Shown here one piece after another: positions 1 through 64,000 of a stretch of DNA of 64,000 nucleotides (positions within the stretch are counted from its first letter, which is position 1; the number at the start of each line of letters is the position of its first letter). The DNA is from Paratractidigestivibacter faecalis (lineage in GTDB: Bacteria > Actinomycetota > Coriobacteriia > Coriobacteriales > Atopobiaceae), in contig NZ_QSNG01000001.1 of NCBI RefSeq assembly GCF_003416765.1, positions 1,080,742 through 1,144,741 of the forward strand, written 5' to 3'. Position numbers and translations under genes: made by a program. Below the pieces are notes generated by a model that saw only the letters and a list, made by a program, of their open reading frames with translations, did no database searches and was not told where the DNA came from.

Positions 1-2930
1 ATGAGCGACTGCACGCGCCGCGGCATGGCAAAGCCGGCCGTTGCCGTGGCGCCCTCCTTGGTGAAGACGTCGTACTCCGCCGCAAAGCCGCGATCGGACT
101 TGTGCTTGTAGTCGATGACCACGGCCTGGCCGTGGGCGTCCACGTCCACGCGGTCGACCGTGCCCGTCAGGCGCACGCCCGCGTACTCCACCTCCGCCCC
201 GCCGCGGCCGAAGCTCCACTCAAAGAACCGCGGCTCGTAGCCGGCCAGAAGGCCCGCCTCGTAGTCAAGCAGGGTTGAGAGGTCCCGTCGCAGGGCCTCC
301 ACCTGGCCGCGCTCGGCGGCCGTGTGGGCCACGAGCGCCTGTGGGAGCGGCCGCCTGCCGCGCACGAGCTGGTACTGGCGCGAGAGGTGCGCGTCGAACT
401 CCGCGAGAAGCGCCTGGCGGGCGGCCTCGAGGCCCCGCTCGTCGGACAGGCCCACGCGGGAGCCGGCCACGCGGGCCGTGGGGTCGACCCCGGCAAGGGT
501 GACCAGGCGGTCCACCTCGGCGCACCAGGCCTCGCCATGAGCGCCCTGCTCGTCCTCGGTGGCAATGCGCTCCAGCTCGGAAGTGCCGGACGCCCGCTCC
601 ATGGCGCGGGCGAGAAGCTCCTTGTGGGACACCTCGAGCACGCGGTGGGCAAACGTGCCCATCTCCGCCCCGGTGAACCCCGCGTCGGCGTCCCGGAGCC
701 GCAGGCGCCTCAGGCTGAACCACTTGTACGGGCACTCCAGGTAGGTCTCGATCTGCGAGGCCGACAAGAGAGGCCGGGAGTCCTCGACGGACACGCCCTC
801 GGGGGGCGCCATGACGCCCGCGCGGCGGCTGGGCTCGATGGCGCCCGGCGCGGCGGGCCGCTCGCTCGCCTCGGTCGCGGGGCGCTCGCCGGAGGCGGAG
901 AGGTTTGCCCCCACCAGGGTCTCGGAGCGGCCGCGCACGTCCTTCTCGCCAAGCACGCGCGCGAGGTCGGAGGCACCGGCCGAGGCGTCGAGGCCGTAGC
1001 AGGCGAGGCACTCCCCCATCATGACAGAGGGGTAGTACTCCTTGGCGTCCGCCCCGAAGAGGCGGCGGACCAGCGTGAGCCGGGTTCTCGGCACGCGGGC
1101 CAGGGCGGCAAAGCCGGCGCGGGCGCGGGCCATGGGGTCGGGCGGCTCCTCGATGCCGTAGGCGGCCAGGATGGCCTGGAGCGGCCCGTCTGCGGGCGAG
1201 ACGGCGGACTCCGTCGAGGTCTGGCCCATGAGGACGAGCGCGTCCGCCGAGCCGGGCGCCAGGTGGCCGGCCACGGCGGTCGAGGCCACCAGGACGCGGC
1301 AGGACGCGCCCCGCGCCTCGTGCGCCAAGCGCAGGGCAACGGGGGCGTGCCCCAGGACGTTGCAGGCATGCTCCACCAGCACGTCGAGGCCCACGCGAGC
1401 GTCGGCCTGGGGGTCGGCGGTGAGGCCGGCCTCCTTGAGGCTCTTTGCGACGGAGAGGACCGCCGTCAGGACGGCGCGGGCCTCGGCGGCGGACTGGGGC
1501 TCCCCCGCCCCGGCGGCGCCGTCGGCCTGCGCGGCAACGTAGGGCGCCAGCAGCTTGGAGGCCGCCGAGCCAATGCGGCCCCGCAGCAGCTCGCGGGTAG
1601 CCTGGGCGCAGGGGGCGCTGACCTCCTTCTCGCTGGAGAGCTGATCGAGGACGGCCTGGGGCGTGAGCAGGCGGTTGGCGCGCCAGTCGCGGTCGAGCGC
1701 GCGGGCGCGGGCGGCCGGCACGTGGGAGACCTCGCTGAGCAGGAAGTCGGAGAGGTCGCGCGGCGGCCACCAGGACATGTCGCCCACCGTGACGCGCACG
1801 TCCGAGCCTCGGCCGGGCACCGGCTCAGGCGCCGGCCAGCCCTCGGCCAGGACCGCCAGGCGAGAGACGCCGCGCAGGTAGGCCATGACGGCGCGGCCGG
1901 CCGGAAGCGACGAGACGGGCACGGAGAGCTGGCAGCGGACGGAGGCGCCACGCGCGGCGAGGCGTCCCGAGAGCGTGCGCCATGCCGCGGCGGCGTCAGG
2001 CGCGGCCACGACGACGTCGGAGGCGCCGCAGCCGGCGAGGTGGGCGACCTCCCGGCAGACGAGCTCCGGCTCGGCGGCGGGACCGGCTGGGAGCAGCACG
2101 CCGAAGGACCCCGTCGGAGCGACGTGGCGCCCCTGGTCGGGACAGAAGAGCTGGCCGAGAAGGTCGTTCAGCTCCGGCGAGCGGGGCGCGCGCGTGGCGG
2201 CAGGGACCTCCCGCGTGGCGACGTCCTCCAGGCCGCGCGAGAGCTCGCCCGCGAGGGCGCGGGCCGGGGCTGCGGCCGGACCGGCGTCGGCGGGCAGGAC
2301 GAGGCAGACCTCGCCGGCGCGCGCGAGCGACCGCACCAGGTCACGCTGGGCGCGCGTCAGCGACGAGAAGCCCACGAGGGCGAGGGGCGCGACGGAGACG
2401 CCCGACCTGGCGAAGATGCCGGCGAGCCGTGCGGTGGCATCGCACTCCTCGACCATGCCCAGCTCGGAGAGGCGCTCGACGTAGGGCGCGGCGAGGGCGG
2501 CGACGGCGCGCTCGGCGTCGGTCACGCCGTCGCAGGGGGCGCCGGCCGCCTTGGCGAGCCAGGGAGCCCCCTGCCGCACGAGGTCGGCAAGCAGGCGCGC
2601 GGTGCCGGGCGTGTTTGCGACCTCGCCGCGGGCGGCGGCCTCCTCGACCACCGTCGCGCACACGACCTGCCTGGTGACGGCGTCGACGAGCCTGCGCCCG
2701 TCTCCCCAGACCTCCCAGCGCTCCTGCGCCCAGGCCGAGGGCGTGGTCACGGCGACGCCCATGGCAAGCGAGCCCGCCTCGGCAAGGAAGCGCTGGGCGT
2801 CCAGCGCCTCCTGGAACGAGGGGCATAGCAGCACGGCCGAGCCGGCCTTGGCGAGCGCCGGCGCCAGGAAGGAGCGCGCCACCGCCTCGAGGCTGGCGTC
2901 GGATGGGGCGTTGAGGATGTGCAGGGGCAT
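1..2930 (-). CDS. addB: AddB-like helicase/nuclease subunit, PD-(D/E)XK family (3' end outside window)
   Basis: Large open frame starting at ATG 2930 and running off the left edge, with 976 codons visible. The C-terminal part carries a RecB-type nuclease domain. The entry motif is SASQIETYLECPYKWF (about 735-780), then an HRVLE motif, then DRVD and VIDYKHK (99-119), which supply the usual metal-binding Asp and catalytic Lys. In AddB proteins the Cys of the CPYKWF segment belongs to the iron-sulfur cluster; its C-terminal partners would lie beyond the window. The family processes double-strand DNA ends with AddA, so addA is expected just off the left edge. The size and C-terminal domain favour AddB over a stand-alone RecB-like exonuclease. 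I did not identify a clear Walker A motif, so the helicase half is assigned from length and order only. It is the first gene of its transcription unit. Confidence 0.75.
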   Translation of the reverse strand, partial: MPLHILNAPSDASLEAVARSFLAPALAKAGSAVLLCPSFQEALDAQRFLAEAGSLAMGVAVTTPSAWAQERWEVWGDGRRLVDAVTRQVVCATVVEEAAARGEVANTPGTARLLADLVRQGAPWLAKAAGAPCDGVTDAERAVAALAAPYVERLSELGMVEECDATARLAGIFARSGVSVAPLALVGFSSLTRAQRDLVRSLARAGEVCLVLPADAGPAAAPARALAGELSRGLEDVATREVPAATRAPRSPELNDLLGQLFCPDQGRHVAPTGSFGVLLPAGPAAEPELVCREVAHLAGCGASDVVVAAPDAAAAWRTLSGRLAARGASVRCQLSVPVSSLPAGRAVMAYLRGVSRLAVLAEGWPAPEPVPGRGSDVRVTVGDMSWWPPRDLSDFLLSEVSHVPAARARALDRDWRANRLLTPQAVLDQLSSEKEVSAPCAQATRELLRGRIGSAASKLLAPYVAAQADGAAGAGEPQSAAEARAVLTAVLSVAKSLKEAGLTADPQADARVGLDVLVEHACNVLGHAPVALRLAHEARGASCRVLVASTAVAGHLAPGSADALVLMGQTSTESAVSPADGPLQAILAAYGIEEPPDPMARARAGFAALARVPRTRLTLVRRLFGADAKEYYPSVMMGECLACYGLDASAGASDLARVLGEKDVRGRSETLVGANLSASGERPATEASERPAAPGAIEPSRRAGVMAPPEGVSVEDSRPLLSASQIETYLECPYKWFSLRRLRLRDADAGFTGAEMGTFAHRVLEVSHKELLARAMERASGTSELERIATEDEQGAHGEAWCAEVDRLVTLAGVDPTARVAGSRVGLSDERGLEAARQALLAEFDAHLSRQYQLVRGRRPLPQALVAHTAAERGQVEALRRDLSTLLDYEAGLLAGYEPRFFEWSFGRGGAEVEYAGVRLTGTVDRVDVDAHGQAVVIDYKHKSDRGFAAEYDVFTKEGATATAGFAMPRRVQSL

Positions 2931-2971
2931 CTTGTTCCTTTGGTCGGGGATGGTCACCGCCTCAGGACATG

Positions 2972-3298
2972 CTACTCCTGCGGGCGGACGTCAACGGCAA
3001 GGCCCTCCCGCTCCAGGCGGGCGAGGGCGCGGCGATACCCGCCGACGGGACCGTTAAGGCACTTGGAGACGCGGCTCACCGTGGTCGACGAGGCGCCGGT
3101 GGCGTGTATCACGTCGGCGTACGAATGGCCCTGGGAGAGCAAGACGGCAACCTCCAGGCGCTGGGAGAGGTCCGAGATCTCCCGCGGGGTGCAGAGGTCG
3201 AGGAGAAGCTCGGCCGCCTCGTCGGCGGAGCCCAGCGAGGAGAGGACGGAGAGCAGGAGCGTTGCGTCTTCGTCCTGTCTGAGCTCGTTCGCATCCAT
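2972..3298 (-). CDS. YerC/YecD-family TrpR-like regulator
   Basis: 108-residue protein of the TrpR-related YerC/YecD family. The core has the family pattern: an acidic N terminus, CTPREISDLSQRLEVAVLL, then a helix-turn-helix with YADVIHATGASSTTVSRVSKCL. A longer frame opens at 3343, but ATG 3298 is chosen because GGGGGA sits 3 nt upstream of it. The family is widely conserved next to DNA-repair helicase genes, which fits its position 41 bp upstream of and co-directional with the AddB-like gene. The effector ligand is not known. A short palindrome upstream (3343-3358) could be its own operator. Confidence 0.85.
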   Translation of the reverse strand: MDANELRQDEDATLLLSVLSSLGSADEAAELLLDLCTPREISDLSQRLEVAVLLSQGHSYADVIHATGASSTTVSRVSKCLNGPVGGYRRALARLEREGLAVDVRPQE

Positions 3299-3342
3299 GC
3301 GTCCCCCACGTTCTTCTCGCCGGCTGTCTTGCAATGCCCTCA

Positions 3343-3358
3343 CTTTAGTTCATTAAAG
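3343..3358. promoter_or_regulatory. Candidate operator palindrome upstream of the TrpR-like gene
   Basis: CTTTA (3343-3347) and TAAAG (3354-3358) form a small inverted repeat. It lies in the 117-bp divergent gap between the TrpR-like gene and the membrane-protein gene, an AT-rich patch in GC-rich DNA. TrpR-fold proteins bind short palindromes, so autoregulation is possible. This is inference from position only. Confidence 0.25.
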
Positions 3359-3415
3359 CGCCGCGGGTGGGCGCGGATTGGGTATGCTCAGTGAAAACGA
3401 ACGGAGGAGGACCTC

Positions 3416-3778
3416 ATGAAGTTCTTGGGAACCTGGCTCGTCGACGCCATTGCCTGCGCCTTTGCCATCTGGATGGTGCCCGGCATCACCGCCATAGGGG
3501 GAGACTGGGCCGCCCCCATCTTCTGCGCCCTGGCGCTTTCCTTGCTCAACGCCACCGTGCGGCCGCTGCTGCAGGTGCTCTCCCTCCCCATCACGGTCAT
3601 CAGCCTGGGCATCTTCCATCTGGTGGTCAACGCCGTGGTGCTCGAGATGGCAAGCGCGCTCTCGCGCAACGTCTTCCACGCGGGCATTGCCATCGAGTCC
3701 TTTGGCGCCGCCTTCCTGGGTGCCATCGTGATCTCCGTGGTCAGCATGCTCGTCGGCGGAATCGTGGGCGCCGACTAG
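3416..3778 (+). CDS. Phage-holin-4-superfamily membrane protein
   Basis: 120-residue hydrophobic protein with about four membrane-spanning segments (residues 5-25, 30-55, 58-80, 95-118). It contains the family signature of a TM helix followed by LSLLNATVRPLLQVLSLPITVISLGIF, typical of PF04020 (Phage_holin_4_2), small chromosomal membrane proteins of unknown role. GGAGGA lies 6-7 nt before the ATG. It is divergent from the TrpR-like gene. Despite the family name there is no phage context here, so a lytic role should not be assumed. Confidence 0.8.
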   Translation: MKFLGTWLVDAIACAFAIWMVPGITAIGGDWAAPIFCALALSLLNATVRPLLQVLSLPITVISLGIFHLVVNAVVLEMASALSRNVFHAGIAIESFGAAFLGAIVISVVSMLVGGIVGAD

Positions 3779-3780
3779 GC

Positions 3781-3869
3781 CAGACGCTGGGGCCGTCGTT
3801 AGCTTCTGGCAGGGGGCGTCCTCGCCCCCGCAAATTGGGGACGTGTTCGTTTTTGCGCAAATTTGAAAC
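3781..3869 (+). repeat. REP-like repeat, left half, interrupted by IS
   Basis: 3781-3830 is a degenerate copy of the B-type repeat (GGGGnCGTnGTTAGC...GGGnGTC) and 3831-3865 is a good A-type copy (CAAATTGGGGACGTGTTCG, then TTTTTGCGCAAATTTG). The matching right A arm resumes at 5309 after the IS element. The intact composite at 21436-21637 shows the uninterrupted arrangement. Confidence 0.75.
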
Positions 3870-5308
3870 GGGGGTGCGGACGAAAAGTTGGACGCCGACA
3901 GGCGTCCGGATTGGAGCCCGCAATGTACTCGAGCGACGAGAGGGACGCCATCCTGGGGCTCTGGCGCGAGTCCGGCCGGCCGGCCCACAGGTTCGCCAGG
4001 GAGTCGGGGCTCGCCTCCGCCGAGTCGATCAGGCGCTGGGCGTCCGGCGACCTGGGCGTCGGCTGGCACGCCCCCTATACTCTTGCCCAGAGGGCCGACG
4101 CCGCGCGCAGGGCGCTCGCCGGGGAGGACCCCGCCGAGGTCGCCGCGTCGATCGGCTGCCACCCGGAGACCGTGCGCGGCTGGGCCCGCGCCGCGGGGAG
4201 GGAGGGCGAGGTGTCGCTCGCGAACGGACGGGGCGCCCCGCGCGTGCCGCCGCCGGCCGACCCCGGGGACCTGGAGGCCCTCAGGGCCGAGAACCGGGCC
4301 CTGAGGCTGGAGCTCGCCAGGGCCGAGGCGGTGTTGGACGTCCTAAAAGGAGGCGGCCCGGGGCGGGGCCCGGACTCGCTGACGGCGGCGGAGAGGGCGC
4401 TGGTCGCCGACGCCCTTAGGCCCGGGTTCGGCCTGGAGGACGCCCTGCGCGCGGCCGGCGTGGCGCGCAGCACCTACTACTACCACCGCGCCCGCAGGGG
4501 CGCCCCCGACCGCCTGGCCGCCCTGAGGGCGCGGGTGCGCGCCCTGTTCGAGGCCGGGGGCGGGGCCTGGGGCTACCGCACGATATGGGCGAGGCTGCGC
4601 CTGGACCCCGACGAGCCCCTGGCGGTCTCCGAGAAGGTCGTGAGGCGCGTCATGCGCGAGGAGGGGCTCGAGGTGCGCTACCTGAGGCGCCGCAGGCGCT
4701 GGAGCAGCTATGCCGGCGAGGTCTCCGAGGCCCCTCCCAACCTGCCGCTGCGCCCCGACGGCACCCACGACTTCTCCGCCTCGCGCCCCAACGAGCTGTG
4801 GGTCACCGACGTCACCATGTTCACGATAGGGTCGGGGCGCTGCTGGCTGTCGCCGGTGGTCGACTGCTTCGACGGGGCGGTCGTGGCGTGGACCCTGTCG
4901 GAGTCCCCCGACGCCCGCATGGCCGACTCGATGCTGGAGGCGGCGGCCTCGACGCTCGCGGCCGGCGAGCGGCCCGTGGTCCACACCGACCGCGGCTGCC
5001 ACTACAGGTGGCCGGGCTGGGCGGCGATATGCGAGCGCCACGGCCTGGTGCGCAGCATGTCGAGGAAGGGCCGCAGCCCCGACAACGCCGCGGCCGAGGG
5101 CTTCTTCGGCCGGCTCAAGCAGGAGTTCTACCACGGCAGGGACTGGTCCGGGGTGGGCTTCGAGGAGTTCCGGCGGCGCCTGGCGGGCTACCTCGCCTAC
5201 TACAACTCGGGCAGGATCAAGCGGAGCCTGGGGTGGAGGAGCCCGGAGCAGTACCGCAGGGACCTGGGGTACTCTCTCCGTAGTGTCTAAGAAATTGTCC
5301 GCACCCCC
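3870..5308 (+). mobile_element. IS3-family insertion sequence with 3-bp target duplication
   Basis: 1,439-bp element. Its ends are the inverted repeats GGGGGTGCGGAC (3870-3881) and GTCCGCACCCCC (5297-5308). The flanks carry a 3-bp direct repeat AAC (3867-3869 and 5309-5311). Joining the flanks restores a continuous A-type REP-like repeat that matches the copy around 21544-21580 almost base for base, so target and boundaries are well supported. It carries one transposase gene with an intact DDE triad. Confidence 0.9.
3923..5290 (+). CDS. IS3-family transposase, single fused ORF
   Basis: 455-residue DDE transposase. The N-terminal half has two helix-turn-helix-like segments (ERDAILGLWRESGRPAHRFARES; DPAEVAASIGCHPETVRGWAR) and a coiled leucine-rich stretch. 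The C-terminal half is the rve integrase core: WVTDVTMF (first D), VVHTDRGCHY (second D) and SPDNAAAEGFFGRLKQEF (E). IS3 elements usually split these halves into orfA and orfB joined by -1 frameshifting; here they are one continuous frame. The frame opens at 3863, upstream of the IS end, so ATG 3923 is preferred; GGAG precedes it by 7 nt and it lies inside the element. It appears intact, so it may be active. Confidence 0.92.
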   Translation: MYSSDERDAILGLWRESGRPAHRFARESGLASAESIRRWASGDLGVGWHAPYTLAQRADAARRALAGEDPAEVAASIGCHPETVRGWARAAGREGEVSLANGRGAPRVPPPADPGDLEALRAENRALRLELARAEAVLDVLKGGGPGRGPDSLTAAERALVADALRPGFGLEDALRAAGVARSTYYYHRARRGAPDRLAALRARVRALFEAGGGAWGYRTIWARLRLDPDEPLAVSEKVVRRVMREEGLEVRYLRRRRRWSSYAGEVSEAPPNLPLRPDGTHDFSASRPNELWVTDVTMFTIGSGRCWLSPVVDCFDGAVVAWTLSESPDARMADSMLEAAASTLAAGERPVVHTDRGCHYRWPGWAAICERHGLVRSMSRKGRSPDNAAAEGFFGRLKQEFYHGRDWSGVGFEEFRRRLAGYLAYYNSGRIKRSLGWRSPEQYRRDLGYSLRSV

Positions 5309-5331
5309 AACACGTCCCCAATTTGCGTGCG
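5309..5331 (-). repeat. REP-like repeat, right A arm
   Basis: AACACGTCCCCAATTTGCG is the reverse complement of the A-type repeat and pairs with 3831-3865 across the IS. The B-type right arm that should follow is displaced to 5627-5668 by about 295 bp of unrelated DNA. Confidence 0.75.
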
Positions 5332-5372
5332 GGACGCACGGGGCGGCAGAGGCTTCTGCCGGCCCCAAGCGT

Positions 5373-5624
5373 GCACAGAAAGGCCCTTCGTGTGAGTCTG
5401 CCGAGAGAAGGCGCGCAAAAGTGGCCTTGGTGTGAGCCCATTTTTGGAGGGCCAGACCAGGGCCAATCGGTTTTATGCAGAAAGCCCATGGCCCAACTGC
5501 GGTTTCACATCCAAAATATTCTTTGATAATTTGATATTGCGGTGAGGCACGGAAAAGCGGCTCGCACGAAGGTCACTTCTGCACGAGCCGCTGGAAATTC
5601 CTCACACGAAGGTGACTTCTGCGC
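5373..5624. mobile_element. MITE-like palindromic element, no ORF
   Basis: 252-bp stretch with four related 25-bp sites, two pointing inward from each end. The left outer site (5373-5397) and left inner site (5413-5437) are inverted relative to the right inner site (5560-5584) and right outer site (5600-5624). The shared core is CTCACACGAAGG then ACTTCTGCGC. It interrupts a REP-like composite between the A arm (ends 5331) and B arm (starts 5627), which are neighbours in the intact copy at 21.5 kb. Paired subterminal sites suggest mobilisation in trans by a transposase encoded elsewhere. No target duplication could be assigned. Confidence 0.5.
5556..5592 (-). terminator. Hairpin downstream of dapH
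   Basis: AGCGGCTCG (5556-5564) pairs with CGAGCCGCT (5584-5592). On the minus strand it is followed by TTTT. It lies about 85 nt after the dapH stop and would end the lysine operon transcript. Confidence 0.55.
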
Positions 5625-5626
5625 AA

Positions 5627-5668
5627 GGGTGTCCCTTTTACCAGGTAGCTAACAACGTCCCCAGCGTC
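5627..5668 (+). repeat. REP-like repeat, B type
   Basis: GGTGTCCCTTTTACCAGG followed by TAGCTAACAACGTCCCCAG matches the B-type arms at 12358-12400, 17024-17069 and 21596-21637. It abuts the 3' end of dapH. Confidence 0.75.
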
Positions 5669-5677
5669 CGAGGAGGG

Positions 5678-6385
5678 CTAAAGGGAGCGAAGGGCGTCGA
5701 CGAGGGCGATCTTGCCCTCGGCAACTTCGGCGGCCTGCTTGATGACACGGGCGGGAACGCCGGCGACGACGGCTCCGGCCGGGACGTCCTCCACCACGAC
5801 GGCGCCTGCGGCCACGACGGCGCCCCTGCCCACGCGAACTCCCTCGAGTACCACGGCGTTTGCGCCGATGAGGACGTCATCCTCGATGACGACGGGCGTG
5901 GCGCTTGCGGGCTCCACCACGCCGGCGAGCACGGTGCCGGCACCCACGTGGCAGCGGGAGCCCACTGTGGCGCGACCGCCCAGGACAGCGCCCATGTCGA
6001 TCATGGTGCCCTCTCCCACTACGGCGCCGATGTTGATGATGGCGCCCATCATGACGACGGCGTTGTCGCCGATCTCCACCTTCTCGCGGATGATGGCGCC
6101 CGGCTCTATGCGGGCGTTGACGTCAAGCTTGGAGAGCATGGGCACGCCGGTGTTGCGGCCGTCGTTCTCCACCACGAGGTCCTCCACGGCGTCGCCGGCG
6201 GCCGCAAGGACCGGCCCCAGCTTGGCCCAGTCCGCAAAGACGACCTTCTCGCGGCTGCCCAGGCCAAAGACGTGCTCGGCGTACGAGAGGTCGAGCTCGG
6301 CGCCCTCTCTGACCCTCACGTAGGCTTTGACCGGCGTCTTCTTGGGGGCCGTGGCAATGTAGTTGATGATCTCCTGTGCGTTCAC
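5678..6385 (-). CDS. dapH: Tetrahydrodipicolinate N-acetyltransferase
   Basis: 235 residues, the usual length of Bacillus-type DapH. It transfers acetyl from acetyl-CoA to tetrahydrodipicolinate in the acetylase branch of lysine/diaminopimelate synthesis. The N-terminal domain (residues 1-85) includes [18 protein letters not shown]. From about residue 90 there are left-handed beta-helix hexapeptide repeats ([60 protein letters not shown]) with the cap [15 protein letters not shown]. Last gene of lysA-dapA-dapB-dapH, 21 bp after dapB. Acetylated rather than succinylated intermediates are implied. Confidence 0.93.
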
Positions 6386-6406
6386 GCGTCTCTCCTCGGT
6401 TGGTCC

Positions 6407-7129
6407 TCAGTCAAACATGAGCTGGTCGAAGGTGTAGAAGCCGGCGACGGGCCGGGCCATCAGGCGTTGGGCGCAGGCCACGGCACCGTTGACGAAGATC
6501 TGGCGGCTCGTGGCTCGGTGCGTGAGGCAGACCTCCTCGTCAGGGCCAAAGAAGTGCACCTCGTGGGTGCCGGCGACGGTGCCGCCGCGCAGCGAGTGCA
6601 TGCCGATCTCTCCGGCAGGGCGAGCGCCCACCATGCCCTCGCGCCCGTAGGCGACAGGTGCCTCGCCGGTGGGGTCGATGGCCTCGAGCAGCAGCTTGGC
6701 CGTGCCAGAGGGGGCGTCGGCCTTCTGGTTGTGATGGGTCTCCACGATCTCGGCGTCCCAGTCGCCAAGGGCGCGTGCCGCCTCGGCGCACATGCGGCGC
6801 AGCACGGCCACGCCCAGCGAGTAGTTGGCCGAGTGGACCACGCGCGTGGCCTCGCCCAGCGCCCGCAGCTCGTCAAGCTCGGCATCCGAGAAGCCCGTGG
6901 TGCCGGAAAGCAGCGCGGCCCCGGTGCGGCGCACGTAGGCCAGCACGTGCGGCAGCGCCGCCTTATTGGAGAAGTCAATGGCGAGGTCGGCCGCGGGGGC
7001 CGCCCCGTCGAGCTCCGCCGCGTTGGAGGCGTCGTAGGTGCCCAAAAGCTCGAAGCCCCCGACCTCCTCCAGGCGCGCTCGGACGAGCGAGCCCATGCGT
7101 CCCCCGCCGATCAGCACGACGCTAGTCAA
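6407..7129 (-). CDS. dapB: 4-hydroxy-tetrahydrodipicolinate reductase
   Basis: 240 residues. It reduces hydroxy-tetrahydrodipicolinate with NAD(P)H, the step after DapA. The nucleotide-binding motif GGGRMGSLV is at residues 8-16, SGTTGF in the middle, and the active-site segment ETHHNQKADAPSGTAKLL with the catalytic His pair and Lys. The C terminus FYTFDQLMF is typical. Its ATG overlaps the dapA stop by 8 bp, implying translational coupling. Confidence 0.95.
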   Translation of the reverse strand: MTSVVLIGGGRMGSLVRARLEEVGGFELLGTYDASNAAELDGAAPAADLAIDFSNKAALPHVLAYVRRTGAALLSGTTGFSDAELDELRALGEATRVVHSANYSLGVAVLRRMCAEAARALGDWDAEIVETHHNQKADAPSGTAKLLLEAIDPTGEAPVAYGREGMVGARPAGEIGMHSLRGGTVAGTHEVHFFGPDEEVCLTHRATSRQIFVNGAVACAQRLMARPVAGFYTFDQLMFD

Positions 7130-8012
7130 TGAGACCAGCTCCCCTCATGGCCGCGTAGAGGCGCTCGCGATTGGCGTCGGCCATGGGCCACAGCGGCTTT
7201 CTGTAGTTCTCCTCGAGCAGGCCCATCTTGGCCAGGGCGGCCTTGACCGGGATGGGGTTGACCTCGCAGAAGAGGGAGTGGATGAGTTCGAGGCTGTCGA
7301 TCTGAGCGCGGCGGGCGGCCTCCACGTCGCCGGCCAGGAAGGACGCACACATGTCGTGGACGGTCCTGGGCGCGACATCGGCCCAGACGGAGATGACGCC
7401 CACGGCGCCCAGGCTCATGAGCGGCACCACCATGTCGTCGTTGCCGCTCATCATGTGGAAGTCGTCCGAGAGGCAGTGGGCGATGTCGGCGGCGTAGGAG
7501 ATGCTGCCGGAGGCCTCCTTGATGCCCCAGGCGTTGGGGTGGCGCGAGAGGCGCTCCACGTTGGCCGGGCTGATGGAGCAGCCGGTGCGGCCGGGGATGT
7601 TGTAGAGGATGCACGGCACGTTGACGGCGTCCATGACGTCGGCCAGGTGGTGGTAGATGCCCTCCTCGTTGGACTTGTTGTAGTACGGGCTGATGACGAG
7701 AAGGCCGTCCACGCCGAGCTTCTGGAGCTCCAGGCTCTTGCGCAGGGACTCGCCCGTACAGTTGGAGCCGGAGCCGCCGATGACGGGCACGCGGCCGGCC
7801 ACGCGCTGTACGACGCACTCGGCGACGGCCAGGTCCTCGGCGTCGGTCATGGTGGCGGACTCGCCCGTGGTGCCCAGGACCAGGATGCCGTCGGTGCCGT
7901 TGGCCAGATGGAAGTCAACGAGGCCCTCGAGGCGCTCGAAGTCGACGCTGCCGTCCTTCTTGAACGGCGTGACCAGCGCGACGACCGATCCGGTGAGGTT
8001 TGTCATGTCCAT
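7122..8012 (-). CDS. dapA: 4-hydroxy-tetrahydrodipicolinate synthase
   Basis: 296 residues. It condenses pyruvate with aspartate semialdehyde. The TIM-barrel signatures are all present: GTTGES near residue 45, the catalytic Tyr in VISPYYNK, YNIPGRTG and the Schiff-base Lys in WGIKEASG. The open frame extends to 8291, but the upstream part overlaps lysA in another frame and looks non-coding. ATG 8012 has AGGGGAG 6 nt upstream; a second ATG two codons in is possible. Second gene of the operon, 71 bp after lysA. Confidence 0.95.
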   Translation of the reverse strand: MDMTNLTGSVVALVTPFKKDGSVDFERLEGLVDFHLANGTDGILVLGTTGESATMTDAEDLAVAECVVQRVAGRVPVIGGSGSNCTGESLRKSLELQKLGVDGLLVISPYYNKSNEEGIYHHLADVMDAVNVPCILYNIPGRTGCSISPANVERLSRHPNAWGIKEASGSISYAADIAHCLSDDFHMMSGNDDMVVPLMSLGAVGVISVWADVAPRTVHDMCASFLAGDVEAARRAQIDSLELIHSLFCEVNPIPVKAALAKMGLLEENYRKPLWPMADANRERLYAAMRGAGLID

Positions 8013-8083
8013 GTTCTTCTCCCCTTTCAGAGGGTTGGTGGCTGGGGCTGGAACGCCAATGACACGGGGGCTGTCTCTTCGTA

Positions 8084-9361
8084 TCATTTGTGGGCAAGCG
8101 CCGAGAAGCGCTCGTCGGTGTCGAAGGTGGCAAAGTAGTCGGCCTGGGTCTCGGCGCGGCGGATCTGCCGCACGGAGCCGTCCTCGCGCAGGAGCAGCTC
8201 GGCCGAGCGGAGGCTGCCGTTGTAGTTGTAGCCCATGCTGAATCCGTGGGCGCCCGTGTCGTGAATGAACAGCAGGTCGCCGATGCCGCACTCCGGCAGC
8301 ATGCGGTCGCGGGCAAACTGGTCGTTGTTCTCGCAGAGGCGGCCCACCACGTTGTAGGCGTGGCAGGCGGGCTCGTCCTCCTTGCCCATGACGCTCACGT
8401 GGTGGTAGGCGTCGTAGATGGCCGGGCGCATGAGGTTGGCCGCGCAGGCGTCCACGCCCAGGTAGTCGTGGTAGGTCACCTTGTGGTGGATGACGCGGGT
8501 CACAAGGCCGCCCGCCGGGGCAAGCATCCAGCGACCGAGCTCTGCGGCAAGGCGAACGTCTCCCATGCCCGCCGGCACCAGCACCTCCTCGAAGGCCCGG
8601 CGCACGCCCTCGCCGATGGCGGAGATGTCCGCGGCGCGGTCCTCGGGCCGGTAGTCAACGCCGATGCCGCCGGAGAGGTCGATGAGCCACACGTGGACGC
8701 CGAGTTCCTCGTGCAGACGCACGGCCAGCTCGAAGAGCGTGCGGGCCAGGCGCGGGTAGTAGTCGTCCACCTGCGTGTTGCTGGCGAGAAACGCATGGAT
8801 GCCGAAGTCCTCCACCCCCAGGGCGGCAAGCCTGCGGAAGGCCTCCTCAAGCTGCGGGACGGTCATGCCGAACTTGGCGTCCTCGGGGTTTCCGATGATG
8901 CCGCTTGCCGCCTCGAAGGTGCCGCCGGGGTTGACGCGGCAGCACACGCGGGAGGGCACCCGGCCGCCCAGAGCGCGCTCGAGGCACCCCACCATGTCGA
9001 GGCTGTCCAGGTTGATGATGGCGCCCATGGCGTCTGCCTGGGCAAAGTCCGCGTCGGGCGTGTCGTTGCTCGAGAGCATGACGCGCTCGCCGGTCACGCC
9101 CGCAGCCCGGGCGAGTGTGAGCTCGGTGGCCGTGGCGCAGTCGCAGCCGCAGCCCTCCTCGGCCAGGATGGAGACAATCCAGGGGTTGGGCGTGGCCTTG
9201 ACGGCAAAGTACTCGCAGAAGCCCGGGTTCCAGGCAAACGCGGCGTTGAGCGCCCGCGCCCGCTGGCGGATCTGGGCCTCGTCGTAGATGTGGAACGGCG
9301 TGGGGTGCTCGGCGCAGACGGCCTCGAGCTGCTCCTTGCCAATGAACGGGCGCTTCTCCAT
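8084..9361 (-). CDS. lysA: Diaminopimelate decarboxylase
   Basis: 425 residues, a PLP-dependent fold-III decarboxylase making lysine from meso-diaminopimelate. The PLP Lys lies in YFAVKATPN (residues about 51-59), the Gly-rich phosphate-binding loop in IDLSGGIGVDY, and the family CEN motif in GRLCENNDQ. It appears as the first gene of the operon, right behind a lysine riboswitch, so the end product would control the whole pathway. The start is ATG 9361 with AAGGAG 8 nt upstream. The sequence is closer to the long decarboxylases of anaerobic Actinobacteria and Clostridia than to the E. coli type by general impression only. Confidence 0.93.
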   Translation of the reverse strand: MEKRPFIGKEQLEAVCAEHPTPFHIYDEAQIRQRARALNAAFAWNPGFCEYFAVKATPNPWIVSILAEEGCGCDCATATELTLARAAGVTGERVMLSSNDTPDADFAQADAMGAIINLDSLDMVGCLERALGGRVPSRVCCRVNPGGTFEAASGIIGNPEDAKFGMTVPQLEEAFRRLAALGVEDFGIHAFLASNTQVDDYYPRLARTLFELAVRLHEELGVHVWLIDLSGGIGVDYRPEDRAADISAIGEGVRRAFEEVLVPAGMGDVRLAAELGRWMLAPAGGLVTRVIHHKVTYHDYLGVDACAANLMRPAIYDAYHHVSVMGKEDEPACHAYNVVGRLCENNDQFARDRMLPECGIGDLLFIHDTGAHGFSMGYNYNGSLRSAELLLREDGSVRQIRRAETQADYFATFDTDERFSALAHK

Positions 9362-9454
9362 GAGCGCGGCTCCTTGCCCTCGACGTGCTGACGTGTGCGC
9401 AGGCTCGAAGGCTCACCGGCTGCGGCGGCTCCCTGGCTGGGCGGGCCGCCATGC

Positions 9455-9628
9455 CCGTAAGACAGCGCTCCTGCGAGGTTGCTCTCGCAGACAGTCCGTG
9501 AGGTGTTTCCCCACGGCCCACCGCCGCGCCGCGCCCGGCAACGGAAGTTCGGCGGGCCTCGCCTCCTCCCGGGATCTTTGCCTGCCGGCTCCCCCAGGAG
9601 CCATCGTGCCCGCTCCTCTGTCGATGCG
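9455..9628 (-). promoter_or_regulatory. Lysine riboswitch (L box) upstream of lysA
   Basis: About 174 nt on the minus strand. Closing helix P1 is GACAG (9618-9622) with CTGTC (9461-9465), next to AGAGG as in the Bacillus lysC leader. The core has the conserved GCCGAA (9548-9553), a CCGTG/CACGG hairpin, then ACTGTC (9490-9495), a TGCGAG/CTCGCA hairpin and GGAGCGCTGTC. These match the five-helix lysine aptamer in order. Downstream, a GGCGGC/GCCGCC hairpin lies between aptamer and start codon with no obvious U run, so control may be at translation or by Rho. Confidence 0.85.
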
Positions 9629-9748
9629 CATACCCTAGCACCGCGGCGGTGGGCGCGCCACCTAAAGTCGCACCGATACACGCACCGGAAACAGTTTGCA
9701 TATAGACTGCAACCGTAAGGGAAGGCTTTGCGCCGTACGGGAGGACAC

Positions 9749-10936
9749 GTGGACGAGAGGATCTGCGAGCTCGCTCGCGCCTATGCGCGAGAGGTCTACG
9801 AGGAGGAACTCGAGCTGTTGAGGAGGCTCGCGCGCATTCCCGCGCCCTCCCACCACGAGGAGAGGCGCGCCGCGTTCATCCGGGATTGGCTCGTCGAGCA
9901 GGGCGCCCCCGAGGACTCCGTCCGCATCGACGAGGCCAACAACGTGATCCTCTCGCTGGGCGGCGAGGAGCACGAGGAGTGCGCGGTCTTCTCGGCCCAC
10001 ACCGACGTCGTCTTTCCCGACACCGACGAGCTGCCGCTGCACGAGGACGAGACGCGCCTGTACGCCCCCGGCGTGGGCGACGACACCGCCAACCTGGTGG
10101 GGCTTCTCATGGCGGCACGCTTCTTCATCAGGCACAAGCTGCCCCTGGACCGCGACATCCTGGTGGTGGCCAACTCCTGCGAGGAGGGTTTGGGCAACCT
10201 CGAGGGCACCCGCGCCCTCTTCCGAGCCCTCAAGCGGCGCGTCCACGAGTTCACCAGCTTCGACCTCTACCTGGGCATGCACGTGACCTCGGCCGTGGGC
10301 AGCCACCGCTGGCGCGTGCGCTGCACCACCGAGGGCGGCCACTCGTGGGAGAACTTCGGGCGCGACAATGCCATCGAGGCGCTCTGCTCCTTCATAGAGG
10401 ACCTCTACGCCATGGAGCTGCCGAAGGAGGCCAAGACCACGGTCAACGTCGGGCGCTTCGTGGGCGGCACTACGGTCAACTCCATCGCCGAGGAGGCGGC
10501 CGTGCTCGTGGAGTACCGCAGCGCCTCCGAGGAGTGCCTGGAGCAGATGTACGGCAAGTTCGTGGCGCTCGTCGAGGAGCACCTCAGGGAGAACACCCGC
10601 ATTGACGTGGAGCTCATCGGCAGGCGACCCGCCTCCGGCACGGCCGTTCCGGCAGGCCAGCGGGCGCTGGTGGAGGCCGCCGACGAGGCCCTGCGCACCC
10701 TTGCCGGCGAGAAGCCCATCCACCAGGAGTCATCCACCGACGCCAACATCCCGCTGTCGCTGGGCATTGCCGCCCACACGGTGGGCGCCGTGGAGGGAGA
10801 CCTCCTGCACACCCGCGAGGAGTGGGTCGAGAAGGCGAGCTTGAGGCGCGGCCTGGCCGTCATCCTCGCTCTCATGCTGGCCCACGCCAAGGCCCTCCCC
10901 CGCACTGAACTGCACCCCAAAACTTGGACGGCTTAA
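9749..10936 (+). CDS. M20-family metallopeptidase with IS-derived C-terminal tail
   Basis: 395 residues, a zinc-dependent exopeptidase/deacylase of the PepT/ArgE type. Metal-binding motifs are SAHTDVVFP (about residue 85), the bridging Asp in GVGDDTAN, the catalytic Glu pair in ANSCEEGLGN, and a C-terminal His in DLLHTREEW. GTG 9749 is preferred over TTG 9728 because GGGAGGA lies just upstream. The last nine residues (ELHPKTWTA) come from the left end of the IS at 10906. Removing the IS and one copy of its duplication gives ...ALPRT followed directly by TGA, so the insertion merely adds a short tail. Function is probably kept. It is divergent from lysA; the substrate cannot be told. Confidence 0.88.
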   Translation: MDERICELARAYAREVYEEELELLRRLARIPAPSHHEERRAAFIRDWLVEQGAPEDSVRIDEANNVILSLGGEEHEECAVFSAHTDVVFPDTDELPLHEDETRLYAPGVGDDTANLVGLLMAARFFIRHKLPLDRDILVVANSCEEGLGNLEGTRALFRALKRRVHEFTSFDLYLGMHVTSAVGSHRWRVRCTTEGGHSWENFGRDNAIEALCSFIEDLYAMELPKEAKTTVNVGRFVGGTTVNSIAEEAAVLVEYRSASEECLEQMYGKFVALVEEHLRENTRIDVELIGRRPASGTAVPAGQRALVEAADEALRTLAGEKPIHQESSTDANIPLSLGIAAHTVGAVEGDLLHTREEWVEKASLRRGLAVILALMLAHAKALPRTELHPKTWTA

Positions 10937-10943
10937 ATAAGAA

Positions 10944-11855
10944 CTACGCCGCAAGGGACTGTCTCCGGAACTCCTCCGGGGTCAGTCCCTTCAGTTTAAC
11001 CTGGCGCCTCCTCGTGTTCCAATGGACCACGAAGTCGTCGAGGTCCGCCTTGAAGGACTCGAAGTCCGGCCACGTCCTTCCACGGAAGAACTCGTCCTTG
11101 ATGTGGCCGAACACCTGCTCCGTCGCGCCGTTGTCGATGCAGTTGCCCTTCCGGGACATGCTCTGCACCACGCCGGCCTCCTCCAACCGCCTGCACCAAC
11201 CGGCCTGCTGGTACTGCCAGCCCATGTCCGAGTGCAGGATCGGCCTGGAGCCCTTGGGCTTCTTGGACACGAGCTGGTCGAGCAGCTCGTGCTGCTGAGC
11301 CATGTTGGGGTGCAGCGACGTGGACCAGGCGACGATCTCCTTGCTGCCGAAGTCGTAGACCGGCGCGAAGTAGGCCTTGCCCCAGGGCTGCTTGAACTCG
11401 GTGACGTCGGTGCCCATCTTTTCCCACGGCCCGTCGGCGGCGAAGTCCCTGCCGATGACGTTCTCGAAGGTCTTTCCGACCTTGCCCCTGTACGAGTTGT
11501 ACCTGTGGTAGTCGGTCTCGCGGCGGATCCCGCAGCTGATGCCCATCTCGCGCATCATCTTCAGCGTCGTCTTGTAGGCTATGCGCACGCCCTGCTCGGC
11601 GCGCAGGCACATGGCGATCTGCCTGTGGCCGCACCCGTTGGCGGTGCGCGAGAATATCTCGGCGGCGGCCTCCCAGAGCTCGGGCCTGGTGGGAGCCTTC
11701 GGGTGCGACAGCGCGTAGTAGTAGCTGGACCGGGCCATGCCGGCGCACTCCAGCAGGCGCCCCAGCCCGTGCCCCTCTTCGCGCAGGACCCTCACGGCCT
11801 CGACCTTCGCCCTGGTCAGAGCCCGTCCCTCTCGACCAGGGCACGCAATTTTTTT
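10944..11855 (-). CDS. IS3-family transposase OrfB (made by -1 frameshift from OrfA)
   Basis: Integrase-core half of the transposase. Catalytic residues lie in MGTDVTEF (D), ILHSDMGWQYQ (D) and CIDNGATEQVFGHIKDEFF (E), and the HTH_21-like segment is GLGRLLECAGMARSSYYYALSHP. The frame has no good start of its own. It joins OrfA at the A-AAA-AAA heptamer (complement of 11849-11855), where a -1 slip turns ...YLKKL into ...YLKKIACPG. The transframe product would be about 454 residues, almost the same size as the fused transposase at 3923. No inactivating mutation is seen. Confidence 0.9.
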   Translation of the reverse strand, partial: KKIACPGREGRALTRAKVEAVRVLREEGHGLGRLLECAGMARSSYYYALSHPKAPTRPELWEAAAEIFSRTANGCGHRQIAMCLRAEQGVRIAYKTTLKMMREMGISCGIRRETDYHRYNSYRGKVGKTFENVIGRDFAADGPWEKMGTDVTEFKQPWGKAYFAPVYDFGSKEIVAWSTSLHPNMAQQHELLDQLVSKKPKGSRPILHSDMGWQYQQAGWCRRLEEAGVVQSMSRKGNCIDNGATEQVFGHIKDEFFRGRTWPDFESFKADLDDFVVHWNTRRRQVKLKGLTPEEFRRQSLAA

Positions 11856-12307
11856 AGGTAGGCCACCTCGGTCTCGAGCCTTCGGCAGCGCTCCTCGAGC
11901 TCCTCCTCGCGGGTCCGCGGCCTCGCCTTGGAACCGCTCGGCCGGCCCTTGGGCCTCGGGCGCAGGGCCTCCGCGCCGCCCCGGCGGTATAGCGCGCACC
12001 ACTTCTTGAGCGGCGACATCGACATTATGCCGAACGCCGCCATCGCCTCGGCCTTCGTCATGCCGCCGTCGACCACGGCGGAGGCTGCGGCGACCTTCTG
12101 CTCGTATGTGTACCTGGCCTGCTTGCCGTCCATGGATAGCAGCACCCCGCTTCCGAACGACCGGTATACGCAGAGCCATTGTCTCACGGTTCCGCGCGGG
12201 ACCGACAGCGCCTTCGCCGCAGACTTGTAGCCGTTGCCTCGCTCGAAGAGCCCGATCGCCGCCTTCCTGGCCTCGATGTCGTGCTTCACCCTCAAGTCGA
12301 CACGCAT
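11816..12307 (-). CDS. IS3-family transposase OrfA
   Basis: 163 residues with two helix-turn-helix regions (AIGLFERGNGYKSAAKALSV; GMTKAEAMAAFGIMSMSPLKKW), a basic linker and a C-terminal leucine-rich coil (REEELEERCRRLETEVAYLKKL). It would bind the IS ends. ATG 12307 is preferred to ATG 12334 because GGGAGG precedes it by 5 nt. Its end overlaps the frameshift site that feeds OrfB. Confidence 0.9.
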   Translation of the reverse strand: MRVDLRVKHDIEARKAAIGLFERGNGYKSAAKALSVPRGTVRQWLCVYRSFGSGVLLSMDGKQARYTYEQKVAAASAVVDGGMTKAEAMAAFGIMSMSPLKKWCALYRRGGAEALRPRPKGRPSGSKARPRTREEELEERCRRLETEVAYLKKLRALVERDGL

Positions 12308-12355
12308 AAAAAGCCTCCCATTTCTCGTGTCCAAGAAATGGGAGGCAGTTCACAC

Positions 12356-12418
12356 CTGACAGCGGGGACGTTGTTAGTTACCTGGTAAAAGGGACACCCT
12401 TACCCCGGTCCCCAATTT
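12356..12418 (-). repeat. REP-like repeat (B arm plus partial A arm)
   Basis: GACAGCGGGGACGTTGTTAG, a short ACCTGGTAAAAGGGACACC stretch, then CCCCAATTTGCG. It abuts the right end of the IS and the 3' end of the LysR gene. Confidence 0.75.
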
Positions 12419-12426
12419 GCGGGGGG

Positions 12427-13296
12427 CTAGGAGAGCTCGCCGAGAAGGGCCACGGCCCGCTCGGCCAGCGGCGAGAGGAGCCTGTCGGCTCGCCACACCA
12501 CCGCCGGGCGCGAGTCCAGCCCGCGGCAGTCCACGACCTTGATGAACTGGTCGCCGGTGTCCGTCACGCGGATGAGCGAACGCGGCGCCAGGGCCACGGC
12601 CATGCCCTCGCGGGCCCACAGGACGCAGGTCCTGACGTCATCCATGACGCAGGCCACCTGCGGCGAGAGGCCCTTCTCGGCAAAGGCCGAGCTGACCGCG
12701 GGCTCCTGCCGGCGGGAAAGGGCGAGCGGCACCGCCGCGAGGTCCTCGAGGGTGCAGAAGAGGTCCGACCCCACCTCGAGGTCCGCGGGCATGACGGCCG
12801 CGAGCGGCTCGGCGGCGGCAAAGCGGCAGCGGAGGCCCCCGCTCTTGAAGGGGGTGCGCACCACCCCCACGTCCACGATGCCTCCCTCAAGAAGCTCCAG
12901 GACCTCGGAGGTCGAGCCCTCTGAGACCTCGACGGAGACCTCGGGAAAGCGGTCGCGCAGCTCGCGCAGACGCGCGGCCGGCACCAGGCCCGCGCAGTCC
13001 GGGCAGACGCCCAGCGAGAGCGCGCCGGTCATGCCGGAGCCCACGCTCTCGACCTCCCTGCGGGCGGCGGCGGCCATGGCAAGGATCTTGGTCGCACGCT
13101 GGTAGAGGAGCTGTCCGGCCTCGGTGAGGCACGCCTGGCGCGGTCCGCGCACCACCAGCGTGACGCCGAGCTCGCTCTCCAGCTGGCGCAGCTCGTAGGA
13201 GAGCGGCGGCTGCGAGATGTTGAGGCGGCGGGCGGCGGCGGTGATCTGCCGCTCCTCGGCGATGGCGACAAAGTACTCCAGCTGCTTGAGGTTCAT
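12427..13296 (-). CDS. LysR-family transcriptional regulator
   Basis: 289 residues. The N-terminal winged helix-turn-helix is MNLKQLEYFVAIAEERQITAAARRLNISQPPLSYELRQLE in three blocks (residues 1-40), followed by an effector-binding domain (90-285) with FPEVSVEVSEGSTSEVLELL. The frame is open far upstream into tatA, but homology to LysR begins at ATG 13296. A perfect TATAAT lies on the minus strand at 13334-13339. The neighbour that it controls is not evident: it is downstream of and co-directional with tatA, and REP repeats plus an IS follow it. The ligand is unknown. Confidence 0.9.
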   Translation of the reverse strand: MNLKQLEYFVAIAEERQITAAARRLNISQPPLSYELRQLESELGVTLVVRGPRQACLTEAGQLLYQRATKILAMAAAARREVESVGSGMTGALSLGVCPDCAGLVPAARLRELRDRFPEVSVEVSEGSTSEVLELLEGGIVDVGVVRTPFKSGGLRCRFAAAEPLAAVMPADLEVGSDLFCTLEDLAAVPLALSRRQEPAVSSAFAEKGLSPQVACVMDDVRTCVLWAREGMAVALAPRSLIRVTDTGDQFIKVVDCRGLDSRPAVVWRADRLLSPLAERAVALLGELS

Positions 13297-13333
13297 ACCG
13301 AACGCCCTTCTCCGCACGCTATACCATACAGGG

Positions 13334-13339
13334 ATTATA
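13334..13339 (-). promoter_or_regulatory. -10 element of the LysR gene
   Basis: Exact TATAAT on the minus strand, 37 nt before the LysR ATG, in an AT-rich patch with overlapping TATGGTAT sequence. No convincing -35 at standard spacing; TTGGGG lies about 20 nt upstream. Confidence 0.4.
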
Positions 13340-13399
13340 TGGCCTCCGCGGCCCGGCCGCCCCAAGGCCTGGCGAGAAGGACGCCTCGGCACAGAAAGC

Positions 13400-13430
13400 G
13401 CCCCCGGACGGGAGGAGGTTGTCCGGGGGC
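13400..13430 (-). terminator. Terminator downstream of tatA
   Basis: GCCCCCGGAC (13400-13409) pairs with GTCCGGGGGC (13421-13430); on the minus strand it is followed by GCTTTCTG. It separates tatA from the LysR gene. Confidence 0.55.
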
Positions 13431-13498
13431 TCAAGGGAGGGAGGAAGCGGTTTTTGGCGCGCGGCCCGAGTCGCCAGGCCGCGCGACGGGCATCGACC

Positions 13499-13720
13499 TT
13501 AGGCGTCCTCGTCGTCGGGGTCGTCGACGGCAGCCTCGGCGTCGACCTTGGCGACCTGGGCCTTTGCGGGAGCCTCGTCGCCCTCGCCCATGCCGTCGCG
13601 GAAGTTCTTGACGGTCTTGCCGAGCGAGCTGCCCAGCTTGGGAAGGTTCTTGGGCCCGAAGATGACCAGGACGACGGCCAGGATGACCGCCAGCTCGGGA
13701 ACGCCCATGCCAAGGATCAT
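13499..13720 (-). CDS. tatA: Twin-arginine translocase subunit TatA
   Basis: 73 residues. One N-terminal membrane helix (VPELAVILAVVLVIFGPKNL), then the amphipathic helix typical of TatA/E (PKLGSSLGKTVKNFRDGMGEG) and a very acidic tail ending DDPDDEDA. The FGPKNLP hinge is diagnostic. TatA forms the pore for folded proteins carrying an RR signal. ATG 13720 is chosen over the longer frame to 13822 because GGAGG lies 6 nt upstream and the mature TatA N terminus aligns there. No tatC is next to it; tatBC would have to be elsewhere. Confidence 0.9.
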   Translation of the reverse strand: MILGMGVPELAVILAVVLVIFGPKNLPKLGSSLGKTVKNFRDGMGEGDEAPAKAQVAKVDAEAAVDDPDDEDA

Positions 13721-13872
13721 GAGATGCCTCCAAACAACGAGAAGTGCGCGTCGCTTGGGCGGCGCTCGGAACAAGACCAATGGTAGGCGCGCACAACCGA
13801 TAAGTGAAATACATGTTTGCATGGGTTAGCATACAGGCTTTGTATGGCGCAGCCGCCGGCAGTGCAGATTGC

Positions 13873-13990
13873 CACGTTTTGGGTTCGCGTCCCGCGCCAT
13901 AGCAGCCAAATCAAAAATAAAACGGCCCGCTCACCTGCGCAAACGGCGAGCGGACCGACGTCTCTCCTCGAGCATCGAACCCAAAACGTG
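13873..13990. repeat. 15-bp perfect inverted repeat flanking a terminator
   Basis: CACGTTTTGGGTTCG (13873-13887) and CGAACCCAAAACGTG (13976-13990) are exact inverses 88 bp apart. A separate G+C-rich hairpin lies in the middle. The outer arms could base-pair in RNA to form a long stem, or be binding sites. Confidence 0.5.
13912..13957 (-). terminator. Rho-independent terminator after the 14019 gene
   Basis: On the minus strand CGGTCCGCTC pairs with GAGCGGGCCG and is followed by TTTTATTTTTG. It is 62 nt after the stop of the 138-residue protein gene. Confidence 0.75.
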
Positions 13991-14018
13991 AGAAGGACCC
14001 CCAGAGAGCCCTCGTCTC

Positions 14019-14435
14019 CTACCGCGCGGCCTCCAGACGCGAGATGGCCTCGCGCACCCAGGCGGTGGCCTCCTCGACGCGGTCCTCAGCGTCCGAGATG
14101 TCCTTCTGGACCAAGAGGTCCACCAGCGTGTTGTCCATGGCGATGTCAAAGAAGGTGTTGAGGCCACCCACCTCGGCGTTCAGCAGGTGAAGGTCGCGCA
14201 CGTCGGAGATCTCCCTGGTGAAGGCGCGGATCTCCTCGCGGGCGCGCGCGAGCTCGCGGTTGGCGTCCCCCAGGCGCGAGTGCTTGACCATGCTGGTCAC
14301 AAAGCCTCCGCCCAGAATGTCAACGATGCCCCAGCGCTTGGCGGAGTCAAGCGAGTCAGCGGCCTCGGCCAGCGCGTCCAGCGCCCGATACCCGGCGGCG
14401 ATAGCCTCGTCAATCTCAACGGCACGGTCGTACAT
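14019..14435 (-). CDS. Conserved alpha-helical protein of unknown function
   Basis: 138 residues, predicted mostly helical and soluble. A conserved-looking block WGIVDILGGGFVTSMVKHSRLGDAN (residues 35-59, written here only as a landmark in part: WG..DILGGG....VKHS) recalls small uncharacterised proteins of Firmicutes and Actinobacteria with a GGG-x-KH pattern. No signal peptide, membrane helix or enzyme motif is seen. It is followed by a terminator and then tatA. I cannot name a function. Confidence 0.7.
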   Translation of the reverse strand: MYDRAVEIDEAIAAGYRALDALAEAADSLDSAKRWGIVDILGGGFVTSMVKHSRLGDANRELARAREEIRAFTREISDVRDLHLLNAEVGGLNTFFDIAMDNTLVDLLVQKDISDAEDRVEEATAWVREAISRLEAAR

Positions 14436-14492
14436 GGGTCCTCCCTCAAGTCAGGCTGGCCCAATGATACCCAATGCGCGCGGCCCGCGGCA

Positions 14493-14891
14493 CTACGCCC
14501 TGGGCTTCAGGGCGTAGGTGAGCGCCACGGAGGTCACGTAGCCAATGAGGACCAGGTAGACGTAGGTGGCAAGCCATGCGGCAACGAGGCCGGCGCCGCC
14601 GGTGTGCACCCAGGCCTCAACGAGGCTGATGATGGTCACGAAGATGAGGTTCTCGATGAAAATCTGCACGTAGACGCGCCAGGACGCCTCGCCCGCCCAG
14701 CCGGTCAGCGCACGCGCCCAGGTCCCGGTGGGAAGCAGGAACTGCCCCAGAACGTTGGTCGCCAGCGCCACGCAGGTGAACGTGTACCAGGTGTGGTCAA
14801 ACGGGTCTCCGCCCAGAAGCGTAGCGCTCGTGTTGATGACAATGGCAAGGACGATGTCCTGGATGATGATGCTGCGGTTCCACTCGCACAT
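14493..14891 (-). CDS. Small tetraspan membrane protein
   Basis: 132 residues with about four membrane helices (residues 8-26, 35-56, 72-95, 102-128). It has a layout similar to the membrane protein at 47421 (short N terminus, ILAIVINTSA-type first helix, Asn and Trp in loops), perhaps the DUF2798 type, but this is not certain. GAAGGGC precedes the ATG. The family has no known activity. Confidence 0.6.
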   Translation of the reverse strand: MCEWNRSIIIQDIVLAIVINTSATLLGGDPFDHTWYTFTCVALATNVLGQFLLPTGTWARALTGWAGEASWRVYVQIFIENLIFVTIISLVEAWVHTGGAGLVAAWLATYVYLVLIGYVTSVALTYALKPRA

Positions 14892-15051
14892 GGGCGTGCC
14901 CTTCTCGACGGCAGTCTGCTTATGCAGAGAAGAGCGTACGCAAGCGCGCGGGCGCCTCCAAGGTGTGCCACCTCAGAAACGCGACGCGCGCCCGGCGCCA
15001 CTTTTGTGTGGACGCACAGGCGCGCGGGCCTTGACTCGGTGGGCACAGGCC

Positions 15052-15759
15052 CTAGAGCTCGTTGCAGAAGCTCACGAAGTCAAGCAGCTGGATGGCCTCG
15101 ATGAAGGCCGCCTTGCGGCCCATGTGGCCGAGCGTGACGGTAAGCGTGACGGCGCAGTCGCGGCTGCCGGCCGCGCCCTTGGTGAGCGTGAAGTCACTGT
15201 ACTGGCAGTCCCAGGAGTTGAGCTTCTTGAGCAGCTCCTTGACCGCCCCGTGGCTCTCGAGCTCAATGTAGAGGTCGAAGACGCGCGCGTTGTCGTGCAG
15301 CCAGCGGTCCACCATCGAGAGCGCCGAGAACGTCAGCACCACGAAGAGCAGAGCGAGAAGCGCGGCCTCCACGAAGCCGATGCCCACAGCCAGGCCGATG
15401 CACGCGCAGGCCCACAGGCCCGCCGCCGTGGTGAGGCCGCGGACCTCGTTTCTTCCGGTAACGATGATGGTGCCCACGCCCAGGAAGCCCACGCCGGAGA
15501 CCACCTGCGCGCCGATGCGGTTCATGTCGGCCCGCACCTCGGGAAACATCATGGCCACGTACTCGGAGACCACCATGGTCATGGCCGAGCCCAGGCACAC
15601 CAGGACGTGCGTCTTTATGCCGGCGCCCTTGTTGTGGTACTCGCGATCCAGGCCGATGACGGCGCCCACGAGGGTTGCCACCAGGAGGCGCAGGAAGACC
15701 GCGCGCTCGTCCCAGGCAGCCGCCGCGGAGAGAAACGCGCCAAACCAGCCCGCGAGCAC
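15052..15759 (-). CDS. MgtC/SapB-family membrane protein
   Basis: 235 residues. The N-terminal half has the MgtC signature: LRLLVATLVGAVIGLDREY, HVLVCLGSAMTMVVSEY, RIGAQVVSGVGFLGVGTIIV and LTTAAGLWACACIGLAVG, giving four to five membrane helices. A cytosolic ACT-like domain follows (residues about 155-235). MgtC proteins modulate F-type ATPase or magnesium/acid adaptation. GTG 15759 lies one base after the pfk stop, with GGAG inside the pfk end, so translation is coupled to pfk. The frame is open further upstream but overlaps pfk. Confidence 0.88.
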   Translation of the reverse strand: MLAGWFGAFLSAAAAWDERAVFLRLLVATLVGAVIGLDREYHNKGAGIKTHVLVCLGSAMTMVVSEYVAMMFPEVRADMNRIGAQVVSGVGFLGVGTIIVTGRNEVRGLTTAAGLWACACIGLAVGIGFVEAALLALLFVVLTFSALSMVDRWLHDNARVFDLYIELESHGAVKELLKKLNSWDCQYSDFTLTKGAAGSRDCAVTLTVTLGHMGRKAAFIEAIQLLDFVSFCNEL

Positions 15760-15760
15760 G

Positions 15761-16840
15761 CTACTCGTCTCCGAAGCTGATGCCCAGGAGCTTGGCCTCG
15801 CGCACGAGGTCGCTCTCGGGGTCGACGTACTTGAGCTTGCCGGCCACGTCCTCCAGGGGGACGCGGACCATCTTGCCGGCGCGCTGGGCCACCATGAAGC
15901 CGAACTGACCCTCCAGGCAGGCGCGGGCCGCCTCGACGCCGCACTGGGTGGCGAAGATGCGGTCCTGGGCGTCGGGGGCGCCGCCGCGCTGGGTGTGACC
16001 GGGCACCGCCACGCGGACCTCGCGGTCGGTGCGGGCGGCGATCTCCTCGGCGATGTCATAGGCCACGGACGGCTTCACGCGGGCGGCCACCTTGGCCTTG
16101 TAGGCCTTCTTCTTCATGGCCGCCTCCTCGCGGGAGATGGCGCCCTCGGCCACCACGACGATGGCGAAGCGGCCGCCCTTCTCCTCGCGCCTCTCGATGG
16201 CCGCCACGACGTTGTCCATGTCGTAGGGGATCTCGGGGATGAGGATGACGTCGGCGCCGCCGGCCACGCCCGCGTACAACGGGATCCAGCCCACCTTGTG
16301 GCCCATGATCTCGATGACGAAGACGCGGCCGTGGGAGCTGGCCGTGGTGTGGATGTCGTCGATGCAGCGGGTGGCCACGTCGATGGCGGAGGGGAAGCCG
16401 AAGGTCATGTCGGTGCCCCAGGTGTCGTTGTCGATGGTCTTGGGCAGGGCGATGATGTTCAGCCCCTCCTGGCGCAGGCGGTTGGCCGTCTTGGTCGAGC
16501 CGTTGCCACCCAGCATGAAGAGGCAGTCCAGCTTGAGCTTGCGGTAGTTGGCCACCATGGCCGGGACCTTCTCCACGCCGTCGGCCTCGGGGGCATCGAG
16601 CATCTTGAAGGGCGTGCGGGAGGTGCCCAGGATGGTGCCGCCCATGGTGAGGACGCCGGAGAAGTCGGCCCACTCCATCTTGCGGTAGCGCCCGTAGATG
16701 AGGCCCTGGTAGCCGTCCTCGAAGCCGTAGATCTCGACCTTCTCCTTGGCGTTGTTGAGCACGGTCTTGACGATGCCGCGCATGGTGGCGTTGAGCGCCT
16801 GGCAGTCTCCGCCGCTGGTGAGCAGTCCGATCCTCAGCAT
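15761..16840 (-). CDS. pfkA: 6-phosphofructokinase
   Basis: 359 residues. It phosphorylates fructose 6-phosphate in glycolysis. The motifs are GLLTSGGDCQALNA at the N terminus, GGTILGTSR, GGNGSTKTA and PKTIDNDTWG with the catalytic Asp, then MGHKVGWIPL and GHTQRGG. Two specificity positions are informative: Gly in GGNGS where pyrophosphate enzymes have Asp, and Lys in PKTIDND where classical ATP enzymes have Gly. That pairing is typical of the group III (long) ATP-dependent enzymes. The Asn in GGNGS replaces the common Asp. It starts after a REP-rich gap and is coupled to MgtC. Confidence 0.93.
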   Translation of the reverse strand: MLRIGLLTSGGDCQALNATMRGIVKTVLNNAKEKVEIYGFEDGYQGLIYGRYRKMEWADFSGVLTMGGTILGTSRTPFKMLDAPEADGVEKVPAMVANYRKLKLDCLFMLGGNGSTKTANRLRQEGLNIIALPKTIDNDTWGTDMTFGFPSAIDVATRCIDDIHTTASSHGRVFVIEIMGHKVGWIPLYAGVAGGADVILIPEIPYDMDNVVAAIERREEKGGRFAIVVVAEGAISREEAAMKKKAYKAKVAARVKPSVAYDIAEEIAARTDREVRVAVPGHTQRGGAPDAQDRIFATQCGVEAARACLEGQFGFMVAQRAGKMVRVPLEDVAGKLKYVDPESDLVREAKLLGISFGDE

Positions 16841-16897
16841 GTTGGCCTCCCTGGAATAAGCGCAGAGCGCGAAGTGACCCGCCCATTATGGCACGCG

Positions 16898-16946
16898 CAA
16901 ATTGGGGACGTGTTCGTTTTTGCGCAAAGTTGGGACAGGTTTGCCC
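16898..16946 (+). repeat. REP-like repeat, A type
   Basis: CAAATTGGGGACGTGTTCG then TTTTTGCGCAAAGTTGGGACAG, a single A arm in the pfk-butyrate kinase gap. Confidence 0.75.
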
Positions 16947-16953
16947 CGGCACC

Positions 16954-17071
16954 GGACACTGGGGACGTTGATCGTTACCTGGGAAAAGGGACACCCCTGC
17001 CGCCCGGCCCTGGCGGCCGCGGACAGGGGTGTCCCTCTTACCTGGCAACTAACAACGTCCCCGGTGTCTGG
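16954..17071. repeat. REP-like B-type doublet forming a long hairpin
   Basis: Left arm 16954-16999 (GGACACTGGGGACGTTG...GGGACACCCCTG) and right arm 17024-17069 (CAGGGGTGTCCC...AACGTCCCCGGTGTC) are near-perfect inverses of about 46 bp around a 24-bp G+C-rich loop. It ends 3 bp from the butyrate-kinase-like stop codon and could act as a transcript end or mRNA protector. Confidence 0.8.
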
Positions 17072-17073
17072 CG

Positions 17074-18204
17074 CTAGGCGCCAAAGCAGGGAAAGCCCTC
17101 GAAGACGGGCTTGCCGGAGTAGCGGCGGGGCAGCTCGGCGCCGTCGAGGACGCGGCGGGCGCCTGCGGCCATGGCCTCGAGCTCGAACTCGCCCGGATAG
17201 GCCGTGACCGGGGCTATCCAGCCGCAGCGCTCGACGATGTCGGCGACAAGGCCCTTGTTGTGAACCATGCCGCCTCCGAGCAGAATGCCGTCGACGCCGC
17301 CGCCCAATGCCGCGGCCATGGCGCCGATCTCCTTGCAGATCTGATAGACCATGGCGTCCCAAGCGCGACGGGCCGCCTCGTCGCCGGCCTCGGCGCGCCG
17401 GCTCACCTCGAGGGCGTCGGAGGTGCCCAGCAGGTCGACGAAGCCGCCGGTCTTCATGCAGAGGCGGCGCGTCTCGGCGACGCCGTGGCCGGCCTCCAGG
17501 TAGTCCAGGACCTCGGCCACGGGAAGGGCGCCCGCACGCGTGGGGGCCATCGGGCCCTCGCCGCCCACGATGTCGGCGCCGTCGACCATCTTGCCGTGGT
17601 CGTGGGCGCTGACGGAGATGCCGCCACCGATGTGGCAGACCACAAAGCGGCAGTCCTCGTAGGCACGGCCCATCGAGGCCGCGTGGCGGATGGCCGTCTC
17701 CTTGAGGTTGAGCGCATGAAGGTGCACGTGGCGGTACACGCCGCGCACGCCGGTCATGCGCGCCTCGTCGCACAGCTCGTCGGTGTCGGGCGGGTTCACC
17801 ACAAAGGCTGGGCGGCCGCACCTCGCCGCAAGGGCGTGCGCGATCTGCGGCCCCAGCTGGGCCGGGTGCTGCACGCCGTTTGCGCCGCGCGTGGAGTGGT
17901 CGAGAAGGACGTCGTCCACCTCGTAGGTGCCTCCCGGGAGCGGCAGCAGGCCGCCGCCGCGCCCCACGAAGGCGTCCACGCTGGCAAGGTCCACGCCGTT
18001 CTCCGCGAGCGCGGCCTCGATGAGGCCCAGGCGGTACGGCAGCTGGTCCGACACGCCGGCGAACTTGGCCAGCTCGGAGGCCTCGTGCGCGACGTTTACG
18101 GTGAAGACGGGCTTCTCGCCGTCAAAGAGGCCGACCTTGGTGGAGGTGGAGCCCGGGTTGATGACAAGGACGCGCCAGGCGCGGGGCTCGATGGTCTGCG
18201 CCAT
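17074..18204 (-). CDS. Butyrate kinase-like acyl kinase (module 1)
   Basis: 376 residues of the acetate/butyrate kinase superfamily, nearest to butyrate kinase by length and motifs. It converts an acyl phosphate plus ADP to acid plus ATP. Phosphate-binding NPGSTSTKVGLF is at residues 16-27; others are NGVQHPAQLGP, NPPDTDEL, CHIGGGISVSAHDHGKMVD and LGGGMVHNK. Last gene of thiolase-DUF35-ACP-phosphotransacylase-kinase, 2 bp after the transferase. The acyl group is unknown; butyrate is only the family default. A paralogue with the same neighbours is at 43492. Confidence 0.85.
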   Translation of the reverse strand: MAQTIEPRAWRVLVINPGSTSTKVGLFDGEKPVFTVNVAHEASELAKFAGVSDQLPYRLGLIEAALAENGVDLASVDAFVGRGGGLLPLPGGTYEVDDVLLDHSTRGANGVQHPAQLGPQIAHALAARCGRPAFVVNPPDTDELCDEARMTGVRGVYRHVHLHALNLKETAIRHAASMGRAYEDCRFVVCHIGGGISVSAHDHGKMVDGADIVGGEGPMAPTRAGALPVAEVLDYLEAGHGVAETRRLCMKTGGFVDLLGTSDALEVSRRAEAGDEAARRAWDAMVYQICKEIGAMAAALGGGVDGILLGGGMVHNKGLVADIVERCGWIAPVTAYPGEFELEAMAAGARRVLDGAELPRRYSGKPVFEGFPCFGA

Positions 18205-18206
18205 GG

Positions 18207-19217
18207 CTACTCCCCCTCCGTCAGCGCCTGGGCGCGCACGCAGCTCATGACCACGTTGCCCACGATCTCGGAGACTGGGGCGCTGCGGCTGCAGTCGCAG
18301 ACGATCTTCTTGAAGCCCTGGAGCATGGGGCCGTAGGCGTCGGCGCCCGTGAGGTTCTGGATGATCTTGACGCCGATGTTTCCGACGTTGATGTCGGGCC
18401 AGATGAGGAGGTTGGCACGGCCGGCCACCTCAGACTCGCGGCGGACCTTCTTGGCGGCAACGTCCGGGCGGACGGCGGCGTCAAACTGGAACTCGCCGTC
18501 GATCTTGAGGTCGGGCCTGCGCTCGTTGGCAATGTTGCGCGCGGCGCGGACCTTGTCGACAAGGGCATTGTCCATGGAGCCGTCCGTGGAGTGCGAGAGC
18601 AGGGCGCAGCGCACGTCCCAGCCGGTGAGCGCGGCCACCGTGTCGGAGGAGGCGCAGGCGATGGAGGCCAGCTCCTCGGGCGTGGGGTCAACGCAGACGG
18701 CGGAGTCGCCAAAGCCGATGAGGCCGTTCTCGCCGCCGTCCCAGCCGGGGACCTGGGCGATGCCGCAGGAGCTGATGGTGTCCACGCCGTCGGCCAGGCC
18801 CACGATGATCTGGCCGGCCAGGATGATGTCGCCGGTGGCGTTGGCGATGCCCGCGAACATCACGTCAACGTCGCCGAGCACCTGCATGATGAGGGCGCGC
18901 TCCAGGGGGCGCGTCATGCGCTTGGCCGCGCCCTTGGGCTTGTAGCGGCAGTCGGGGTGCGCCAGGTAGCGCTCGCAGCAGGCGGCGTTGGCGGCCTCGT
19001 CGGTCACGTCGACGACCTCGATGCCGTCGAGCGAGATGCCGCGCTCGCCGGCCAGGCGGGCCAGCTCGGCGCCGTCGCCCACCAGCACGCACTGGGCCAG
19101 GCCCTCGTCGGCCAGCTCGCGCACGGCGCGCATCATGGTCTCGTTGTCGCCCTCGGGGAAGGCGACGCGCATGGGGCGCGCGGCGGCGCGCTCGCGCAGG
19201 GTCTGCATCAGATCCAT
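18207..19217 (-). CDS. Phosphate acyltransferase, PTA/PTB family (module 1)
   Basis: 336 residues. The family moves an acyl group between a thiol carrier and phosphate. Landmarks: RVAFPEGDNETMMRAV near the N terminus, ANATGDIILAGQIIVGLADGVD, LLSHSTDGSMDN, LKIDGEFQFDAAVRP and RANLLIWPDINVGNIGVKI, the phosphate/CoA-site region of Pta and Ptb. It follows the ACP gene by 3 bp, and the kinase follows it by 2 bp. The position next to an ACP suggests the carrier may be acyl-ACP rather than CoA, but the sequence cannot prove that. Similar to the 42443 gene in the second module. Confidence 0.85.
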   Translation of the reverse strand: MDLMQTLRERAAARPMRVAFPEGDNETMMRAVRELADEGLAQCVLVGDGAELARLAGERGISLDGIEVVDVTDEAANAACCERYLAHPDCRYKPKGAAKRMTRPLERALIMQVLGDVDVMFAGIANATGDIILAGQIIVGLADGVDTISSCGIAQVPGWDGGENGLIGFGDSAVCVDPTPEELASIACASSDTVAALTGWDVRCALLSHSTDGSMDNALVDKVRAARNIANERRPDLKIDGEFQFDAAVRPDVAAKKVRRESEVAGRANLLIWPDINVGNIGVKIIQNLTGADAYGPMLQGFKKIVCDCSRSAPVSEIVGNVVMSCVRAQALTEGE

Positions 19218-19220
19218 GCG

Positions 19221-19454
19221 CTACTCCATCTCTTCCTCGACGCGGGCCACGAGCTCGGCGATGTTCTTCATGACCATGACCTCGCGGACGGGCACCTCGG
19301 CATCGAGCTCGTTCTCGATCATGGAGGTGAGGGCGATCATCTTCATGGAGCCCTTGCCTAGCTCGTCGAAGGTGGTCTCGGGCGTGATCTGGCCCTCGTA
19401 CTTGTAGGCGTTCTTGGCGAACTCGGCAACCTGCTCGAAGACTTCCTGGTTCAT
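19221..19454 (-). CDS. Free-standing acyl carrier protein-like (module 1)
   Basis: 77 residues, the size of an ACP. It has the four-helix pattern with TTFDELGKGSMKMIALTSMI, where Ser36 falls at the phosphopantetheine position of the usual DSL motif (here GSM), followed by the acidic helix and VREVMVMKNIAELV. The altered DSL context suggests a specialised, not fatty-acid-synthesis, ACP. It lies in an operon with a thiolase-like enzyme, DUF35 protein, phosphotransacylase and kinase. GGAA precedes the ATG; a palindrome (19493-19523) is just upstream. Confidence 0.75.
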   Translation of the reverse strand: MNQEVFEQVAEFAKNAYKYEGQITPETTFDELGKGSMKMIALTSMIENELDAEVPVREVMVMKNIAELVARVEEEME

Positions 19455-19492
19455 GGTTTGATTCCTTTCATAGGTTGATAAGTCGAGAAGGA

Positions 19493-19523
19493 CCTGCCAT
19501 TGGGGACAGTCCCCAATGGCAGG
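19493..19523 (-). repeat. Palindromic hairpin between DUF35 and ACP genes
   Basis: CCTGCCATTGGGGA (19493-19506) and TCCCCAATGGCAGG (19510-19523) are perfect inverses around CAG. It belongs to the GGGAC/GTCCC palindrome family seen near other stop codons, and lies inside the operon, where it may cause partial termination or stabilise the upstream mRNA. Confidence 0.75.
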
Positions 19524-19544
19524 TAAAAGGGACAGGTCAGATGG

Positions 19545-19964
19545 CTAGTCCAGCTCAAAGGTGAGCATCTTGTAGCCGGGGCGGTCGATCACCTTTGCGT
19601 GGACGCCGACCTTCTCGCCGGCCATGAGGGCCGCGCGGATGGCCGGGGCCTTCTTCTTGGTGATGCCGTAGATGACGTAGGTGTACTGGGCGCCCTCGTC
19701 AATCTCCACGGCGCCGTAGGCGTACTTGCCGTTCTCCTTGAGGTAGGGCTTGTCGTTTTGCGGGCCGGGCAGAGTGAAGTCGATGAGGCGGCCGTGGCCG
19801 GAGACCTCGCACCACTCGGTCTCGTGGTAGCCGCAGGCGTTGCAGGCCAGGTGGGGCGGAAACTCCACGGCACCGCACTCCTTGCACTTGCGGGCGTAGA
19901 ACTTGCCCTGCTCCAGGCCCTCGTAGAACTTCTTGACGATGGGCTCCATCATTTCGAGTTTCAT
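19545..19964 (-). CDS. DUF35 OB-fold / zinc-ribbon acyl-transfer partner
   Basis: 139 residues. The rubredoxin-like zinc ribbon is CKECG...CNACG (residues about 27-43), followed by an OB fold (GHGRLIDFTLP onward). DUF35 proteins form complexes with thiolase-like enzymes, as in archaeal acetyl-CoA C-acetyltransferase/HMG-CoA synthase and the PhlB subunit of 2,4-diacetylphloroglucinol acyltransferase, where they channel the acyl chain. It directly follows the thiolase-like gene by 19 bp. AGAGGAG precedes ATG 19964; the longer frame to 20453 overlaps the thiolase gene and is rejected. Confidence 0.88.
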   Translation of the reverse strand: MKLEMMEPIVKKFYEGLEQGKFYARKCKECGAVEFPPHLACNACGYHETEWCEVSGHGRLIDFTLPGPQNDKPYLKENGKYAYGAVEIDEGAQYTYVIYGITKKKAPAIRAALMAGEKVGVHAKVIDRPGYKMLTFELD

Positions 19965-19983
19965 GGGTCTCTCCTCTCGGCGC

Positions 19984-21270
19984 CTAGCGGACGGCGCGCA
20001 GGATCTGGCAGCGGACGTTCTGGGAACCGCCGAAGCCGCGGACGAAGGTGGTGTCGGGACGCTTGACCATCTGGGTGGCGCCGGCCTCGCCGCGCATCTG
20101 CTTGACGGCCTCGTAGATGTCGGCGATGCCCGAGGCGCCGTGGGCGTGGCCGAAGTTGCAGCGGCCGCCGTGCGGGTTGATGGGCTTGTCACCGTCGTAG
20201 GCGGTGCGGCCGTCGATGGCGTAGCGCCAGGCCTCGCCGCGCGGGATGTAGCCGCACTCCTCCGCGGAGACAATCTCCGACGCGAGGAAGAAGTCGTTGC
20301 ACATGAAGAGGTCGACCTCGTCGGGAGAGACGCCGGTGAGTTCGTAGACCTGCTGGGCGGCGACCTTCGTGGCCCAGTGCTCGTTGTGGACCAGGCCCGC
20401 CTCAACGGCGGAGGCGCCGGTGCCCAGGACCTCGATGGGGGTGTGGGGCACACCCATGGCCAGGGCCTTCTCGGTGGGCATGACCACCAGGGCCGCCGCG
20501 CCGTCGCACTTCTTCTCGAAGCCGGTCACGCGCAGGTACTGGGTGACCTTGGGGTTGTACATGGACTTGAGGTACTCGTCGGCGGTCGCAAAGCCGTTGG
20601 CGGTCGCGTCCTCCTCGACCGTGGTCTCGTACCAGGCCAGCGGGTTGGCCACGGCGCCGCGGCGAAGGCTCTTGGTGAGGCCGTTTAGGGCGTCGTCGAT
20701 CTTCTCGGCGTCGATGTCGTACTGCATGGAGTACTCGTTGATCCAGTTGTCGAAGGACACGCCGAAGGCGCCGTCAAGCGGGCGTCCGTAGGCGCGGTCG
20801 TAGATCTTGTCCAGGGACGGGATCATGACGGAGAGCGGGAAGTCCTGGCGGATGTGGGACGGCTGGTGCTCCACGGGAAGCGTGGAAGCCAGGTCGCAGG
20901 CGCCGGAGAGGACGACGTCGTAGGTGCCGGAGGCCACGGCCATGACGGCCTGCTCGAGCGCCACGTAGCCGGTGCAGCAGGCCTCGGAGTGGTGGACGGA
21001 GCCCTTGGCGCGCATGCCGATCCAGTCGGCCACCTGCATGTTGGGGGTGATGCAGTCTCCCACCAGGTAGGGGTTGGCGCTGCCGTGGTAGAAGAAGTCC
21101 ACGTCGCGCGGCTCCAGGCCGGCGTCGGCGATGGCCTCCAGCGCGGCGTAGCCAAAGGCCTCGCCCTCGCCGATGCCCTGGGTCTCGGGGTGGGTCTCGA
21201 AGTCCTTGAACGGCGTGCAGCCCACGCCGACGATGGACACGCTTCGAGCGTTCTTGCCAAGCTTGACCAT
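19984..21270 (-). CDS. Thiolase-family (SCP2-like) acyltransferase
   Basis: 428 residues, single-domain-pair thiolase fold of the non-classical type that partners DUF35 proteins. The nucleophilic Cys is in HSEACCTGYVAL (Cys98), and the C-terminal active site is NPHGGRCNFGHAHGASGIADI-like with the GHAHGASG His; the second classical Cys-x-Gly loop is altered (SQNVRCQIL). Such enzymes make or break C-C bonds of beta-keto acyl groups, sometimes without CoA (PhlC). It is the first gene of module 1. The reaction may be a retro-Claisen cleavage feeding the ACP, but the substrate is unknown. Confidence 0.85.
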   Translation of the reverse strand: MVKLGKNARSVSIVGVGCTPFKDFETHPETQGIGEGEAFGYAALEAIADAGLEPRDVDFFYHGSANPYLVGDCITPNMQVADWIGMRAKGSVHHSEACCTGYVALEQAVMAVASGTYDVVLSGACDLASTLPVEHQPSHIRQDFPLSVMIPSLDKIYDRAYGRPLDGAFGVSFDNWINEYSMQYDIDAEKIDDALNGLTKSLRRGAVANPLAWYETTVEEDATANGFATADEYLKSMYNPKVTQYLRVTGFEKKCDGAAALVVMPTEKALAMGVPHTPIEVLGTGASAVEAGLVHNEHWATKVAAQQVYELTGVSPDEVDLFMCNDFFLASEIVSAEECGYIPRGEAWRYAIDGRTAYDGDKPINPHGGRCNFGHAHGASGIADIYEAVKQMRGEAGATQMVKRPDTTFVRGFGGSQNVRCQILRAVR

Positions 21271-21435
21271 GGTTCACATCCTTATCCTTCGGCGGCCCCT
21301 TTGGCGGGGCCGGCTCTCTGGCATGGATGCTACGAGGACGTGCCGCAGGCGAGAAGAACACGCCCACGCCCCGCGTTCCCACCCGTGGGACAACTAAGCG
21401 CCACATGTGCCATTCCGCAGGTAGATGGTGCCGCC

Positions 21436-21637
21436 CTGACAGTGGGGACGTTGTTGTTTGCCACAAATTGGGGACGTGTTCGTTTTTGCGCGAAGAAGGG
21501 ACAGGTTCGTGCCCCGCGCCTCCGGCTGCCAGCCCAAACCTGTCCCAAGTTTGCGCAAACTTGAACACGTCCCCAATTTGCGAGGCAGAGCAAGAGTGTC
21601 CCTTTTACCAGGTAACTAACAACGTCCCCAGTGTCAG
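21436..21637. repeat. Composite REP-like palindrome (B-A-loop-A'-B')
   Basis: Occupies most of the 380-bp gap between the thiolase and TetR genes. B arm 21436-21461 (CTGACAGTGGGGACGTTG), A arm from 21464 (CAAATTGGGGACGTGTTCG), a G+C-rich loop with GGGACAGGTT/AACCTGTCCC, A' arm 21544-21583 and B' arm 21596-21637 (ending AACGTCCCCAGTGTCAG). The whole region can fold into a nested hairpin of about 200 nt. This is the best intact copy and the reference for the interrupted one at 3.8-5.7 kb. The remaining 21271-21435 holds no gene. Confidence 0.85.
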
Positions 21638-21650
21638 GGGCTAGCTGGAG

Positions 21651-22271
21651 TCACTTCTCGCCGAAGGGGGAGGTGGGGCTCGTGCGGGCGCGGGACTCGT
21701 CGAGGAAGAAGGGGGCGTAGAAGAGGCGGTTGAGGACGCCGGCCACCTTCTCGGGCGGCGTGTCGGGGCGCTCCTCCAGCCAGTACTGGATGACGTTGTG
21801 GTGCCCCGCCAGAACGAAGGCCAGGTAGAAGTCTCGGTAGTCGGCGGACCCTGGCACGTCGGCCAGGCGGTCGCGGAAGTGGTCGTGCATGAGGACGGTG
21901 GCCTTGTGGATGAACTGCGGGTCCCCGTGGGGGCCGTTCAGCGCCACGATCTTGTCGCGGCGCTCCTGGAGGAGCTCCATGCGGCGGATCATGGTGGGCG
22001 TGGGGTCGAGCTCAGCCAGGCCGAAGCGCGCCTTCAGGGCGTACCCGTTGATGTCGTGCATGTTGGCCAGAAGGTCCATCTCGAAGCCCTTGACCACCTG
22101 GTCAACGCTGTCGAAGTGCCGGTAGAACGTGGAGCGCGACACCCCCGCCCCATGGCAGACGTCCGCCACGCGGATGTCCGGTATGTCGGTGGTCCTCATG
22201 AGCGAGAAGACTGCGTCCTCTATGCGCTCGTCAGCTGAGTCGCGCTTCTTGTCGTATCCCCAGGCCGTCAT
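21651..22271 (-). CDS. TetR-family transcriptional regulator
   Basis: 206 residues. The N-terminal helix-turn-helix is IEDAVFSLMRTTDIPDIRVADVCHGAGVSRSTFYRHF in two blocks (residues 19-54), with a variable helical C-terminal ligand domain ending close to the REP repeat. It is divergent from the PucR gene and just upstream of module 1, so it probably controls one or both. ATG 22271 with AAGGA upstream is used; GTG 22277 is also possible. The ligand is unknown. Confidence 0.88.
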   Translation of the reverse strand: MTAWGYDKKRDSADERIEDAVFSLMRTTDIPDIRVADVCHGAGVSRSTFYRHFDSVDQVVKGFEMDLLANMHDINGYALKARFGLAELDPTPTMIRRMELLQERRDKIVALNGPHGDPQFIHKATVLMHDHFRDRLADVPGSADYRDFYLAFVLAGHHNVIQYWLEERPDTPPEKVAGVLNRLFYAPFFLDESRARTSPTSPFGEK

Positions 22272-22302
22272 GACCACACTTCCTTTCAGATTCGGCTACC
22301 AT

Positions 22303-22317
22303 GTCCCGCGACGGGAC
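22303..22317. promoter_or_regulatory. Palindromic operator candidate between TetR and PucR genes
   Basis: GTCCCG-CGA-CGGGAC, a perfect 6-bp inverted repeat with 3-bp spacer in the 89-bp divergent gap. Size and position suit a TetR or PucR dimer site. Confidence 0.45.
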
Positions 22318-22360
22318 CGCTATCCACATCCGTCACCAACGCCCAAGCGAGGGGACTCCC

Positions 22361-23674
22361 ATGAACACCACCGGCACAGACGTGCAGGAATCAAACGAGC
22401 GCCTGCTCAAGGCCCTGTTTTCCAACCGAGGCCTGACTCACCTCGTGGAGGTGGGCGCCGCCGAGCTTGGCAACCCGGTACTGGTAGTTGACCCAACCTA
22501 CCACTACGCCGCCCGCGCCGGCATAGAGCTCGACGACGCCGACGACTCCGCCTTCGCCCGCTTCGTCCGCACCGAGTCCGCCGACGAGGTCATCGCCGAC
22601 GAGGGCATCCGCTACATCAAGGAGACGGGCGTGGACGAGGAGCTCGCCCGCGCGCACGGCGCGGTGCTGCGGCACAACCCCCTCTACGACCTCGACACCC
22701 TGACGCAGGACGTCGTGGCCGAGGGCATCTGCCTGGGCCGCGTTATGGCCCTGGCAAAGAACCACCCCTTCGGCGAGGCCGACCGCGCCGTCTTCGACCG
22801 GCTCGTGGCCCTGGTGGCCCAGGAGCTCCAGAAGGGCGGGTTCCTCTCTTCCAAGGACTCGCAGGCAGGGCCCTACTTCCTGGCCCGCCTGCTCGACGAC
22901 GAGCAGCCCAACCCCATGCACACCGCGCGCCGCATGAAGCTGGTGGGCTTCTCTCCCCTCTCCACGCTCTTCGTGGTGACCCTGCGCCGCCGCGAGGGAG
23001 ACATGGACGGCAGCTGCGCCCAGCGCGTGCGCGCCCACCTCTCGGGCCTCCTCGCGCACAGCCTCTCCACCATCTACGACAACGAGCTCGTCTGCCTGGT
23101 CTCTCGCACGGACGAGCCGGTGCTTCCCGCACGCGACGAGGAGGCCCTCGTGCGCGCCGCCGCGAGCAACGGGCTCTTGGTGGGCATCAGCAACGCGTTC
23201 TCGGAGGTCACCGACGTGCGCCCCCACCTGGAGCAGGCGAGAAGCGCCATCCGCTACGGGTCCACCTACACCAAGATCCTGGACGACACCGGCGTCTACC
23301 GCTACTGCGAGTACACCTACATGGAGATGCTGGACATCTGCAACGACCACGTGAACCTGATGAACTACTGCCACCCGGCCATCTGGGCCCTGTGGGAGTA
23401 CGACCAGGCGCACGGCACCGAGCTCGTGGAGACGCTCTTTGCCTACATGCAGAACGGCTGCAACACCGCCCGCACCTCCGCCCTGCTCAGCCTGCACAAG
23501 AACACGCTGCTCTACCGCCTGGGCAGGATCCGCGAGGTCACCGGCAACGACCTCGCCTCCGGGGAGGACCTGTTCCTCTTCCACCTCTCCATCCGCGTCC
23601 TGCTCTACCTGGGCATCTTCGAGACCCGCACCAAGCCGCGCTCGAGCGCGGACCTGCACCTGCCGGCGGAGTAG
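22361..23674 (+). CDS. PucR-family transcriptional regulator (module 1)
   Basis: 437 residues. The C-terminal PucR-type helix-turn-helix is LVETLFAYMQNGCNTARTSALLSLHKNTLLYRLGRIREVTG in two blocks (about 360-400). The N-terminal and middle parts show a GAF/GGDEF-related sensor layout as in CdaR/PucR activators (VVDPTYHYAARAG; LVGISNAFSEVTDVRPHLEQARSAI). Such proteins usually activate a nearby catabolic operon when the substrate is present. ATG 22361 has AGGGGAC upstream and is preferred to 22301. A hairpin with paired 9-mer words follows the stop. Confidence 0.88.
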   Translation: MNTTGTDVQESNERLLKALFSNRGLTHLVEVGAAELGNPVLVVDPTYHYAARAGIELDDADDSAFARFVRTESADEVIADEGIRYIKETGVDEELARAHGAVLRHNPLYDLDTLTQDVVAEGICLGRVMALAKNHPFGEADRAVFDRLVALVAQELQKGGFLSSKDSQAGPYFLARLLDDEQPNPMHTARRMKLVGFSPLSTLFVVTLRRREGDMDGSCAQRVRAHLSGLLAHSLSTIYDNELVCLVSRTDEPVLPARDEEALVRAAASNGLLVGISNAFSEVTDVRPHLEQARSAIRYGSTYTKILDDTGVYRYCEYTYMEMLDICNDHVNLMNYCHPAIWALWEYDQAHGTELVETLFAYMQNGCNTARTSALLSLHKNTLLYRLGRIREVTGNDLASGEDLFLFHLSIRVLLYLGIFETRTKPRSSADLHLPAE

Positions 23675-23702
23675 CTTCGCCGCGCAGAGCCTGCCGCAGG
23701 TC

Positions 23703-23733
23703 CTTCTCGCCACCTTACCCGTATGGCGAGAAG
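23703..23733. terminator. Bidirectional hairpin with paired CTTCTCGCC words
   Basis: CTTCTCGCCA (23703-23712) and TGGCGAGAAG (23724-23733) form a perfect 10-bp stem between the convergent PucR gene and iron-sulfur flavoprotein gene. No long U run. Confidence 0.5.
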
Positions 23734-23779
23734 CCCGGCGGGCCGCAGGGACCCACCGGGCGCGGGGCGTCATCTGGCA

Positions 23780-24772
23780 CTAGTCGCGCTTGATCTCGAG
23801 CGTGGGGAACTCCATCTTGGCGTACTTGTCAATGAGGGGCTTGACCTCGCCCATGTGCGCGAAGAACTCGTCGCGCGTCTTGTTAATCTCGTTCAGGTGC
23901 TCAGCGCGGGCGCGGTCGTCGTTGCGGTCGCGGATGAGGCCGTTCTCAGCGATCCTGAGCTTGGGGCGGCCGGTCTTCTCGTCGGTCACGAGGTCGCCGC
24001 CGGCGCCGCAGACGGCGCACTCCCACGGGAACTCGACGCCGTCCCAGTGCTTGTCGCCGGGGTAGACCAGGGAGCTGTGGCAGTTGGGGCAGACGCCGTC
24101 GTCGGCGTCGCCCAGCCAGCAGCGCTCCTCGACGGGGGTCTGGATGGCCTTGACGATGTTCTCGCCCATCCTGCGGGCGCGGGCGAGCTGGCCGCCCCAC
24201 TCATCGCCCTCGCCCCACACGAAGCAGTTGCCCGGGCGGCCGTCGCGCTGGGCCATGTAGCGGTCAACGACCTGCATGGACATGGTGAACATGGTGGCCT
24301 GCAGGCTCTCCAGCGCAAGGGATTGCCAGTCGTGCATGGAGCCGCCGACGGAGATGAGGCCGGCCACCGTGTGCGGGTTCTCCTTGACGTCGCCGATGGC
24401 GAGCCTGAAGGAGAGCTCGTAGGCGAGGAAGCGCTGGGCCAGGCGGGTATAGACGGAGCTGGGCGTGAGGTCGTAGGTGGGGACCGAGATGATCACGCCC
24501 TGGCAGGTCTGGATCTCGTTGATGATGGCGTCGACGTCGTCCTTGTTCTTGAGGACGCAGCCGTGGTACTCCTTCTGGAGGCCGGCGGCCATCTTGCCCA
24601 TCTGCATGGTGCAGCCCTCGCAGCCGGTGCAGGGCAGGATGTTGTAGTCAAAGAGGTTGATGAGCTCGACCTCTCCGCCCGCCTCCTGGACCGCGCAGAG
24701 GGCCTCCTTGGCGAGCGCCTCGCCATTTCCGCCGTGCCTGCCGGCGCAGATTGCCATAACCTTGAACGACAT
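23780..24772 (-). CDS. Iron-sulfur flavoprotein / FMN reductase with zinc ribbon (module 1)
   Basis: 330 residues. N-terminal flavodoxin-like NADPH-dependent FMN reductase fold starting MAICAGRHGGNGEALAKEAL, with a compact Cys motif LPCTGCEGCTMQ and a later CVLKNKDD, as in iron-sulfur flavoproteins. The extra C-terminal domain has CPNCHSS...WECAVCG (a zinc-ribbon or rubredoxin-like site, residues about 230-260). It likely passes single electrons or reduces a small organic substrate in the cytosol. Paralogue of the 37233 gene, which holds the same place beside module 2. ATG 24772 has GAGAGGGG 5 nt upstream. Confidence 0.82.
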   Translation of the reverse strand: MSFKVMAICAGRHGGNGEALAKEALCAVQEAGGEVELINLFDYNILPCTGCEGCTMQMGKMAAGLQKEYHGCVLKNKDDVDAIINEIQTCQGVIISVPTYDLTPSSVYTRLAQRFLAYELSFRLAIGDVKENPHTVAGLISVGGSMHDWQSLALESLQATMFTMSMQVVDRYMAQRDGRPGNCFVWGEGDEWGGQLARARRMGENIVKAIQTPVEERCWLGDADDGVCPNCHSSLVYPGDKHWDGVEFPWECAVCGAGGDLVTDEKTGRPKLRIAENGLIRDRNDDRARAEHLNEINKTRDEFFAHMGEVKPLIDKYAKMEFPTLEIKRD

Positions 24773-24913
24773 GTTTGCCCCTCTCCAGAGCATCCGGGCG
24801 CGGGCCGACGCCCGCGCATTCTGGAAAGAAGGTTACGGCGCCCGGAGGGGACGTTCACCGTCTGTGCAAACGAGGGATGCGCGATGAGGGGCCGCGCGCT
24901 CGTGCGAACATAC

Positions 24914-24966
24914 AAAGGCCCTTCTTGCTTCCCGGCATGGCGGGCAAGAAGCAAGAAGGGCCTTTT
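24914..24966. terminator. Strong bidirectional terminator
   Basis: A perfect 17-bp inverted repeat (24914-24930 with 24949-24965; arm AAAGGCCCTTCTTGCTT) with a CCCG/CGGG loop and T/A runs on both sides. It separates the 25-32 kb island from the flavoprotein gene. The remainder of the gap 24773-25094 holds no gene. Confidence 0.85.
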
Positions 24967-25073
24967 GCCGTACAAGAGTATCCTCGCGGCGACGCACGCG
25001 TTCATTGGTCGCGCGACCAGAATCCGCCGTGCGTCGGGCGGTCGTCCTTGGCATCCGCCACAGCCGGCCAAAT

Positions 25074-25101
25074 CAGAAAGGCTGAAAATGCAGGTTACTT
25101 G
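25074..25101 (+). repeat. Left 28-bp direct repeat bounding the island
   Basis: CAGAAAGGCTGAAAATGCAG then GTTACTTG. It matches 32092-32119 at 26 of 28 positions. Each copy covers the stop codon (TAA, minus strand) of the gene that ends there. Confidence 0.75.
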
Positions 25102-25847
25102 AGCAGGCCCGCCGACGCCATGGTCTGTTGACACCCGTTAAGGTAGGCTCTGCATGCAGCCTCATCGCTCACAAATGCATCAAAGTCAGAGGCTTCGCCG
25201 AAGGGGATGTTCTCGCCATCCTCGCCGGGCACGGCTCCCCTGATTCTGACCCGCTCCGGATGCTCCAGGACGTCGAGCGCAACATGTGCATAGGCGCTGT
25301 GCACCTGGACGTAGCGAGGCTCGCTCGCCTCGGGAAGATCGCGCTTCTTGTTGAGAAACAAAAGGTATGCCTGTCCCTCGCGCAACGGCGCCGCACCGCG
25401 TATGTTGGGGCCAAGCCCTGCCGGCCGCACCCTTCGCTCAGAAGTGAACTGACCCTTGCCGGAGTAGTTATACGGCTCCTCTATGGCCAGGTTATCGTAT
25501 GTGTCGATGACGTCTCCCGGCTCGACGCCTTCGCCCCTCAGAACCTCGGTCACCTCAAGCTCGCGCAAAAAAGACTGGTATATGTACACTCCCCGGCCCC
25601 GGCACACCGCCACAGCGACGACCCCCGCCGAATCGAGGGCTTCGGAGTTATCGGCGTACGCCAGCATCTCCGCAGGCTGCGAGAAAACGGCGAAGGGAAG
25701 CGCATCCAGCTTGGTTCGGTCGCGGTTGTAATCGGTGAAGCTCTTGCGGGTGGCAAACCCGAAGACGGTACAGACGCCAAGCATGAGGATAACCAGGCAC
25801 GCAGTCGCCCTCAAGGACAGCTCGGGGAGCTTTCGCAGGGCAACCAT
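25095..25847 (-). CDS. Membrane-anchored exported protein of the ABC cluster
   Basis: 250 residues with a single N-terminal membrane anchor (LSLRATACLVILMLGVCTVFGFA, residues about 11-33, no clear cleavage site), the rest predicted outside the membrane. It contains no recognised motif; the middle (LEVTEVLRGEGVEPGDVIDTYD) resembles short beta-rich domains with a dockerin-like or tpr-free fold, which I cannot name. It is coupled to the ABC ATPase gene (overlap TGATG), so it is probably an accessory or immunity component. ATG 25847 has GGAGG 5 nt upstream. Confidence 0.65.
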   Translation of the reverse strand: MVALRKLPELSLRATACLVILMLGVCTVFGFATRKSFTDYNRDRTKLDALPFAVFSQPAEMLAYADNSEALDSAGVVAVAVCRGRGVYIYQSFLRELEVTEVLRGEGVEPGDVIDTYDNLAIEEPYNYSGKGQFTSERRVRPAGLGPNIRGAAPLREGQAYLLFLNKKRDLPEASEPRYVQVHSAYAHVALDVLEHPERVRIRGAVPGEDGENIPFGEASDFDAFVSDEAACRAYLNGCQQTMASAGLLK

Positions 25848-26491
25848 CACTGCCTCCCGTCTGCTATGCGCCCCTCATACAGGCGATAGGTCCTATCGAA
25901 CAAGGCTTCAACCTGAGGCTCGTTGTGACAAGACACAAGAACGGTGCAGCCCCTCGCGCGCTCCTCCAAGATCAGCCTCGCAACCATGCCGATACCGTCC
26001 ACATCCAGCGCATTCGTCGGCTCATCAAGGATGAGAAGCTCCGGCCTCTCCATCACCGCCTGCGCAATCGAGAGGCGCTGTCGCATTCCCATGCTAAAAG
26101 CAGACACCTTTCGGGCGTCGTCGGGGTCGAGCCCCACGCGCCTCAGCGCATCACGGGCCGCAGGCTCCCCCACCTCGCCGCGTATCGAGGCAAGAAAGGT
26201 CATGTTCCAAAGGGCCGATTGATCTTCCCAAAAGCCTGTCGAGTCGAGCGAAAGGCCTAGACCGGGTGGGAAGTCGCAATCCTCGCCGATGCGTTTCCCA
26301 AAGACGTTGACCGTTCCGGAACTAAGGTGAATCAACCCCGCGACGGCTCGAAAGAGCATGGTCTTTCCGGACCCGTTGATTCCCATAAAGCCGTAAACGC
26401 CGCCTCGCGGCAGCTCAAGCGAGATGCCATCGAGCACCGCGCGGTCCTTGATGACCTTTGTTGCGTTTTCGATCCTGATGACGTCCGTCAT
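25847..26491 (-). CDS. ABC transporter ATP-binding protein
   Basis: 214 residues. Walker A is GINGSGKTML (about 37-46), the signature is AFSMGMRQRLSIAQAV, Walker B is ELLILDEPTNALD, with a switch His in VSCHNEP. It resembles ATPases of bacteriocin or lipoprotein-type exporters with separate permease genes. The frame opens at 26779, but homology starts at ATG 26491 with GGGGGTG upstream. It energises the three membrane proteins encoded just upstream in the operon. Confidence 0.92.
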   Translation of the reverse strand: MTDVIRIENATKVIKDRAVLDGISLELPRGGVYGFMGINGSGKTMLFRAVAGLIHLSSGTVNVFGKRIGEDCDFPPGLGLSLDSTGFWEDQSALWNMTFLASIRGEVGEPAARDALRRVGLDPDDARKVSAFSMGMRQRLSIAQAVMERPELLILDEPTNALDVDGIGMVARLILEERARGCTVLVSCHNEPQVEALFDRTYRLYEGRIADGRQ

Positions 26492-26501
26492 AAGACACCC
26501 C

Positions 26502-27221
26502 CTACAGAAGCTCCTTTGAGGCAAGGGCCCCGGATGCGAGCCCGCAAGCAACCAAGAGCAGCAGCAGCAAATAGACGATGGACCTGGCGGGCAAGAAGCC
26601 CAAGGCGTCGTGCCACGCGAGCACCGCCTGAGCCGAAGGCGCGAGCGGCACGAGCACGGCCTGCCACTTGGCGGGAGAGACCGCGAGGGCGCACAGAGTC
26701 GCAAAGTGCACGCCCAGGACCGCGACGGACGCCTCGACTTCCCCCAACCGCAAGGCCGCCGCGCTTGCCACCACAGCAAGAAGCGCTTGCTGAAGGGCGA
26801 GAAGCACCACCGAGGCCAGGAGCCCCGGAAAACCGGACACTTCCTCGCCGCCGACCAGAAGCAAGGCCCCCAGACCAGCGCCGTAGCCGAGCAGTGCCGA
26901 GAAACCTCCGCGCAAAGCAGCGCCGGCGCACGCCCTTCTTGCCCAACTCATGCGCGAGCCGATCCGAATGGCGGTAAGCCTCGCGCGAGAACAATCCTCC
27001 ACGAGCTGATCGGAAAAGGCAAAGGTGCACACCGATGGCAGAATCATCGCCGTCATCATGGTGAACACATGTGGGGATGCGCCAGCCCTCGGAACAAGCG
27101 CGCCTCCTGCGATGAGATAGCGAGCCGCCTTATCCGCACCACCAGCGGCCATGGCGAGCATCAGCACCGCAGAGACCAGAGTGATCAGGGCACACTTTAC
27201 GGCAAGGGACCTACAAGACAT
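26502..27221 (-). CDS. ABC permease-like membrane protein A
   Basis: 239 residues with about six membrane helices, rich in Ala and Leu. It has no recognised domain beyond the ABC-2 style membrane layout. ATG 27221 overlaps the end of permease B by 11 bp. The ATPase gene follows by 10 bp. Very likely a transporter subunit, but the family is not certain (DUF2705-like ABC permeases are one candidate). Confidence 0.7.
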   Translation of the reverse strand: MSCRSLAVKCALITLVSAVLMLAMAAGGADKAARYLIAGGALVPRAGASPHVFTMMTAMILPSVCTFAFSDQLVEDCSRARLTAIRIGSRMSWARRACAGAALRGGFSALLGYGAGLGALLLVGGEEVSGFPGLLASVVLLALQQALLAVVASAAALRLGEVEASVAVLGVHFATLCALAVSPAKWQAVLVPLAPSAQAVLAWHDALGFLPARSIVYLLLLLLVACGLASGALASKELL

Positions 27222-27954
27222 CAGCGCCACCGCCCATCGAGGGCAAATCTCTTCTCGAAGCAACGCGCGCTGAGGCGAACGCGAGAATCAAGGCGATGGC
27301 CAGCAGACGCAGAGCGTTGCAGACCATAACCGATACGGGCATGGTCGCCTCAAGAAGCGTCAGCCTCCAACCGAGGTACAAAGCGGGGTGGTCTAGAGCC
27401 GGAGAAAAGCTGGCAAGGTAGTCGAGCGAGCCGTAGAACGCCACTGAGCAGATTGCCATCGGCAAAGAAGCGCAGGTTAGCCAGGTAAAGAGCATGACGA
27501 GCTGGCAACTTGTGCAGAAGAGAGCGATCAAAACGGCCTCGACTATAAGGAACGAAACCGCCGCCTTAGTGCTAAATGTCCAGAAGCCCCTGGCAGCAAC
27601 CAGCAAAAGACCGCTCGCCACCACAGTCAGTGCAAAAACCGCCGAACGCACCACGTAGACCTTGAGGCACATAGCAACGCTCGCGGCTCCGCTGCCGGCG
27701 CGGATCAGTATTTGCGGAGAGGAGCTCATTTGCAGATTCGATATCCCCAGTATGATCACGAGCGGAACGAGCGCAAAGACGGCAAGGTTCGAGCTGGTAA
27801 CAACGAAGAACAACTTTGGCAAGTTGCCAACCGCCGCCGAGAACGTGCCCGTCTCGATGAAAGCGAATTCGACGCCCCTGAGCATGACGCCCAGGGCGCA
27901 CGCTATGGCGCAGCTTCTGTCGAGAGCGCTTCTTCGCACAGGCCCGGCGCTCAT
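27211..27954 (-). CDS. ABC permease-like membrane protein B
   Basis: 247 residues with about six membrane helices and a short cytosolic N terminus (MSAGPVRRSALDRSC). The frame extends upstream to 28227, but that part lies over permease C in another frame. ATG 27954 overlaps the permease C stop (ATGA). The sequence is unlike A and C apart from overall topology, so the exporter may be built from three different membrane subunits. Confidence 0.7.
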   Translation of the reverse strand: MSAGPVRRSALDRSCAIACALGVMLRGVEFAFIETGTFSAAVGNLPKLFFVVTSSNLAVFALVPLVIILGISNLQMSSSPQILIRAGSGAASVAMCLKVYVVRSAVFALTVVASGLLLVAARGFWTFSTKAAVSFLIVEAVLIALFCTSCQLVMLFTWLTCASLPMAICSVAFYGSLDYLASFSPALDHPALYLGWRLTLLEATMPVSVMVCNALRLLAIALILAFASARVASRRDLPSMGGGADVL

Positions 27955-28808
27955 AGGAGAACATCCCGCTTGGTCAGCAAGGCGGCGGCGATCGCGGCAA
28001 CCGCGAAGAACAGCGCAAAAGCCGGGAGCGCAATAAACCAAAACAGCGTTGCGCCACCACCCCAAACAAAGGAAAGCCCAAGGTAGGTGGCCATGACGTT
28101 CACTTCGCTCGGCAAGAAGTTCGAGGACACCAAAAGCAGGAGCGTCGGCAAGCCAAGAACGAGGATGCGGCTCCGCTTCGAGTACAGCGAGATCGTCACC
28201 GAAACGAGGGCGGCGATTCCGGACCAAAGCGCCTCGTAAAAGGCGATCAAAAGATTGAAGGCATAGCGATTGTTCGCAGCGAGCGAGGCGAGCAGGTCCA
28301 CGCCCGCGGCGGGAGCCACCGCGGCCTCGTATGACGCGGGAGTGTTGAACTCGGCAAAGGAGTCCTGCCCGGCGACGAGGGGGAAAGCGGCAAGGGTCAT
28401 AAGCTGCGAGATCACGAGGGCCAGGAAGGTCAGAAGGAACGCGAAGGCGAAAGCGATCGCAGCTATGGAGGCAACATAGGCACGCAAGGAAGCCCTGCTT
28501 ACGATCGCATTGGCCTGCTTTTGCCTCACGTCAAGGTAAAGCCGGTCGGCAAAGGCGGCGCTGGAGCACGGAATCATGAGGAAATACACGAACAGCCCGA
28601 ACACAGGCGTCTGCATGGCACCATGGTTCCCAACCCATGCGTATGCGGCCGAGGGAAGCTCCGCGACGTCGTGGCCCCAAAAGCCAAGACAGGTCTGGAT
28701 GAAAGCCAAAGACAAGACCGCAACAAAGATGAGAAGCGCATATCGCCAGTTTTTTGAGCGGAAGGCTCGATGGGACTGAGCCTTGAGCATACCTTTGCCA
28801 GCATCCAT
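27951..28808 (-). CDS. ABC permease-like membrane protein C
   Basis: 285 residues with about six membrane helices and an external domain between helices 1 and 2 or 3 and 4 (EFNTPASYEAAVAPAAG). GGGGAGG lies 5 nt before ATG 28808. It follows the secreted-protein gene and begins the run of permeases. ABC-2 style. Confidence 0.7.
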   Translation of the reverse strand: MDAGKGMLKAQSHRAFRSKNWRYALLIFVAVLSLAFIQTCLGFWGHDVAELPSAAYAWVGNHGAMQTPVFGLFVYFLMIPCSSAAFADRLYLDVRQKQANAIVSRASLRAYVASIAAIAFAFAFLLTFLALVISQLMTLAAFPLVAGQDSFAEFNTPASYEAAVAPAAGVDLLASLAANNRYAFNLLIAFYEALWSGIAALVSVTISLYSKRSRILVLGLPTLLLLVSSNFLPSEVNVMATYLGLSFVWGGGATLFWFIALPAFALFFAVAAIAAALLTKRDVLL

Positions 28809-28857
28809 ACGACCTCCCCTGGATATGCGGCCGGGAGGAACCCCGGCCGCCATTCGG

Positions 28858-29250
28858 TTAATTGTTAAAGTTCACACTACCGGTTACATAATCTGTCCCA
28901 GAGCCATAACCGTATTGATGACCATGGAGAACAACAGTGCCCGAAGTCCCGCTGTTGTGATAAGAAGAGCCCTTGCTCTGATTCACATGGACGTCAACGG
29001 AATAAGAGCACTGATTTCCATCCTTGGTAATCCAGAAATTACCACCGTTCTTTGAGCTGGAACTAACAGAGATCAGGGCTGTGCCCGATCCACTGTGTTT
29101 GGTTCCGCTCACGATGGAGACGTCCTCCCACCAAGGACCAAGTGTAATGTTGGTAAAAGACGCTGCAAAAACCGGTGCTGCAAAGCCAAATGTCAGCGCC
29201 GCCAGCAGAGCCAAAGTTGCCACCTTCTTCTTGGTTTTCTCAAACTTCAT
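28858..29250 (-). CDS. Secreted small protein 1 with signal peptide (DUF2712/bacteriocin-like)
   Basis: 130 residues. Sec signal peptide: KFEKTKKKVATLALLAALTF, then GFAAPVFAA with an AxA-type cleavage near residue 31-33. The mature part of about 98 residues is rich in Ser, Gly, Thr and Asn, with one Cys, and looks all-beta (SGSGTALISVSSSSKNGGNF; YGSGTDYVTGSVNFNN). That style resembles DUF2712 or lactococcin-972-like secreted proteins, which travel with dedicated ABC transporters, but no definite match is claimed. ATG 29250 with AGGAG is preferred to 29331. The permease and ATPase genes follow. Confidence 0.75.
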   Translation of the reverse strand: MKFEKTKKKVATLALLAALTFGFAAPVFAASFTNITLGPWWEDVSIVSGTKHSGSGTALISVSSSSKNGGNFWITKDGNQCSYSVDVHVNQSKGSSYHNSGTSGTVVLHGHQYGYGSGTDYVTGSVNFNN

Positions 29251-29327
29251 CGGTACTCTCCTTTCCATCCCCACCTCATTTGCAAACTCGCCAACCCTTC
29301 GCTTAATAAATTGATAAATTACTCCTT

Positions 29328-29798
29328 TCACCAGCTGTACATTGCGACGGTTGGTGCCGTAATCAACGAACCAAGATTGCTGCGAAATTCAAACATGTAC
29401 TGACCAGATCCGACATTGCTCCATGTTGCCTTCGTGAACCCATTGCTTTTAAGGGAGGCGGACCCTATCCGAATGGTTGATGTATCCGAAACTCTTAAGA
29501 GAGTCACCGTGAAGAAACCGGTCTTAGCGCAACTAGATGTAAGTTCAAGACCGACATTCGAGCCATCAAATGAATAAGGCCCGAATCTTTCATATGAGTT
29601 CAAAGTCAGGGGTTCCCCAAACCAAGAGCAGGATGCAACTCCAGAGTTTGAGTCGTCATACGTTACCGAAACCTTATAATCGCGCTCTGTCGCCAACGCC
29701 TTAATTGGGAACATAAACGCCAATAGAGCTACGGCCGCAATCAACCAACCCGGTAATAGACACTTTCTCGAGGTGCCAGCGCATGAATCCATCACCAC
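29328..29798 (-). CDS. Secreted small protein 2 with signal peptide
   Basis: 156 residues. N-terminal hydrophobic segment LPGWLIAAVALLAFMFPIKALA with a likely cleavage after ALA (about residue 36), then a 120-residue beta-rich, Ser-rich domain with two Cys (ASCSWFG; TSSCAKTG) that could form a disulfide. GTG 29798 is 6 nt after AGGAG. It precedes secreted protein 1 by 77 bp; base composition is clearly lower in GC than the flanks. No family recognised; a partner of, or target for, the ABC system is likely. Confidence 0.65.
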   Translation of the reverse strand: MVMDSCAGTSRKCLLPGWLIAAVALLAFMFPIKALATERDYKVSVTYDDSNSGVASCSWFGEPLTLNSYERFGPYSFDGSNVGLELTSSCAKTGFFTVTLLRVSDTSTIRIGSASLKSNGFTKATWSNVGSGQYMFEFRSNLGSLITAPTVAMYSW

Positions 29799-29893
29799 AT
29801 CACGCTCCTATCCAATTCGCCATCGGGTGGTAGAACCGATTCTGGCAAAGAAAGGTTGCGATGTCTGTCACTCAACGCTATGCAATTAATGAA

Positions 29894-31882
29894 TCAGCTT
29901 GTAAAGCCCGCCTCATCCTTAAGTAGTTTCCGCAGCTCACCGATGCTGTTGAGACCGAGCTTCTCAAAAGCCCTCGTCCGGTATGAGTAAACCGTTGCAG
30001 GCGTTGTGGTGTTCTTCTTGCAAACAGACGCAAGGTCCTCCCCACTAGCAAGGTTGATCAGAATGTCAGCCTGAAGCTGGCCGAGCCCTCGGCCCATGAG
30101 ATAATGCCTCGCCTGCTCGATGCCCTTTGGAGCCACTTTAATGCGGCGCCACCCCAGCCTTCGCCACAAGCAGATGATTAGAACCACTATGGCAGCGGGA
30201 TACACATAGGCAATGGGATTTGAAAGCGCCCCAATATGGTAGTAATCAAACCATTCCGATATATATAGGGCTGCCGCGAGAAAGAAGAGGTTCTCCGGCC
30301 CCATCCCGACAAGCCTTCGAACACCAAGGACAAACGCGGTAAGAAGTCGTCTGGAGCATCCGGCAGACCCGTCGATTTCAAGCTTCTCGGCGCCCAAACA
30401 AAGAAATACGAGTACCAGCAAGAGCAATATCTTTAGACGGTAAGCAAGATACTGATTGAGGTCTAATCCGATACCAGTCCATACCGGGGAAGAAGACCAC
30501 GCAAAGTAGGAACCCACCGAAAAGAGCAGGTAATGTGCAAGCGTCATTGCCGCCTCGCGCGCCGTAAGTTTTCTGATCGAGTCGACGGCCTCTTTCGACC
30601 CGGCGTAAACCTCGGACCATGCAACGCCCATCAGAACAAGAAGAGCCGCAAAGGCAAGCAGGCCAAAGCGGCATATTCCCCCAATGGACCCATAGTCACC
30701 TTTGCTGTGGTTATAGATGATATCCGGCCAGACCATAAATATGACTGCGAGCATCAATATGACGAAGGCCGCCATCCCCGCGACGGAAGGCTCATTCGTT
30801 TGTTTTTCCTTCTCACCAGATTCGTTAGCGGCAACCGGCCTCCTTTTGCTGTCACGAGCATACTGCCGCAGCTCGGAAGCTCCAGAAAACCCCAGTTTTT
30901 CATAGCCGCGCCGACGGTACGAGGCAACCGTAGCCTCGGCAATTCCCAGGCAGTCCGCTATGGTGGCAGCCGAATGGCCCAGCGCCGTTTTACACATGAC
31001 GCTGAGCTCCCTCTGGGTTAGGGGCGAGCTGGCGGCTTTACCTAGCAAATTCGCAACTTCATCTTCTTCGTTGGCTGCCGGTAAGCTGTCGATAGACGCC
31101 GCCGGCGTCGTTTTTGCGCGCCATTTGGTCATGCCCTTTAGCACCGCCTCGAAAAGAGATGCGCACAGCAGCACAACTGCCAAATAACCAAAAACCATCG
31201 CCGGCGGGTAATACGTCTCGAATATCATGTTCGACCATAGACTCATCAGAAACTCAAGGAATAAAGAGAACATCAGATGCCCTGCGACAAGGTACATGGC
31301 CGTTCTTCCCGGGAGCGCGCCGGCTCTGAAGCTGTGCCGCCCCCAAAGCACGACTGCAACGGCCACAAAAATGGACAGCAGCACAGAGCGCACCAAGCTT
31401 GCGGCGCACAACGAAAGAGCAGCCAGCAAAACCGCCGAAGGCCAGGCGCAGCCCAAGAAATATGATCGCGACGCCGCAAAACGCGGAGGCCTTCCCTGCG
31501 CGGCCACTTTTTTATCGAGATAGAGGCACCAACCGAACGTACCGATTATGCGGCAGAAAACCTCAAGGTTATCGATAAGCTCGACCAGACCCCAAGGGAG
31601 ATCGACCGATTCAACCGTTGCGTTTATAACGGCGACGAGGCCAAGCGGAACGAGCATGAGGGTCATGGTTCGTGCTGCCAGAAAGAACCAGTCGAATGCC
31701 TTGGGAAATACGCGCAGGATTCGCGGCTCAAGCCAATCTCCCAGCCAGTGCCAGGCGATTAACAGCGCCAAAACAGTCGCGTGAACAATAGCCCCGCAAA
31801 GTCCCGGGGCAACGGGATCTCCCACGATAAAGGGCCCATACGGCGTCGCAGCAAGCAGCGCTGTCCAAAGAACCCAAGACAT
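29894..31882 (-). CDS. Membrane regulator with two tandem TM-LuxR units
   Basis: 662 residues. Unit 1: about seven membrane helices (residues 1-245), then a LuxR-type helix-turn-helix LTQRELSVMCKTALGHSAAT...YRRRGYEKLGF (about 285-345). Unit 2: about six membrane helices (370-585), then a second LuxR helix-turn-helix (LGQLQADILINLASGEDLAS...YRTRAFEKLGL, 600-655). Coriobacteria have many membrane-LuxR proteins with one C-terminal HTH; two in tandem is unusual. It heads the island and reads in the same direction as the secreted-protein and ABC genes, so it is the likely local regulator. Confidence 0.8.
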   Translation of the reverse strand: MSWVLWTALLAATPYGPFIVGDPVAPGLCGAIVHATVLALLIAWHWLGDWLEPRILRVFPKAFDWFFLAARTMTLMLVPLGLVAVINATVESVDLPWGLVELIDNLEVFCRIIGTFGWCLYLDKKVAAQGRPPRFAASRSYFLGCAWPSAVLLAALSLCAASLVRSVLLSIFVAVAVVLWGRHSFRAGALPGRTAMYLVAGHLMFSLFLEFLMSLWSNMIFETYYPPAMVFGYLAVVLLCASLFEAVLKGMTKWRAKTTPAASIDSLPAANEEDEVANLLGKAASSPLTQRELSVMCKTALGHSAATIADCLGIAEATVASYRRRGYEKLGFSGASELRQYARDSKRRPVAANESGEKEKQTNEPSVAGMAAFVILMLAVIFMVWPDIIYNHSKGDYGSIGGICRFGLLAFAALLVLMGVAWSEVYAGSKEAVDSIRKLTAREAAMTLAHYLLFSVGSYFAWSSSPVWTGIGLDLNQYLAYRLKILLLLVLVFLCLGAEKLEIDGSAGCSRRLLTAFVLGVRRLVGMGPENLFFLAAALYISEWFDYYHIGALSNPIAYVYPAAIVVLIICLWRRLGWRRIKVAPKGIEQARHYLMGRGLGQLQADILINLASGEDLASVCKKNTTTPATVYSYRTRAFEKLGLNSIGELRKLLKDEAGFTS

Positions 31883-32012
31883 TGCTCCTCCAAAGGCAAA
31901 GAACCACCCGCGTGATTTCCCGTATATCCAATTTACTTAAACAATCCCAGACGGCCGCGCTGTCTCAATGAGCGGTTGCCATATCAGGCTTAGACGGCAG
32001 ATGGCTCATTAA

Positions 32013-32062
32013 CGGTAGCGCCCGCTCGTCTCAGCATAAGCCGAGGCGAGCGGGCGCTACCG
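32013..32062. terminator. Long hairpin between electron-transfer operon and island
   Basis: CGGTAGCGCCCGCTCG (32013-32028) and CGAGCGGGCGCTACCG (32047-32062) are perfect 16-bp inverses. It lies 51 bp after the stop of the NuoF-like gene. A weaker AATGAGC/GCTCATT pair lies just before it. Confidence 0.7.
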
Positions 32063-32091
32063 ATCCGGACAGGCAAAAAACGCTGCCGAAC

Positions 32092-32119
32092 CAGACAGGC
32101 TGAAAACGCAGGTTACTTG
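32092..32119 (+). repeat. Right 28-bp direct repeat bounding the island
   Basis: CAGACAGGCTGAAAACGCAG then GTTACTTG. Partner of 25074-25101, 26/28 identical, 7,018 bp away. It covers the final codon and TAA stop of the NuoF-like gene. Confidence 0.75.
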
Positions 32120-33186
32120 CGCTTGAAGGGAATGGGCTTGGGCGGGCACTTGGGCTTGACGGCGCCGGCGGTCACGATGGCACCGTACTCGCAGGAGCCC
32201 AGGCAGGCGCCGCACTGGGCGCAGGCCTTCTGGTCGATGACGTGGATGAAGCGCGGACGGCCCAGGATGGCGTCCTCCTCGCAGGAGTCCACGCAGGCGT
32301 TGCATGCCTGGCACTTGCTGGCCAGGATGTGGTAGGTGAGAAACGCCTTGCACTCCCCCGCCGGGCAGGTCTTCTTGCCGATGTGGGCAGAGATCTCGGC
32401 CTCGAAGAGGTCGAGGAAGGCCATGACGGTCCTGGCCATGACGCGGCCCTGCTCGCAGAGGCACTGGCTCTGCATGACGGGGCAGAGGTCGCGCAGAAGC
32501 GCCAGGTCGGAGGGCTTGCCCTTCTTGCGGCAGACGTCCGCCACGATGGTGGCGATCTGGTGGCTTCCCTCGTGGCCGAAGACGCAGCGGCCGCAGGTCT
32601 CGTGGCGGTAGAGCTGGCAGATCTCGTTCAGCGCGTTGGCCATGCAGTTCTTGGCCGTGTAGACGCGCACGTAGTCGCTGGCGAGCTCGACCGTGGCCTC
32701 GGCGTCGGCGGCGGAGGTCAGCGTGCCGGCGGGATAGCCGACGTAGACGGCCTTGGGCTCCTCGGCGCCGGCGGCGGCTGCGAGCTCGGCCACCGTGGCG
32801 GTGGCGCCCAGGCAGACGGGCTCGGAGGCACCCTCGAGCCAGACACAGCGGCTGCCCTCGTCCGCCAGCAGGGCGCTGCCCTCGATGACGGAGTCGGCGC
32901 CCTCGCCGTTGGCGCAGGACGGGATGGGCTTCTCGCCGGAGAGCACCTTGGCGGCGGCAGACGGGTTGGCGTAGACGAAGCCGAGCTCGGGGTTGCACTC
33001 CACCACGCGGACGGAGTCGCCCAGCGCGTCGGCGAGACGTGCGGCAAGTTCGTGGCCGGCCGGGACGAGCACGGCCTTGGCGCCGGAGTCGGCGATTCTT
33101 GAGACGGAGGCGTCAAAGTCCCTGGCCAGGAGCCAGAGCGCGACGGGGGCCTGCCTGTGGGCAGGCATGAGGTTGACGACGGTCAT
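32113..33186 (-). CDS. NuoF-like iron-sulfur protein with two ferredoxin clusters, no FMN domain
   Basis: 357 residues. The middle (about 190-280) matches the iron-sulfur end of NADH dehydrogenase subunit NuoF: HETCGRCVFGHEGSHQIATI, then CPVMQSQCLC. The usual CxxCxxC is CGRCVFG, so the third Cys is lost. The C terminus has two [4Fe-4S] ferredoxin motifs (CQACNACVDSC, CAQCGACLGSC). The N-terminal 180 residues lack the NuoF FMN/NADH Rossmann glycines. It probably takes electrons from the flavoprotein encoded 17 bp upstream. ATG 33186 has AAAGGAG upstream. Confidence 0.75.
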   Translation of the reverse strand: MTVVNLMPAHRQAPVALWLLARDFDASVSRIADSGAKAVLVPAGHELAARLADALGDSVRVVECNPELGFVYANPSAAAKVLSGEKPIPSCANGEGADSVIEGSALLADEGSRCVWLEGASEPVCLGATATVAELAAAAGAEEPKAVYVGYPAGTLTSAADAEATVELASDYVRVYTAKNCMANALNEICQLYRHETCGRCVFGHEGSHQIATIVADVCRKKGKPSDLALLRDLCPVMQSQCLCEQGRVMARTVMAFLDLFEAEISAHIGKKTCPAGECKAFLTYHILASKCQACNACVDSCEEDAILGRPRFIHVIDQKACAQCGACLGSCEYGAIVTAGAVKPKCPPKPIPFKRK

Positions 33187-33203
33187 GGTTCTGGGCTCCT
33201 TTC

Positions 33204-35336
33204 CTAGTACTCGTTCCAGAGGCGCGGGGAGGTGAGGGTGAGGCGCAGGTCGCACTGCAGGCAGCGGCTGGCCTCGCAGGTGGCCTCCTGCTCGGTGTAG
33301 GGGCACTCGAAGACGTCGAAGTCGTGCTTGCGCTCCTCGGCGTCGCGGAACTGCGGCTGCACGGCCTCGCCGTAGAAGCCCTCCGGCGCTCGGCCGATGT
33401 GCTGGCAGGGGGCCTCGTGCTCGGTGAGCTCGCCGTCGATGTCGCCGTCTCCGCCCAGGGCGCGGTCGATGGCGGAGGCGCACTCGCGGCCCGCGGCGAT
33501 GGCGGCGATGACGGACTTGGTGCCGGTCACGCAGTCGCCGGCGGCCCAGACGCCCTCGACGCTGGTCTTGCCCTCGGCATCGGCCACGATGTAGGGGCCG
33601 TGGGTGAGCTCGAAGCCCATGTCCGCGGTGCCCTCGGGCTTCTGGCCCACGGCGAAGATGACGCGGTCCACGTCGATGGTCATCTCGCCGCCGTCGAGAA
33701 GCTCTGTCACGGCACGGTGGTTCTCGTCAAAGTAGAAGCGCTCGATCTTGTGGATGGTCATGGAGCCGACCTTGCCGGAGCCCTCGGCGCTCTCGTTGAT
33801 GCTCGTGAAGGCGTAGGCGTCGTGCAGGACCACGCCCTCCTCGGCGGCCTCGGCGCGCTCCTCGGGGGTGGAGGTCATGACTGCCTCGGCCTCCAGGCAG
33901 GCGACGTCCACGGACGCGGCGCCCAGGCGCACGGCGGTGCGGGCGCAGTCGTAGGCGACGTTGCCGCCGCCCAGGACCATGACGCGCAGGCCCGTGAGGT
34001 CCTCGGCCTCGCCCCTGCGGGCGGCCTTCAGGAAGTCGGTGTTGCGGACGACGCCCTCAAGGTCGTGGCCGGCCATGGGCAGCACGGTGCCGTCGTGGGT
34101 GCCGATGGTCACCAGCACGGCGTCGAAGCCCTCGGACAAGAGCGCCTTGGGGTTGGCGACGCGAGTCCCGCAGGCAAGCTCGATGCGGGGCTCTGGGTCG
34201 CCGGCCTGGGAGATCTCCAGGATGGTTGCCACCTCGGCGTCGACGGTCTCGTCGGGCAGGCGGTAGGCCGGGATGCCGTAGCGCATCTGGCCGCCGACCT
34301 TCTCGTTTGCCTCGAAGACCTTGACCTGGTGGCCCTTCTCGGCGCAGTAGAGGGCCGCGGTGAGGCCGGCGGGGCCGGCGCCCACGACGGCGACGCGCTT
34401 GCCGGTGAGCGGCTCGTGGCGGACGTTGGCCTTCCAGGTGCCCTCGTCGCGGACGGCGGCGGCGCGCTTCAGGCGGCAGACGGAGACCGGCGTGCCGTTG
34501 AGGCCGTTGCGCTTGCAGGCGCCCTGGCAGTTGTGGACGCAGATGTCGCCCAGGCTCTCGGGGAAGGGTACCTTCTCGCGGACGACGGCCGCGGCCTGGG
34601 TGTACTCGCCGTTGCGGATGTGGCGCAGGTAGCGCGGGATGTCCACGTGCGCGGGGCAGCCGGAGCGGCAGGGGACCACGTTGTCGGCGTAGGACTTGTT
34701 CTCGTCAAACATGTTGAGGGTGTCCACGATGGAGCCCGTCGGGCACACCTCGATGCAGGCGCCGCAGAAGCGGCAGCCGGCCTGCTGAAGGCTCACGCTG
34801 CCGTCGGTGCCGATGCGGATGCCCTCCTCGGTGTGCTGGTAGTCGAGCACGCCGACGCCGCGCAGCTCGCGGCAGGCGCGCACGCAGCGGCCGCAGCGGA
34901 TGCAGCGGGTGAACATGTGGGTGATGAGCGGGTTCTTGTCGTCGGTGGCAACCGGGCGGCTCTTGACGCGCCAGCGGGTGGGAGACACGCCCATGTACTG
35001 GTACATGGACTGCAGCTCGCACTTGCCGTACTTGGGGCAGCCGGTGCAGTCGGTGGGGTGCGTGGCCAGGATGAGCTCCATGGCCATCTTGCGCACGCGC
35101 TCGGCGGCCTCGCCGGTGGTGCTCACCACCATGCCCTCGGCCACGGGCGTCTTGCAGGCGCAGACCGGGCCGTCGGTGCCCTCGACCTCGACCATGCACA
35201 GGCGGCAGCCGCCCACGGCCTCAAGGTCGGGGTGCTTGCACAGGTGCGGGATGTAGATGCCGGCGTCAAGGGCGGCCTCAAGGACGTTTTGTCCCTCGGC
35301 GGCCTCGACCTCGGTCCCGTTGATTGAAAGCTTCAT
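33204..35336 (-). CDS. Ferredoxin-GltD-type NAD(P)H oxidoreductase (NuoG N-terminal domain fused to FAD/NAD domain)
   Basis: 710 residues. Order: [2Fe-2S] domain (CKHPDL..GGCRLC..CACK, residues about 30-60), the His-Cys3 [4Fe-4S] motif (HPTDCTGCPKYGKCELQ), two ferredoxin motifs (CIRCGRCVRAC; CRFCGACIEVC), then a GltD-type flavoprotein with GAGPAG (FAD) and GGGNVAYD (NAD(P)H) and VEGVWAAGDC. This is the layout of NADH-linked formate dehydrogenase/hydrogenase accessory flavoproteins (SudA/GltD-like). It moves electrons between NAD(P)H and ferredoxin-type carriers. ATG 35336 follows GGGGA. Co-transcribed with the NuoF-like gene. Confidence 0.88.
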   Translation of the reverse strand: MKLSINGTEVEAAEGQNVLEAALDAGIYIPHLCKHPDLEAVGGCRLCMVEVEGTDGPVCACKTPVAEGMVVSTTGEAAERVRKMAMELILATHPTDCTGCPKYGKCELQSMYQYMGVSPTRWRVKSRPVATDDKNPLITHMFTRCIRCGRCVRACRELRGVGVLDYQHTEEGIRIGTDGSVSLQQAGCRFCGACIEVCPTGSIVDTLNMFDENKSYADNVVPCRSGCPAHVDIPRYLRHIRNGEYTQAAAVVREKVPFPESLGDICVHNCQGACKRNGLNGTPVSVCRLKRAAAVRDEGTWKANVRHEPLTGKRVAVVGAGPAGLTAALYCAEKGHQVKVFEANEKVGGQMRYGIPAYRLPDETVDAEVATILEISQAGDPEPRIELACGTRVANPKALLSEGFDAVLVTIGTHDGTVLPMAGHDLEGVVRNTDFLKAARRGEAEDLTGLRVMVLGGGNVAYDCARTAVRLGAASVDVACLEAEAVMTSTPEERAEAAEEGVVLHDAYAFTSINESAEGSGKVGSMTIHKIERFYFDENHRAVTELLDGGEMTIDVDRVIFAVGQKPEGTADMGFELTHGPYIVADAEGKTSVEGVWAAGDCVTGTKSVIAAIAAGRECASAIDRALGGDGDIDGELTEHEAPCQHIGRAPEGFYGEAVQPQFRDAEERKHDFDVFECPYTEQEATCEASRCLQCDLRLTLTSPRLWNEY

Positions 35337-35372
35337 GCGTTTCCCCTCGAAACGTATTCCAACGTGCCAAAA

Positions 35373-35406
35373 GAGGCGCCCGGGAAACCCCTCCCCCGGG
35401 CGCCTC
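35373..35406 (-). terminator. Terminator after the FAD flavoprotein gene
   Basis: GAGGCGCCCGGG (35373-35384) pairs with CCCGGGCGCCTC (35395-35406); minus strand continues TTTTGG. A second stem GGCGAGAAG-cc-CTTCTCGCC (35426-35445) precedes it. Confidence 0.8.
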
Positions 35407-35469
35407 AGAAGGGCAATGGTCACGCGGCGAGAAGCCCTTCTCGCCTGCGCTCGTCAAGCCAGGCTAGGC

Positions 35470-36975
35470 CTAGGACCACTCCTCGTCGCCCGCGTCCTCG
35501 AAGCAGGAGGCCGCCGCGTTCTCGCCGGCGATGCGGCCGGAGTTGAGGCAGAAGCCCATGGTGTTGCCCGGGATGCAGTAGTTGTAGGAGTCGCCGTAGA
35601 TGGTGCAGGCGTCGGTGCCCACGCAGTAGAGGCCAGGGATGACCTCGTAGTCGTCGGTCATGACCTCCATCTTGTGGTTGATGAGCACGCCGCCCAGGGT
35701 GCCGTAGGCGCCGCAGTACTGCTTGCAGCAGTAGAAGGGGCCCTTCTCCAGCGGGCGCATGAACTCGCGCTCCTTCTCGAAGATGTCATCCCAGCCGTTG
35801 TCGCACATCTCGTTGTACTCGTCGACGTTGGCAAGAAGCCCCTCGACGTCGATGCCGGCCTTCTCGGCGAGCTCCTCGAGGGTGTCGGCCTGGCAGATGG
35901 CGGGGTAGCCGGCCTCCAGGTCACGGTTCCACTGCTCCTCGAAGCCCTCGTAGAGGTCGTGCGGGTGGACGTGGGAGACGATGTCCGGGCCGTCCTTCTT
36001 CCAATGCTTGAGCATGCGGGAGTCGAAGATGGCGTAGGCGACCTTGCCGGGCAGGTGGTTGATGGCGTTGCCGACGAAGGTGGTGTTGTAGATCTCGTCC
36101 TCGGGCATGAAGCGCTCGCCGAGGCGGTTGCACCAGTAGCAGGGCTGGCGGAAGGCGCCCTCGACGTAGAAGTGGTTCATGTTGTCGGGAATCTGGTACA
36201 TGAGCTCCATGGTGACGGGGGTGTGGCCCGCGCCGACCTCGTGGCACATGTTGATGCCGTCGCCGTCCATGCCGGGGATGGCGAAGGAGAACAGGTCCTT
36301 GCCCCACTCGAAGCCGAGCTTCTCCTTGATGAGCTTGGCGTTGTGGCCAAAGCCGCCGGTGGCGACGATGACGGACTTGCAGGAGATCTGGTACTCCTCG
36401 CCGTCCTTGTCCTTGGCGGTGACGCCGCAGACGGCGCCGTCCTCGCCCTTGACCAGGCCGGTGGCGGGGCACTCGAGCATGAACTCGACGCCCAGCTCCT
36501 GGGCGCGCTCGGTCATGCGCTTGGTCATCGTGGTGGCAGCGCGCGGGCCGGGCTCGGAGCCGTCCTCGGGCTGGACGACGTGCCAGGTGTACTCGCCGTC
36601 GGAGTAGCCGCGGGTGCGCTCGCGGGCGCGGAAGGCGGGACGCACGGAGTTGAAGACCACGCCCATGTCCTGCAGCCAGGCGATGGTGTCGCCGGACTTG
36701 AAGTAGTAGTCGCGGACCAGGCGGGCGTCCACCTGGTAGTGCGTGTAGAACATGTGGCGACGGAAGAGCTCGCCGGGGGTGACCTCGATCATGGAGCCCT
36801 TCTGGACCGGGGAGCCGGCCGCGGCCGGGCCCATGCCCATGTTGGCGGCGCCACCGGTGTTGGACGCCTTCTCCAGGGTGATGACGCGGGCGCCGCCCTC
36901 GGCGGCAGCCACGGACGCGGCCAGGCCGGACAGGCCGGCGGCAACGACGACGACGTCAGTCTCAAGCTGCTTCAT
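35470..36975 (-). CDS. FAD-dependent fumarate reductase-type flavoprotein
   Basis: 501 residues of the succinate dehydrogenase/fumarate reductase flavoprotein superfamily, short single-subunit type. FAD motif TDVVVVAAGLSGLAASVAAAEGGA (residues 6-29) has AAGLSG for the usual GxGxxG; the ADP-ribose strand ends in LEKASNTGGAANMG; C-terminal GLYCVGTDACTIYGDSYNYCIPGNTMGFCL is the second FAD site. Members reduce or dehydrogenate enoates, ketosteroids or urocanate. No Tat or Sec signal, so cytosolic. Own terminators on both sides. ATG 36975 has GGAGG. The substrate is unknown. Confidence 0.87.
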   Translation of the reverse strand: MKQLETDVVVVAAGLSGLAASVAAAEGGARVITLEKASNTGGAANMGMGPAAAGSPVQKGSMIEVTPGELFRRHMFYTHYQVDARLVRDYYFKSGDTIAWLQDMGVVFNSVRPAFRARERTRGYSDGEYTWHVVQPEDGSEPGPRAATTMTKRMTERAQELGVEFMLECPATGLVKGEDGAVCGVTAKDKDGEEYQISCKSVIVATGGFGHNAKLIKEKLGFEWGKDLFSFAIPGMDGDGINMCHEVGAGHTPVTMELMYQIPDNMNHFYVEGAFRQPCYWCNRLGERFMPEDEIYNTTFVGNAINHLPGKVAYAIFDSRMLKHWKKDGPDIVSHVHPHDLYEGFEEQWNRDLEAGYPAICQADTLEELAEKAGIDVEGLLANVDEYNEMCDNGWDDIFEKEREFMRPLEKGPFYCCKQYCGAYGTLGGVLINHKMEVMTDDYEVIPGLYCVGTDACTIYGDSYNYCIPGNTMGFCLNSGRIAGENAAASCFEDAGDEEWS

Positions 36976-37162
36976 GCGAATCCTCCTTGTTAGATGCGCT
37001 TCTCGCAACCAAACTTCAATCTGAAGCTACGAGTACACCATCGCGCTTTGGAGCCGCCCGTTCCATGTGCGCACGCACCGACCTCGCCCGCGCGCGCCCG
37101 CGCCCTTTGTGCAATCAGACATGGAGCAGCCGAGAAGCCCGTGAGCACCCGGAGGCGATGGG

Positions 37163-37200
37163 ACAAAAACGGCCCCGGCCGCACAGGGGCGGTCGGGGCC
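37163..37200 (-). terminator. Rho-independent terminator after iron-sulfur flavoprotein 2
   Basis: GGCCCCGACCGC pairs with GCGGCCGGGGCC on the minus strand and is followed by GTTTTTG. It separates the 37233 and 35470 genes. Confidence 0.85.
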
Positions 37201-37232
37201 GGCATGGCCTTGCGTGACCTCGGAGCTCTTGC

Positions 37233-38231
37233 CTAGCGCTCGGGAGTGGTGGCGGAGATGGCCTCCTTGTAGAAGTTGACGCGGTCCTTGTAGGCCTGGG
37301 TCTTCTTCATCTCGGCGAGCTTGCCCTCGTTCTCCTGGATGTCCTTGCCGTGGATCTCCTTGCCGGAGATGATGTCGTGGGCCTTGTGCAGGTCCTCGTC
37401 CCTGTAGGTGACGTGGGCACCGGTCTCGTCGACGGACAGCTCGCCCTCGAGGCCGCAGACGCAGCAGATGGCGCGGTTCTCGCCGGGGACGATGTAGAAG
37501 TCGTTGCAGTTGCAGTGGGGGCAGATGCCCTTCTTGCCCTGGTACTCAACGCCCTCGTAGGGCTGCTTGCCGGAGGCGCAGTTCTCCTGGATCTGCTTGG
37601 CGGCGGCGGCCAGGTTCTGGCCGATCTGGGTGGCACGGTCGATGAGGGCGTCGTCCATCAGGGCCGTCTTGGACCAGGGCACCCACTCGTTGTCGATGAC
37701 CTTCCAGCTGGGGGTCATGGCCTGGAGCTGGTGCTCGGACTGGACATGCGTGCCCCAGTCGGAGCCGCCGATGCCGATGTAGGAGACGGCCTTGGGGCTC
37801 ATGATGGCCGGGTCGGGGACCACGACGCCCTGGGCGGCGGGACCACCCTCGGCCAGGCGGCCCTTGGCGATCTGCGTGGAGATGAAGTTGTTGCCGGTGT
37901 CCATGCGGGGTCCGAAGCGATCCATGATGGTGTGGAACAGGCCGGAGGCGCCGGTCTCGAAGATCGGGTCGACCATGACGACGCCGTCGGCACGGAACAT
38001 CTCGAAGGCCAGCCAGTCAAAGTCGTCCTTGTGGATGCACATGTTCTTGGTGCCGCTCATGAGCATCTTGACGCAGGTGATGCAGCCGGTGCAGTGCTTG
38101 ATGTCGAGGTCCATCGCGCGGATGAACTCGACCTCGCAGCCAGCCTCCTTGGCGGCCAGAAGCACAGCCTTGCAGATGGTGTCGTTGTTGCCGTTCTTGG
38201 TGCCAAACGAGACGCCCACGATCTTGGTCAT
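37233..38231 (-). CDS. Iron-sulfur flavoprotein / FMN reductase with zinc ribbon (module 2)
   Basis: 332 residues. Flavodoxin-like fold from IVGVSFGTKNGNNDTICKAV, then the Cys motif KHCTGCITCVKML with a fourth Cys in KNMCIHKDD (compact cluster of iron-sulfur flavoproteins). A C-terminal zinc-ribbon pair CPHCNCN...CCVCG lies near residues 255-275. It is a paralogue of the 23780 protein with the same added domain, a rare combination. ATG 38231 with AAGGGG; the frame to 38429 upstream is ignored. It is next to the second PucR gene. Confidence 0.82.
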   Translation of the reverse strand: MTKIVGVSFGTKNGNNDTICKAVLLAAKEAGCEVEFIRAMDLDIKHCTGCITCVKMLMSGTKNMCIHKDDFDWLAFEMFRADGVVMVDPIFETGASGLFHTIMDRFGPRMDTGNNFISTQIAKGRLAEGGPAAQGVVVPDPAIMSPKAVSYIGIGGSDWGTHVQSEHQLQAMTPSWKVIDNEWVPWSKTALMDDALIDRATQIGQNLAAAAKQIQENCASGKQPYEGVEYQGKKGICPHCNCNDFYIVPGENRAICCVCGLEGELSVDETGAHVTYRDEDLHKAHDIISGKEIHGKDIQENEGKLAEMKKTQAYKDRVNFYKEAISATTPER

Positions 38232-38419
38232 GGCGACCCCTTTCCTCTCCGTGCACAAACGGTGTGCGGCGCACCTCCCTAAGGCGGGCCGCCTTTTCAC
38301 GGAAAAGCGTAGGGCCAAAGCCGTTATGCAAACGCATAGAGAACCGGGGCAAGCCGAGACGGGCCGTTGTGCTGGATGACAACGGTCGCCGCCGAGCGCC
38401 GGCTGGGGCCGGCGGGCAA

Positions 38420-38452
38420 AATGAGACAAAGGGACTGTCCCTTTATCTCATT
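38420..38452. repeat. Palindrome of the GGGACtGTCCC family
   Basis: AATGAGACAAAGGGAC (38420-38435) and its inverse 38437-38452 with one mismatch. It ends 4 nt from the PucR stop codon and may serve as a terminator or mRNA end. Confidence 0.7.
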
Positions 38453-38455
38453 TGC

Positions 38456-40009
38456 TCAGCCGAGGCCCTCCAGGATGGACGTGGAGAAGGACGTGGCCAG
38501 GCGGTCGTCGCCGTCCTTGAGGTCGATGAAGAAGAGCTCACGGACCTTGTTCACGCGGTAGAAGTACGTGTTGCGATGGACGTTCAGGGCGCCGGCGGCC
38601 TCGGCGGGGCTGCCGGGGAAGCGCACGGACATGACGGCCGTCTTGAGGTAGTCGGTGCCGTGGTCGCGGTCGTAGTCGGCCATGGCGACCACGCGCTTGT
38701 CGAGCATGCGCTCGAGGCGGTCGGCGCCCTCCGGGGCGCAGGCCAGGACGGCAAAGCGGTTCTCCCAGAAGTAGACCACCCGGCCCGCCACGCGGGAGGC
38801 GCAGGCCTGCGCGAGGTCGGTGGCCTGCGCGAGCCTGCCGGGCGCGAGCGCCAGGTCACGCAGGGGCTCGGCCACGAAGGCGCGCAGGTCGTTGTTCTCG
38901 AGCGCGCTCGTGAGCTGGGTGTTTCCCGAGAGCCTGCGCGCGGCGCGAGCGTAGTCGTCGTAGCCCACGCACTCGTTCCTGCCGATGGGGGCAAGCACCA
39001 CCAGACAGTTCTCGCGGGCGCACCACAGGCAGTCGCGGAAGGCGCGCGCCACGATGCCGCCCACCCGGGCGTAGTAGTCCTTGCCGGCGCCGCGCTGGCC
39101 CATGACGGCCATCATGACGTAGGAGACGTCCAGCGGAAGGCCCGTCAGGGCGAGCTGCGCGCGCATGGTCGGCTCGTTGGCAAAGGCGCCGGCCACGAGG
39201 TCCTCCAGGACCGACGAGCCAAAGCCCACGCGCTCCCCCGCCGCGCCCAGGCGGTCGATCATGATGCCGGCGAGCTGCCCCGCGTAGTCGACGAGCTCCA
39301 GGTCAAAGCCGGTGATGGGGCGGTCGGACTCCATGACGTCGTAGCGGCCCATCTCGAGGTGGTGGTAGTAGATGATCGAGGTCACCCAGTGCCTGCCAAA
39401 GCGGGTGGTGCCCGAGAGCAGCGAGTGGCGGGCGTGCCGGACGGCCTCGATCATGCCGTCCGCCTCGAGCTCGGAATTCACGCCCTCGGACACGTAGCCG
39501 CAGGAGAGGACCTCCTGCACGTCGGGGGCGTCGGCGGGAAACTCGCCGGCGGTGGCGAGAAGGCGCATGTCGGCGTTGACGATGATGACAGGGTTGCCCA
39601 GCACCTCGGAGGACCTGCGCGCGAACTGCGGCAGGTCGTAGGACGAGAGGAACGCCTCGAACATCTTCTCGCGCCTGACCTCGAGGATGGCCGCGCCGGC
39701 GGGAAGGTCCAGGAAGGTGGCGCGGAAGTCCCCGTAGGAGTAGGGGTGGCTCACCACCACGGCGTCCGCCGAGCACGAGAAGCCCTCGGGAAGGGCGCCC
39801 TGGGTGTGGACGAGAAGGACCTGCCCCTCGCCGGCCTTGACGTGCTCCTCCAGGTAGCTCTGGAGGCTGCACAGGCGCAGGAGCTTTGCCTCGGGCGGGA
39901 CGTTCTTCTCGTACTCCGGCACGACGATGACGTCCTCGTCCAGGAGCTCGTCACGGCCCACGCAAAGCGGTGCGCACTGCAGCTCGTTAAGGACGGTCCT
40001 CAGCTTCAT
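38456..40009 (-). CDS. PucR-family transcriptional regulator (module 2)
   Basis: 517 residues. The C-terminal PucR helix-turn-helix is SPAEAAGALNVHRNTYFYRVNKVREL (about 470-495; written in part). The middle part has a GGDEF-like/CdaR layout, and the N terminus has a sensor segment LRTVLNELQCAPLCVGRDELLDEDV. A much longer open frame continues upstream to 43336, but only this part has protein-like sequence; ATG 40009 follows GGGGGG by 6 nt. It is divergent from the CocE-type operon and probably activates it. Confidence 0.88.
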   Translation of the reverse strand: MKLRTVLNELQCAPLCVGRDELLDEDVIVVPEYEKNVPPEAKLLRLCSLQSYLEEHVKAGEGQVLLVHTQGALPEGFSCSADAVVVSHPYSYGDFRATFLDLPAGAAILEVRREKMFEAFLSSYDLPQFARRSSEVLGNPVIIVNADMRLLATAGEFPADAPDVQEVLSCGYVSEGVNSELEADGMIEAVRHARHSLLSGTTRFGRHWVTSIIYYHHLEMGRYDVMESDRPITGFDLELVDYAGQLAGIMIDRLGAAGERVGFGSSVLEDLVAGAFANEPTMRAQLALTGLPLDVSYVMMAVMGQRGAGKDYYARVGGIVARAFRDCLWCARENCLVVLAPIGRNECVGYDDYARAARRLSGNTQLTSALENNDLRAFVAEPLRDLALAPGRLAQATDLAQACASRVAGRVVYFWENRFAVLACAPEGADRLERMLDKRVVAMADYDRDHGTDYLKTAVMSVRFPGSPAEAAGALNVHRNTYFYRVNKVRELFFIDLKDGDDRLATSFSTSILEGLG

Positions 40010-40039
40010 GTCAAATCCCCCCAGGCATCTTTTGGAACC

Positions 40040-40056
40040 ATCATAACGCGCGCGTT
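40040..40056. promoter_or_regulatory. Promoter/operator patch of the second PucR gene
   Basis: On the minus strand a TATGAT -10-like hexamer (40040-40045) overlaps a perfect 12-bp palindrome AACGCGCGCGTT (40045-40056). TTGCCA (40065-40070) could be the -35, but spacing is 19 nt. The overlap would suit autorepression. Confidence 0.3.
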
Positions 40057-40234
40057 CCTCCTTTTGGCAAGGGGAGGCGGGCCGGCCATTGTACGGCATA
40101 CCACGACCACGCGGGCGGACGCGGGAAAGTTTGTCATCCAGTCCAATGACCTTCTCGCCCCAAAAACGGACACTCATCCATGACCAGGACGCGGCCCCGA
40201 GGGGGTGCGTCAAGAACATCCGAGAGGAGAGCGC

Positions 40235-42040
40235 ATGGCTGAGAAGCAGCCGGGCATCACCAAGAAGATGACCTTCGGCGGCGAGGAGTTCGAGGTCCCC
40301 TTCGCCAAGGGCAACCCGGGCAAGTCCCGCGAGGAGCTGGACGAGATCAAGCGCAAGCTGCAGGAGGACCCCGACGCCGGCGACGGCGAGATGGTGGCCA
40401 CCATGGGCTTCTGCGCCAAGTACAACCCCCACACCTACATGACCGAGATTCCGGGCGTCATGTGCGAGCGCGACGTGGCCTGCGTCCTTCGTGACGGCAC
40501 CACCATCTACGCCGACATCTACCGCCCCGCCAACACGACGGAGAAGGTGCCCGTCATCTGCGTCTTTGCCCCCTTCGGCAAGAACCCCTCCGAGGGCATG
40601 GACTCCTGGCAGCTCATGGGCGTGCCGCCCAAGACGGTCTCCCAGTACGCCAAGTTCGAGGCTCCCGACCCCGGCTACTGGTGCCACTACGGCTACGCCG
40701 TGGCCAACGTGGACCCGCGCGGCGTCGGCAACTCCGAGGGCGACGTCTACCTCTGGGGCTCCCAGGACGCCCAGGACGGCTATGACTTCATCGAGTGGGT
40801 GACGGCCCAGGAGTGGTGCAACGGCCGCGCCACCATGATCGGCAACTCCGGCGTCTGCATGGCCCACTGGCGCATCGCCGCCACCAGGCCTCCCCACCTC
40901 GCCTGCCTCGCCGCCTGGGAGGGCCAGGGCGACCTCTACCGCGAGTCCTACTTCTGCGGCGGCATCCCCAACCCCGACTACGAGACCCACATCATCCAGG
41001 CCCTCGCCGTCAACAACTACATCGAGGACACCCCGGCGATGGTGGCCAAGTACCCGCTCATGAACGCGTACTACAAGGACAAGATCGTCGACTGGAACAA
41101 GATCCGCATCCCCACGTACGTCACCGCCGGCTGGGTCCACCACCACCTGCGCGGCGCCTTCGAGGGCTTCCGCCGCATCCGCACCCCCAAGAAGTGGATG
41201 CGCGCCCACCGCGACTTCGAGTGGCCCGACAGCTACAAGCCCGAGAACCTCGACGACATCCGCCGCTTCTTCGACCGCTACTGCAAGGAGATCCACAACG
41301 GCTGGGAGATGACCCCGCGCGTCCGCCTGGACGTCATGGACGGCTATGACTACGACTACGCCAGCCGTCGCGCCGAGGAGACCTTCCCGCTCAAGCGCAC
41401 CGAGTACAAGAAGCTGTACCTGGACGCCGAGAACCACGCGGCCGGCTTCGAGGAGTACGCCAACGAGTCCGAGGTCACCTACGACCCCAAGACCGAGACC
41501 ACGACGTTCACCTACCAGTTCACCGAGGACACCGAGATCACCGGCTACATGAAGCTGCACCTCAACGTCGAGTGCCGCGGCTACGACAACATGGACCTCT
41601 TCCCCTGGGTCATCAAGCTGGACAAGGACGGCAACTACGTGCCCATCCGCGTCATGGGCGCCCCCTTCCGCGGCGCGTGGGGGTTCCTGCGCTGCAGCCA
41701 CCGCGACCTCGACCCCAAGTACGCCAGCGACTTCCAGCCCGTGCACTCCCACGAGAAGGAGGAGCGCATGCAGCCGGGCGAGATCGTCCCGGTGGACGTG
41801 GAGATGTACCCGCACTCCCGCTTCTGGCACAAGGGCGAGAAGTTCCAGGTCGTCATTGCCGGTCGCTTCATCAAGACCGAGTGGTTCCACGACAACGACA
41901 TGAACCACGCCACCGACAACGGCGACGGCATCCACGTCATCCACACCGGCGGCGAGCACCAGTCCTACCTGCAGATTCCCGTCGTTCCCCCCAAGTACCA
42001 GGTGGGCGACTACATCTGGCACGGCGACGAGAACAAGTAG
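40235..42040 (+). CDS. CocE/NonD-family alpha/beta hydrolase (module 2)
   Basis: 601 residues, X-Pro dipeptidyl-peptidase (S15)/CocE superfamily. The nucleophile loop is MIGNSGVCMAHWRIAA (Ser in GNSG), after NVDPRGVGNSEGD. PPHLACLAAWEGQGDLYRES and CGGIPNPDY are family hallmarks. The C-terminal jelly-roll domain (about 380-600) has ITGYMKLHLNVECRGYDNMD and ends with a His in IHTGGEHQSYL. The family cleaves esters or amides and works through an acyl-serine. No signal peptide, so cytosolic. GAGAGGAG precedes ATG 40235. It heads ACP-phosphotransacylase-kinase-MFS. Confidence 0.88.
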   Translation: MAEKQPGITKKMTFGGEEFEVPFAKGNPGKSREELDEIKRKLQEDPDAGDGEMVATMGFCAKYNPHTYMTEIPGVMCERDVACVLRDGTTIYADIYRPANTTEKVPVICVFAPFGKNPSEGMDSWQLMGVPPKTVSQYAKFEAPDPGYWCHYGYAVANVDPRGVGNSEGDVYLWGSQDAQDGYDFIEWVTAQEWCNGRATMIGNSGVCMAHWRIAATRPPHLACLAAWEGQGDLYRESYFCGGIPNPDYETHIIQALAVNNYIEDTPAMVAKYPLMNAYYKDKIVDWNKIRIPTYVTAGWVHHHLRGAFEGFRRIRTPKKWMRAHRDFEWPDSYKPENLDDIRRFFDRYCKEIHNGWEMTPRVRLDVMDGYDYDYASRRAEETFPLKRTEYKKLYLDAENHAAGFEEYANESEVTYDPKTETTTFTYQFTEDTEITGYMKLHLNVECRGYDNMDLFPWVIKLDKDGNYVPIRVMGAPFRGAWGFLRCSHRDLDPKYASDFQPVHSHEKEERMQPGEIVPVDVEMYPHSRFWHKGEKFQVVIAGRFIKTEWFHDNDMNHATDNGDGIHVIHTGGEHQSYLQIPVVPPKYQVGDYIWHGDENK

Positions 42041-42065
42041 CCCGCCGCGCACGACCAAGAGAAGT

Positions 42066-42090
42066 TGACAAAGGGACTGTCCCTTTGTCA
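42066..42090 (+). repeat. Palindrome between hydrolase and ACP genes
   Basis: TGACAAAGGGAC-T-GTCCCTTTGTCA, perfect. It occupies the same position (before the ACP gene) as the palindrome at 19493-19523 in module 1. Confidence 0.8.
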
Positions 42091-42118
42091 CCAAGACCAA
42101 ACAAGAAGGAGCATTGAC

Positions 42119-42370
42119 ATGAACGATTTCCAGGAAGAGGTCGTCGAGATCCTCAAGAACAAGGCCGCCGACATCTTTGGCGTCGACCCCTCCACCCTCT
42201 CCGAGGCCACCAGCTTCGTTGACGACCTGCACTGCAAGTCCGTCAACATCGTGCAGTTTGCCTCTGCCCTCGAGGACGAGTACGAGGTCGAGGTCCCCTA
42301 CATGCAGCTGAACAAGTGCGCCACCTTCGCCGACGCCGCCAAGTTCGTGGACGACGCCCTCTCCATGTAG
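42119..42370 (+). CDS. Free-standing acyl carrier protein-like (module 2)
   Basis: 83 residues with the ACP four-helix pattern. The phosphopantetheine site is DDLHCKSVNIVQF, Ser41, with KSV in place of DSL; then EDEYEVEVPYMQLNKCATFADAAKFV. It is not close to the module 1 ACP in sequence but has the same neighbours. AAGGAG precedes the ATG. The non-canonical site context argues against general fatty-acid synthesis. Holo-ACP synthase would have to modify it. Confidence 0.75.
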   Translation: MNDFQEEVVEILKNKAADIFGVDPSTLSEATSFVDDLHCKSVNIVQFASALEDEYEVEVPYMQLNKCATFADAAKFVDDALSM

Positions 42371-42442
42371 TTGCCCCAGGGCCCGCAACCAGGCACTTCT
42401 CGCCTGACTGCGGGCTCTCTTTCTATAGAAAGGACCCAACAG

Positions 42443-43438
42443 ATGAACCTCATCCAGAAGCTCACCGAGGAGGCCAAGGCCGCCCCCGCCCGCCGCGTGG
42501 CCATGCCCGAGTGCGAGGCCGTCAAGACCTTGCAGGCCGCCCGCCGCGTGGCCGACGACGGCATCGGCACGCCGGTGCTGGTCTCCCCCGCCGACGTCAT
42601 CTCCGCCACCGCCGAGGAGGCCGGCGTCTCCCTGGAGGGCATGGAGGTCGTGGACACCACCGACGCCGACGCCCTCGAGGAGCGCGCCGCCCGCTTCATG
42701 GCCGCGGGCCAGCGCATGCTGAGCGACAAGGGCATCCGCCGCAAGATGAAGATGCCCATGTGGTACGCCATGGTCATGGAGGAGCTCGGCGAGGTCGACT
42801 GCACCTTCTGCGGCCACACCAACACCACCGGCGACGTGCTCATGTGCGCCCAGATGACCATCGGCCTGGCCGAGGGCGTGGACGTGCCCTCCATCCTGGC
42901 CCTGGTTGACACCCCGGGCTTCGAGGGCCCCGAGGGCAGCGTCATCTGCTTCACCGACTGCGGCCTCAACCCCGAACCCAATGCCTCCGAGCTGGCCTCC
43001 ATTGCCATCAGCGCCGCCGACGGCGTGCGCTCCATCATGGGCTGGGAGCCGCGCGTGGGGTTCCTCTCCTTCTCCACCGACGGCTCCGGCGCCGGACAGA
43101 GCGTCGATCGCGTGGACGAGGCCATCAAGCTCGTGCACGAGAGGCGCCCCGAGCTTGCCGCCGACGGCGAGTTCCAGCTCGACGCCGCCATCGACCCTGC
43201 CGTGGCCGCCAAGAAGGTCGGCCGCGAGTCCGACGTCGCCGGCCGCGCCAACGTGCTGGTCTTCCCCGACCTCAACGCCGCCAACATCGCCGTGAAGCTC
43301 ATCCAGCGCTTTGCCAAGGGCGCGGCCTACGGCCACACGCTCAACGGCTTCAAGCGCCCCGTGGCCGACTCCAGCCGCGGCGCAACCGTCGAGGAGATCG
43401 TCGGCGACATCGCGATGCTCGTCCTCTCCGCCCGCTAG
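42443..43438 (+). CDS. Phosphate acyltransferase, PTA/PTB family (module 2)
   Basis: 331 residues. Landmarks: RRVAMPECEAVKTLQAARRV, GHTNTTGDVLMCAQMTIGLAEGVD, FLSFSTDGSGAG, LAADGEFQLDAAIDP and RANVLVFPDLNAANIAVKLIQ, which align with the same places in the 18207 protein. It would move an acyl group from a thiol carrier (CoA or the adjacent ACP) to phosphate. Third in its operon; GAAAGG precedes ATG 42443. Kinase follows by 53 bp. Confidence 0.85.
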   Translation: MNLIQKLTEEAKAAPARRVAMPECEAVKTLQAARRVADDGIGTPVLVSPADVISATAEEAGVSLEGMEVVDTTDADALEERAARFMAAGQRMLSDKGIRRKMKMPMWYAMVMEELGEVDCTFCGHTNTTGDVLMCAQMTIGLAEGVDVPSILALVDTPGFEGPEGSVICFTDCGLNPEPNASELASIAISAADGVRSIMGWEPRVGFLSFSTDGSGAGQSVDRVDEAIKLVHERRPELAADGEFQLDAAIDPAVAAKKVGRESDVAGRANVLVFPDLNAANIAVKLIQRFAKGAAYGHTLNGFKRPVADSSRGATVEEIVGDIAMLVLSAR

Positions 43439-43491
43439 CGCTTCTCGCCCAGATGCCGCGCGGCATCACGCACTCCATCAGAAAGGAAACC

Positions 43492-44616
43492 ATGGGATAC
43501 AAGGTCCTCACGCTCTCCCCCGGCTCCACCTCCACCAAGGTGGCCGTCTTCGACGGCACCGAGGCGCTCTTCCGCCTGAACGTCACCCACCCCGCAGACG
43601 AGCTCGCCCGCTTTGACTCCGCCGCGGACCAGTTTGACTACCGCCGTCAGACCATCCTCGACGCCCTTGCCGAGCAGGGCATCAGGCTCGAGGACATCGA
43701 CGCCTTCAGCGGCTACTGCGGCGCCATGGGCCCCACCGTGGGCGGCATCTTTGCCATCGACGACACCGTCTGCGAGCACGTCATGAACGCCGGCGTCAAC
43801 CACCCCGCAATCCTGGGCGCCCCGCTGCTGCACGCCTTTGCCCAGGCCACCGGCAAGCCCGCCTACGCCGTAAACCAGCCCGACACCGACGAGCTCGCCG
43901 ACGTGGCGCGCATCACCGGCTGGCCCGGCGTCTACCGCAAGAGCCACGTCCACTGCCTCAACCAGAAGGAGTGCGCCATCCGCTGCGCCGCCGAGCTGGG
44001 CATGAGCTACAAGGAGGGCAACTTCATCGTGGCCCACGTGGGCGGTGGCCTCTCCGTGGCCTGCCACGAGCGCGGCCGCATGGTGGACACCAACGACGTC
44101 CTCGAGGGCGCCGGCCCCTTCGCGCCCAACCGCTCCGGCGACGTGCCGGCCAAGCCCGTCGTGAAGATGGCCTTCTCCGAGGGCGCCAGCAAGAAGCAGA
44201 TGGACGGCGTCGTGGGCAAGACCGGCGGCCTTCTGGGCCTGCTCGGCACCGATGACGCCCGCAGAATCGTAGAGCGCATCGAGAACGGCGACGAGTGGGC
44301 GGCCACCGTCTACGACGCCATGGCCTACCAGGTTGCCAAGTACGTGGCCGGCTTTGCCGCCGTCGTCCGCGGCAAGGTGGACGGCATCGTGCTGACCGGC
44401 GGTGTCTCCCACGACCCGCGCTTTGTCTCCTACGTGACCGAGCGCGTGGGCTGGATCGCCCCCGTCAAGGTCTACGCCGGCGACTTCGAGATGGACGCGC
44501 TCGCCGCTGGCGCCATCCGCGCCCTCGACGGCAAGGAGCAGGTCATGACCTACACGGGCGAGCCCAGCTGGAAGGGCTTCGCCTGCGAGGGCGCCCTGCC
44601 CGACGTGGAGGCGTAG
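43492..44616 (+). CDS. Butyrate kinase-like acyl kinase (module 2)
   Basis: 374 residues. SPGSTSTKVAVF (phosphate loop), NHPAILGAPLL, NQPDTDEL, AHVGGGLSVACHERGRMVD, LTGGVSHDP. In the 17074 paralogue the first motif is NPGSTSTK; here Ser replaces Asn. It would make ATP from an acyl phosphate. GAAAGG precedes ATG 43492. A strong hairpin with U-rich tail follows before the MFS gene. Confidence 0.85.
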   Translation: MGYKVLTLSPGSTSTKVAVFDGTEALFRLNVTHPADELARFDSAADQFDYRRQTILDALAEQGIRLEDIDAFSGYCGAMGPTVGGIFAIDDTVCEHVMNAGVNHPAILGAPLLHAFAQATGKPAYAVNQPDTDELADVARITGWPGVYRKSHVHCLNQKECAIRCAAELGMSYKEGNFIVAHVGGGLSVACHERGRMVDTNDVLEGAGPFAPNRSGDVPAKPVVKMAFSEGASKKQMDGVVGKTGGLLGLLGTDDARRIVERIENGDEWAATVYDAMAYQVAKYVAGFAAVVRGKVDGIVLTGGVSHDPRFVSYVTERVGWIAPVKVYAGDFEMDALAAGAIRALDGKEQVMTYTGEPSWKGFACEGALPDVEA

Positions 44617-44698
44617 GCGAGAGGCGCTTCTCGCCAGCGAAAGGTGGCAGAGGGACCGTCCCCCTGTCGCCTTTGTCACGTGACACAAGCGACCCTGC

Positions 44699-44748
44699 GG
44701 GGCCGAGGCCTGATTTGGTGACGCCAAACAGTGCCTCGGCCCCTCTTT
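44699..44748 (+). terminator. Terminator between kinase and MFS genes
   Basis: GGGGCCGAGGC (44699-44709) pairs with GCCTCGGCCCC (44733-44743), with an inner TTTGG/CCAAA stem, followed by TCTTT. It would reduce or stop read-through into the MFS gene. Confidence 0.75.
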
Positions 44749-44814
44749 GGCACCACACTTGACCTGCAGCGGCACAAGATGCCGTAAAAACCAGCGCACC
44801 ACCGGAGGAAACCC

Positions 44815-46107
44815 GTGACCCAAACCCAGACCAAGACCCAGAAGGCAGGCGGCTTCCACTACGCCTACGCCATCGTCGCGGCGTGCATCGCCATGACGTG
44901 CCTGCCGTGCGCGCTCGTGCTCTCCTGCGCCGGCATCTTCTTCACGCCCGTCTCCAGCTTCTTTGGCGTCCCCAAGGCCACGTTCACGCTGTACTTCTCC
45001 ATCGTGAACCTCGCCATGATGGTGACCCTGCCCATCTGGGGCAAGATCATGTCCAAGACCGACCTGCGCGTCTCGCTCTCCGTGGCCGCGGTGCTGTGCG
45101 GCGCCGGCCTTCTGGGCATGAGCGCCTGCCAGGCCATGTGGCAGTTCTACGTCTGCGGCGCCGTCCTGGGCGCCGGCGTGGCCCCCTTCATCTACCTGGC
45201 CATCCCCACGCTCATCAACGCCTGGTGCGTCAAGCGCGTCGGCTTCTTCGTGGGCCTGTGCATGGCGTTCACCGGCATCGGCGGCGTGATCTTCAACCCC
45301 GTGGGAACCGCCCTCATCAACTCCGGCGCCGAGGGCTGGCGCACGGCGTACCTGGTCTTTGGCGTCATCGTCCTGGTGGGCACCCTGCCCTTCACCCTGC
45401 TGGTGGTGCGCAACCGCCCCGCCGACAAGGGGCTTCTCCCCTACGGCGCCGACGAGGCCGATGCCCCTTCCGGCGAGAAGGACGCCGAGGCCGCCGCGCC
45501 CGCCCAGGGCGGTATGAGCGCCCCGGAGGCCATGAGGACCCCGGCCTTCTTTGCCCTGGCCGCCTTCTGCGGCGTCATCACGCTCAACCAGACCATCTAC
45601 CAGTTCCTGCCCAGCTACGCGCAATCCTTCGGCGACTCCCTGCCCGCCGTGGCCGCCGCCTCCGGCGTTGTTGCCAGCGCCGCCATGGCCGGCCAGGCCG
45701 TGGGCAAGGTCCTGCTGGGCGCCATCAACGACAAGTCCGTCCACCTGGGCGTCTTCCTGGGCATTGGCGCCGGTGCCGTGGGCGTGACCGTGATGTGGCT
45801 CGTGCCCGGCGTGCTGCCGCTGCTGCTTGTGGGCGCCTTCCTCTTTGGCGTGGTCTACGCCATGACCACCGTCCAGACCCCGCTTCTGGTGAGGACCGTC
45901 TTCGGCAGCGCGGACTACGCCAACATCTACTCCCGCGTGAGCATGGTGGGCTCCCTCATGGGCACCGTCGCGGCCGTCTTCTGGGGCTTTGTCTGCGACT
46001 CCGCCGGCGGCTACCCGCTGATGTTCATCCTGGGCTACGCCTGCATGGCCGTCTGCCTGGTGCTGGCGCTCTTCTCGCTGCGCTGGAAGGCGCGCCGGGA
46101 GGCCTAG
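44815..46107 (+). CDS. MFS transporter, oxalate/formate-antiporter-like
   Basis: 430 residues with about 12 membrane helices in two halves joined by a loop near residue 210-235. Helix 1 begins FHYAYAIVAACIAMTC, and the sequence around GWRTAYLVFGVIV and LVVRNRPADKGLLPYG is typical of monocarboxylate/OFA-type MFS carriers. GTG start with CGGAGG upstream. As the last gene of module 2 it may import the substrate or export the acid product. Confidence 0.85.
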   Translation: MTQTQTKTQKAGGFHYAYAIVAACIAMTCLPCALVLSCAGIFFTPVSSFFGVPKATFTLYFSIVNLAMMVTLPIWGKIMSKTDLRVSLSVAAVLCGAGLLGMSACQAMWQFYVCGAVLGAGVAPFIYLAIPTLINAWCVKRVGFFVGLCMAFTGIGGVIFNPVGTALINSGAEGWRTAYLVFGVIVLVGTLPFTLLVVRNRPADKGLLPYGADEADAPSGEKDAEAAAPAQGGMSAPEAMRTPAFFALAAFCGVITLNQTIYQFLPSYAQSFGDSLPAVAAASGVVASAAMAGQAVGKVLLGAINDKSVHLGVFLGIGAGAVGVTVMWLVPGVLPLLLVGAFLFGVVYAMTTVQTPLLVRTVFGSADYANIYSRVSMVGSLMGTVAAVFWGFVCDSAGGYPLMFILGYACMAVCLVLALFSLRWKARREA

Positions 46108-46172
46108 GCGCCCCGCTCCGCCAGATCAACCCATCGGGCCAACCCCTCACATGCGGCCCGTCCCTCTCCTCG

Positions 46173-46205
46173 CCCCGGCGCGCCCCCGCACGCCGGGGCA
46201 CTCTT
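46173..46205 (+). terminator. Terminator after MFS gene
   Basis: CCCCGGCG (46173-46180) pairs with CGCCGGGG (46191-46198), tail CACTCTT. The rest of the 301-bp gap to 46409 is an AT-richer stretch with one TTCTCGCC word and no gene that I can support. Confidence 0.6.
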
Positions 46206-46408
46206 GTGCGGGGGGCCGTGCACGCTGTCGGAGGGGCGCCACTCACCCCCGCCCCAAAGGCACACAATGGATTAACCGTATTAATTTCTTTATGCCCAGA
46301 TCTGATATCAATCCCTTTACGCCACGCTAACCAGGCATTTCTCGCCAGCCAGGGACCAGACGGCGAGTAATTCACACGTGAAGCATCAAAGATTCAATAC
46401 GGACAAGC

Positions 46409-47281
46409 TCAGCTACGCGCCGCTAGGCGTTGCGACGGCCTCCCCCTGCGGGGACGTGCGGGCGGCAGGCCGCGGGTGATGACGGCGCGGAAGTCGGGCG
46501 AGTCCGGGCTCCAGACGCCGTTGGGCACGAGGTGGATGGTGCCCTCCCAGCCCGGCACGATGCTGTGGTGCCACTCGTGGCCGCGGTCGTCCTCGGCAAA
46601 GTCGGCGGCTGCGGCAAAGCCCTCCAGGCTGTCCTTGCCAAACGGCACGCCGTGGTGGCCCGTCCAGAACTCGCGGAAGTCGAGACCCGCCATCTTGGCG
46701 AGCGTCTGCCTCCACGCGTCCAGCGTGAGGCTCTCCGCAAAGCAGAGGCACATCACGGGCGTCACGGCGTCGCCGGAGAGCAGGAGCCCGGCGTCGCGCA
46801 CGAGGTAGCCCACGCTGCCCACCGTGTGGCCGGCAAGCTCCACCACGTCCACCGTTCGGCCGCCCAGGTCCAGCGCGTCGCCCTCCCCCACGTGGCTCAC
46901 GCGCGGACGGCCGCCGCGCTCCACGGCGCACTTCTCGCCGTCAGGCACCATGCCCTCCCGGCGGGCCACCTCGGCAAAGAGGCGGGCGCCGCGCTCGGAC
47001 TCCTCCCAGGCGGCCTCGACGTCGTCTGCGGCAGACATCAGCACCTCGCCTGCGCCAAAGGAGCCGCCCACATGGTCGCAGTGGCGGTGCGTGAGGGCCA
47101 CGCTGACCGGCAGGCCGCCGGCAAGCTCCGACGCCTGCGCCACTACGTCGCCAAAGCCGGCCATGGTGTCCACCAGCAGGGCGCGCTCGCGGCCGGCCAC
47201 CACGTAGGCGCGGTTCTCGAAGGGGTCGGTCAGCTGCCAGACGCCCTCGGCGATGGGTCTTGCGGAGATGAGCTTGGCCAT
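46409..47281 (-). CDS. Metallo-beta-lactamase-fold hydrolase
   Basis: 290 residues. Zinc motif THRHCDHVGG (HxHxDH, about residues 63-72), later ELAGHTVGS (His), LLLSGDAV (Asp) and WTGHHGVPFG (His). Glyoxalase II-like hydrolases act on thioesters, lactones or nucleotides. Convergent with the MFS gene; monocistronic as far as visible. The substrate cannot be told from sequence; a thioester role near the acyl module is possible but unproven. Confidence 0.88.
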   Translation of the reverse strand: MAKLISARPIAEGVWQLTDPFENRAYVVAGRERALLVDTMAGFGDVVAQASELAGGLPVSVALTHRHCDHVGGSFGAGEVLMSAADDVEAAWEESERGARLFAEVARREGMVPDGEKCAVERGGRPRVSHVGEGDALDLGGRTVDVVELAGHTVGSVGYLVRDAGLLLSGDAVTPVMCLCFAESLTLDAWRQTLAKMAGLDFREFWTGHHGVPFGKDSLEGFAAAADFAEDDRGHEWHHSIVPGWEGTIHLVPNGVWSPDSPDFRAVITRGLPPARPRRGRPSQRLAARS

Positions 47282-47310
47282 GGGTGGTCCTTGTCCTTTC
47301 CAGACGAGAA

Positions 47311-47337
47311 GGGCCCGCCCGCGGTGCGGACGGACCC
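47311..47337 (-). terminator. Hairpin after the 47421 membrane-protein gene
   Basis: GGGTCCGTCCGC pairs with GCGGGCGGGCCC on the minus strand (two mismatches), followed by TTCTCGTCT. Confidence 0.45.
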
Positions 47338-47420
47338 TGGGGGCACGTTTCTTAGGCTAGCGCGATTGCCCTGGCGAGGACGATACAAATGGAAGCCGCA
47401 TGTCTCGCCTTTGGAGCGCC

Positions 47421-47930
47421 CTAGTGCATCTGGGGCTCGGGGTCCTTGCAGATGGCGCGGGCCCACTTCTCGCACTGGGGAGCCCAGAAGAGGGAGACCA
47501 CGTAGCCGACGATCCAGCACTGCAGGATGGAGCTGGCGAAGGCGGCCGGGTAGGCGGCAAGCGGGGCGCCGTTCATGACGCAGGCGTTGACGTAGGTCAG
47601 GATGACGCTGTTGAAGGCGACGTAGATGGTGTTGACCACGACGTTCAGGGTGGCGCCGAACTTGAGGCCGTCGGTGGGCTTGAGGCCGCACTTCATGGCA
47701 AAGCCGAAGCCGAGCTTCTCGGCGGGGATGAACCAGCCCACGAAGAAGGAGATCACGTAGGACATGCCGATGTTGGCGAGGGACGTACCCAGGAAGGCGG
47801 GCACGAAGGCCTCGGCCGGGACGCCGGCGCCGGAGACGCCGATGTAGCTCGCGGTGAGCGAGATGGCCACGGCGATGGCGATGTTGGTGAGCAGGACCTT
47901 CACGAGCTTGGTGGAGTTCTTCATGGGCAT
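47421..47930 (-). CDS. Membrane protein of unknown function
   Basis: 169 residues, about four membrane helices (residues 10-30, 40-66, 90-115, 128-150). The general layout recalls the 14493 protein and might be the DUF2798 type. GGAAGG is 8 nt upstream of ATG 47930. Single gene; no link to neighbours is evident. Confidence 0.65.
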   Translation of the reverse strand: MPMKNSTKLVKVLLTNIAIAVAISLTASYIGVSGAGVPAEAFVPAFLGTSLANIGMSYVISFFVGWFIPAEKLGFGFAMKCGLKPTDGLKFGATLNVVVNTIYVAFNSVILTYVNACVMNGAPLAAYPAAFASSILQCWIVGYVVSLFWAPQCEKWARAICKDPEPQMH

Positions 47931-48046
47931 GGTGCGAACCTTCCGTTGGAGAGCGAGCTCTTACACGTACAGCTGGGACCTCGCCCGGGCGCGCCCGGGC
48001 CTGTAACCCTGGGTCTTCTTAACCCATGTGGACATGTTATGGAGAA

Positions 48047-48076
48047 GGGGCCGTCCCCTCCATGGAGGACGGCCCC
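48047..48076 (-). terminator. Terminator after the M18 aminopeptidase gene
   Basis: GGGGCCGTCC (48047-48056) pairs with GGACGGCCCC (48067-48076); minus strand continues TTCTCC. Confidence 0.55.
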
Positions 48077-48181
48077 AAATGGACGCACCAAACGGATGGT
48101 TGTTTGTACCGCTGCACAGCGGCCGCGGCTACCGGGGTAAGGCCGGGCTTCTCGCCTGCGCAAGGGCCGCGGCGGCGGAAA

Positions 48182-48212
48182 GGTTGACAAAGGGACTGTC
48201 CCTTTGTCAACC
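48182..48212. repeat. Palindrome of the GGGACtGTCCC family
   Basis: Arms GGTTGACAAAGGGAC (48182-48196) and its exact inverse (48198-48212), 4 nt from the M18 stop codon. Confidence 0.8.
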
Positions 48213-48215
48213 CTC

Positions 48216-49544
48216 TCACGCCAAGGTGACGGAGTCCGCGCCGGTGATGCGCAGGTCGCGCGCATAGAAGGCCTTGAGGGCGGCGATGCCGAGGCTGACG
48301 TCGCGGGCGCCGGCGGTCTCGAAGCTGGAGTGCATTGCCAGCTGGGGCAGGCCCACGTCCACGCCGTGCAGGGACACCTGCGTGTTTGAGAGGTTGCCCA
48401 GGGTGCCGCCGCCGGCCATGTCGCTCCTGTTGGCAAAGGTCTGGAACGGCACACCGGCGTCCTGGAGCACGGCCACCAGCGCCGCGCGGCTGAAGGCGTC
48501 CGTGCAGTAGTGCTGGTTGGCGGCCTCCTTGATGACGAGGCCGCGGTTGAGCCAGCAGCGGTTTGCCTCGTCGTGCTTCTCGGCGTGGTTGGGGTGGCAG
48601 GCGTGGGCGTTGTCGCAACTCACAAGCAGGGAGCCGGCAACGGCGCGCAGGTAGTCCTCGGGCGTCTTGCCCAGGGCGGCGTTGGCGCGCGCGAGGACGT
48701 CGTGCAGGAAGGTGGACATGGCGCCCTGCTTGGTGTTGGAGCCCACCTCCTCGTTGTCAAAGCACGCGTAGACGCCGACGTCGTGGGGGTTCTCGGCAGA
48801 GAGGAACGCCTCCAGGGCCACGTAGGCGCAGCCCAGGTCGTCCAGCTTGGGCGCGCTCACAAACTCCGGGGCGCCGGCCGCCCCGCCCCAGGCCACGGGC
48901 TCCTGGCGGTTGCAGAGGAAGGCGTCGCGGGCCAGCACCTGCCCGGGCTCCACGCCCAGCTCGTCGGCGACCATCTGGTCGAAGGCGCCCTCGCCGAAGT
49001 CTCCCGCCGAGAAGAGCGCGCAGAGGTCAACGACCCGGTTGAGCTCGGGGTTGCGGCCACCCTCGCGGTTGAGGTGGATGGCCACGCTCGGGATGATGGC
49101 CACGTCGCGGTCCGTGGCAAACAGGCAGCTCTCCACGCGGTCGCCCTCGCGCACGAGGGCGCGCCCGGCCACGCCGAGCGGGCGGTCGAGCCAGGTGTGG
49201 TCAATCATGCCGCCGTAGGCCTCCACGTCAAGGCGCAGGTACTCGCCGGGGCCGGCCAGCTCGGGCACCGCCTTGACCTTGAAGCAGGGAGAGTCACCGT
49301 GGGCGGCGGCCAGCTGGAAGTGGTAGGAGTCAAGGTCTGCGCCCACCTTGAGCGCTATGACACTGGAGTTGTTGCGGCTGGTGTAGTAGCGGCCGCCCGG
49401 CTCCATGCGCCAGGCCTCGCCCTCGGGAAGGTAGGTGAAGCCGGCCTCGTCGAGCCTACGGCTGATGGCGGCGGCAGTGTGGAACATGGAAGGGCATGCG
49501 CGGACGAAGTCCAAAAGGCCCTGGGCTGCGCTCTGGTCTGTCAT
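48216..49544 (-). CDS. M18-family aminopeptidase
   Basis: 442 residues, dinuclear zinc aminopeptidase. Metal motifs: AAHGDSPCFKVK (His-Asp), CFDNEEVGSNTKQGA (catalytic Glu, Glu), SCDNAHACHPN (Asp) and QLAMHSSFETAG (His). Length and order match M18 (aspartyl/lysyl-type). Cytosolic peptide breakdown. ATG 49544 follows AAGGAGG; the extra 16 residues in the frame upstream are not used. Confidence 0.92.
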   Translation of the reverse strand: MTDQSAAQGLLDFVRACPSMFHTAAAISRRLDEAGFTYLPEGEAWRMEPGGRYYTSRNNSSVIALKVGADLDSYHFQLAAAHGDSPCFKVKAVPELAGPGEYLRLDVEAYGGMIDHTWLDRPLGVAGRALVREGDRVESCLFATDRDVAIIPSVAIHLNREGGRNPELNRVVDLCALFSAGDFGEGAFDQMVADELGVEPGQVLARDAFLCNRQEPVAWGGAAGAPEFVSAPKLDDLGCAYVALEAFLSAENPHDVGVYACFDNEEVGSNTKQGAMSTFLHDVLARANAALGKTPEDYLRAVAGSLLVSCDNAHACHPNHAEKHDEANRCWLNRGLVIKEAANQHYCTDAFSRAALVAVLQDAGVPFQTFANRSDMAGGGTLGNLSNTQVSLHGVDVGLPQLAMHSSFETAGARDVSLGIAALKAFYARDLRITGADSVTLA

Positions 49545-49594
49545 GTGGTGCCTCCTTGGCGGTTGGTTTGCACCCGCCAAGCCTAGCACCAAGC

Positions 49595-49618
49595 GGCGAG
49601 AAGGACGCGCTTCTCGCC
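49595..49618. terminator. Inverted pair of GGCGAGAAG words
   Basis: GGCGAGAAG (49595-49603) and CTTCTCGCC (49610-49618) form a 9-bp stem between the exonuclease stop (49650, minus) and the M18 start. Confidence 0.5.
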
Positions 49619-49649
49619 GAATCGGCCACGGCTGGCGCCGGAGCCGGGA

Positions 49650-50615
49650 CTACTCCAGCATGTTGCGCTCGGAGAACTCCGCCAGGACGGTGGCGAGCAT
49701 GAGGTCCACGTCGTCCAGGCCCAGGTGGCGCTCGGACTCCCCGGCGGCAAGCGTGCCGCGGCGGCGGGCCCAGTTCTCCAGCGAGGCGGGACGGGAGTCG
49801 CGCGGGAGGGTGCGGACCTCGGGGTCAATGCGGCGGCAGATGTCGCGCGTGTCTATGGGCAGCACGCGGCCGGCGCGGCGGGCCTCGGCGTAGCCGTCGA
49901 CGTGCAGCATGAACCAGGAGTCCTCGAAGGCGGCGTTGTGGGCCATGTAGGGGTAGGCGCACATGGCGGTAAGAATCGCCTTCTGGATGGCCTTGTTTTC
50001 GCGGAAGGGCTGCTTGCCCTCCACGTCGGACCACTGAATCTTGTGGATGTCAGCCAGCGGCACGCCCTTCTGCTCGTACATCTGCGGCAGGCCGAAGTAG
50101 GCCGCGTGCGCGTCGTGCGGCTTGGCGTCGGGCTCGATGGTCATGAACTCGAGGCCCACGTTGATGATGTAGCCGCGCGCCGGGTCACGGTCGGTGGTCT
50201 CGATGTCTATGCCCATGACCATGCCCGAGACAGGTGCGTCCACGTAGGCCACGTTGAGGTCGGCGGCGCCCTGGCCGGCAAGGGCCGCGACCTGCTCGAC
50301 GGGGCGGTGCTGCAGCGTGGCGCAGGCCCGCACGAGGTCCGCCTCGGAGAGCTTGCGCGCCAGGTTGGGGCTGCTGGCGTCGCGCAGGCGCCCTATGCCG
50401 TAGCGGTCGCAGACGTCGCGGTTGCGGTCCGCCAGGGACATGATGAGGTCGTAGCCAAAGGGCTCATGGTCGGGCTCGGCAGACGACCAGGCGTCGCGCA
50501 GGACGGCCAGGGCCTCCTCGTTCTTGGAGCGCTCCGCGGCGAGCGAGGCGTCGTCGGCGAGAAACCCCGGGAAGACGAAGGCGCTCGCGCACTCTATTGC
50601 CTGGCTCAGATCCAT
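49650..50615 (-). CDS. DEDD-type 3'-5' exonuclease family protein
   Basis: 321 residues. RNase T/DnaQ-fold: MGIDIETTDRD (first D and E), AHNAAFEDSWFML (D) and RHLGLDDVDLMLA (DEDDh-like His-x4-Asp), in a C-terminal domain of about residues 130-320. The N-terminal 120 residues are helical and of unknown role. It may trim DNA or RNA 3' ends. The REP A arm at 50672 precedes the neighbour gene; monocistronic or followed by M18. Confidence 0.82.
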   Translation of the reverse strand: MDLSQAIECASAFVFPGFLADDASLAAERSKNEEALAVLRDAWSSAEPDHEPFGYDLIMSLADRNRDVCDRYGIGRLRDASSPNLARKLSEADLVRACATLQHRPVEQVAALAGQGAADLNVAYVDAPVSGMVMGIDIETTDRDPARGYIINVGLEFMTIEPDAKPHDAHAAYFGLPQMYEQKGVPLADIHKIQWSDVEGKQPFRENKAIQKAILTAMCAYPYMAHNAAFEDSWFMLHVDGYAEARRAGRVLPIDTRDICRRIDPEVRTLPRDSRPASLENWARRRGTLAAGESERHLGLDDVDLMLATVLAEFSERNMLE

Positions 50616-50671
50616 GTGGCAGCTCTCTGTAGAAGTTGGCGGTGGCCCTCAACCCTACCAGAACGTTCCCT

Positions 50672-50720
50672 CAAATTGGGGACGTGTTCGTTTTTGCGCA
50701 AATTGGGGACAGGTTGGCGC
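50672..50720 (+). repeat. REP-like repeat, A type, single arm
   Basis: CAAATTGGGGACGTGTTCG then TTTTTGCGCAAATTGGGGACAG between exonuclease start and nitroreductase stop. Confidence 0.75.
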
Positions 50721-50761
50721 GGGCCGGCGGGCGCAGACGGGCGGACGCGGGCCGGCGGGGC

Positions 50762-51310
50762 CTACGCGGAGAAGACGCGACCCTCGCGACGGGCCGGCGG
50801 CTCGGGCTTCTGACCCTCCCAGAAGCCGACGGCGCAGTGGCCGATGCCCTCGTAGTCGCCCTCGACGCCCAGCTGGGCCAGGATGGCGCGGCCCTCCTCG
50901 GAGCCAAAGACCTCGCGGGCGCGGTGGATCCAGATGCTGCCCAGGCCCAGGGAATCGGCGGCCAGCAGCATGTTGCCCATAGCGAGCGAGCCGTCGTAGA
51001 CGTGGGTGGGCACGTCGCGCGCGGCCAGGACCACCAGCACGGCGGGCGCGCCATAGAAGGGGTCGGTGCCCTCGGGGGCGCCCATGACCTGGGCGTTCAG
51101 GGCAGAGAGGCGGTCGCGCAGCGCACGGTCGGTGACCTTGAGGATGATGGCGCTCTGACGCCCCATGCCGCTCGCGGCGTAGAGGCCCGCCTTCACGACT
51201 GCGTCCAGCTGCTCCTCGGAGGGCATGTCGGCCTTGAACGAGCGGCAGCTCCTGCGCTCGACCATGGCATCGATGACCTCGTTGACGGCCCTTCCGACCT
51301 TGCTGTCCAT
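50762..51310 (-). CDS. Nitroreductase-family FMN oxidoreductase
   Basis: 182 residues. N-terminal ERRSCRSFKADMPSEEQL (FMN-binding RRSxRxF), mid-region GAPAVLVVLA, GSLAMGNMLLAADSLGLGSIWIHR (second FMN site). Short type that reduces quinones or nitro compounds with NAD(P)H. Own unit; long hairpins lie upstream of it. Confidence 0.88.
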   Translation of the reverse strand: MDSKVGRAVNEVIDAMVERRSCRSFKADMPSEEQLDAVVKAGLYAASGMGRQSAIILKVTDRALRDRLSALNAQVMGAPEGTDPFYGAPAVLVVLAARDVPTHVYDGSLAMGNMLLAADSLGLGSIWIHRAREVFGSEEGRAILAQLGVEGDYEGIGHCAVGFWEGQKPEPPARREGRVFSA

Positions 51311-51398
51311 AAAACGCCCCCTCCAACGGCAAACCTTCCGCCCGCCATTCTACGCCCTGCCCAAAGCTCCACGGCAAGAGGCTCTTCTTACCCAGGTA

Positions 51399-51498
51399 AA
51401 AACCTTACAGGTAGCGTTTCTTCCACAAACGGAGAACCGCGTTCCCCCACTTGTCGAGAAACCCGTCCCGCCAAAAGAAACCCTACCTGTAAGGTTTT
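51399..51498. repeat. Long inverted repeat 1 (24-bp arms)
   Basis: AAAACCTTACAGGTAG plus GTTTCTT (51399-51422) inversely matches 51475-51498 with one mismatch around a 52-bp loop. T runs on both sides could make it a bidirectional terminator. Confidence 0.75.
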
Positions 51499-51541
51499 CT
51501 CCCCAGTCGAAAGGCCCTACGCCGAGAAGCACGTGCCGGCA

Positions 51542-51639
51542 GCCGGGCGCCCCCAACTCTCTCCTGGGCGACTTCCGCAGCCGCGCACGTCCTCTGCGCG
51601 GCGAGGACTGAGCCCAGGTGAGAGTTGGGGGCGCCCGGC
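51542..51639. repeat. Long inverted repeat 2 (28-bp arms)
   Basis: 51542-51569 (GCCGGGCGCCCCCAACTCTC, then TCCTGGGC) inversely matches 51612-51639 at 27 of 28 positions, loop 42 bp. No U run on either side. Together with repeat 1 it fills the 352-bp gap between nitroreductase and MATE genes; no ORF is supported there. Confidence 0.75.
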
Positions 51640-51662
51640 GGAGGACCCCACGCCCTTCTCGC

Positions 51663-53042
51663 CTAGGCCGCCAGGTTGGCCTCCTTGTGCTCCCTCGCGT
51701 GGTCCATCCAGTGCCCGAGGCGGTAGTACAGGATGAACGCCACGCCCGTGGTTGCCCACGTGATGGGGTAGCTCAGCAGCGCCATGTGCAGCGTGTGGTT
51801 GAGCGGCACTACGGCCAGCTGCCAGACCACGCGCAGCAGGCACGACCCCGTGAGCACGATGATCATGGGCCGCAGGCTCTCGCCGGCGCCGCGGATGGTG
51901 CCGGCGATGTTGTCGTAGAGCGAGTAGACAACGTAGAAGGGCCCGATGTACCACATGACCTGGGCAGTCAGCGCCGCAATCTCAGGGTCGTTCACAAAGA
52001 AGCCGGCGATGCCGAGCACGTTGGCCATGAGCACCACGGAGAGCGTGCCCACCACCAGCGCGGTCAGGCAGAGGGCGCACCTGAGGCCCCGGCGCATGCG
52101 CTCGTAGTTGCGCGCGCCGAAGTTCTGGGCCGAGAACGTGGTCACGGCCACGCCCAGGGCCTCGGAGGCCATCCAGATGATGGCGTCGATGCGCCCGCAC
52201 AGGCCAAAGGCAGTCACCACCGTGGAGCCGAAGGAGTTGATGGTGGCCTGCGTGATGATGTTGGAGACCGAGTAGCAGGACGACTGCAGGCCCAGCGGAA
52301 GGCCGCAGCGCAGCATGACGCGGCAGATGCCAGGGTCTATGCGAAGCCTGCGCAGGTCAAGGCGCCAGGGACCGTCCACGTGTGTGAGGCGCGCCAGCGT
52401 GAGGGCGCAGCCCCAGACGAGCGAGAGCGCCGTGGCCAGGCCGGCGCCCGCCGCCTCCATGTGCATCCCGGCAACGAGCACCAGGTCAAGCACGATGTTC
52501 ACCACGCAGGTGGAGGCGACGATGATGGAGGGCGATCGGGTGTCCCCCACGGAGCGCTGCACGGCGGAGCCCGTGTTGTAGACGATGGAGAAGACCATGG
52601 CGCCAAAGTAGATCCGCACGAAGGCGAGCGACTCGGCCATGAGGTCGGCGGGCGTGCCCATGAGCGAGAGGATGGGCTCGGCAAGAAGGCTCCCCAGGAC
52701 CGAGACGGCAAGGCCTCCCACCAGCGCGATGGTCATGGCGGTGTGGACGGAGGCCGAGAGGCGCTCCTCGTCGCGCGCTCCAAAGTACTGGCTGCACACC
52801 ACGGCAAAGCCCGTTCCCATGCCCACGGAGAAGCCCACGGCGAGGTCCACCAGCGGCGCGGTGGCCTGGATGCCGCCCAGGGCCGCCTTTCCAGCGTACT
52901 GCCCCACCACGAAGGTGTTGACCAGCGAGTACGCCTCCTGGAAGAACGACGAGAAGAACACCGGCACGCACAGCAGCAGGAGCTGCCGCCAGATGACCCC
53001 CTCCGTCACGTCCAGCGACCCCGCCCTACCTCGTCCCGCCAT
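51663..53042 (-). CDS. MATE-family efflux transporter
   Basis: 459 residues, about 12 membrane helices in two homologous halves (residues 15-225 and 240-445): LLLLCVPVFFSSFFQEAYSLVNTFVVG and LRCGLPLGLQSSCYSVSNIITQATIN are the matching N-terminal helices. It exports drugs or metabolites using Na+ or H+. ATG 53042 follows GGAGGGG by 6 nt; the longer frame to 54110 runs antisense to the LacI gene and is rejected. Confidence 0.9.
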   Translation of the reverse strand: MAGRGRAGSLDVTEGVIWRQLLLLCVPVFFSSFFQEAYSLVNTFVVGQYAGKAALGGIQATAPLVDLAVGFSVGMGTGFAVVCSQYFGARDEERLSASVHTAMTIALVGGLAVSVLGSLLAEPILSLMGTPADLMAESLAFVRIYFGAMVFSIVYNTGSAVQRSVGDTRSPSIIVASTCVVNIVLDLVLVAGMHMEAAGAGLATALSLVWGCALTLARLTHVDGPWRLDLRRLRIDPGICRVMLRCGLPLGLQSSCYSVSNIITQATINSFGSTVVTAFGLCGRIDAIIWMASEALGVAVTTFSAQNFGARNYERMRRGLRCALCLTALVVGTLSVVLMANVLGIAGFFVNDPEIAALTAQVMWYIGPFYVVYSLYDNIAGTIRGAGESLRPMIIVLTGSCLLRVVWQLAVVPLNHTLHMALLSYPITWATTGVAFILYYRLGHWMDHAREHKEANLAA

Positions 53043-53168
53043 GCTCTTCCCCTCCGCAACGCCTATTGCCAAAGTCGCACCAGCATACCCACAATAACGC
53101 CCAGCGAGAAGCCCTTCTCGCCGGGCGCACTCTCTATTGCATGCGGATGGCGCGGGCGCGCTGCCGCG

Positions 53169-53200
53169 AAGGATCGAGGGCCGCCAATCCCTCGATCCTT
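53169..53200. promoter_or_regulatory. 12-bp palindrome upstream of LacI gene
   Basis: AAGGATCGAGGG (53169-53180) and CCCTCGATCCTT (53189-53200), perfect, spacer 8, in the divergent MATE/LacI gap, 53 nt before the LacI ATG. Could be an operator or a leader hairpin. Confidence 0.4.
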
Positions 53201-53252
53201 CTGGAGCCGGCCGTGCGCTAGACTGAAGGGTGGCATCGTCGAGAGGAACAGC

Positions 53253-54236
53253 ATGGACATCAACCAGATCGCGCAGCTCGCAGGCGTTTCTCGCGCCACC
53301 GTCTCTCGCTACCTCAACGACGGCTACGTCTCTCAGGAGAAGCGCGCCGCCATCGCGCGCGTCATCAAGGAGACCGGCTACGTGCCCTCCCAGTACGCCA
53401 AGAGCCTGCGTACCGGCAAGTCCAACGTCGTGGGCGTGATCATCCCCAAGATCAACTCCGCCTCGGTGAGCCGCATGGTCGCCGGCATGACCACGATCCT
53501 GAACGAGGCCGGCTATCAGCTCCTGCTTGCCAACACCGACAACGACGAGTCCCGCGAGGTCAGCTTCCTTCGCCTCTTTGGCGAGAAGAACCAGGTGGAC
53601 GGCATCATCCTCATCGCCACGGTCTTCACGCCCGCCCACGAGGAGGTGCTCTCCGGCCTGACGCTGCCGCTCGTGGTGCTCAACCAGAGCCACCCCGGCA
53701 AGTCCTGCGTCTACCAGAACAACGAGGGGGCCCTGCACGACATCACGGAGCTGGCGCTCAAGAAGGGCACCCACCCCGCCTACATCGGCGTGCACGAGGA
53801 GGACACCTCCGCCGGGCGCATGAGCCACCGCGGCTTCCTGGATGCCTGCCGCGAGGCGGGAGTCGAGGTGCCCGAGCGCGCCCAGGTGGTCACCACCTCC
53901 ACCGTGGACACCGGCTACGTGGCCGCCGAGCAGATCCTGCGCGACTACCCCGAGGTGGACACCATCGTGTGCGCGACGGACTCCATCGCCTACGGCACCC
54001 TCACGTGCCTGCAGGAGTACGGCCACCGCGTGCCCGAGGACATCCAGGTCACGGGCATCGGCGACGGCGACCTCTCGCAGATTGTCAGTCCGACGCTCAC
54101 CACCGTGCACCCCTACTACAAGACGAGCGGCATCGAGGCGGCAAAGATGCTCGTCGGCCTCATGAACGACTCAGACACCGCCCAGAGGGACATCCGCATG
54201 GGCTACGAGCTCGTCGTGCGCAACTCCACGCGCTAG
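53253..54236 (+). CDS. LacI/CcpA-family transcriptional regulator
   Basis: 327 residues. N-terminal LacI helix-turn-helix DINQIAQLAGVSRATVSRYLNDGYVSQEKR (residues 2-31 in part), hinge then periplasmic-binding-protein-like domain from VVGVIIPKINSASVSRMVAG. It ends with the LTTVHPYYKTSGIEAAKMLVGLM block. It follows the PurR/CcpA layout. The HPr-like gene 97 bp downstream may encode its partner. ATG 53253 with GAGAGGA; the frame upstream is antisense to the MATE gene. Confidence 0.88.
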   Translation: MDINQIAQLAGVSRATVSRYLNDGYVSQEKRAAIARVIKETGYVPSQYAKSLRTGKSNVVGVIIPKINSASVSRMVAGMTTILNEAGYQLLLANTDNDESREVSFLRLFGEKNQVDGIILIATVFTPAHEEVLSGLTLPLVVLNQSHPGKSCVYQNNEGALHDITELALKKGTHPAYIGVHEEDTSAGRMSHRGFLDACREAGVEVPERAQVVTTSTVDTGYVAAEQILRDYPEVDTIVCATDSIAYGTLTCLQEYGHRVPEDIQVTGIGDGDLSQIVSPTLTTVHPYYKTSGIEAAKMLVGLMNDSDTAQRDIRMGYELVVRNSTR

Positions 54237-54333
54237 GCCTGCCGCCCCGACCTTCCACCGAACTTGCATTGCCCGCCCCGCGCGCACGCGCTACCGTCAT
54301 GCGACAAGCACGCAAGGACTTCCGGGAGGTCGC

Positions 54334-54588
54334 ATGATCAAGATCGAGCGCCAGGTCACAGACCCCCTGGGCTTCCACATCCAGCTTGCCGTGCTCCTTG
54401 CCGGCGAGGCTCAGCGCTGGCGCAGCCGCGTGACCTTCCGCCACGGCCAGAGCGCGGTCGACGCCGCCGACCTCATGGCCCTTCTCAGCCTGGGCGTGCC
54501 CAGCGGCTCCAGCATAGAGATCTGCGTCGAGGGGCCCGACGAGGCCACCGCCGCAGAGGCCATCCGCGACCTGGCGAGGACGTTCTAG
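54334..54588 (+). CDS. HPr-like protein with altered phosphorylation sites
   Basis: 84 residues, gapless match to HPr. His15 is kept (DPLGFHIQLA), but Arg17 and Pro18 of the GLHARPA motif are Gln and Leu. The Ser46 position (NLKSIMGVMSLG in Bacillus) is Asp (DAADLMALLSLG). Loss of Arg17 should weaken PEP-dependent phosphotransfer; Asp46 mimics phosphoserine. It may act as a Crh-like corepressor for the LacI protein encoded just upstream. GGGAGG precedes the ATG. Confidence 0.8.
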   Translation: MIKIERQVTDPLGFHIQLAVLLAGEAQRWRSRVTFRHGQSAVDAADLMALLSLGVPSGSSIEICVEGPDEATAAEAIRDLARTF

Positions 54589-54702
54589 GCCCTTCTCGCC
54601 AGCTAAAACCCACCGCTTGGCGAAGGGCCGACAGCAACGCGCGTCGTCATGGCCAGAATGGCCGTTATGCGTTTCAGTCGCACCCCACGAGAGGAGCACC
54701 AC

Positions 54703-55464
54703 ATGAAGCAGCTCAACGAGAAGGTCGCCATCGTCACCGGCGCCGGCCAGGGCATCGGCAAGGGCATCGCGATGTGCCTCGCCAAGCGTGGCGTCAAGGT
54801 CGTCTGCACCGGCCGCCGCGAGGCCCCCATCCAGCAGACCGTGGCCGAAATCGAGGAGCTCGGCGGCCAGGGCCTTGCCATGACCTGCGACTCGGCCGAC
54901 CGCACCCGCGTCGAGGAGGTCGTCAAGGCCGCCGTTGACACCTTCGGCTCCATCGACGTCATCGTCAACAACGGCCAGGCCATCGTGCCCTCCGCCCCGG
55001 TCGAGGACACCACCTACGAGAACATGCTCGCCGCCTGGCAGTCCGGCACCATCGGCTCGCTCAACTACATGCAGGCCGCCTTTCCCTACATGAAGGAGCA
55101 GCACGAGGGCCGCATCATCAACTTCGCCTCCGCCACCGGCATGTTCGGCATCGCCGGCCAGCTCGCCTACGGCTCCAACAAGGAGGCCCTGCGCGGCCTG
55201 ACCAAGATCGCCGCCAAGGAGTGGGGCCAGTACGGCATCTGCGTCAACGTGGTCCTGCCGGGCGCCGAGTCCCCCGCCGCCAAGGCCTGGGCCGAGAAGT
55301 TCCCCGAGGAGTACCAGAAGCAGGTCATGCTCAACCCCATGCACCGCTTCGGCGACCCCGAGGACGACATCGCGCCCGTGGTGGCGTTCCTCGCCGGCCC
55401 GGACTCCTGCTACTACTCCGGCCAGTCCGTGATCGTGGACGGTGCCAACTCCATCATGCCGTAG
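54703..55464 (+). CDS. Short-chain dehydrogenase/reductase
   Basis: 253 residues. Cofactor motif IVTGAGQGIGKGIA, NNGQA in place of NNAG, catalytic Ser in NFASATGMFG, and AYGSNKEAL (YxxxK). TGRREAPIQQ after beta 2 suggests NADP(H) preference. C-terminal VIVDGANSIMP. Classical SDR of unknown substrate. GAGAGGAG precedes ATG 54703. Separate terminator after it. Confidence 0.9.
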   Translation: MKQLNEKVAIVTGAGQGIGKGIAMCLAKRGVKVVCTGRREAPIQQTVAEIEELGGQGLAMTCDSADRTRVEEVVKAAVDTFGSIDVIVNNGQAIVPSAPVEDTTYENMLAAWQSGTIGSLNYMQAAFPYMKEQHEGRIINFASATGMFGIAGQLAYGSNKEALRGLTKIAAKEWGQYGICVNVVLPGAESPAAKAWAEKFPEEYQKQVMLNPMHRFGDPEDDIAPVVAFLAGPDSCYYSGQSVIVDGANSIMP

Positions 55465-55493
55465 CGCGGGACAACCACAAGCCGCACTGACGG

Positions 55494-55559
55494 CGCCCCG
55501 TCCCTCCGCCCAGGCGATTCTCGCCGCGTGGGCCCGGGGGGGACGGGGCGTCCCTTTTG
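55494..55559 (+). terminator. Terminator after the SDR gene
   Basis: CGCCCCGTCCC (55494-55504) pairs with GGGACGGGGCG (55540-55550), followed by TCCCTTTTG; one TTCTCGCC word is in the loop. Confidence 0.75.
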
Positions 55560-55583
55560 CCGGCCGGCCGCCGGGGCCGCGCT

Positions 55584-56363
55584 CTACTCGCTCGGGCGCG
55601 CCGGCGCGACGAGGCTCGTGGCGAGCGCCACAGCCTTCTCCACGTCGTCGGTGACGGTCACGAGGCCGGGGTCGGGCGCGGAGATGTTCCCGCTGGAAAG
55701 CACAGTGCCGCCCAGCCAGTCCATGAGGCCGTCCCAGTACTGGTGGCCAAAGAGGACGATGGGCATGCTCGGCGCCTTATGGGTCTGTACCAGGGTCAGA
55801 AGCTCAAAGGTCTCGTCCATCGTGCCAAAGCCGCCCGGGAAGATGATGGCGCCGCTCGCGTACTTGACGAACATCGTCTTGCGCACGAAGAAGTAGCGGA
55901 AGCTCATGCCCAGGTTGACCCACTGGTTGATGCCCTGCTCGTGGGGAAGCTCTATGCCCAGCCCGACGGAGACGCCGCCCGCCTCGGCCGCGCCGCGGTT
56001 TGCCGCCTCCATGATGCCGGGGCCACCGCCCGTGATGGTAGCGAAGCCCGCCTGGGCGATGAGCTCGCCCGCACGGCGCGCGGCCTCGTAGCAGGGGTCC
56101 TCCCGCGCGGTGCGGGCGCTGCCAAAGACCGTGACGGCGGGACCAAGCTCCGCCAGGGCGCCGAAGCCGTCCACGAACTCCGCCTGGATGCGCAGGACGC
56201 GCCAGGGGTCCATGTGGAGCCAGTCGGTGTCCGGGTCTGCCGAGAGCAGGTTCGCCGAGGTCGTCGAGGTGGGAATCATGGGCCCGCGCAAGATCACGGG
56301 GCCGCGGTGGTACGTCTCGCCGGCGCCTGCCGCCGGGTTCTTGGTGAGGTTCTTCTCGTCCAT
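55584..56363 (-). CDS. LOG-family protein (TIGR00730 type)
   Basis: 259 residues. Rossmann-like domain with ITGGGPGIMEAANRGA and the PGGFGTMDE motif, the signature of LOG cytokinin-activating phosphoribohydrolases and bacterial relatives, which split nucleoside monophosphates. The N-terminal 70 residues are extra. Role in this bacterium is unknown. Confidence 0.88.
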   Translation of the reverse strand: MDEKNLTKNPAAGAGETYHRGPVILRGPMIPTSTTSANLLSADPDTDWLHMDPWRVLRIQAEFVDGFGALAELGPAVTVFGSARTAREDPCYEAARRAGELIAQAGFATITGGGPGIMEAANRGAAEAGGVSVGLGIELPHEQGINQWVNLGMSFRYFFVRKTMFVKYASGAIIFPGGFGTMDETFELLTLVQTHKAPSMPIVLFGHQYWDGLMDWLGGTVLSSGNISAPDPGLVTVTDDVEKAVALATSLVAPARPSE

Positions 56364-56533
56364 TCTCGCTCCTTCTTGGTTGCGTACTCTGAACGTACCC
56401 CAGAAGGCGCCCCGCCCGCGTCACGCCATGGTAAGCGATCGGACAGGGCCGCCGGCGCGTCGAGAGGCGCGACCGAAAAAACGGTAGCAAACTTTGGAAG
56501 CCAACCGCAAAACCGCAGGTCGCGGGTTTCTCG

Positions 56534-56584
56534 CCAAAAAAGGGCCGGGCGTCGCCACCAGATAATCGGTAGGCGACGCCCGGC
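56534..56584 (-). terminator. Terminator after the aconitase-like gene
   Basis: GCCGGGCGTCGCC (56544-56556) pairs with GGCGACGCCCGGC (56572-56584), then CCTTTTTT on the minus strand. Confidence 0.85.
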
Positions 56585-56635
56585 ACCATGGCGCCAGGGC
56601 CTCAAGGCATCAGAGCCTCAGGCGAGACCCGTCCC

Positions 56636-58921
56636 CTACAGGCCGGCCTTGGCTCGGTTGTAGTTGATGAGGCAGCCGGCCTTGACGATGGCGCGCTCCT
56701 CGGGGGTCATGTCGGCCACGTAGAGGCTGACCTTGCTGACCGAGCCGTCCGCGCGCACGACGTAGGCGGCAACGTCCGCGAGGTCACCGTCGAGCGCGGC
56801 GCGGATGCCGGGCACGAAGAGGTGGTCGCCCACCTCGAAGCAGGGCTCGCTGGCAAGCTGGAAGGGCACCATGCCCCAGTTCATGACGTTGGAGCGGTAG
56901 CGCTTGGTGGCGTACTCGCTGACCACGTTGGCGAGGCCGCCGATGACGCGCTGGCAGCTGGCCGCCTGCTCGCGGGCGCTGCCGTCGCCGGGCTTGACGG
57001 CGTAGATCATGCTGCCGAACTCGGTCTTGGCGGAGTCGGCCGACACACCGGCGCCCTCGAGCGCGCCGAAGACCCGGGCGAGCTCGGGCTCTGCCGCCAG
57101 GTCCTCGCCCGCCACGCGGCGCTTCTCGATGGCGTCCACAGCCTTGGAGCGACCGACATACTCCGGGTCGCGACGGCTGAGGGTGAACTCGGCCAGGCCG
57201 AGCGGGTTGGAGCGGAAGGAGCTGGTCTCGCCGGACGGGATGAGCTCGTCGGTGGTGGTGACGGGGTCCATAATCTTGGAGCAGATGCGCAGCAGGATAT
57301 CGTCGGCAAGCGGCTCCATGGCAGGCCACGGCTTGATGTTGGGGCCCTCGACGAGCTCGTCGGCGGGCGCAGCCTTGCCATAGCCCCAGTACACGCGCTT
57401 GTCGTAGGGCGCGGAGTCAAAGCGGTACTCGCAGGACTCGTCCCAGGTCTCGTCGGGAAGGTCAGTCGCGGCCGTGAGCACGCCGCCGGCCGCCGCCGTG
57501 GCGGCAATGGAGCGGGCGTCCATGAGGGCCACGGCGCTGAGCTGGCCATTTCCGGGCTTGGAGCCCTCGCGGTTGGGGAAGTTGCGCGTGGTGTGGCGGA
57601 TGGAGAGGCCGTTGTTGGCCGGCGTGTCCCCCGCGCCGAAGCACGGGCCGCAGAACGCCGTGCGCACGATGGCGCCGGCCTCCATGAGGTCGTAGACATA
57701 GCCCTGGCGCGTGAGCTCCAGCGCCACGGGCTGGCTCGTGGGGTAGACGGACAGTGAGAACTCGCCGCAGCCGGTGTTGGCGCCCTTGAGCGCGCGGGCG
57801 GCCTGGACCACGTTGCCGAAGTTGCCGCCCGAGCAGCCGGCGATGACGCCCTGCTGGACGTGCAGCCTTCCGTCCACGACCTTGTCCATGAGGCTGAGGC
57901 TGGCGCGTCCGCCGCCCACCTTGGCCGCCTCGACCTCGACGCCGCGCAGGATGTCCTCGAGGTTCTCGTTGAGCTCGTCGATCTCGAAGGCGTTGGACGG
58001 GTGGAACGGCAGCGCGATCATGGGCTTGACGGAGGAGAGGTCCACCTCGACGCAGCCGTCGTAGTAGGCCACATCGGCCGGCCTGAGCTCGCGGTAGTCT
58101 CCGCCGCGGCCGTGCATGGCCAGGAAGGCGTGCGTGTCCTCGTCGGTGGCCCAGATGGAGGAGAGGCAGGTGGTCTCTGTGGTCATGACGTCCACGCCGT
58201 TGCGGTAGTCGGTGTTCATGCTGGCAATGCCGGGGCCCACGAACTCCATGACCTTGTTCTTGACGTAGCCCTTGGCAAAGACCGCCCTGATGATGGCCAG
58301 GGCCACGTCGTGCGGGCCCACGCCGGGACGCGGGGCGCCTGTGAGGTAGATGGCCACCACGCCGGGATAGGCCACATCGTAGGTGTCGCACAGCAGCTGC
58401 TTGGCCAGCTCGCCGCCGCCCTCGCCTACGGCCATGGTGCCCAGGGCGCCGTAGCGGGTGTGGGAGTCGGAGCCCAGGATCATCTTGCCGCAGCCGGCGA
58501 AGTTCTCGCGCATGAAGGAGTGGATGACGGCGATATGGGGCGGGACGAAGATGCCGCCGTACTTCTTGGCCGCGGAGAGGCCGAAGACGTGGTCGTCCTC
58601 GTTGATGGTGCCGCCGACGGCGCACAGGGAGTTGTGGCAGTTGGTGAGCACGTAGGGCAGCGGGAACTCCGTCATGCCGGACGCGCGCGCCGTCTGGATG
58701 ATGCCCACGAAGGTGATGTCGTGGCTGGCCATGGCGTCAAAGCGGATCTTGAGCGCCTCGGGGTCTCCGGAGGTGTTGTGCGCCTGCAGGATGGACCAGG
58801 CGATGGTGCCCTGGCGGGCCTCTTCGGGCGTGGCCGCGATGCCGGCGGCCGCGGCCTCGGACTCGCGGACGAGCTCCTTGCCACCGCGCAGGTAGACGCC
58901 GCCCTCGTACAGCTTGACCAT
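56636..58921 (-). CDS. Aconitase-superfamily hydratase (YbhJ-like)
   Basis: 761 residues, size and sequence style of the E. coli YbhJ group, not the classical citrate aconitases. Cluster Cys candidates: ACGSGG-like [22 protein letters not shown]; substrate loops [19 protein letters not shown] and [16 protein letters not shown], and [12 protein letters not shown] near the C terminus. It probably binds a [4Fe-4S] cluster and hydrates or dehydrates an unknown hydroxy acid. ATG 58921 with GTGGGGA; the frame to 59200 is ignored. Confidence 0.87.
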
Positions 58922-59037
58922 GGATCCCCACTCTCCCCCGGCAGGCCGGGACACGCAGAAGACTGTTTTGGCGAGAAGTGCCTTTCCGGCCATTATGCCC
59001 CACGGAGGTTGCCATGGGGTTACCGGATGGGCCGGGA

Positions 59038-59547
59038 CTAGGGCAGAAGGGGCGACAGGGCCTCGGACCAGGCAGCGGCGAGGCGCTCCTCGCCCCAGGC
59101 GGCGTTGGCCGGGCTCGTAGAGGGCAGGACCTGCGCGGCAAGGCCGCACCGCGACTCCAGCCAGCGGTGGTACAGGCGGCCGGCAGTGCCACCGTTGCAC
59201 AGCACCGCTCGGACGGGCGAGACGGACGTGATTCTCGCCAGGTCCACGGGTACGACGTTCTTGATGCTGGCGTCCGACGAGCCGCGCACGTCGCAGCTCT
59301 GGACCACGTCCCAGAGGGCCACGCCGTGGGCCAGGAGGAGCCGCCTCTTTGCGGGGGTGTCCTCGTCGGCGGGGACGGGCTCGCCCAGGACGCGCGCCAT
59401 GACGCGCCAGAAGCGGTTGCGCGGGTTGCCGTAGTAGAAGTCGTTGGCGCGGCTCAGCACGGAGGGAAAGCTGCCCAGAACCAGCACGCGGCTGCGCTCG
59501 TCAAAGACCGGCTCGAAGCCGTGGGGTATGTGCTGGTATCCTGTCAT
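59038..59547 (-). CDS. Hypoxanthine-DNA glycosylase (UDG superfamily)
   Basis: 169 residues. Motif 1 [42 protein letters not shown], and LPSTSPANA, typical of TIGR04274 hypoxanthine-DNA glycosylases/MUG relatives that remove deaminated adenine. A TATAAT (59555-59560 minus) ends 7 nt before ATG 59547, which suggests a leaderless transcript and decides against GTG/TTG starts at 59571-59574. Confidence 0.87.
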
Positions 59548-59554
59548 GCGGTTG

Positions 59555-59560
59555 ATTATA
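59555..59560 (-). promoter_or_regulatory. -10 element implying a leaderless mRNA
   Basis: TATAAT on the minus strand, 7 nt from ATG 59547. The expected transcription start falls on or next to the A of the ATG. No convincing -35. Confidence 0.5.
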
Positions 59561-59583
59561 GGCGCCGCCACCAAGGAGAGACC

Positions 59584-59745
59584 ATGACCTCAGCCCACAG
59601 GGCCCACCGCGACCTGCCGCCCCTTCCCAAGACCCCGCGCGGGCGCCAGGGCTTTGGAGGCCCCGCCGCGCAGAAGGGCATAGGCCCCAACAAGGCCTGC
59701 GGCCACAAGGGTGGCATCCGCCGCCAGGGCTCCAAGCGGGGCTAG
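59584..59745 (+). CDS. Small basic protein, 53 residues
   Basis: ATG 59584 with AAGGAG 5 nt upstream, ending TAG 59743-59745. The C-terminal half is Gly, Lys and Arg rich (GIGPNKACGHKGGIRRQGSKRG in part), a possible RNA-binding tail; one Cys-His pair. It is 1 bp from the GTG of the deacylase gene. No family recognised, and it would be missed by length filters. Confidence 0.65.
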   Translation: MTSAHRAHRDLPPLPKTPRGRQGFGGPAAQKGIGPNKACGHKGGIRRQGSKRG

Positions 59746-59746
59746 C

Positions 59747-60331
59747 GTGGCCGGGCAGAACGAGGCGGCGGCGACCGCCGCACGGCCCGAGATGGGCCCC
59801 GAGGAGTGCTTTGCCGCCTACGAGGCCGCCCATAACCACAGGCCGCTCACAAAGGGGCAGGTGCTCGACCTGCTGGACGGACGCGGCGTTGCCTACGAGC
59901 GCTGCGACCACGCGGCCGTGCGCACCGTGGGAGAGGCCGAGGCGGCCCGCATTCCCTTCAAGCGCCACATGGCAAAGAACCTCTTCCTGCGCGACCCAAA
60001 GAAGAGAAACTACTACCTCTTCACCGCGCCGGACCAGAAGGCCATTGACCTGCGAGTCCTCCAAGAGCGGCTAGGCAGCAAGCGACTCTCGTTTGCAAGC
60101 GCCCAAGACCTTGCGGAGAAGCTGGGCGTCTGGCCAGGCTCCGTCACGCCGTTTGCCGCGCTCAACGAGGACACCCACACCGTGCGCGTGACCATGGACG
60201 CGGACTTTGCGGCCATGGGCTGGATCGGCTGCCACCCCTGCGACAACACGGCCTCCGTCCACCTGAGAACGAGCGACCTCCTGGCGCTGCTGGCAGACGC
60301 CGGCGTGGACGTGGAGCTGCTGAAGGTCTAG
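59747..60331 (+). CDS. YbaK/ProX-type aminoacyl-tRNA deacylase
   Basis: 194 residues from GTG 59747, which directly follows the small ORF stop; ATG 59792 is the alternative. YbaK-domain core from residue about 40: LLDGRGVAYERCDHAAVRTVGEAEAARIPFKRHMAKNLFLRD in blocks, the Lys in KNLFL, and GSVTPFAAL and GWIGCHPCDNTASVHL. These enzymes clear mischarged alanyl- or cysteinyl-tRNA(Pro). The layout fits the ProXp-ala/PrdX type. Confidence 0.87.
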   Translation: MAGQNEAAATAARPEMGPEECFAAYEAAHNHRPLTKGQVLDLLDGRGVAYERCDHAAVRTVGEAEAARIPFKRHMAKNLFLRDPKKRNYYLFTAPDQKAIDLRVLQERLGSKRLSFASAQDLAEKLGVWPGSVTPFAALNEDTHTVRVTMDADFAAMGWIGCHPCDNTASVHLRTSDLLALLADAGVDVELLKV

Positions 60332-60350
60332 GCGTCACGGGCGGCTGCCC

Positions 60351-60430
60351 TTCTCGCCGCCGTTTGCATGTAAACGTAGTCGCTGCGAAGGCGCCCACAG
60401 ACCAGAAGCGCATGCAAACCGCGGCGAGAA
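60351..60430. terminator. Bidirectional 20-bp hairpin with CTTCTCGCC words
   Basis: TTCTCGCCGCCGTTTGCATG (60351-60370) inversely matches 60411-60430 at 19 of 20. It lies between the convergent deacylase and recN genes. Confidence 0.65.
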
Positions 60431-60438
60431 CGGCTGAG

Positions 60439-62070
60439 CTACTTGGACGTCGCGGCCGCCAGCATCTCTCGGGCGTGGGCGAGCGAGAGCTCGGAGGCGT
60501 CGCCGGAGAGCATGCGGGCGACCTCGGCGACGCGGTCCTCTCCGTCAATCTGGGCGATGCTGGTCTGGGGGACGTCGCCGGCGGACTTGCTCACCAGGTA
60601 GTGCCTCTGGGCCATGACGGCCACCTGAGCCAGGTGCGTGACCACGATGACCTGGTGGCTCCTTGCGAGGTCTGCCAGCACGCCCGCCAGGGCCACGGCC
60701 GTGGCACCGCCGACGCCGGCATCCACCTCGTCAAAGACCAGCGTGTCGCAGCCGTCGGCCTCGCCCAGGACCACCTTGCAGGCAAGCATGACGCGGCTGA
60801 CCTCGCCGCCGGAGGCAATGCGGCGCAGCGGCCGCGCCGTGAGCCCGGCGCCGGGGCGGTAGAGAAACTCCACGTGGCTGGGCCCGCGGCGGCCCCACTC
60901 GGCGCGCGGGAGCCTCTCCTGGGTAACCACGAGCTCGGCAGAGCCCATCTGCAGGCGACCCATCTGTTCGCTCACCAAAGCGGCAAGCTGCGGTGCGGCC
61001 TTGGCGCGGGCCTCGTCCAGAGCGTCGGCGCACTTGGCAAGACGAGTCTCGGCCGCATCGACCTCCCCGCGGGCACGACGCTCGGCCTCGCCGCCGTCGC
61101 CGGCGGCCTCCACGACCTCCCGAGCCTCCCGGCGCCGTGCGAGGACGTCCTCCATGCGCGGCCCGAAGGCACGCAGCAGGCCCTGCAGCTGCGACATCCT
61201 GGCGTGCATGGCCTCGAGGGACTCCGGGTCAAACTCCACCTCGTCGGCATAGGAGCGCAGCTCGGACGCCACGTCCTCCACGTCGATGAGGGCGCTCTCC
61301 AGAGACTCCGCAAAGCCGCCCAGGCGCGCGTCGTAGCGTGAGGCGTCCTGCAGAGCGCGCACGGCGCCGCCGATGGCGTCGCAGGCCCCCTCGTCGCCCG
61401 CCAGCAGCGCGTGGGCGCCGGAGGCGGCCTCCACGAGGGTCTCGCCGTGCTCGGCGCGCGGCAAGGCGTCCTCGAGCTCCTGAAGCTCTCCCTCCTGGGG
61501 ATCGACCTCGTCGATGCGCCTCAGCGCAAAGGCGGCCTCCTCGAGCTTCTCGCCGGTTGCGCGGCCAAGCTCGCGGATGCGCTCGAGCTCGGCGGCGGCA
61601 TCCTTGGCGGCGGCAAGCGCCTCCTGGTAGGCTGCGAGCGGGGCCGCCACGGACTCTCCCGCCCAGGCGTCGAGCATCTCGACGTGGGTCTGGACGGCAA
61701 GGAGACGCTGGTGCTCGTGCTGGCCGCAGAGGTCTACGGTGGACCCCACACCGGAGGCGAGCTCGCGCACGCTGGCCATGTGTCCGTCTATCTCCACGCG
61801 GCCGCGCCCGTCCGCGGAGACACGGCGGCGCACCACGCAGCCGTCGGGGTCTCCCCCGCGCACGAAGAAGCGGCCCTCGACGCAGAGCCCGTCTGCCCCC
61901 TCCCGGACGGCAGACGCGTCCGCGCGCTCTCCCACCAGCAGCTTTATGGACGAGAGGAGCGCCGTCTTGCCCGTGCCCGTCTCGCCGGTGAGGACGGTGA
62001 GGCCGCCTGCCGGCTCGATGGTGGCGTCGTGGATGAGGGCGACGTCGCAGACGTGCATCTGGTCGATCAT
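60439..62070 (-). CDS. recN: DNA repair protein RecN
   Basis: 543 residues, SMC-like ATPase. Walker A GETGTGKTAL (residues 29-38), central coiled coil with ELERIRELGRATGEKLEE, ABC signature IASGGEVSRVML, Walker B DTLVFDEVDAGVGGATA, and THLAQVAVMAQRHY. It gathers DNA ends for recombination repair. Overlaps the nadK stop by 4 bp. Confidence 0.95.
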   Translation of the reverse strand: MIDQMHVCDVALIHDATIEPAGGLTVLTGETGTGKTALLSSIKLLVGERADASAVREGADGLCVEGRFFVRGGDPDGCVVRRRVSADGRGRVEIDGHMASVRELASGVGSTVDLCGQHEHQRLLAVQTHVEMLDAWAGESVAAPLAAYQEALAAAKDAAAELERIRELGRATGEKLEEAAFALRRIDEVDPQEGELQELEDALPRAEHGETLVEAASGAHALLAGDEGACDAIGGAVRALQDASRYDARLGGFAESLESALIDVEDVASELRSYADEVEFDPESLEAMHARMSQLQGLLRAFGPRMEDVLARRREAREVVEAAGDGGEAERRARGEVDAAETRLAKCADALDEARAKAAPQLAALVSEQMGRLQMGSAELVVTQERLPRAEWGRRGPSHVEFLYRPGAGLTARPLRRIASGGEVSRVMLACKVVLGEADGCDTLVFDEVDAGVGGATAVALAGVLADLARSHQVIVVTHLAQVAVMAQRHYLVSKSAGDVPQTSIAQIDGEDRVAEVARMLSGDASELSLAHAREMLAAATSK

Positions 62071-62927
62071 CGGCGGGCCGCCTGACCGTAGAAGACGCGG
62101 CTCACCGAGCCGTAGAAGCTCTCGGTGCTGTGGTCCAGCAGGAGGATGTCCCCCTCGCCGCGGCGCACCGTGGCATGCGTGGCCCAGCTGGCGTCCTCGT
62201 CGCCCACGGGCTGGCCGTCCGCAAAGAAGTGCCTGATGACGGGCCTCTCCTGGGACATGTCGATCTCCACCACGTCCGAGGGGGAGGTCAGAAAGGCGCG
62301 GGCCATGATGGTGTGGGGGGCCACGGGCACGCAGACCATGCCGCCAAACTCTGGGGTCACGATGGGGCCGCCCGCCGCCAGGGCGTAGCCCGTGGAGCCG
62401 GTTGCCGTGGAGACTACGAAGCCATCTCCGCGCAGACGGTCGATGTGGATACCCGAGACCGAGACGTCAAACTCCACGATGTCCCCGTGGCCGCCGCGCG
62501 AGAGCGCGAAGTCGTTGAGCGCGAAGCTCCTCACGGTGTAGGTGGAGCCGTCCGAGCGCACGAACTCGCTCTCTATGTCCAGCGTAGCGCGGTGGCTCAC
62601 GTGGAGCTCCCCCGCCAGGGCCTCCCCCACCGTGGCGATGAGGTCGGCCGGTCCCGCGCTGGTGAGAAACCCGAGGTGGCCGTAGGAGATGCCGAGGATG
62701 GGCGTGCCTGAGTAGCCGACGATGCGGGCCGCCCGCAGCAGCGTGCCGTCGCCTCCGAGGGAGACCACCAGGTTGCAGTCGGACGCGTCCACGGCGCGAC
62801 CGGGGAAGAGCTTCTTGTCGTGCGCCCACTTGGCCTCGATGCCTTGCCCGTCAAGCCAAGACTCCAGGCTGCGAGCGCCCTCGACGGCGTCTGGGCGCGA
62901 GTAGTTGGGAACGATGAGGACCTTCAC
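62067..62927 (-). CDS. nadK: NAD kinase
   Basis: 286 residues. Catalytic GGDGTLLRAAR (Asp), substrate loop FALNDFALSR (the NE/D motif, here ND), then TGSTGYALAAGGPIV. It makes NADP. The overlap with recN implies coupling, a common Gram-positive order (tlyA-nadK-recN). Confidence 0.95.
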   Translation of the reverse strand: MKVLIVPNYSRPDAVEGARSLESWLDGQGIEAKWAHDKKLFPGRAVDASDCNLVVSLGGDGTLLRAARIVGYSGTPILGISYGHLGFLTSAGPADLIATVGEALAGELHVSHRATLDIESEFVRSDGSTYTVRSFALNDFALSRGGHGDIVEFDVSVSGIHIDRLRGDGFVVSTATGSTGYALAAGGPIVTPEFGGMVCVPVAPHTIMARAFLTSPSDVVEIDMSQERPVIRHFFADGQPVGDEDASWATHATVRRGEGDILLLDHSTESFYGSVSRVFYGQAARR

Positions 62928-62986
62928 GGCAACCCCCTAGTACGAACATCCGTACGGCAATGGTAGCACACGGCGAGCGGCAGGGC

Positions 62987-63721
62987 CTATCCGCGCGTGC
63001 CCAGCAGCAGGTACTCCACGTTGCCCTTGTGGCCGTGGATGGGGCTCTCGCAGACGCCGGCGACGTTGAGGCCCGCCTCCTCGAAGGCGGTGCGCACCCG
63101 CTCCACCGCGGCGTCGCGCACGGCCTGGTCGCGGACCACACCACCCTCGCCCACGTCCTCGCGAGCGGCCTCAAACTGCGGCTTCACCAAGGTGAGAAAC
63201 GCGCCGTGCGGCCGCAGCAGCTCCATGACCGCCGGAAGCACCGTGGTCACCGACGTGAACGAGACGTCGCAGACGGCCAGGTCCACGCAGGAGGCACCCA
63301 CGGCGGCGGGCACGTCCACGATGTTGGTCCGCTCCATCAGGGTCACCCTCGCGTCCTGCCGAAGCGCCCAGTCAAACTGCGCGTAGCCCACGTCGACGGA
63401 GAGCACCGAGGAGGCGCCCCGGCGCAGCAGGCAGTCGGTGAAGCCTCCCGTCGAGCAGCCCACGTCAAGGCAGGCGAGGCCCGTGGGGTCAACGCCAAAG
63501 TGGTCGAGGCCCCGCTCGAGCTTGAGGCCGCCGCGGCTCACGTAGGAGCCGTGCCCCTTGACGTGCAGCGGGAGGCCTCGCTCCACCTTCTGGCCCGCCG
63601 AGGTCAGCCTCCGGTCAGAAGTCGAGACCTCGCCCGCCATGATGGCGCGCAAGGCCTCGTCCCTTGTCGCAAAGAATCCTTGCTCGACGAGCTCGTCGTC
63701 AAGGCGCTGGCGCTTGGCCAC
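62987..63721 (-). CDS. tlyA: TlyA-family rRNA methyltransferase
   Basis: 244 residues. N-terminal S4 RNA-binding domain (RLDDELVEQGFFATRDEALRAIMAGEVSTSD in blocks), FtsJ-type SAM domain with CLDVGCSTGGFTDCLLRRGA, DVGYAQFDW, and the KDKE-type residues in DVSFTSV and VKPQFEA. Known members 2'-O-methylate 16S/23S rRNA. The GTG overlaps the xseB stop (TAGTG). Confidence 0.93.
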   Translation of the reverse strand: MAKRQRLDDELVEQGFFATRDEALRAIMAGEVSTSDRRLTSAGQKVERGLPLHVKGHGSYVSRGGLKLERGLDHFGVDPTGLACLDVGCSTGGFTDCLLRRGASSVLSVDVGYAQFDWALRQDARVTLMERTNIVDVPAAVGASCVDLAVCDVSFTSVTTVLPAVMELLRPHGAFLTLVKPQFEAAREDVGEGGVVRDQAVRDAAVERVRTAFEEAGLNVAGVCESPIHGHKGNVEYLLLGTRG

Positions 63722-64000
63722 TACTCGGCCCCGCCCGTCTCGCCGCCCGCCTGGGACTCGTCGGCCTCCGGAGACTCGGCGACACCGGCATCCTTGGCCT
63801 GGGCCTCGTCCAGCTTTGCCTCCTCCTCGGGCGAGAAGTCCGTGGCGTCCACGAGGTCCACCGCCTTGGAGCCCAGGGCGATGGCCTCATCGAAGAGGTC
63901 GAGCGAGCGCTCCAGCGAGACGTCCTTGTCGCGGACCTGGGCGACGATGTCGTCAAGCCTGCCGGTGATGTCGCCGAAGGTCTGGTAGCGGGAGGTGTCC
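63721..64000 (-). CDS. xseB: Exodeoxyribonuclease VII small subunit, 5' end outside window
   Basis: The last 92 residues are visible, reading leftward from 63999. F-GDITGRLDDIVAQVRDKDVSLERSLDLFDEAIALG is the XseB core, followed by a Glu/Ala-rich tail of about 45 residues. xseA is expected to the right. Next to tlyA and recN as in many Gram-positives. Confidence 0.88.
   Translation of the reverse strand, partial: DTSRYQTFGDITGRLDDIVAQVRDKDVSLERSLDLFDEAIALGSKAVDLVDATDFSPEEEAKLDEAQAKDAGVAESPEADESQAGGETGGAE

Follow-up and report, generated by a model that had tools for sequence, protein, structure and literature searches.

Pta-AckA and Ptb-Buk systems pair a phosphotransacylase with an acyl kinase and, from a thioester, produce ATP and an acid. 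PlsX makes acyl phosphate from phosphate and an acyl group held by an acyl carrier protein (ACP), serving phospholipid synthesis with the FAS ACP. In the glycine reductase complex, an acyl group held on protein C is released by phosphate as acetyl phosphate, which then goes to a kinase. That acyl group sits on an enzyme cysteine of a KAS III/PlsX-like pair, with no ACP, phosphotransacylase (Pta), or butyrate kinase (Buk). Thiolases partnered with DUF35 proteins are found in the PhlACB acetyltransferase and the BbsAB benzoylsuccinyl-CoA thiolase, which make or break acyl C-C bonds. The gut flavone pathway consists of flavone reductase (FLR), CHI, EnoR/Fcr, and phloretin hydrolase (PMC7862272, PMC11170127). 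The anaerobic phloroglucinol degradation cluster is CoA-based, and the available part of its description reports no ACP or DUF35 (PMC10470551).

Here, we analyze a 64,000-nucleotide stretch of the Paratractidigestivibacter faecalis genome (the window), which encodes two modules that each combine an ACP, a Pta, and a Buk. Like Pta-AckA and Ptb-Buk, the modules join a phosphotransacylase to an acyl kinase, but they have a dedicated ACP instead of CoA, a Pta clade without CoA-binding arginines, and, in many loci, their own phosphopantetheinyl transferases (PPTases). The reaction that we propose for the Ptas is that of PlsX, although the enzymes belong to the PTA_PTB family (PF01515). Glycine reductase offers an analogy, in that a protein rather than CoA carries the acyl group and phosphate frees it for a kinase to use; no glycine reductase-related gene was seen among the annotated cluster genes. 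Unlike PhlACB and BbsAB, to which sequence similarity is only distant, the thiolase-DUF35 pair has an ACP partner, and no KAS III-like PhlA was seen. With the gut flavone pathway, the locus shares an FLR-type reductase and, as the expected final step, dihydrochalcone C-C cleavage; some homologous clusters also carry a phloretin-hydrolase-family gene (PF18089). The window genome, however, has no PF18089 match, and its cleavage step would be linked to ACP and ATP instead of water.

One cluster with two ACP-Pta-Buk modules

A preliminary description of this DNA had reported two ACP-Pta-Buk triplets with different front ends, and Pfam and NCBIfam profile matches bear it out, with a thiolase plus DUF35 protein in module 1 and a CocE-type hydrolase in module 2 (Table 1). 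The thiolase has its nucleophile Cys in a CCTG motif (98) and also a GHAHGASG motif (374). With this Cys and an adjoining DUF35 protein, it has the features of the PhlBC/BbsAB/ChsH2 group, and its PDB relatives are DUF35-partnered thiolases, BbsB and PhlC among them. Close kinship with PhlC was dropped, as 7yvy, 6esq, and 4yzo score above PhlC. The CocE-type hydrolase has a GNSGV nucleophile motif at 213, both kinases exceed the curated TIGR02707 cut-off, and the MFS transporter weakly resembles MFS families for conjugated bile salts and for L-lactate. Between the modules, identity is 45% for the Ptas and 47% for the Buks.

The triplets had been taken for non-adjacent, parallel operons. Relatives contradict the idea of separate operons, since there the two modules belong to a single cluster. 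Of 21 pairs on the same contig, 20 are ≤27 kb apart, and in the window genome an insert of ~7 kb enlarges the gap. Judged from these distances, the modules are parts of one cluster that the insert has split here, and two separate parallel pathways are ruled out.

Table 1. Features of the cluster, with window positions and supporting matches
Feature	Position	Strand	Match or remark
Thiolase-superfamily enzyme, module 1 front end	19984..21270	-	Pfam Thiolase_C_1, 104 bits
DUF35/ChsH2-type zinc-ribbon partner of thiolase	19545..19964	-	PF12172
ACP1, free-standing acyl carrier protein	19221..19454	-	PF00550, 36 bits
Pta1, module-clade phosphotransacylase	18207..19217	-	PF01515, 276 bits
Buk1, butyrate-kinase-family acyl kinase	17074..18204	-	TIGR02707, 365.6 bits (cut-off 289.1)
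TetR-family regulator, upstream of module 1	21651..22277	-	PF14278; same position kept in relatives
PucR1 regulator	22301..23674	+	PF13556
FMN1, divergent FLR-family flavoprotein	23780..24793	-	Sole PDB match 7d38, E=1.7e-14
NuoF C-terminal-like Fe-S protein with ferredoxin domain	32113..33186	-	PF10589, Fer4
NuoG/GltD-like NAD(P)H-linked Fe-S flavoprotein, candidate electron supply	33204..35423	-	PF07992, PF13510, PF10588
Fumarate-reductase-like FAD ene-reductase	35470..37008	-	PF00890, 172 bits
FMN2, predicted FLR-type ene-reductase	37233..38318 (start probably 38231)	-	7d38, E=5.3e-97
PucR2 regulator	38456..40009	-	PF13556
CocE/NonD-type alpha/beta hydrolase, module 2 front end	40205..42040	+	PF02129, PF08530; 3ib3, E=6e-94
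ACP2	42119..42370	+	PF00550
Pta2, module-clade phosphotransacylase	42443..43438	+	PF01515, 281 bits
Buk2, butyrate-kinase-family acyl kinase	43453..44616	+	TIGR02707, 371.3 bits (cut-off 289.1)
MFS transporter	44815..46107	+	PF07690, 108 bits
Metallo-beta-lactamase-fold hydrolase	46409..47281	-	PF00753; recurs in 20/80 related loci

Proposed pathway

From the parts, their conservation, the gene fusions, the PPTase linkage, and the residue losses seen in the sequences, we infer the reactions, their direction, and the substrate. We hypothesize, with somewhat better than even confidence, that the genes of the cluster specify a catabolic pathway that yields ATP and runs on dedicated holo-ACPs instead of CoA. 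The MFS carrier would take up the substrate, which the FLR-type flavoproteins and the FAD ene-reductase would reduce and prepare, with electrons probably coming from the NuoG/NuoF-like proteins. Cleavage of a C-C bond adjoining a ketone, or possibly of an ester in the case of CocE, would then fall to the thiolase with DUF35 in module 1 or to the CocE-type hydrolase in module 2, and the phosphopantetheine of ACP1 or of ACP2 would receive the acyl group. Because the acyl group would be placed on the ACP at cleavage, a CoA ligase would be unnecessary. Pta1 and Pta2 would use phosphate to convert acyl-ACP to acyl phosphate, from which Buk1 and Buk2 would make ATP and the free acid. For a dihydrochalcone, the products would be an arylpropionate and ATP; with phloretin hydrolase, the bond would be wasted.

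The elements of this pathway differ in strength. Acyl-ACP is very probably the Pta substrate, the ATP-yielding direction is likely, and a phenolic or flavonoid substrate is an even call. The statement that joins them all, namely, that plant polyphenol C-C bonds are cleaved onto dedicated holo-ACPs and that an ACP-specific Pta clade passes the acyl group to acyl phosphate and ATP, without CoA and in three phyla, is tentative. Transfer from a dedicated ACP to phosphate and then to ATP had already been suggested in the preliminary description; that core is strengthened by the conservation of ACP-Pta-Buk across phyla, DUF35-ACP fusions, co-encoded PPTases, and Ptas that have lost CoA-binding arginines and kept catalytic residues, but its independent operons and flavoprotein type did not survive.

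We found no published description of an ACP-Pta-Buk pathway in the open-access literature, and on that search the bioenergetic strategy appears to be undescribed. If the proposal is true, carrier proteins act in energy conservation, beyond synthesis, and one Pta clade is defined by ACP rather than CoA. It would also suggest how flavonoids can provide anaerobes with ATP by a route other than hydrolysis with phloretin hydrolase, and it would put forward candidates for the genes that supply flavone reductase with electrons, a supply described as an open question (PMC7862272). Since module carriers include cultivated strains, namely, Catenibacillus scindens DSM 106146, Agathobacter ruminis JK623, Tractidigestivibacter scatoligenes SK9K4, and Collinsella aerofaciens, the prediction is directly testable.

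Flavoproteins and the substrate

Each operon had been said to lie next to a PucR regulator and an iron-sulfur flavoprotein with an extra zinc ribbon. Both PucRs and both flavoproteins were found, but matches to 7d38 replace the iron-sulfur label with an FLR-type one, and the segment taken for an extra ribbon aligns with one that FLR already has. By these matches, FMN1 and FMN2 are FMN-reductase-fold proteins of the FLR family, a solved member of which binds FMN (PMC7862272). FMN2, a predicted FLR-type ene-reductase and flavone-reductase relative, is 48.5% identical to F. plautii FLR (7D38) and keeps G106, W149, H271, and I275, all required for FLR activity (PMC7862272), together with T305 and P307 of the tail. 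The C. ljungdahlii FLR is active at 29.7% identity (PMC7862272). FMN1 is 25% identical to FLR and retains W149, H271, and I275, with G106 gapped. The best NCBIfam match of the FAD ene-reductase is vinyl phenol reductase, with a score under that model's cut-off. A PF00724 search for an Fcr-like enzyme returned one OYE-type protein, outside the window, and no chalcone isomerase was noticed among the cluster genes as annotated.

Flavonoid or acyl-phenol catabolism is new as a substrate class relative to the preliminary description. Among candidate substrates, we favor acyl-phenols derived from flavonoids, for example dihydrochalcones. Module Pta was carried by 43 of 45 FLR genomes (Fisher p=3e-23, not a true probability, given that the genomes are related). 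Orthologs of FLR with 44-49% identity occur in three carriers of the thiolase module, Agathobacter ruminis, an Oscillospiraceae genome, and Catenibacillus scindens, a flavonoid degrader with the thiolase operon. The last species also encodes phloretin hydrolase (PMC11170127), which weighs against the proposed pathway. A PF18089 gene lies inside one operon (L130), likewise in a second (L132) by a near-identical ORF, and beside CocE-ACP2 in two genomes (G103/G089). Across the family, FLR and PF18089 are not associated (p=0.32), and the phloretin-hydrolase link therefore rests on individual clusters.

Slackia equolifaciens has the module and no FLR, and Collinsella aerofaciens has it with only a weak, partial FLR match. 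Neither has an FLR ortholog, which breaks any fixed link between the module and flavones, rules out a flavonoid-specific role everywhere, and leaves the substrate class less certain than the ACP mechanism. These two species support an alternative that is compatible with the ACP mechanism and competes on the substrate alone: the pathway may act on another plant beta-diketone, an ester, or a cyclic 1,3-diketone, with FLR proteins reducing other activated alkenes. The low identity of FMN1 fits this alternative, as does a second FLR-family protein of F. plautii that has no apigenin activity (PMC8398226). We give it a little less than an even chance, since FMN2 has the residues whose mutation kills FLR, co-occurrence of FLR and module is strong within the family, and the three thiolase-module carriers named above have FLR orthologs.

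Distribution and direction

Operons with the order THIO-DUF35-ACP-Pta-Buk or CocE-ACP-Pta-Buk occur in Atopobiaceae, Collinsella, Slackia, Lachnospiraceae, Oscillospiraceae, Erysipelotrichaceae, and Anaerolineales, and ACP-linked modules span Actinomycetota, Bacillota, and Chloroflexota. The genome search for conserved ACP-Pta-Buk triplets that had been recommended at the outset thus found them across three phyla, and restriction to a single genome or family is ruled out. Among Atopobiaceae of gut and rumen, the module genes are frequent, and Lachnospiraceae have them as well. In unrelated bacteria of these habitats, the set often neighbors enzymes of flavonoid breakdown. The operon of C. aerofaciens is minimal (THIO-DUF35-ACP-Pta-Buk-MFS) and suggests that no ligase or CoA transferase would be required.

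In principle, the entire chain could run in reverse, and both kinase and phosphotransacylase are reversible. Run backward, Buk and Pta would spend ATP to load a free acid onto ACP, and the thiolase with DUF35 would condense it in biosynthesis or chain elongation. DUF35-partnered thiolases do perform Claisen-type chemistry as well, and biosynthetic clusters often encode PPTases, as some of these operons do. Even so, we consider this direction unlikely: the setting looks catabolic, with its MFS carrier, reductases of the FLR type, and C-C hydrolases of PF18089; CocE-type hydrolases do not condense; and the minimal operon comes without a ketoreductase, a dehydratase, or an enzyme for product release.

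Carrier proteins and phosphotransacylases

A profile search found four PF00550 ACP genes in the window genome, two of which sit directly upstream of its two non-canonical Ptas, and none of 20 canonical Pta regions used as a control had an ACP; chance pairing is therefore very unlikely. An ACP was detected in 67 of 80 related loci, and the 13 where it was not found are partly explained by contig ends or by genes intervening between ACP and Pta. The attachment Ser is present in ACP1, where GKGSM replaces DSL, and in ACP2, where it lies in CKSV. Among distinct module ACPs, the phosphopantetheine-accepting Ser is universal (88/88) and the usual preceding Asp of DSL never occurs (0/88). Scores are far below the NCBIfam ACP cut-offs, so that neither motif nor score is that of a FAS-type AcpP; a separate AcpP with DSF is encoded in the window genome. 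DUF35-ACP fusions were found in five loci (L133, L140, L157, L129, and L137), and a PPTase gene of AcpS or Sfp type in 22/80 loci, with all seven PPTases checked by PF01648 confirmed.

The module Ptas form a separate clade (support, 100/100). Pta1 is without the CoA-binding Arg28, Arg87, Arg133, and Arg287 (M. thermophila numbering) and has Asp307, Ser309, and Arg310; Pta2 has lost R87 and R133 and retains S309 and R310. Across 86 module Ptas, none has the CoA-contacting R87 or R133 and R28 is missing too, with catalytic D307, S309, and R310 present in every one, whereas 20 of 20 canonical Ptas have R28, R87, R133, and R287. In M. thermophila Pta, changes at R87 and R133 alter mainly Km and changes at S309 and R310 alter kcat (PMC6461089). 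In MaeB, two residues of the 3' loop, an Arg and a Lys, touch the CoA 3'-phosphate, and mutation of the Arg abolishes acetyl-CoA binding (PMC7902834). The missing contacts are nevertheless suggestive only as a sign of a non-CoA substrate, because P. gingivalis Pta mutants at the R87 and R133 equivalents retain moderate activity (PMC6461089) and the R87 loop aligns ambiguously, the choice of aligner deciding whether CoA-dependent EutD has A or R at that position. The predicted structure of Pta1 (pLDDT 79, 12 sequences) has the Pta fold, with 6iox as best match and 1qzt also matching; low confidence at residues 276-305 means that the model was used for the fold and not for the binding site.

An ordinary CoA pathway, with Pta and Buk acting on acyl-CoA and the ACP as a bystander or regulator, would suit the CoA thioesters that Pta/Ptb and Buk normally handle, the intact Pta fold and catalytic residues, and CoA as the normal carrier of thiolase substrates, but it is the least probable reading, given the ACP-DUF35 fusions, co-encoded PPTases, invariant ACP Ser, repeated ACP adjacency, and loss of CoA-binding arginines from all module Ptas, which likewise disfavors a canonical CoA-using Pta. 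D316E was dropped as a diagnostic residue, as canonical Bacillota Ptas have it too. Otherwise, the Bacillota genomes display the same residue split between module and canonical Ptas, save for one row in an ambiguously aligned loop.

Organization of the two modules

Searches of the window with Pfam and NCBIfam recovered both triplets of ACP, phosphotransacylase (Pta) and butyrate-kinase family acyl kinase (Buk) where the preliminary description had placed them. In module 1, the triplet genes are separated by gaps of 2-3 bases. Identity between modules is 45% for Pta1 versus Pta2 and 47% for Buk1 versus Buk2. The genome (2.1 Mb), from a family of Olsenella relatives, encodes a third, canonical Pta elsewhere. 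PF00550 occurs in just four of its proteins: ACP1, ACP2, one resembling AcpP (DSF motif), and one resembling DltC-type carriers.

Features and their positions (window coordinates unless a locus is named)
Feature	Position	Strand	Remark
Thiolase, DUF35, ACP, Pta, Buk	21270 down to 17074	minus	Module 1, in this order
CocE, ACP, Pta, Buk, MFS carrier	40205 to 46107	plus	Module 2, in this order
FMN1-NuoF gap	24793 to 32113		7.3 kb
Insert	24800-32110		About 7 kb
ABC ATPase	25847-26779		Within insert
LuxR-type protein	29894-31882		Within insert
Small hydrophobic ORF	14493-14891		No Pfam match
Small hydrophobic ORF	47421-47930		No NCBIfam match
Pta-Buk locus L188 (related genome G103)	2893-7118
Downstream genes, locus L154	16096-18347
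Odd Pta, locus L073	575-1555
DUF35-ACP-ACP protein, locus L133	12342-13331

The two triplets had been described as non-adjacent operons. In relatives they form one cluster. Module Ptas were present in 54 of 140 family genomes, co-occurrence of both Pta types exceeded expectation, and where both lay on one contig, the Ptas were 6 to 27 kb apart in 20 of 21 genomes. Because the genes for the flavoprotein FMN1 and NuoF are only 0.3 to 0.9 kb apart in four relatives, part of the separation between modules reflects an insertion. The insert is partly low in G+C (0.54 over 28-32 kb), and several of its other ORFs had no Pfam match. The two small hydrophobic ORFs, which resemble membrane proteins, are found near both modules in relatives as well; a comparable small protein at locus L149 matches DUF1097.

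Distribution and the acyl carrier

A single scan of GTDB genomes with a Pta1 profile yielded 461 relatives, and we analyzed the neighborhoods of the best 80. These included members of Atopobiaceae, Collinsella, Slackia, Lachnospiraceae (Catenibacillus scindens and Agathobacter ruminis), Oscillospiraceae, Erysipelotrichaceae, and an Anaerolineales MAG. Two layouts recurred: thiolase-DUF35-ACP-Pta-Buk and CocE-ACP-(AcpS)-Pta-Buk. Collinsella aerofaciens has a minimal operon, the first layout plus an MFS carrier. An ACP was detected in 67 of these 80 loci and in 28 of 29 nearly all non-Atopobiaceae loci (L129-L157); at several ACP-less loci, the contig edge was reached or other genes intervened between ACP and Pta. 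G103 differs in having an Abhydrolase_3 protein instead of CocE ahead of Pta-Buk and a carrier of family PF03547 instead of the MFS protein, which suggests that acyl donors are interchangeable. The genomes of A. ruminis (L210) and an Oscillospiraceae member (L211) each have a second module-type Pta; L210 has an ACP in its vicinity.

Four independent lines argue that the ACP is probably genuine and used. First, phosphopantetheinyl transferases of the AcpS and Sfp types were found in 22 of the best 80 loci, and all seven tested scored above the PF01648 cut-off; the window genome has two, both outside the window. Second, DUF35 forms fusion proteins with ACP (one or two domains) at L133, L140, and L157 (by Pfam) and also at L129 and L137; the L133 protein, from an Oscillospiraceae MAG, carries two. 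Third, the serine was retained in all 88 distinct module ACPs. Finally, ACPs were absent from the neighborhoods of canonical Ptas (0/20), which served as a control. All 88 module ACPs combine this serine with loss of the DSL-motif Asp, which sets them apart as a distinct carrier class.

Loss of arginines in module Ptas

In Methanosarcina thermophila Pta, whose numbering we use, changes at S309 and R310 affect kcat, while changes at R87 and R133 affect Km (PMC6461089). In the Pta domain of MaeB, the CoA 3'-phosphate is bound by an Arg and a Lys of the 3' loop and the pyrophosphate by another Arg; mutating the 3'-loop Arg abolished acetyl-CoA binding (PMC7902834). We found that R28, R87, R133, and R287 were retained in 20 of 20 canonical Ptas. 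R87 and R133 were retained in none of the 86 module Ptas, where K, T, D, or N replaces Arg at position 28; D307, S309, and R310 were universal in both groups. The split recurred in Bacillota genomes having both types, except for one row with Arg at position 87 in an ambiguously aligning loop. Because ACP-bound phosphopantetheine lacks a 3'-phosphate and adenine, this pattern is what would be expected of an ACP-specific Pta. It is not proof, since the corresponding mutants of Porphyromonas gingivalis Pta retained moderate activity (PMC6461089). Module Ptas formed one clade (support 100/100), with the exception of L073, an odd Pta outside it that has lost R87 and R133 and kept R28, R287, and D316.

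Association with flavone reductase

The only PDB match of FMN2 was 7D38 (E = 5e-97), a structure of FLR, the Flavonifractor plautii flavone reductase (PMC7862272). FMN2 is 48.5% identical to FLR and keeps G106, W149, H271, and I275, mutation of which strongly reduced or abolished activity (PMC7862272), as well as T305 and P307 of the essential tail. FMN1 is a more distant family member (25% identity). Module Ptas occurred in 43 of 45 family genomes with an FMN2 ortholog (Fisher P = 3e-23, kinship ignored). FLR-family proteins were also found at six non-Atopobiaceae module loci (L141, L143, L147, L149, L150, and L152), and C. scindens, A. ruminis, and an Oscillospiraceae MAG encode FLR orthologs (44-49%). 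FLR homologs had already been noted in Olsenella MAGs (PMC8398226).

Phloretin/DAPG-hydrolase genes (PF18089) were present in only 4 of those 45 genomes and absent from the window genome. One lies inside a homologous cluster between ACP and Pta (L130), with a near-identical ORF at L132. In G103, another adjoins CocE-ACP2 downstream of FLR and the regulator PucR2, and the PF18089-CocE-ACP2 part recurs in relative G089. C. scindens, a flavonoid degrader, has its own phloretin hydrolase; in C. picagaria this enzyme is missing and FLR, Fcr, and CHI are present (PMC11170127). FLR had no match in Slackia equolifaciens and only a weak, partial one in C. aerofaciens, which argues against a flavone-only role.

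Proposed pathway

Thiolase/DUF35 or CocE, a Ser hydrolase, would cleave a reduced flavonoid (an acyl-phenol resembling a dihydrochalcone) or a comparable ketone and transfer the acyl group to the thiol of the ACP. Acyl-ACP and phosphate would then give acyl phosphate, from which Buk would generate ATP and the acid. The minimal operon contains no acyl-CoA ligase or CoA transferase, which would fit a substrate that has not been pre-activated. We regard the proposed pathway as a variant of Pta/Buk substrate-level phosphorylation, with a dedicated ACP and a putatively ACP-adapted Pta clade added, and see a real chance that it represents a new kind. Each enzyme family has been described before. Their combination is, to our knowledge, undescribed, and we found no ACP-Pta-Buk pathway in the open-access literature.

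NAD(P)H cannot serve FLR as a direct electron donor, and the study of the enzyme leaves open where its electrons come from (PMC7862272). In the window, the genes for FMN2, the fumarate-reductase-like FAD protein, and the NuoG-like and NuoF-like proteins form an unbroken series on the minus strand, and their products are candidate members of an electron chain to the FLR-type reductase. In a C. scindens relative (L154), the thiolase-ACP-Pta operon is followed by genes reminiscent of O-demethylase systems: a PocR-like sensor and a corrinoid-protein-like ORF, both recognized by eye from the beginnings of their sequences.

Follow-up and report, generated by a model that had tools for sequence, protein, structure and literature searches.

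Energy can be gained from acyl groups that are held as thioesters on a protein. In glycine reductase (GrdC/GrdD), a protein-bound acyl thioester is converted to acetyl phosphate and then used to make ATP, and in citrate lyase an acetyl-ACP is used in C-C cleavage; the catalytic subunits of both are unrelated to the proteins described here, and neither system is known to have a thiolase/DUF35 pair together with a phosphotransacylase. Substrate-level phosphorylation by Ptb-Buk or Pta-Ack likewise passes from acyl phosphate to ATP, with an acyl-CoA as donor. Pairs of a thiolase and a DUF35 protein are in turn found in BbsAB (benzoylsuccinyl-CoA thiolase), which uses CoA substrates and has no ACP, and in PhlABC of Pseudomonas protegens and MucABC, where the thiolase-fold acyl-Cys subunit and its DUF35 partner are joined by a KAS III-like protein. 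PhlC is described as acylating phenols through an acyl-Cys, working without CoA, and having essential residues that include Cys88 and His56, the latter being proposed to deprotonate the phenol (PMC6392133).

The window analysed here, i.e., the whole stretch of 64,000 nucleotides from Paratractidigestivibacter faecalis, carries five consecutive minus-strand genes. The first three, which the original prediction had named as neighbours, are indeed adjoining ORFs with Pfam matches: a thiolase-fold acyltransferase of 428 aa with nucleophile Cys98 and His375 (19984-21270; Thiolase_C_1, 8e-30), a DUF35 zinc-ribbon/OB-fold partner (19545-19952; zf-ChsH2, 4e-7) and a dedicated ACP whose Ser lies in a GSM motif (19221-19454; PP-binding, 6e-9, above the cut-off). 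They are followed by a phosphotransacylase (Pta, 18207-19217; PTA_PTB, 6e-82) and an acyl kinase of the butyrate kinase family (17074-18204; TIGR02707, 365.6 bits against a cut-off of 289.1). Because the gaps between them, from thiolase to kinase, are as short as 31, 90, 3 and 2 bases, the five genes are likely to lie on one transcript; a scan for promoters and terminators returned nothing over chance level. The Pta falls under the cut-offs of both equivalog models (TIGR00651, 231.6 against 311.2 bits; TIGR02706, 67.9 against 410.5 bits), and these assign it neither acetyl nor butyryl specificity. The host genome (2.1 Mb, 99% complete) is, by its nearest named loci, that of an Olsenella/Collinsella-like member of the Coriobacteriia. 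It has four PP-binding proteins, two in the window and two elsewhere; of the latter, whose identities come from reading, one is beside plsX and the other in an apparent dlt operon. Of its three PTA_PTB proteins, two are in the window and one is elsewhere.

With moderate confidence, we propose from gene content and residues that this operon would serve catabolism and conserve energy as an acyl-transfer module organised around its own ACP, leading from C-C cleavage to acyl-ACP, acyl phosphate and ATP. Cys98 of the thiolase-fold subunit, held by the DUF35 protein, would attack a ketone of the 1,3-dicarbonyl or acyl-phenol type and split the C-C bond, the acyl group staying behind as a Cys98 thioester; from there it would pass to the pantetheine arm of the ACP, which would be docked at the DUF35 protein, the Pta would swap the carrier for phosphate, and the kinase would yield ATP from the acyl phosphate and set the acid free. 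CoA would be needed solely as the source of the arm of the ACP. The kinase belongs to the Buk family here, and Pta and Ack occur in archaeal versions, but the proposed donor is an acyl-ACP and not an acyl-CoA. The partnership of thiolase, DUF35 protein, ACP, Pta and kinase has about as much support as sequences can give, and acyl-ACP is the probable energy-carrying intermediate; from the same data we infer complex formation, acyl transfer to the ACP, C-C cleavage, the catabolic direction, the substrate class and CoA independence. No description of this five-gene combination emerged from a literature search, most subscription papers being beyond its reach.

A thiolase scan over bacterial and archaeal genomes returned 46 loci, whose neighbours were called by HMMs built from the neighbours themselves; counts are from stop-to-stop frames and these HMMs, gene calls being in the wrong frame at some GC-rich loci (L004, L009, L010 and others). 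Of the 46, 42 have an ACP downstream of the thiolase, and three others (L021, L022, L032) are cut by contig ends. The last is L039, where a close thiolase-DUF35 pair stands without an adjoining ACP, Pta and kinase being about 4 kb off; its genome holds an ACP-linked copy on another contig (L115). The order thiolase-DUF35-ACP-Pta-kinase is found in Coriobacteriia, in Streptococcus ovis/moroccensis and in Erysipelotrichaceae, while several rumen loci have a distance of several kb between the ACP and the genes for Pta and kinase. Within a sample of 396 Coriobacteriia genomes the thiolase reaches 1e-90 or better in 49, and all 49 have a module-type Pta; the loci returned from this sample, some from organisms that also figure in the 46-locus set, have the ACP in 28 of 30 cases, the other two ending at DUF35. 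In a class-level sample centred on an Erysipelotrichaceae genome, the module is present in 4 of 395 genomes. These linkage counts mean that the grouping of the genes is not due to chance, and, as judged by gene content, the set is a conserved module.

The place of the ACP deserves particular attention. Its phosphopantetheine Ser is invariant in all 54 module ACPs compared. DSL is the usual phosphopantetheine motif of ACPs, and the Asp that normally precedes the Ser is missing from the ACP of the operon (GSM) and from a second ACP in the window (KSV). A holo-ACP synthase (AcpS) adjoins the module in L005, L036, L038 and L041-L047, and it is found in the locus in Collinsella phocaeensis, Erysipelotrichaceae, HGW-Actinobacteria-1, an uncultured archaeon and Micrarchaeota; all nine entries checked (eight distinct genes) exceed the Pfam ACPS cut-off. 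No AcpS was seen in the surroundings of the P. faecalis operon. Furthermore, DUF35 and ACP are fused in three cases, two from the Erysipelotrichaceae-centred sample (L147, L148) and one from a Coriobacteriia genome in the order to which the window belongs (L205), and thiolase and DUF35 in one (L146). Conserved adjacency, a dedicated AcpS and both kinds of fusion assign the ACP to the thiolase and DUF35 protein, and it looks meant for loading and for work with its module partners.

The archaeal loci reinforce this picture. Among 245 Micrarchaeota genomes, 13 thiolases reach 1e-60, of which 11, at 1e-138 or better, are of the module type, and all 11 have DUF35, ACP, AcpS and an acetate kinase relative beside them. 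The two distant thiolases are without ACP or AcpS, and one of them adjoins an HMG-CoA-synthase-like protein and genes that were read as belonging to the mevalonate pathway. In the five archaeal genomes that were searched, exactly one PP-binding protein was found in each, namely the module ACP. The presence of an ACP and an AcpS in Micrarchaeota would be explained if acyl-ACP feeds Pta and kinase. A role of the archaeal module as an entry to the mevalonate pathway was considered and is unlikely: all 12 module genomes have a separate HMG-CoA-synthase-like protein, named by sequence and context reading, and 11 of the 12 also have a mevalonate-type thiolase besides that of the module, G405 being the one without a second thiolase.

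The original prediction had drawn on the likeness to PhlC and PhlB, and at the level of the fold this likeness holds. The predicted structure of the thiolase (pLDDT 82) matches a series of DUF35-partnered thiolases (the archaeal acetoacetyl-CoA thiolase, BbsAB, PhlC, MucABC, Ltp2 and the Sal aldolases), as well as 7yvy and SCP2 thiolases; PhlABC and MucABC, with their thiolase-fold acyl-Cys subunit and DUF35 partner, stand at Z 43-44 (PhlC 43). As an argument for CoA independence the likeness fails, since the two families also form CoA-dependent enzymes, namely BbsAB and the archaeal acetoacetyl-CoA thiolase, which score equal to or above Phl as structural matches; BbsAB, itself a thiolase with DUF35, is with 7yvy among the best. 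The argument for CoA independence would come from the ACP and not from the enzyme families. Indeed, the nearest structural matches are CoA thiolases (7yvy, Z 47.0; 6et9, Z 45.3; 7pxp, Z 45.0), which speaks for an ordinary CoA-dependent beta-keto thiolase whose ACP would only swap acyl groups with CoA or have some other purpose. We regard this as quite improbable: no beta-oxidation gene set recurs in the neighbour clusters read, the ACP is fused to DUF35 in some genomes, and AcpS sits in the locus of archaea devoid of any other ACP. The window proteins are far below the cut-offs of the NCBIfam equivalogs for BbsAB (97.9 against 750 and 19.6 against 250 bits).

Cys98 and His375, the latter in the GHAHGASG motif, are both present, as had been claimed, and are invariant in the alignment of 69 distinct thiolases (69/69). 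These fall into two branches, named by the accompanying kinase, acetate kinase (Ack) or butyrate kinase (Buk). SCP2 thiolases carry a second catalytic Cys within an HDCF motif (PMC12329534); in the window thiolase the H-D-C of this motif is replaced by N-D-F at 325-327, which bears out the changed second Cys loop noticed earlier. Among the 54 Buk-branch thiolases, the window's included, position 327 is F in 53 and M in one and never C (0/54), N325 occurs in 52, H62 in 52 and H377 in 49. The 15 Ack-branch thiolases, mostly archaeal, have H325 and C327 (15/15) and lack the His at positions 62 and 377. Since the second Cys of SCP2 thiolases belongs to the HDCF motif, which reads N-D-F here, this Cys is, judging from the alignment, lost in the branch of the window. 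The bacterial Buk branch might accordingly release a stabilised enolate or phenolate, for which an acid Cys would not be needed, and the archaeal Ack branch might have acetyl phosphate as its product; in one archaeal locus (L042) the Pta passes TIGR00651 (312) and the Ack passes TIGR00016.

What sets the operon apart from PhlABC and MucABC is the third partner. Like these, it has a thiolase-fold subunit with catalytic Cys and His and a DUF35 subunit; unlike these, it contains an ACP, a Pta and a kinase and no KAS III-like PhlA subunit. The absence of such a partner, already pointed out from the locus, extends to the whole 99%-complete host genome, where the KAS III C-domain (PF08541) has no match, whereas it is matched in 11 of 14 control genomes. 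This absence also bears on the idea that the ACP carries the substrate as a beta-ketoacyl-ACP, which the thiolase would shorten in polyketide or fatty-acid salvage. Keto substrates bound to an ACP are commonplace when fatty acids and polyketides are made; nevertheless, besides the missing KAS III C-domain, the loci read show no recurrent ketosynthase-reductase-dehydratase set, and Pta and kinase require a released acyl thioester, so that we give this idea very little credence.

About 20 kb from the thiolase operon, the window carries a second module with the same ACP-Pta-kinase back end and a different front end. On the plus strand, a CocE/NonD-family serine hydrolase (40235-42040; Peptidase_S15 and PepX_C; TIGR00976, 183.1 bits against a cut-off of 66.3) with Ser205 is followed by the second dedicated ACP with its KSV motif (42119-42370), a second phosphotransacylase recognised by profile match (42443-43438), a second butyrate-kinase-family kinase (43453-44616; TIGR02707, 371.3 bits against 289.1) and an MFS transporter (44815-46107; Pfam scan); a PucR-type regulator, also from the Pfam scan, is divergent to them on the minus strand (38456-40009). 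All 49 CocE-like proteins compared have Ser205. In 26 of 30 loci, that of the window among them, ACP and CocE gene are no more than 1.5 kb apart. In the other four the ACP is about 1.5-2 kb off, with an MFS gene in between in the three that were read (L060, L065, L068); in L070/L155 the ACP comes first, followed in turn by CocE, AcpS, Pta and kinase. The structure model of the CocE-like protein, with a mean pLDDT of 52.7, was too poor for use.

Across the 396 Coriobacteriia genomes, the CocE-like protein (1e-178 or better) occurs in 50, the thiolase in 49 and both in 35 (Fisher p 5e-27, a value that ignores ancestry). A module-type Pta is present in 61 of the 396, and 56 of these 61 also have the thiolase or the CocE-like protein. 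The remaining five lack a strong match to either (G238, G356, G373, G377, G388); in three of them (G238, G356 and G388, loci L195, L196 and L203), where the genes lie on short contigs or near contig ends, no new front end was seen. Conversely, 8 of the 50 CocE genomes are without a module-type Pta, and in the one of the eight that was read (L156) no ACP was detected nearby. Another CocE locus (L151) has acyl-CoA-dehydrogenase-like genes. Because ACP, Pta and kinase accompany a CocE-like as well as a thiolase front end, they behave like an exchangeable back end that serves two acyl-enzyme chemistries of unrelated kinds, one on Cys and the other on Ser; the serine hydrolase would thereby be an alternative entry onto the same path to acyl phosphate and ATP.

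The direction in which this path runs is not fixed by gene content, since Pta and acyl kinases are reversible. All back-end enzymes being so, kinase and Pta could activate a free acid with ATP and load the ACP, and the thiolase-DUF35 pair would then acylate an acceptor in a Phl-like biosynthesis. This agrees with the acylation of phenols through an acyl-Cys by PhlC, which shares the fold (PMC6392133), and with the Micrarchaeota loci read, where the neighbours of the module included no conspicuous catabolic gene specific to a substrate. The bacterial neighbours, on the other hand, are those expected for breakdown, i.e., reductases, the MFS transporter and PucR/TetR regulators; upstream of the thiolase operon stands a TetR-type regulator (21651-22277, minus strand; Pfam), conserved among loci, and divergent to it a PucR-type regulator (22361-23674, plus strand; Pfam and neighbour comparison). 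Furthermore, the second front end comes from a hydrolase family, and the archaeal module, as argued above, is hardly a mevalonate entry. Biosynthesis is for these reasons unlikely in our estimate, and we retain the catabolic module.

As to what would be broken down, the neighbouring reductases give the main clue. Beside the second module, on the minus strand, lies an FMN_red protein (37233-38231) that matches the flavone reductase FLR of Flavonifractor plautii at 4e-97 over its whole length (query 3-332 to chain 2-309) and that keeps, in the alignment, all of the residues D103, G106, S147, W149, H271 and I275 cited for FLR (PMC7862272, whose data statement gives PDB 7d38 as FLR). Coverage, E-value and these binding residues together make it a probable flavone reductase. 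It is adjoined on the same strand by an enoate/fumarate-reductase-like flavoprotein (35470-36975; FAD_binding_2, Pfam and profile match) and by NuoG/GltD-like and NuoF-like iron-sulfur proteins (33204-35336, a flavoprotein, and 32113-33186; both Pfam) that may deliver electrons. Close to the thiolase operon, a further FMN_red protein, ene-reductase-like and with C-terminal CxxC pairs (23780-24772, minus strand), is a distant relative of FLR (1.5e-14). Where a locus contains one or the other FMN_red type, its distance from the thiolase or CocE gene is in most cases about 4 kb or less.

The flavone path of F. plautii comprises FLR, CHI, EnoR and PHY, a phloretin hydrolase (PMC7862272). The window shares with it the FLR homologue with the cited active residues; it differs in that its Pfam-scanned genes revealed no CHI- or PHY-like protein, Pfam possibly lacking a bacterial CHI model, and a PDB look-up for chalcone isomerase gave no match for 49650-50615 and only a metallo-beta-lactamase fold for 46409-47281. 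The polyphenol link thus rests on the reductases, as CHI and PHY were not found in the window. The FLR homologue beside the second module points to polyphenol catabolism, and this flavone reductase, with the other reductases nearby, suggests reduced plant polyphenols as substrates. In a tamer version the substrate would be a 1,3-diketone arising from ring reduction. A bolder version, which we put forward only tentatively and think rather doubtful, is that C-acylated phenols of the dihydrochalcone type or 1,3-diketones are de-acylated onto the dedicated ACP, either by thiolase/DUF35 in a reverse Friedel-Crafts/retro-Claisen reaction or by the CocE-type serine enzyme, and that ATP is then formed. 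This would amount to an undescribed substrate-level phosphorylation with ACP in place of CoA, gaining energy at a step at which known flavonoid degraders hydrolyse: phloretin hydrolase loses the energy of the bond, and the ACP-loading enzymes, standing in for PHY, would save it.

Altogether, the original interpretation is supported in part, and it is widened by the second ACP-Pta-kinase module and the flavone reductase homologue, neither of which it had mentioned. Its idea that a retro-Claisen step loading the ACP would explain the presence of Pta and kinase is sustained as regards the ACP partnership and the complete route from acyl group to ATP that these two enzymes provide; the C-C cleavage itself stays at the level of a proposal. 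If acyl-ACP does feed Pta and kinase, energy conservation from the cleavage of ketones and esters could bypass CoA. The module would then provide a CoA-free set of enzymes for cleaving or forming C-C bonds, with exchangeable front ends, and it would represent a testable way for gut Coriobacteriia to profit from plant polyphenols.

A second ACP-based module, recognized by its gene content, occupies positions 40235-44616 of the plus strand and comprises a CocE-like hydrolase, an ACP, a phosphotransacylase (Pta) and a kinase; modules of this type are present across many Coriobacteriia. The CocE-like family, whose member in the window lies at 40235-42040, retains the nucleophile Ser and lacks the Asp of the GWYD motif of cocaine esterase. 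The solved structure closest to the CocE-like protein by sequence, 3ib3, is likewise devoid of this Asp.

Alignment of the Ptas revealed a Glu near the C-terminus in all five from Buk-type modules (those with butyrate kinase relatives), including both in the window (18207-19217 and 42443-43438), and an Asp at the same position in all four comparison sequences, i.e., the host genome's other Pta and those of the Ack type (with acetate kinase relatives). This residue is the proposed catalytic base.

Among the loci of other genomes carrying the module thiolase, two frames at L037:10001-11202 share one split thiolase gene; an HMM scan of this locus detected no DUF35; ACP, Pta and kinase are there. 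L207 and L040 each contain a single ACP alongside two thiolase-DUF35 pairs, which suggests paired substrates or heteromers.

A profile search of the whole host genome for the KAS III C-terminal domain, PF08541, gave no match, despite the existence of an ACP-plsX-rnc locus; fatty-acid initiation may be missing or unusual in this host.

A transposase-like ORF (10944-11795, minus strand) has an apparently identical copy near 284 kb of the same contig, as judged from equal length and matching first 120 residues.

Finally, the protein encoded at 37233-38231 (minus strand) of this Olsenella/Collinsella-like genome is probably a flavone reductase; in alignment it retains all the binding residues cited for the flavone reductase (FLR) of Flavonifractor plautii.

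Follow-up and report, generated by a model that had tools for sequence, protein, structure and literature searches.

A candidate bacteriocin and immunity cassette of Coriobacteriia, with a LanFEG-like transporter and a predicted NTR-domain anchor, at gene 3′ ends

The window considered here is the whole 64,000-nucleotide stretch of the Paratractidigestivibacter faecalis genome, within which a block of about 7 kb of minus-strand genes is bounded by two copies of one 38-bp direct repeat. The block encodes eight proteins: (i) a membrane regulator (29894..31882), (ii) two secreted proteins, sec2 (29328..29798) and sec1 (28858..29250), (iii) three permeases of an ABC system, namely permease 1 (27951..28808; 285 aa), permease 2 (27211..27954; 247 aa), and permease 3 (26502..27224; 240 aa), (iv) an ABC ATPase (25847..26494), and (v) a membrane-anchored protein (25095..25850). 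This gene content is as the initial annotation described it and, as was also reported there, no integrase is present among the eight proteins. Neither sec1, sec2, the three permeases, nor the anchored protein matches a Pfam or NCBIfam family above cut-off, and the PADLOC defence families give no match.

The left repeat copy (25067-25104) holds the TAA stop of the anchored-protein gene, while the right copy (32085-32122) holds that of an Fe-S gene on the minus strand (32113..33186), the 3′ end of which is the presumed insertion site; neither copy is assigned a strand. The copies are identical at 33 of 38 positions and share a core of 26 of 28 at 25074-25101 and 32092-32119, in agreement with the repeat first described and with its overlap with both stop codons. 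The product of the Fe-S gene had been called NuoF-like, which holds for its NuoF C-terminal-type 4Fe-4S region (Pfam PF10589) and its ferredoxin clusters (Fer4), but the 357-aa protein consists of only these. When up to three mismatches are allowed, the repeat has two matches in the window against none expected from shuffles. It has just two across the whole 2.1-Mb genome and is absent from 139 other genomes of the family, which rules out a common genomic element. Alignment of the left and right flanks scores 28, compared with a best score of 18 among 30 shuffles. The GC content is 0.48-0.63 within the block versus 0.64-0.71 in the nearest flanks, consistent with the lower GC noted earlier, and both repeat copies sit exactly at these composition borders. 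Two inverted repeats lie close to the borders. One, with 23-bp arms that are 91% complementary, lies in the gap that separates the regulator gene from the right repeat (32013..32062, no strand assigned). The other, a perfect 18-bp repeat with a 16-bp loop, lies between the left repeat and an FMN-reductase gene (24914-24965) and is probably a two-way terminator.

The regulator has a TM-HTH-TM-HTH architecture with two LuxR-type HTH domains (GerE match), and the same layout of two TM blocks and two HTH domains is found in all eight regulators tested, i.e., the window protein and seven homologues. It is akin to the Coriobacteriia LuxR regulators DadR, HcdR, and CadR, which are 10-12-TM proteins that are likewise membrane-embedded, carry a LuxR HTH, and are encoded next to the genes they probably control (PMC9734109). 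These regulators have one N-terminal TM domain and one HTH, whereas in the cassette regulator a single chain contains this TM-plus-HTH unit twice; the available part of that source does not describe such an arrangement for the Eggerthella 12-TM LuxR proteins (PMC9734109).

Both secreted proteins carry signals for Sec-dependent export. The 130-aa sec1, which is the proposed bacteriocin, starts with a signal peptide that, as read from the sequence, comprises a K/R start, a hydrophobic stretch, and a terminal AxA site, and its mature part, predicted to start near ASFTNITLG, is predicted to be an all-beta sandwich. The structural models are predictions from six and nine sequences; that of sec1 has a mean pLDDT of 67, with values mostly of 70-86 in the mature part, and among the matches listed its fold resembles generic beta-sandwiches only (PirA, GOLD, CBM, Ena). 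No bacteriocin family in Pfam or NCBIfam matches sec1, and the lactococcin 972 profile matches none of the eight sec1 members (Pfam E<=1, NCBIfam E<=10). The Lcn972 structure is not among the fold matches listed, which is not evidence against kinship. The second protein, sec2, has a Sec-type signal peptide and a C-terminus ending in a conserved MYSW, as recognized from its sequence and from homologues in KH3B4, RUG11916, G153, OH1046, and G246.

The ATPase is nearest to the LanF-type (lantibiotic-protection) subfamily, TIGR03740 being its best NCBIfam match with an E value of 5.9e-38 and 130.8 bits, far below the curated cut-off of 309.75. LanF proteins have a glutamate in place of the Q-loop glutamine (E-loop). 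The corresponding position in the cassette ATPases is Glu in 20 of 27 proteins and Asp in three, including that of the window, and Gln in none of the 27. The anchored protein consists of an N-terminal TM helix and an extracellular domain with a predicted NTR (TIMP/netrin-like) fold (AlphaFold2, pLDDT 80.6). All 50 structural matches listed for this model are NTR domains (agrin, TIMP, meteorin, PCOLCE1, and complement C3-C5), the best of them with a Z of 9.0 over 117 residues and an rmsd of 4.1, and Pfam NtA matches weakly in three of 18 members. The predicted OB-type NTR fold is shared with NTR/TIMP domains, from which the cassette anchor differs in being bacterial, TM-anchored, and encoded beside an ABC transporter, and in having no significant sequence relationship to them.

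The block is one copy of a conserved Coriobacteriia cassette and not a one-off. The system, of a kind that the initial annotation could not name, can now be described as a recurrent cassette of this class with a LanFEG/Cpr-like transporter and an NTR anchor. Profile and BLAST searches return a conserved order in most loci: regulator, sec2 and sec1 (each of them optional), permeases 1-3, ATPase, and anchored protein. About 29 of 396 genomes of the class are strong carriers by the permease-1 profile, and the sec1 profile adds one further genome, which belongs to the same taxonomic order, among 396 sampled from the phylum; these locus counts rest on sampled genomes, one per species. Carriers include Coriobacteriales OH1046, Atopobium UBA2090, Olsenella KH3B4, Collinsella An2, and three uncultured genomes, and the distribution among relatives is patchy. 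The repeat being common elsewhere in the genome, or the block being held in fixed synteny by related strains, had been named as grounds for doubting an insertion; the repeat is unique to its two sites in the genome, and fixed synteny does not hold for the block. Some distant cassettes (L119 5080-7208, L120 5700-7279, L115 3046-3993) are adjoined, before or after, by short genes that include a small HTH gene, and possibly represent a variant of the system.

The window genome harbors three further copies, at 0.95, 0.97, and 1.66 Mb. In a tree of permease 1 and the ATPase, the window copy clusters with OH1046 inside a clade that has a support of 88, the genome's own copy L016 groups with KH3B4, RUG11916, and G153 (support 100), and its copies L017 and L018 belong to a third clade (support 95). 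This spread of the genome's own copies over different clades points to several acquisitions. Relatives of permease 1 were found neither on plasmids nor on viral contigs, and none of sec1 was found on phages.

In Olsenella KH3B4, the cassette sits between arcA and arcB, and a 36-bp stretch that makes up the 3′ end of arcA, including its stop codon, is present at both cassette ends. The same insertion occurs in RUG11916, where it is split over two contigs and the repeat is identical at both ends. The empty site, in which arcA is directly followed by arcB with a single 36-bp copy, is found in five congeners (G159, G160, G158, G050, and G162). KH3B4 and RUG11916 are ~99.8% identical over the cassette, ~98-100% over ~0.75 kb on the arcA side, and ~97-100% over 2 kb on the arcB side, beyond which identity drops to 80-90%. 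In view of this high flank identity, spread by ordinary homologous recombination in the flanks is most likely after the first insertion. The arcA and Fe-S gene insertions have unrelated repeat sequences of similar length (36 versus 38 bp). The cassette has similar borders in both and points the same way with respect to the gene upstream.

Insertion at the 3′ end of a gene, whose end is rebuilt in the process, as first proposed for this block, is supported by the unique window repeat and by the arcA/arcB insertion with its five empty congeners, and for the window block itself the support is strong by analogy. The Fe-S gene 3′ end would have been the point of entry of the cassette, through the same process as at arcA/arcB, and the stop codon with which the anchored-protein gene now ends would come from the duplicated Fe-S gene end. 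The anchored protein ends in SAGLLK in the window and in SAGL in its OH1046 homologue, such that the last codon and stop of the window gene seem to derive from the duplicated end. The empty counterpart of the window site was not found in the only congener (G001), which has no strong match to either flanking gene.

Duplication is seen at only the two insertion sites, arcA and the Fe-S gene. Cassette copies in three genera (L016, L019, and L107) occupy the pckA-pta intergenic spot, where no flanking repeats were found; this intergenic region varies in length among the congeners of G153. The long repeats around the paralogue L018 were rejected as insertion repeats because they belong to a small dispersed set with eight genome matches (core GGATTGCGGGGTTTGGCAGG), clustered around the L018 cassette (3700-4750 and 11390-11590). 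The long intergenic repeats at L119 and L123 resemble them and were likewise not counted.

The state of sec1 varies considerably among the ~30 loci: 11 genes are intact, three have an in-frame stop, one is truncated (the window genome's own L017), one runs off a contig end, and 14 were not found. The stops are TAG in G031 and G059 and TAA in G097. They lie a few codons apart and shortly past the signal peptide (L019/OH1046 8556-8945, L025/G059 7274-7669, L022/G097 8234-8638), and the remaining frame is open and conserved past the stop. Beyond its stop, the OH1046 protein still has 76% identity to the window sec1, which indicates that the stop is either recent or read through. Recoding was considered and rejected, as two TAG and one TAA codons occur at different aligned positions, and the stop-bearing genes are likeliest to be broken. 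Where sec1 is broken or missing, the ATPase and NTR genes stay open frames, and mostly so does permease 1, which is interrupted by a stop in two copies from among the more distant ones.

Two known groups of systems invite comparison. The cassette is like LanFEG/CprABC, including NsrFE1E2G of Streptococcus mutans, in its putatively LanF-like ATPase with an acidic residue at the Q-loop position, its separate small permeases, its extra membrane-anchored extracellular protein, and its bacteriocin-like operon location (PMC5786555). LanFEG/CprABC systems combine two 6-TM permeases with one ATPase, and the three membrane genes of NsrFE1E2G include NsrE1/E2 as split halves (PMC5786555), whereas the window cassette has three full-size permeases (240-285 aa). 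The cassette also lacks a two-component system and lanthipeptide genes, and has an NTR-domain anchor instead of the LanI lipoprotein. With the lactococcin 972-like bacteriocins (Lcn972, streptococcin B; PMC11796350, PMC4055356), it shares an unmodified, Sec-secreted small protein of the beta-sandwich type (predicted for sec1), ABC genes directly downstream, and the occurrence of loci with a non-functional peptide. The pneumococcal scb locus, which encodes a Sec-secreted beta-sandwich bacteriocin of this kind, is without a functional peptide in some strains, a parallel to the cassettes that lack an intact sec1 (PMC11796350). In contrast to this family, sec1 shows no sequence match, has about 100 mature residues, and is often accompanied by a second secreted protein, and the three-gene lactococcin 972 operon (bacteriocin, membrane protein, and ATPase) differs from the three permeases, ATPase, and NTR anchor of the cassette. 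The cassette thus resembles both LanFEG/Cpr and lactococcin 972 loci, yet falls outside each by their defining tests.

The persistence of the transport genes, the Sec signals, and the LanF-like ATPase together favor a bacteriocin with its immunity, and transport genes that outlast sec1 fit immunity better than dedicated export of sec1. By a modest margin over even chances, the block is a copy of a mobile, bacteriocin/immunity-like Coriobacteriia cassette that enters at gene ends and combines Sec-secreted sec1 and sec2, LanFEG/Cpr-like immunity, and a regulator. The membrane regulator would sense a signal and switch the operon on; sec1, and sec2 where present, would be exported through the Sec pathway, adopt small beta-sandwich folds, and act extracellularly against competitors, probably at the envelope. 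The ATPase and three permeases may work like LanFEG/Cpr by moving the protein or related peptides off the producer membrane. LanI-type proteins bind lantibiotics at the cell surface, and the anchored NTR domain could bind the secreted protein there.

As for how the cassette moves, a substantial though smaller share of the probability goes to the decay of an integrative or mobilisable element, with loss of the integrase once the element had inserted at a gene end, a history that is compatible with a bacteriocin cargo. Tyrosine-recombinase elements typically leave direct repeats at gene 3′ ends, which speaks for such an origin; no recombinase or integrase occurs among the cassette proteins or inside either repeat-flanked insertion, and two independent insertions with unrelated repeats, nearly the same borders, and no integrase remnants in either argue against it. 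A bolder form of the bacteriocin/immunity reading is more tentative still: a recombinase-free cassette whose repeated insertions at gene 3′ ends each duplicate ~36-38 bp of the target, and which carries a new class of Sec-secreted beta-sandwich bacteriocin along with a three-permease LanFEG-like pump and NTR immunity.

It is rather unlikely that the cassette is a resistance module, in which the pump and NTR anchor guard against the antimicrobial peptides of others and sec1 and sec2 serve as secreted decoys or signals. The many copies without sec1 fit this role, as do the Cpr-type relatives of LanFEG, which serve resistance alone (PMC5786555), but sec1 adjoins permease 1 wherever it is present and is conserved even where the permease 1 sequences have diverged considerably. 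The surface-protein system that the initial annotation placed beside a bacteriocin, with the ABC transporter exporting or positioning sec1 and sec2 as adhesins or surface-layer parts, is less probable again. Although adhesins and carbohydrate-binding modules commonly have beta-sandwich folds and the NTR fold is one that binds proteins, the signal peptides of both secreted proteins are of the ordinary Sec type, neither protein has a recognised anchor, and many loci retain the transporter although no secreted gene is recognised in them. Because transport genes survive where the secreted gene is broken or missing, a bacteriocin is the better explanation of the two. Least probable is a window repeat that has no connection with insertion, for instance shared 3′-end sequence or a product of gene conversion. 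In favor of this, the copies are just 87% identical and no empty counterpart of the window site was found; against it, the genome has no copies beyond these two, which coincide exactly with the composition borders, and KH3B4 shows the same layout to have arisen as an insertion.

For gut, mouth, and rumen Coriobacteriia, descriptions of antagonism systems seem to be few, and a literature search found no paper devoted to them. The candidate bacteriocin/immunity cassette, carried by about 29 of the 396 sampled genomes, is common, compact, and self-contained enough for direct testing. It is also a clean example of how cargo can be inserted at gene ends with no enzyme in sight, and natural empty and occupied sites exist for study. 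In linking a LanFEG-like pump to an NTR domain, the cassette would put the TIMP/netrin fold to an unexpected use in bacteria. The cassette appears to move between gut Coriobacteriia and to carry a secreted, protein-antibiotic-like weapon, from which the pump and surface anchor probably shield the producer.
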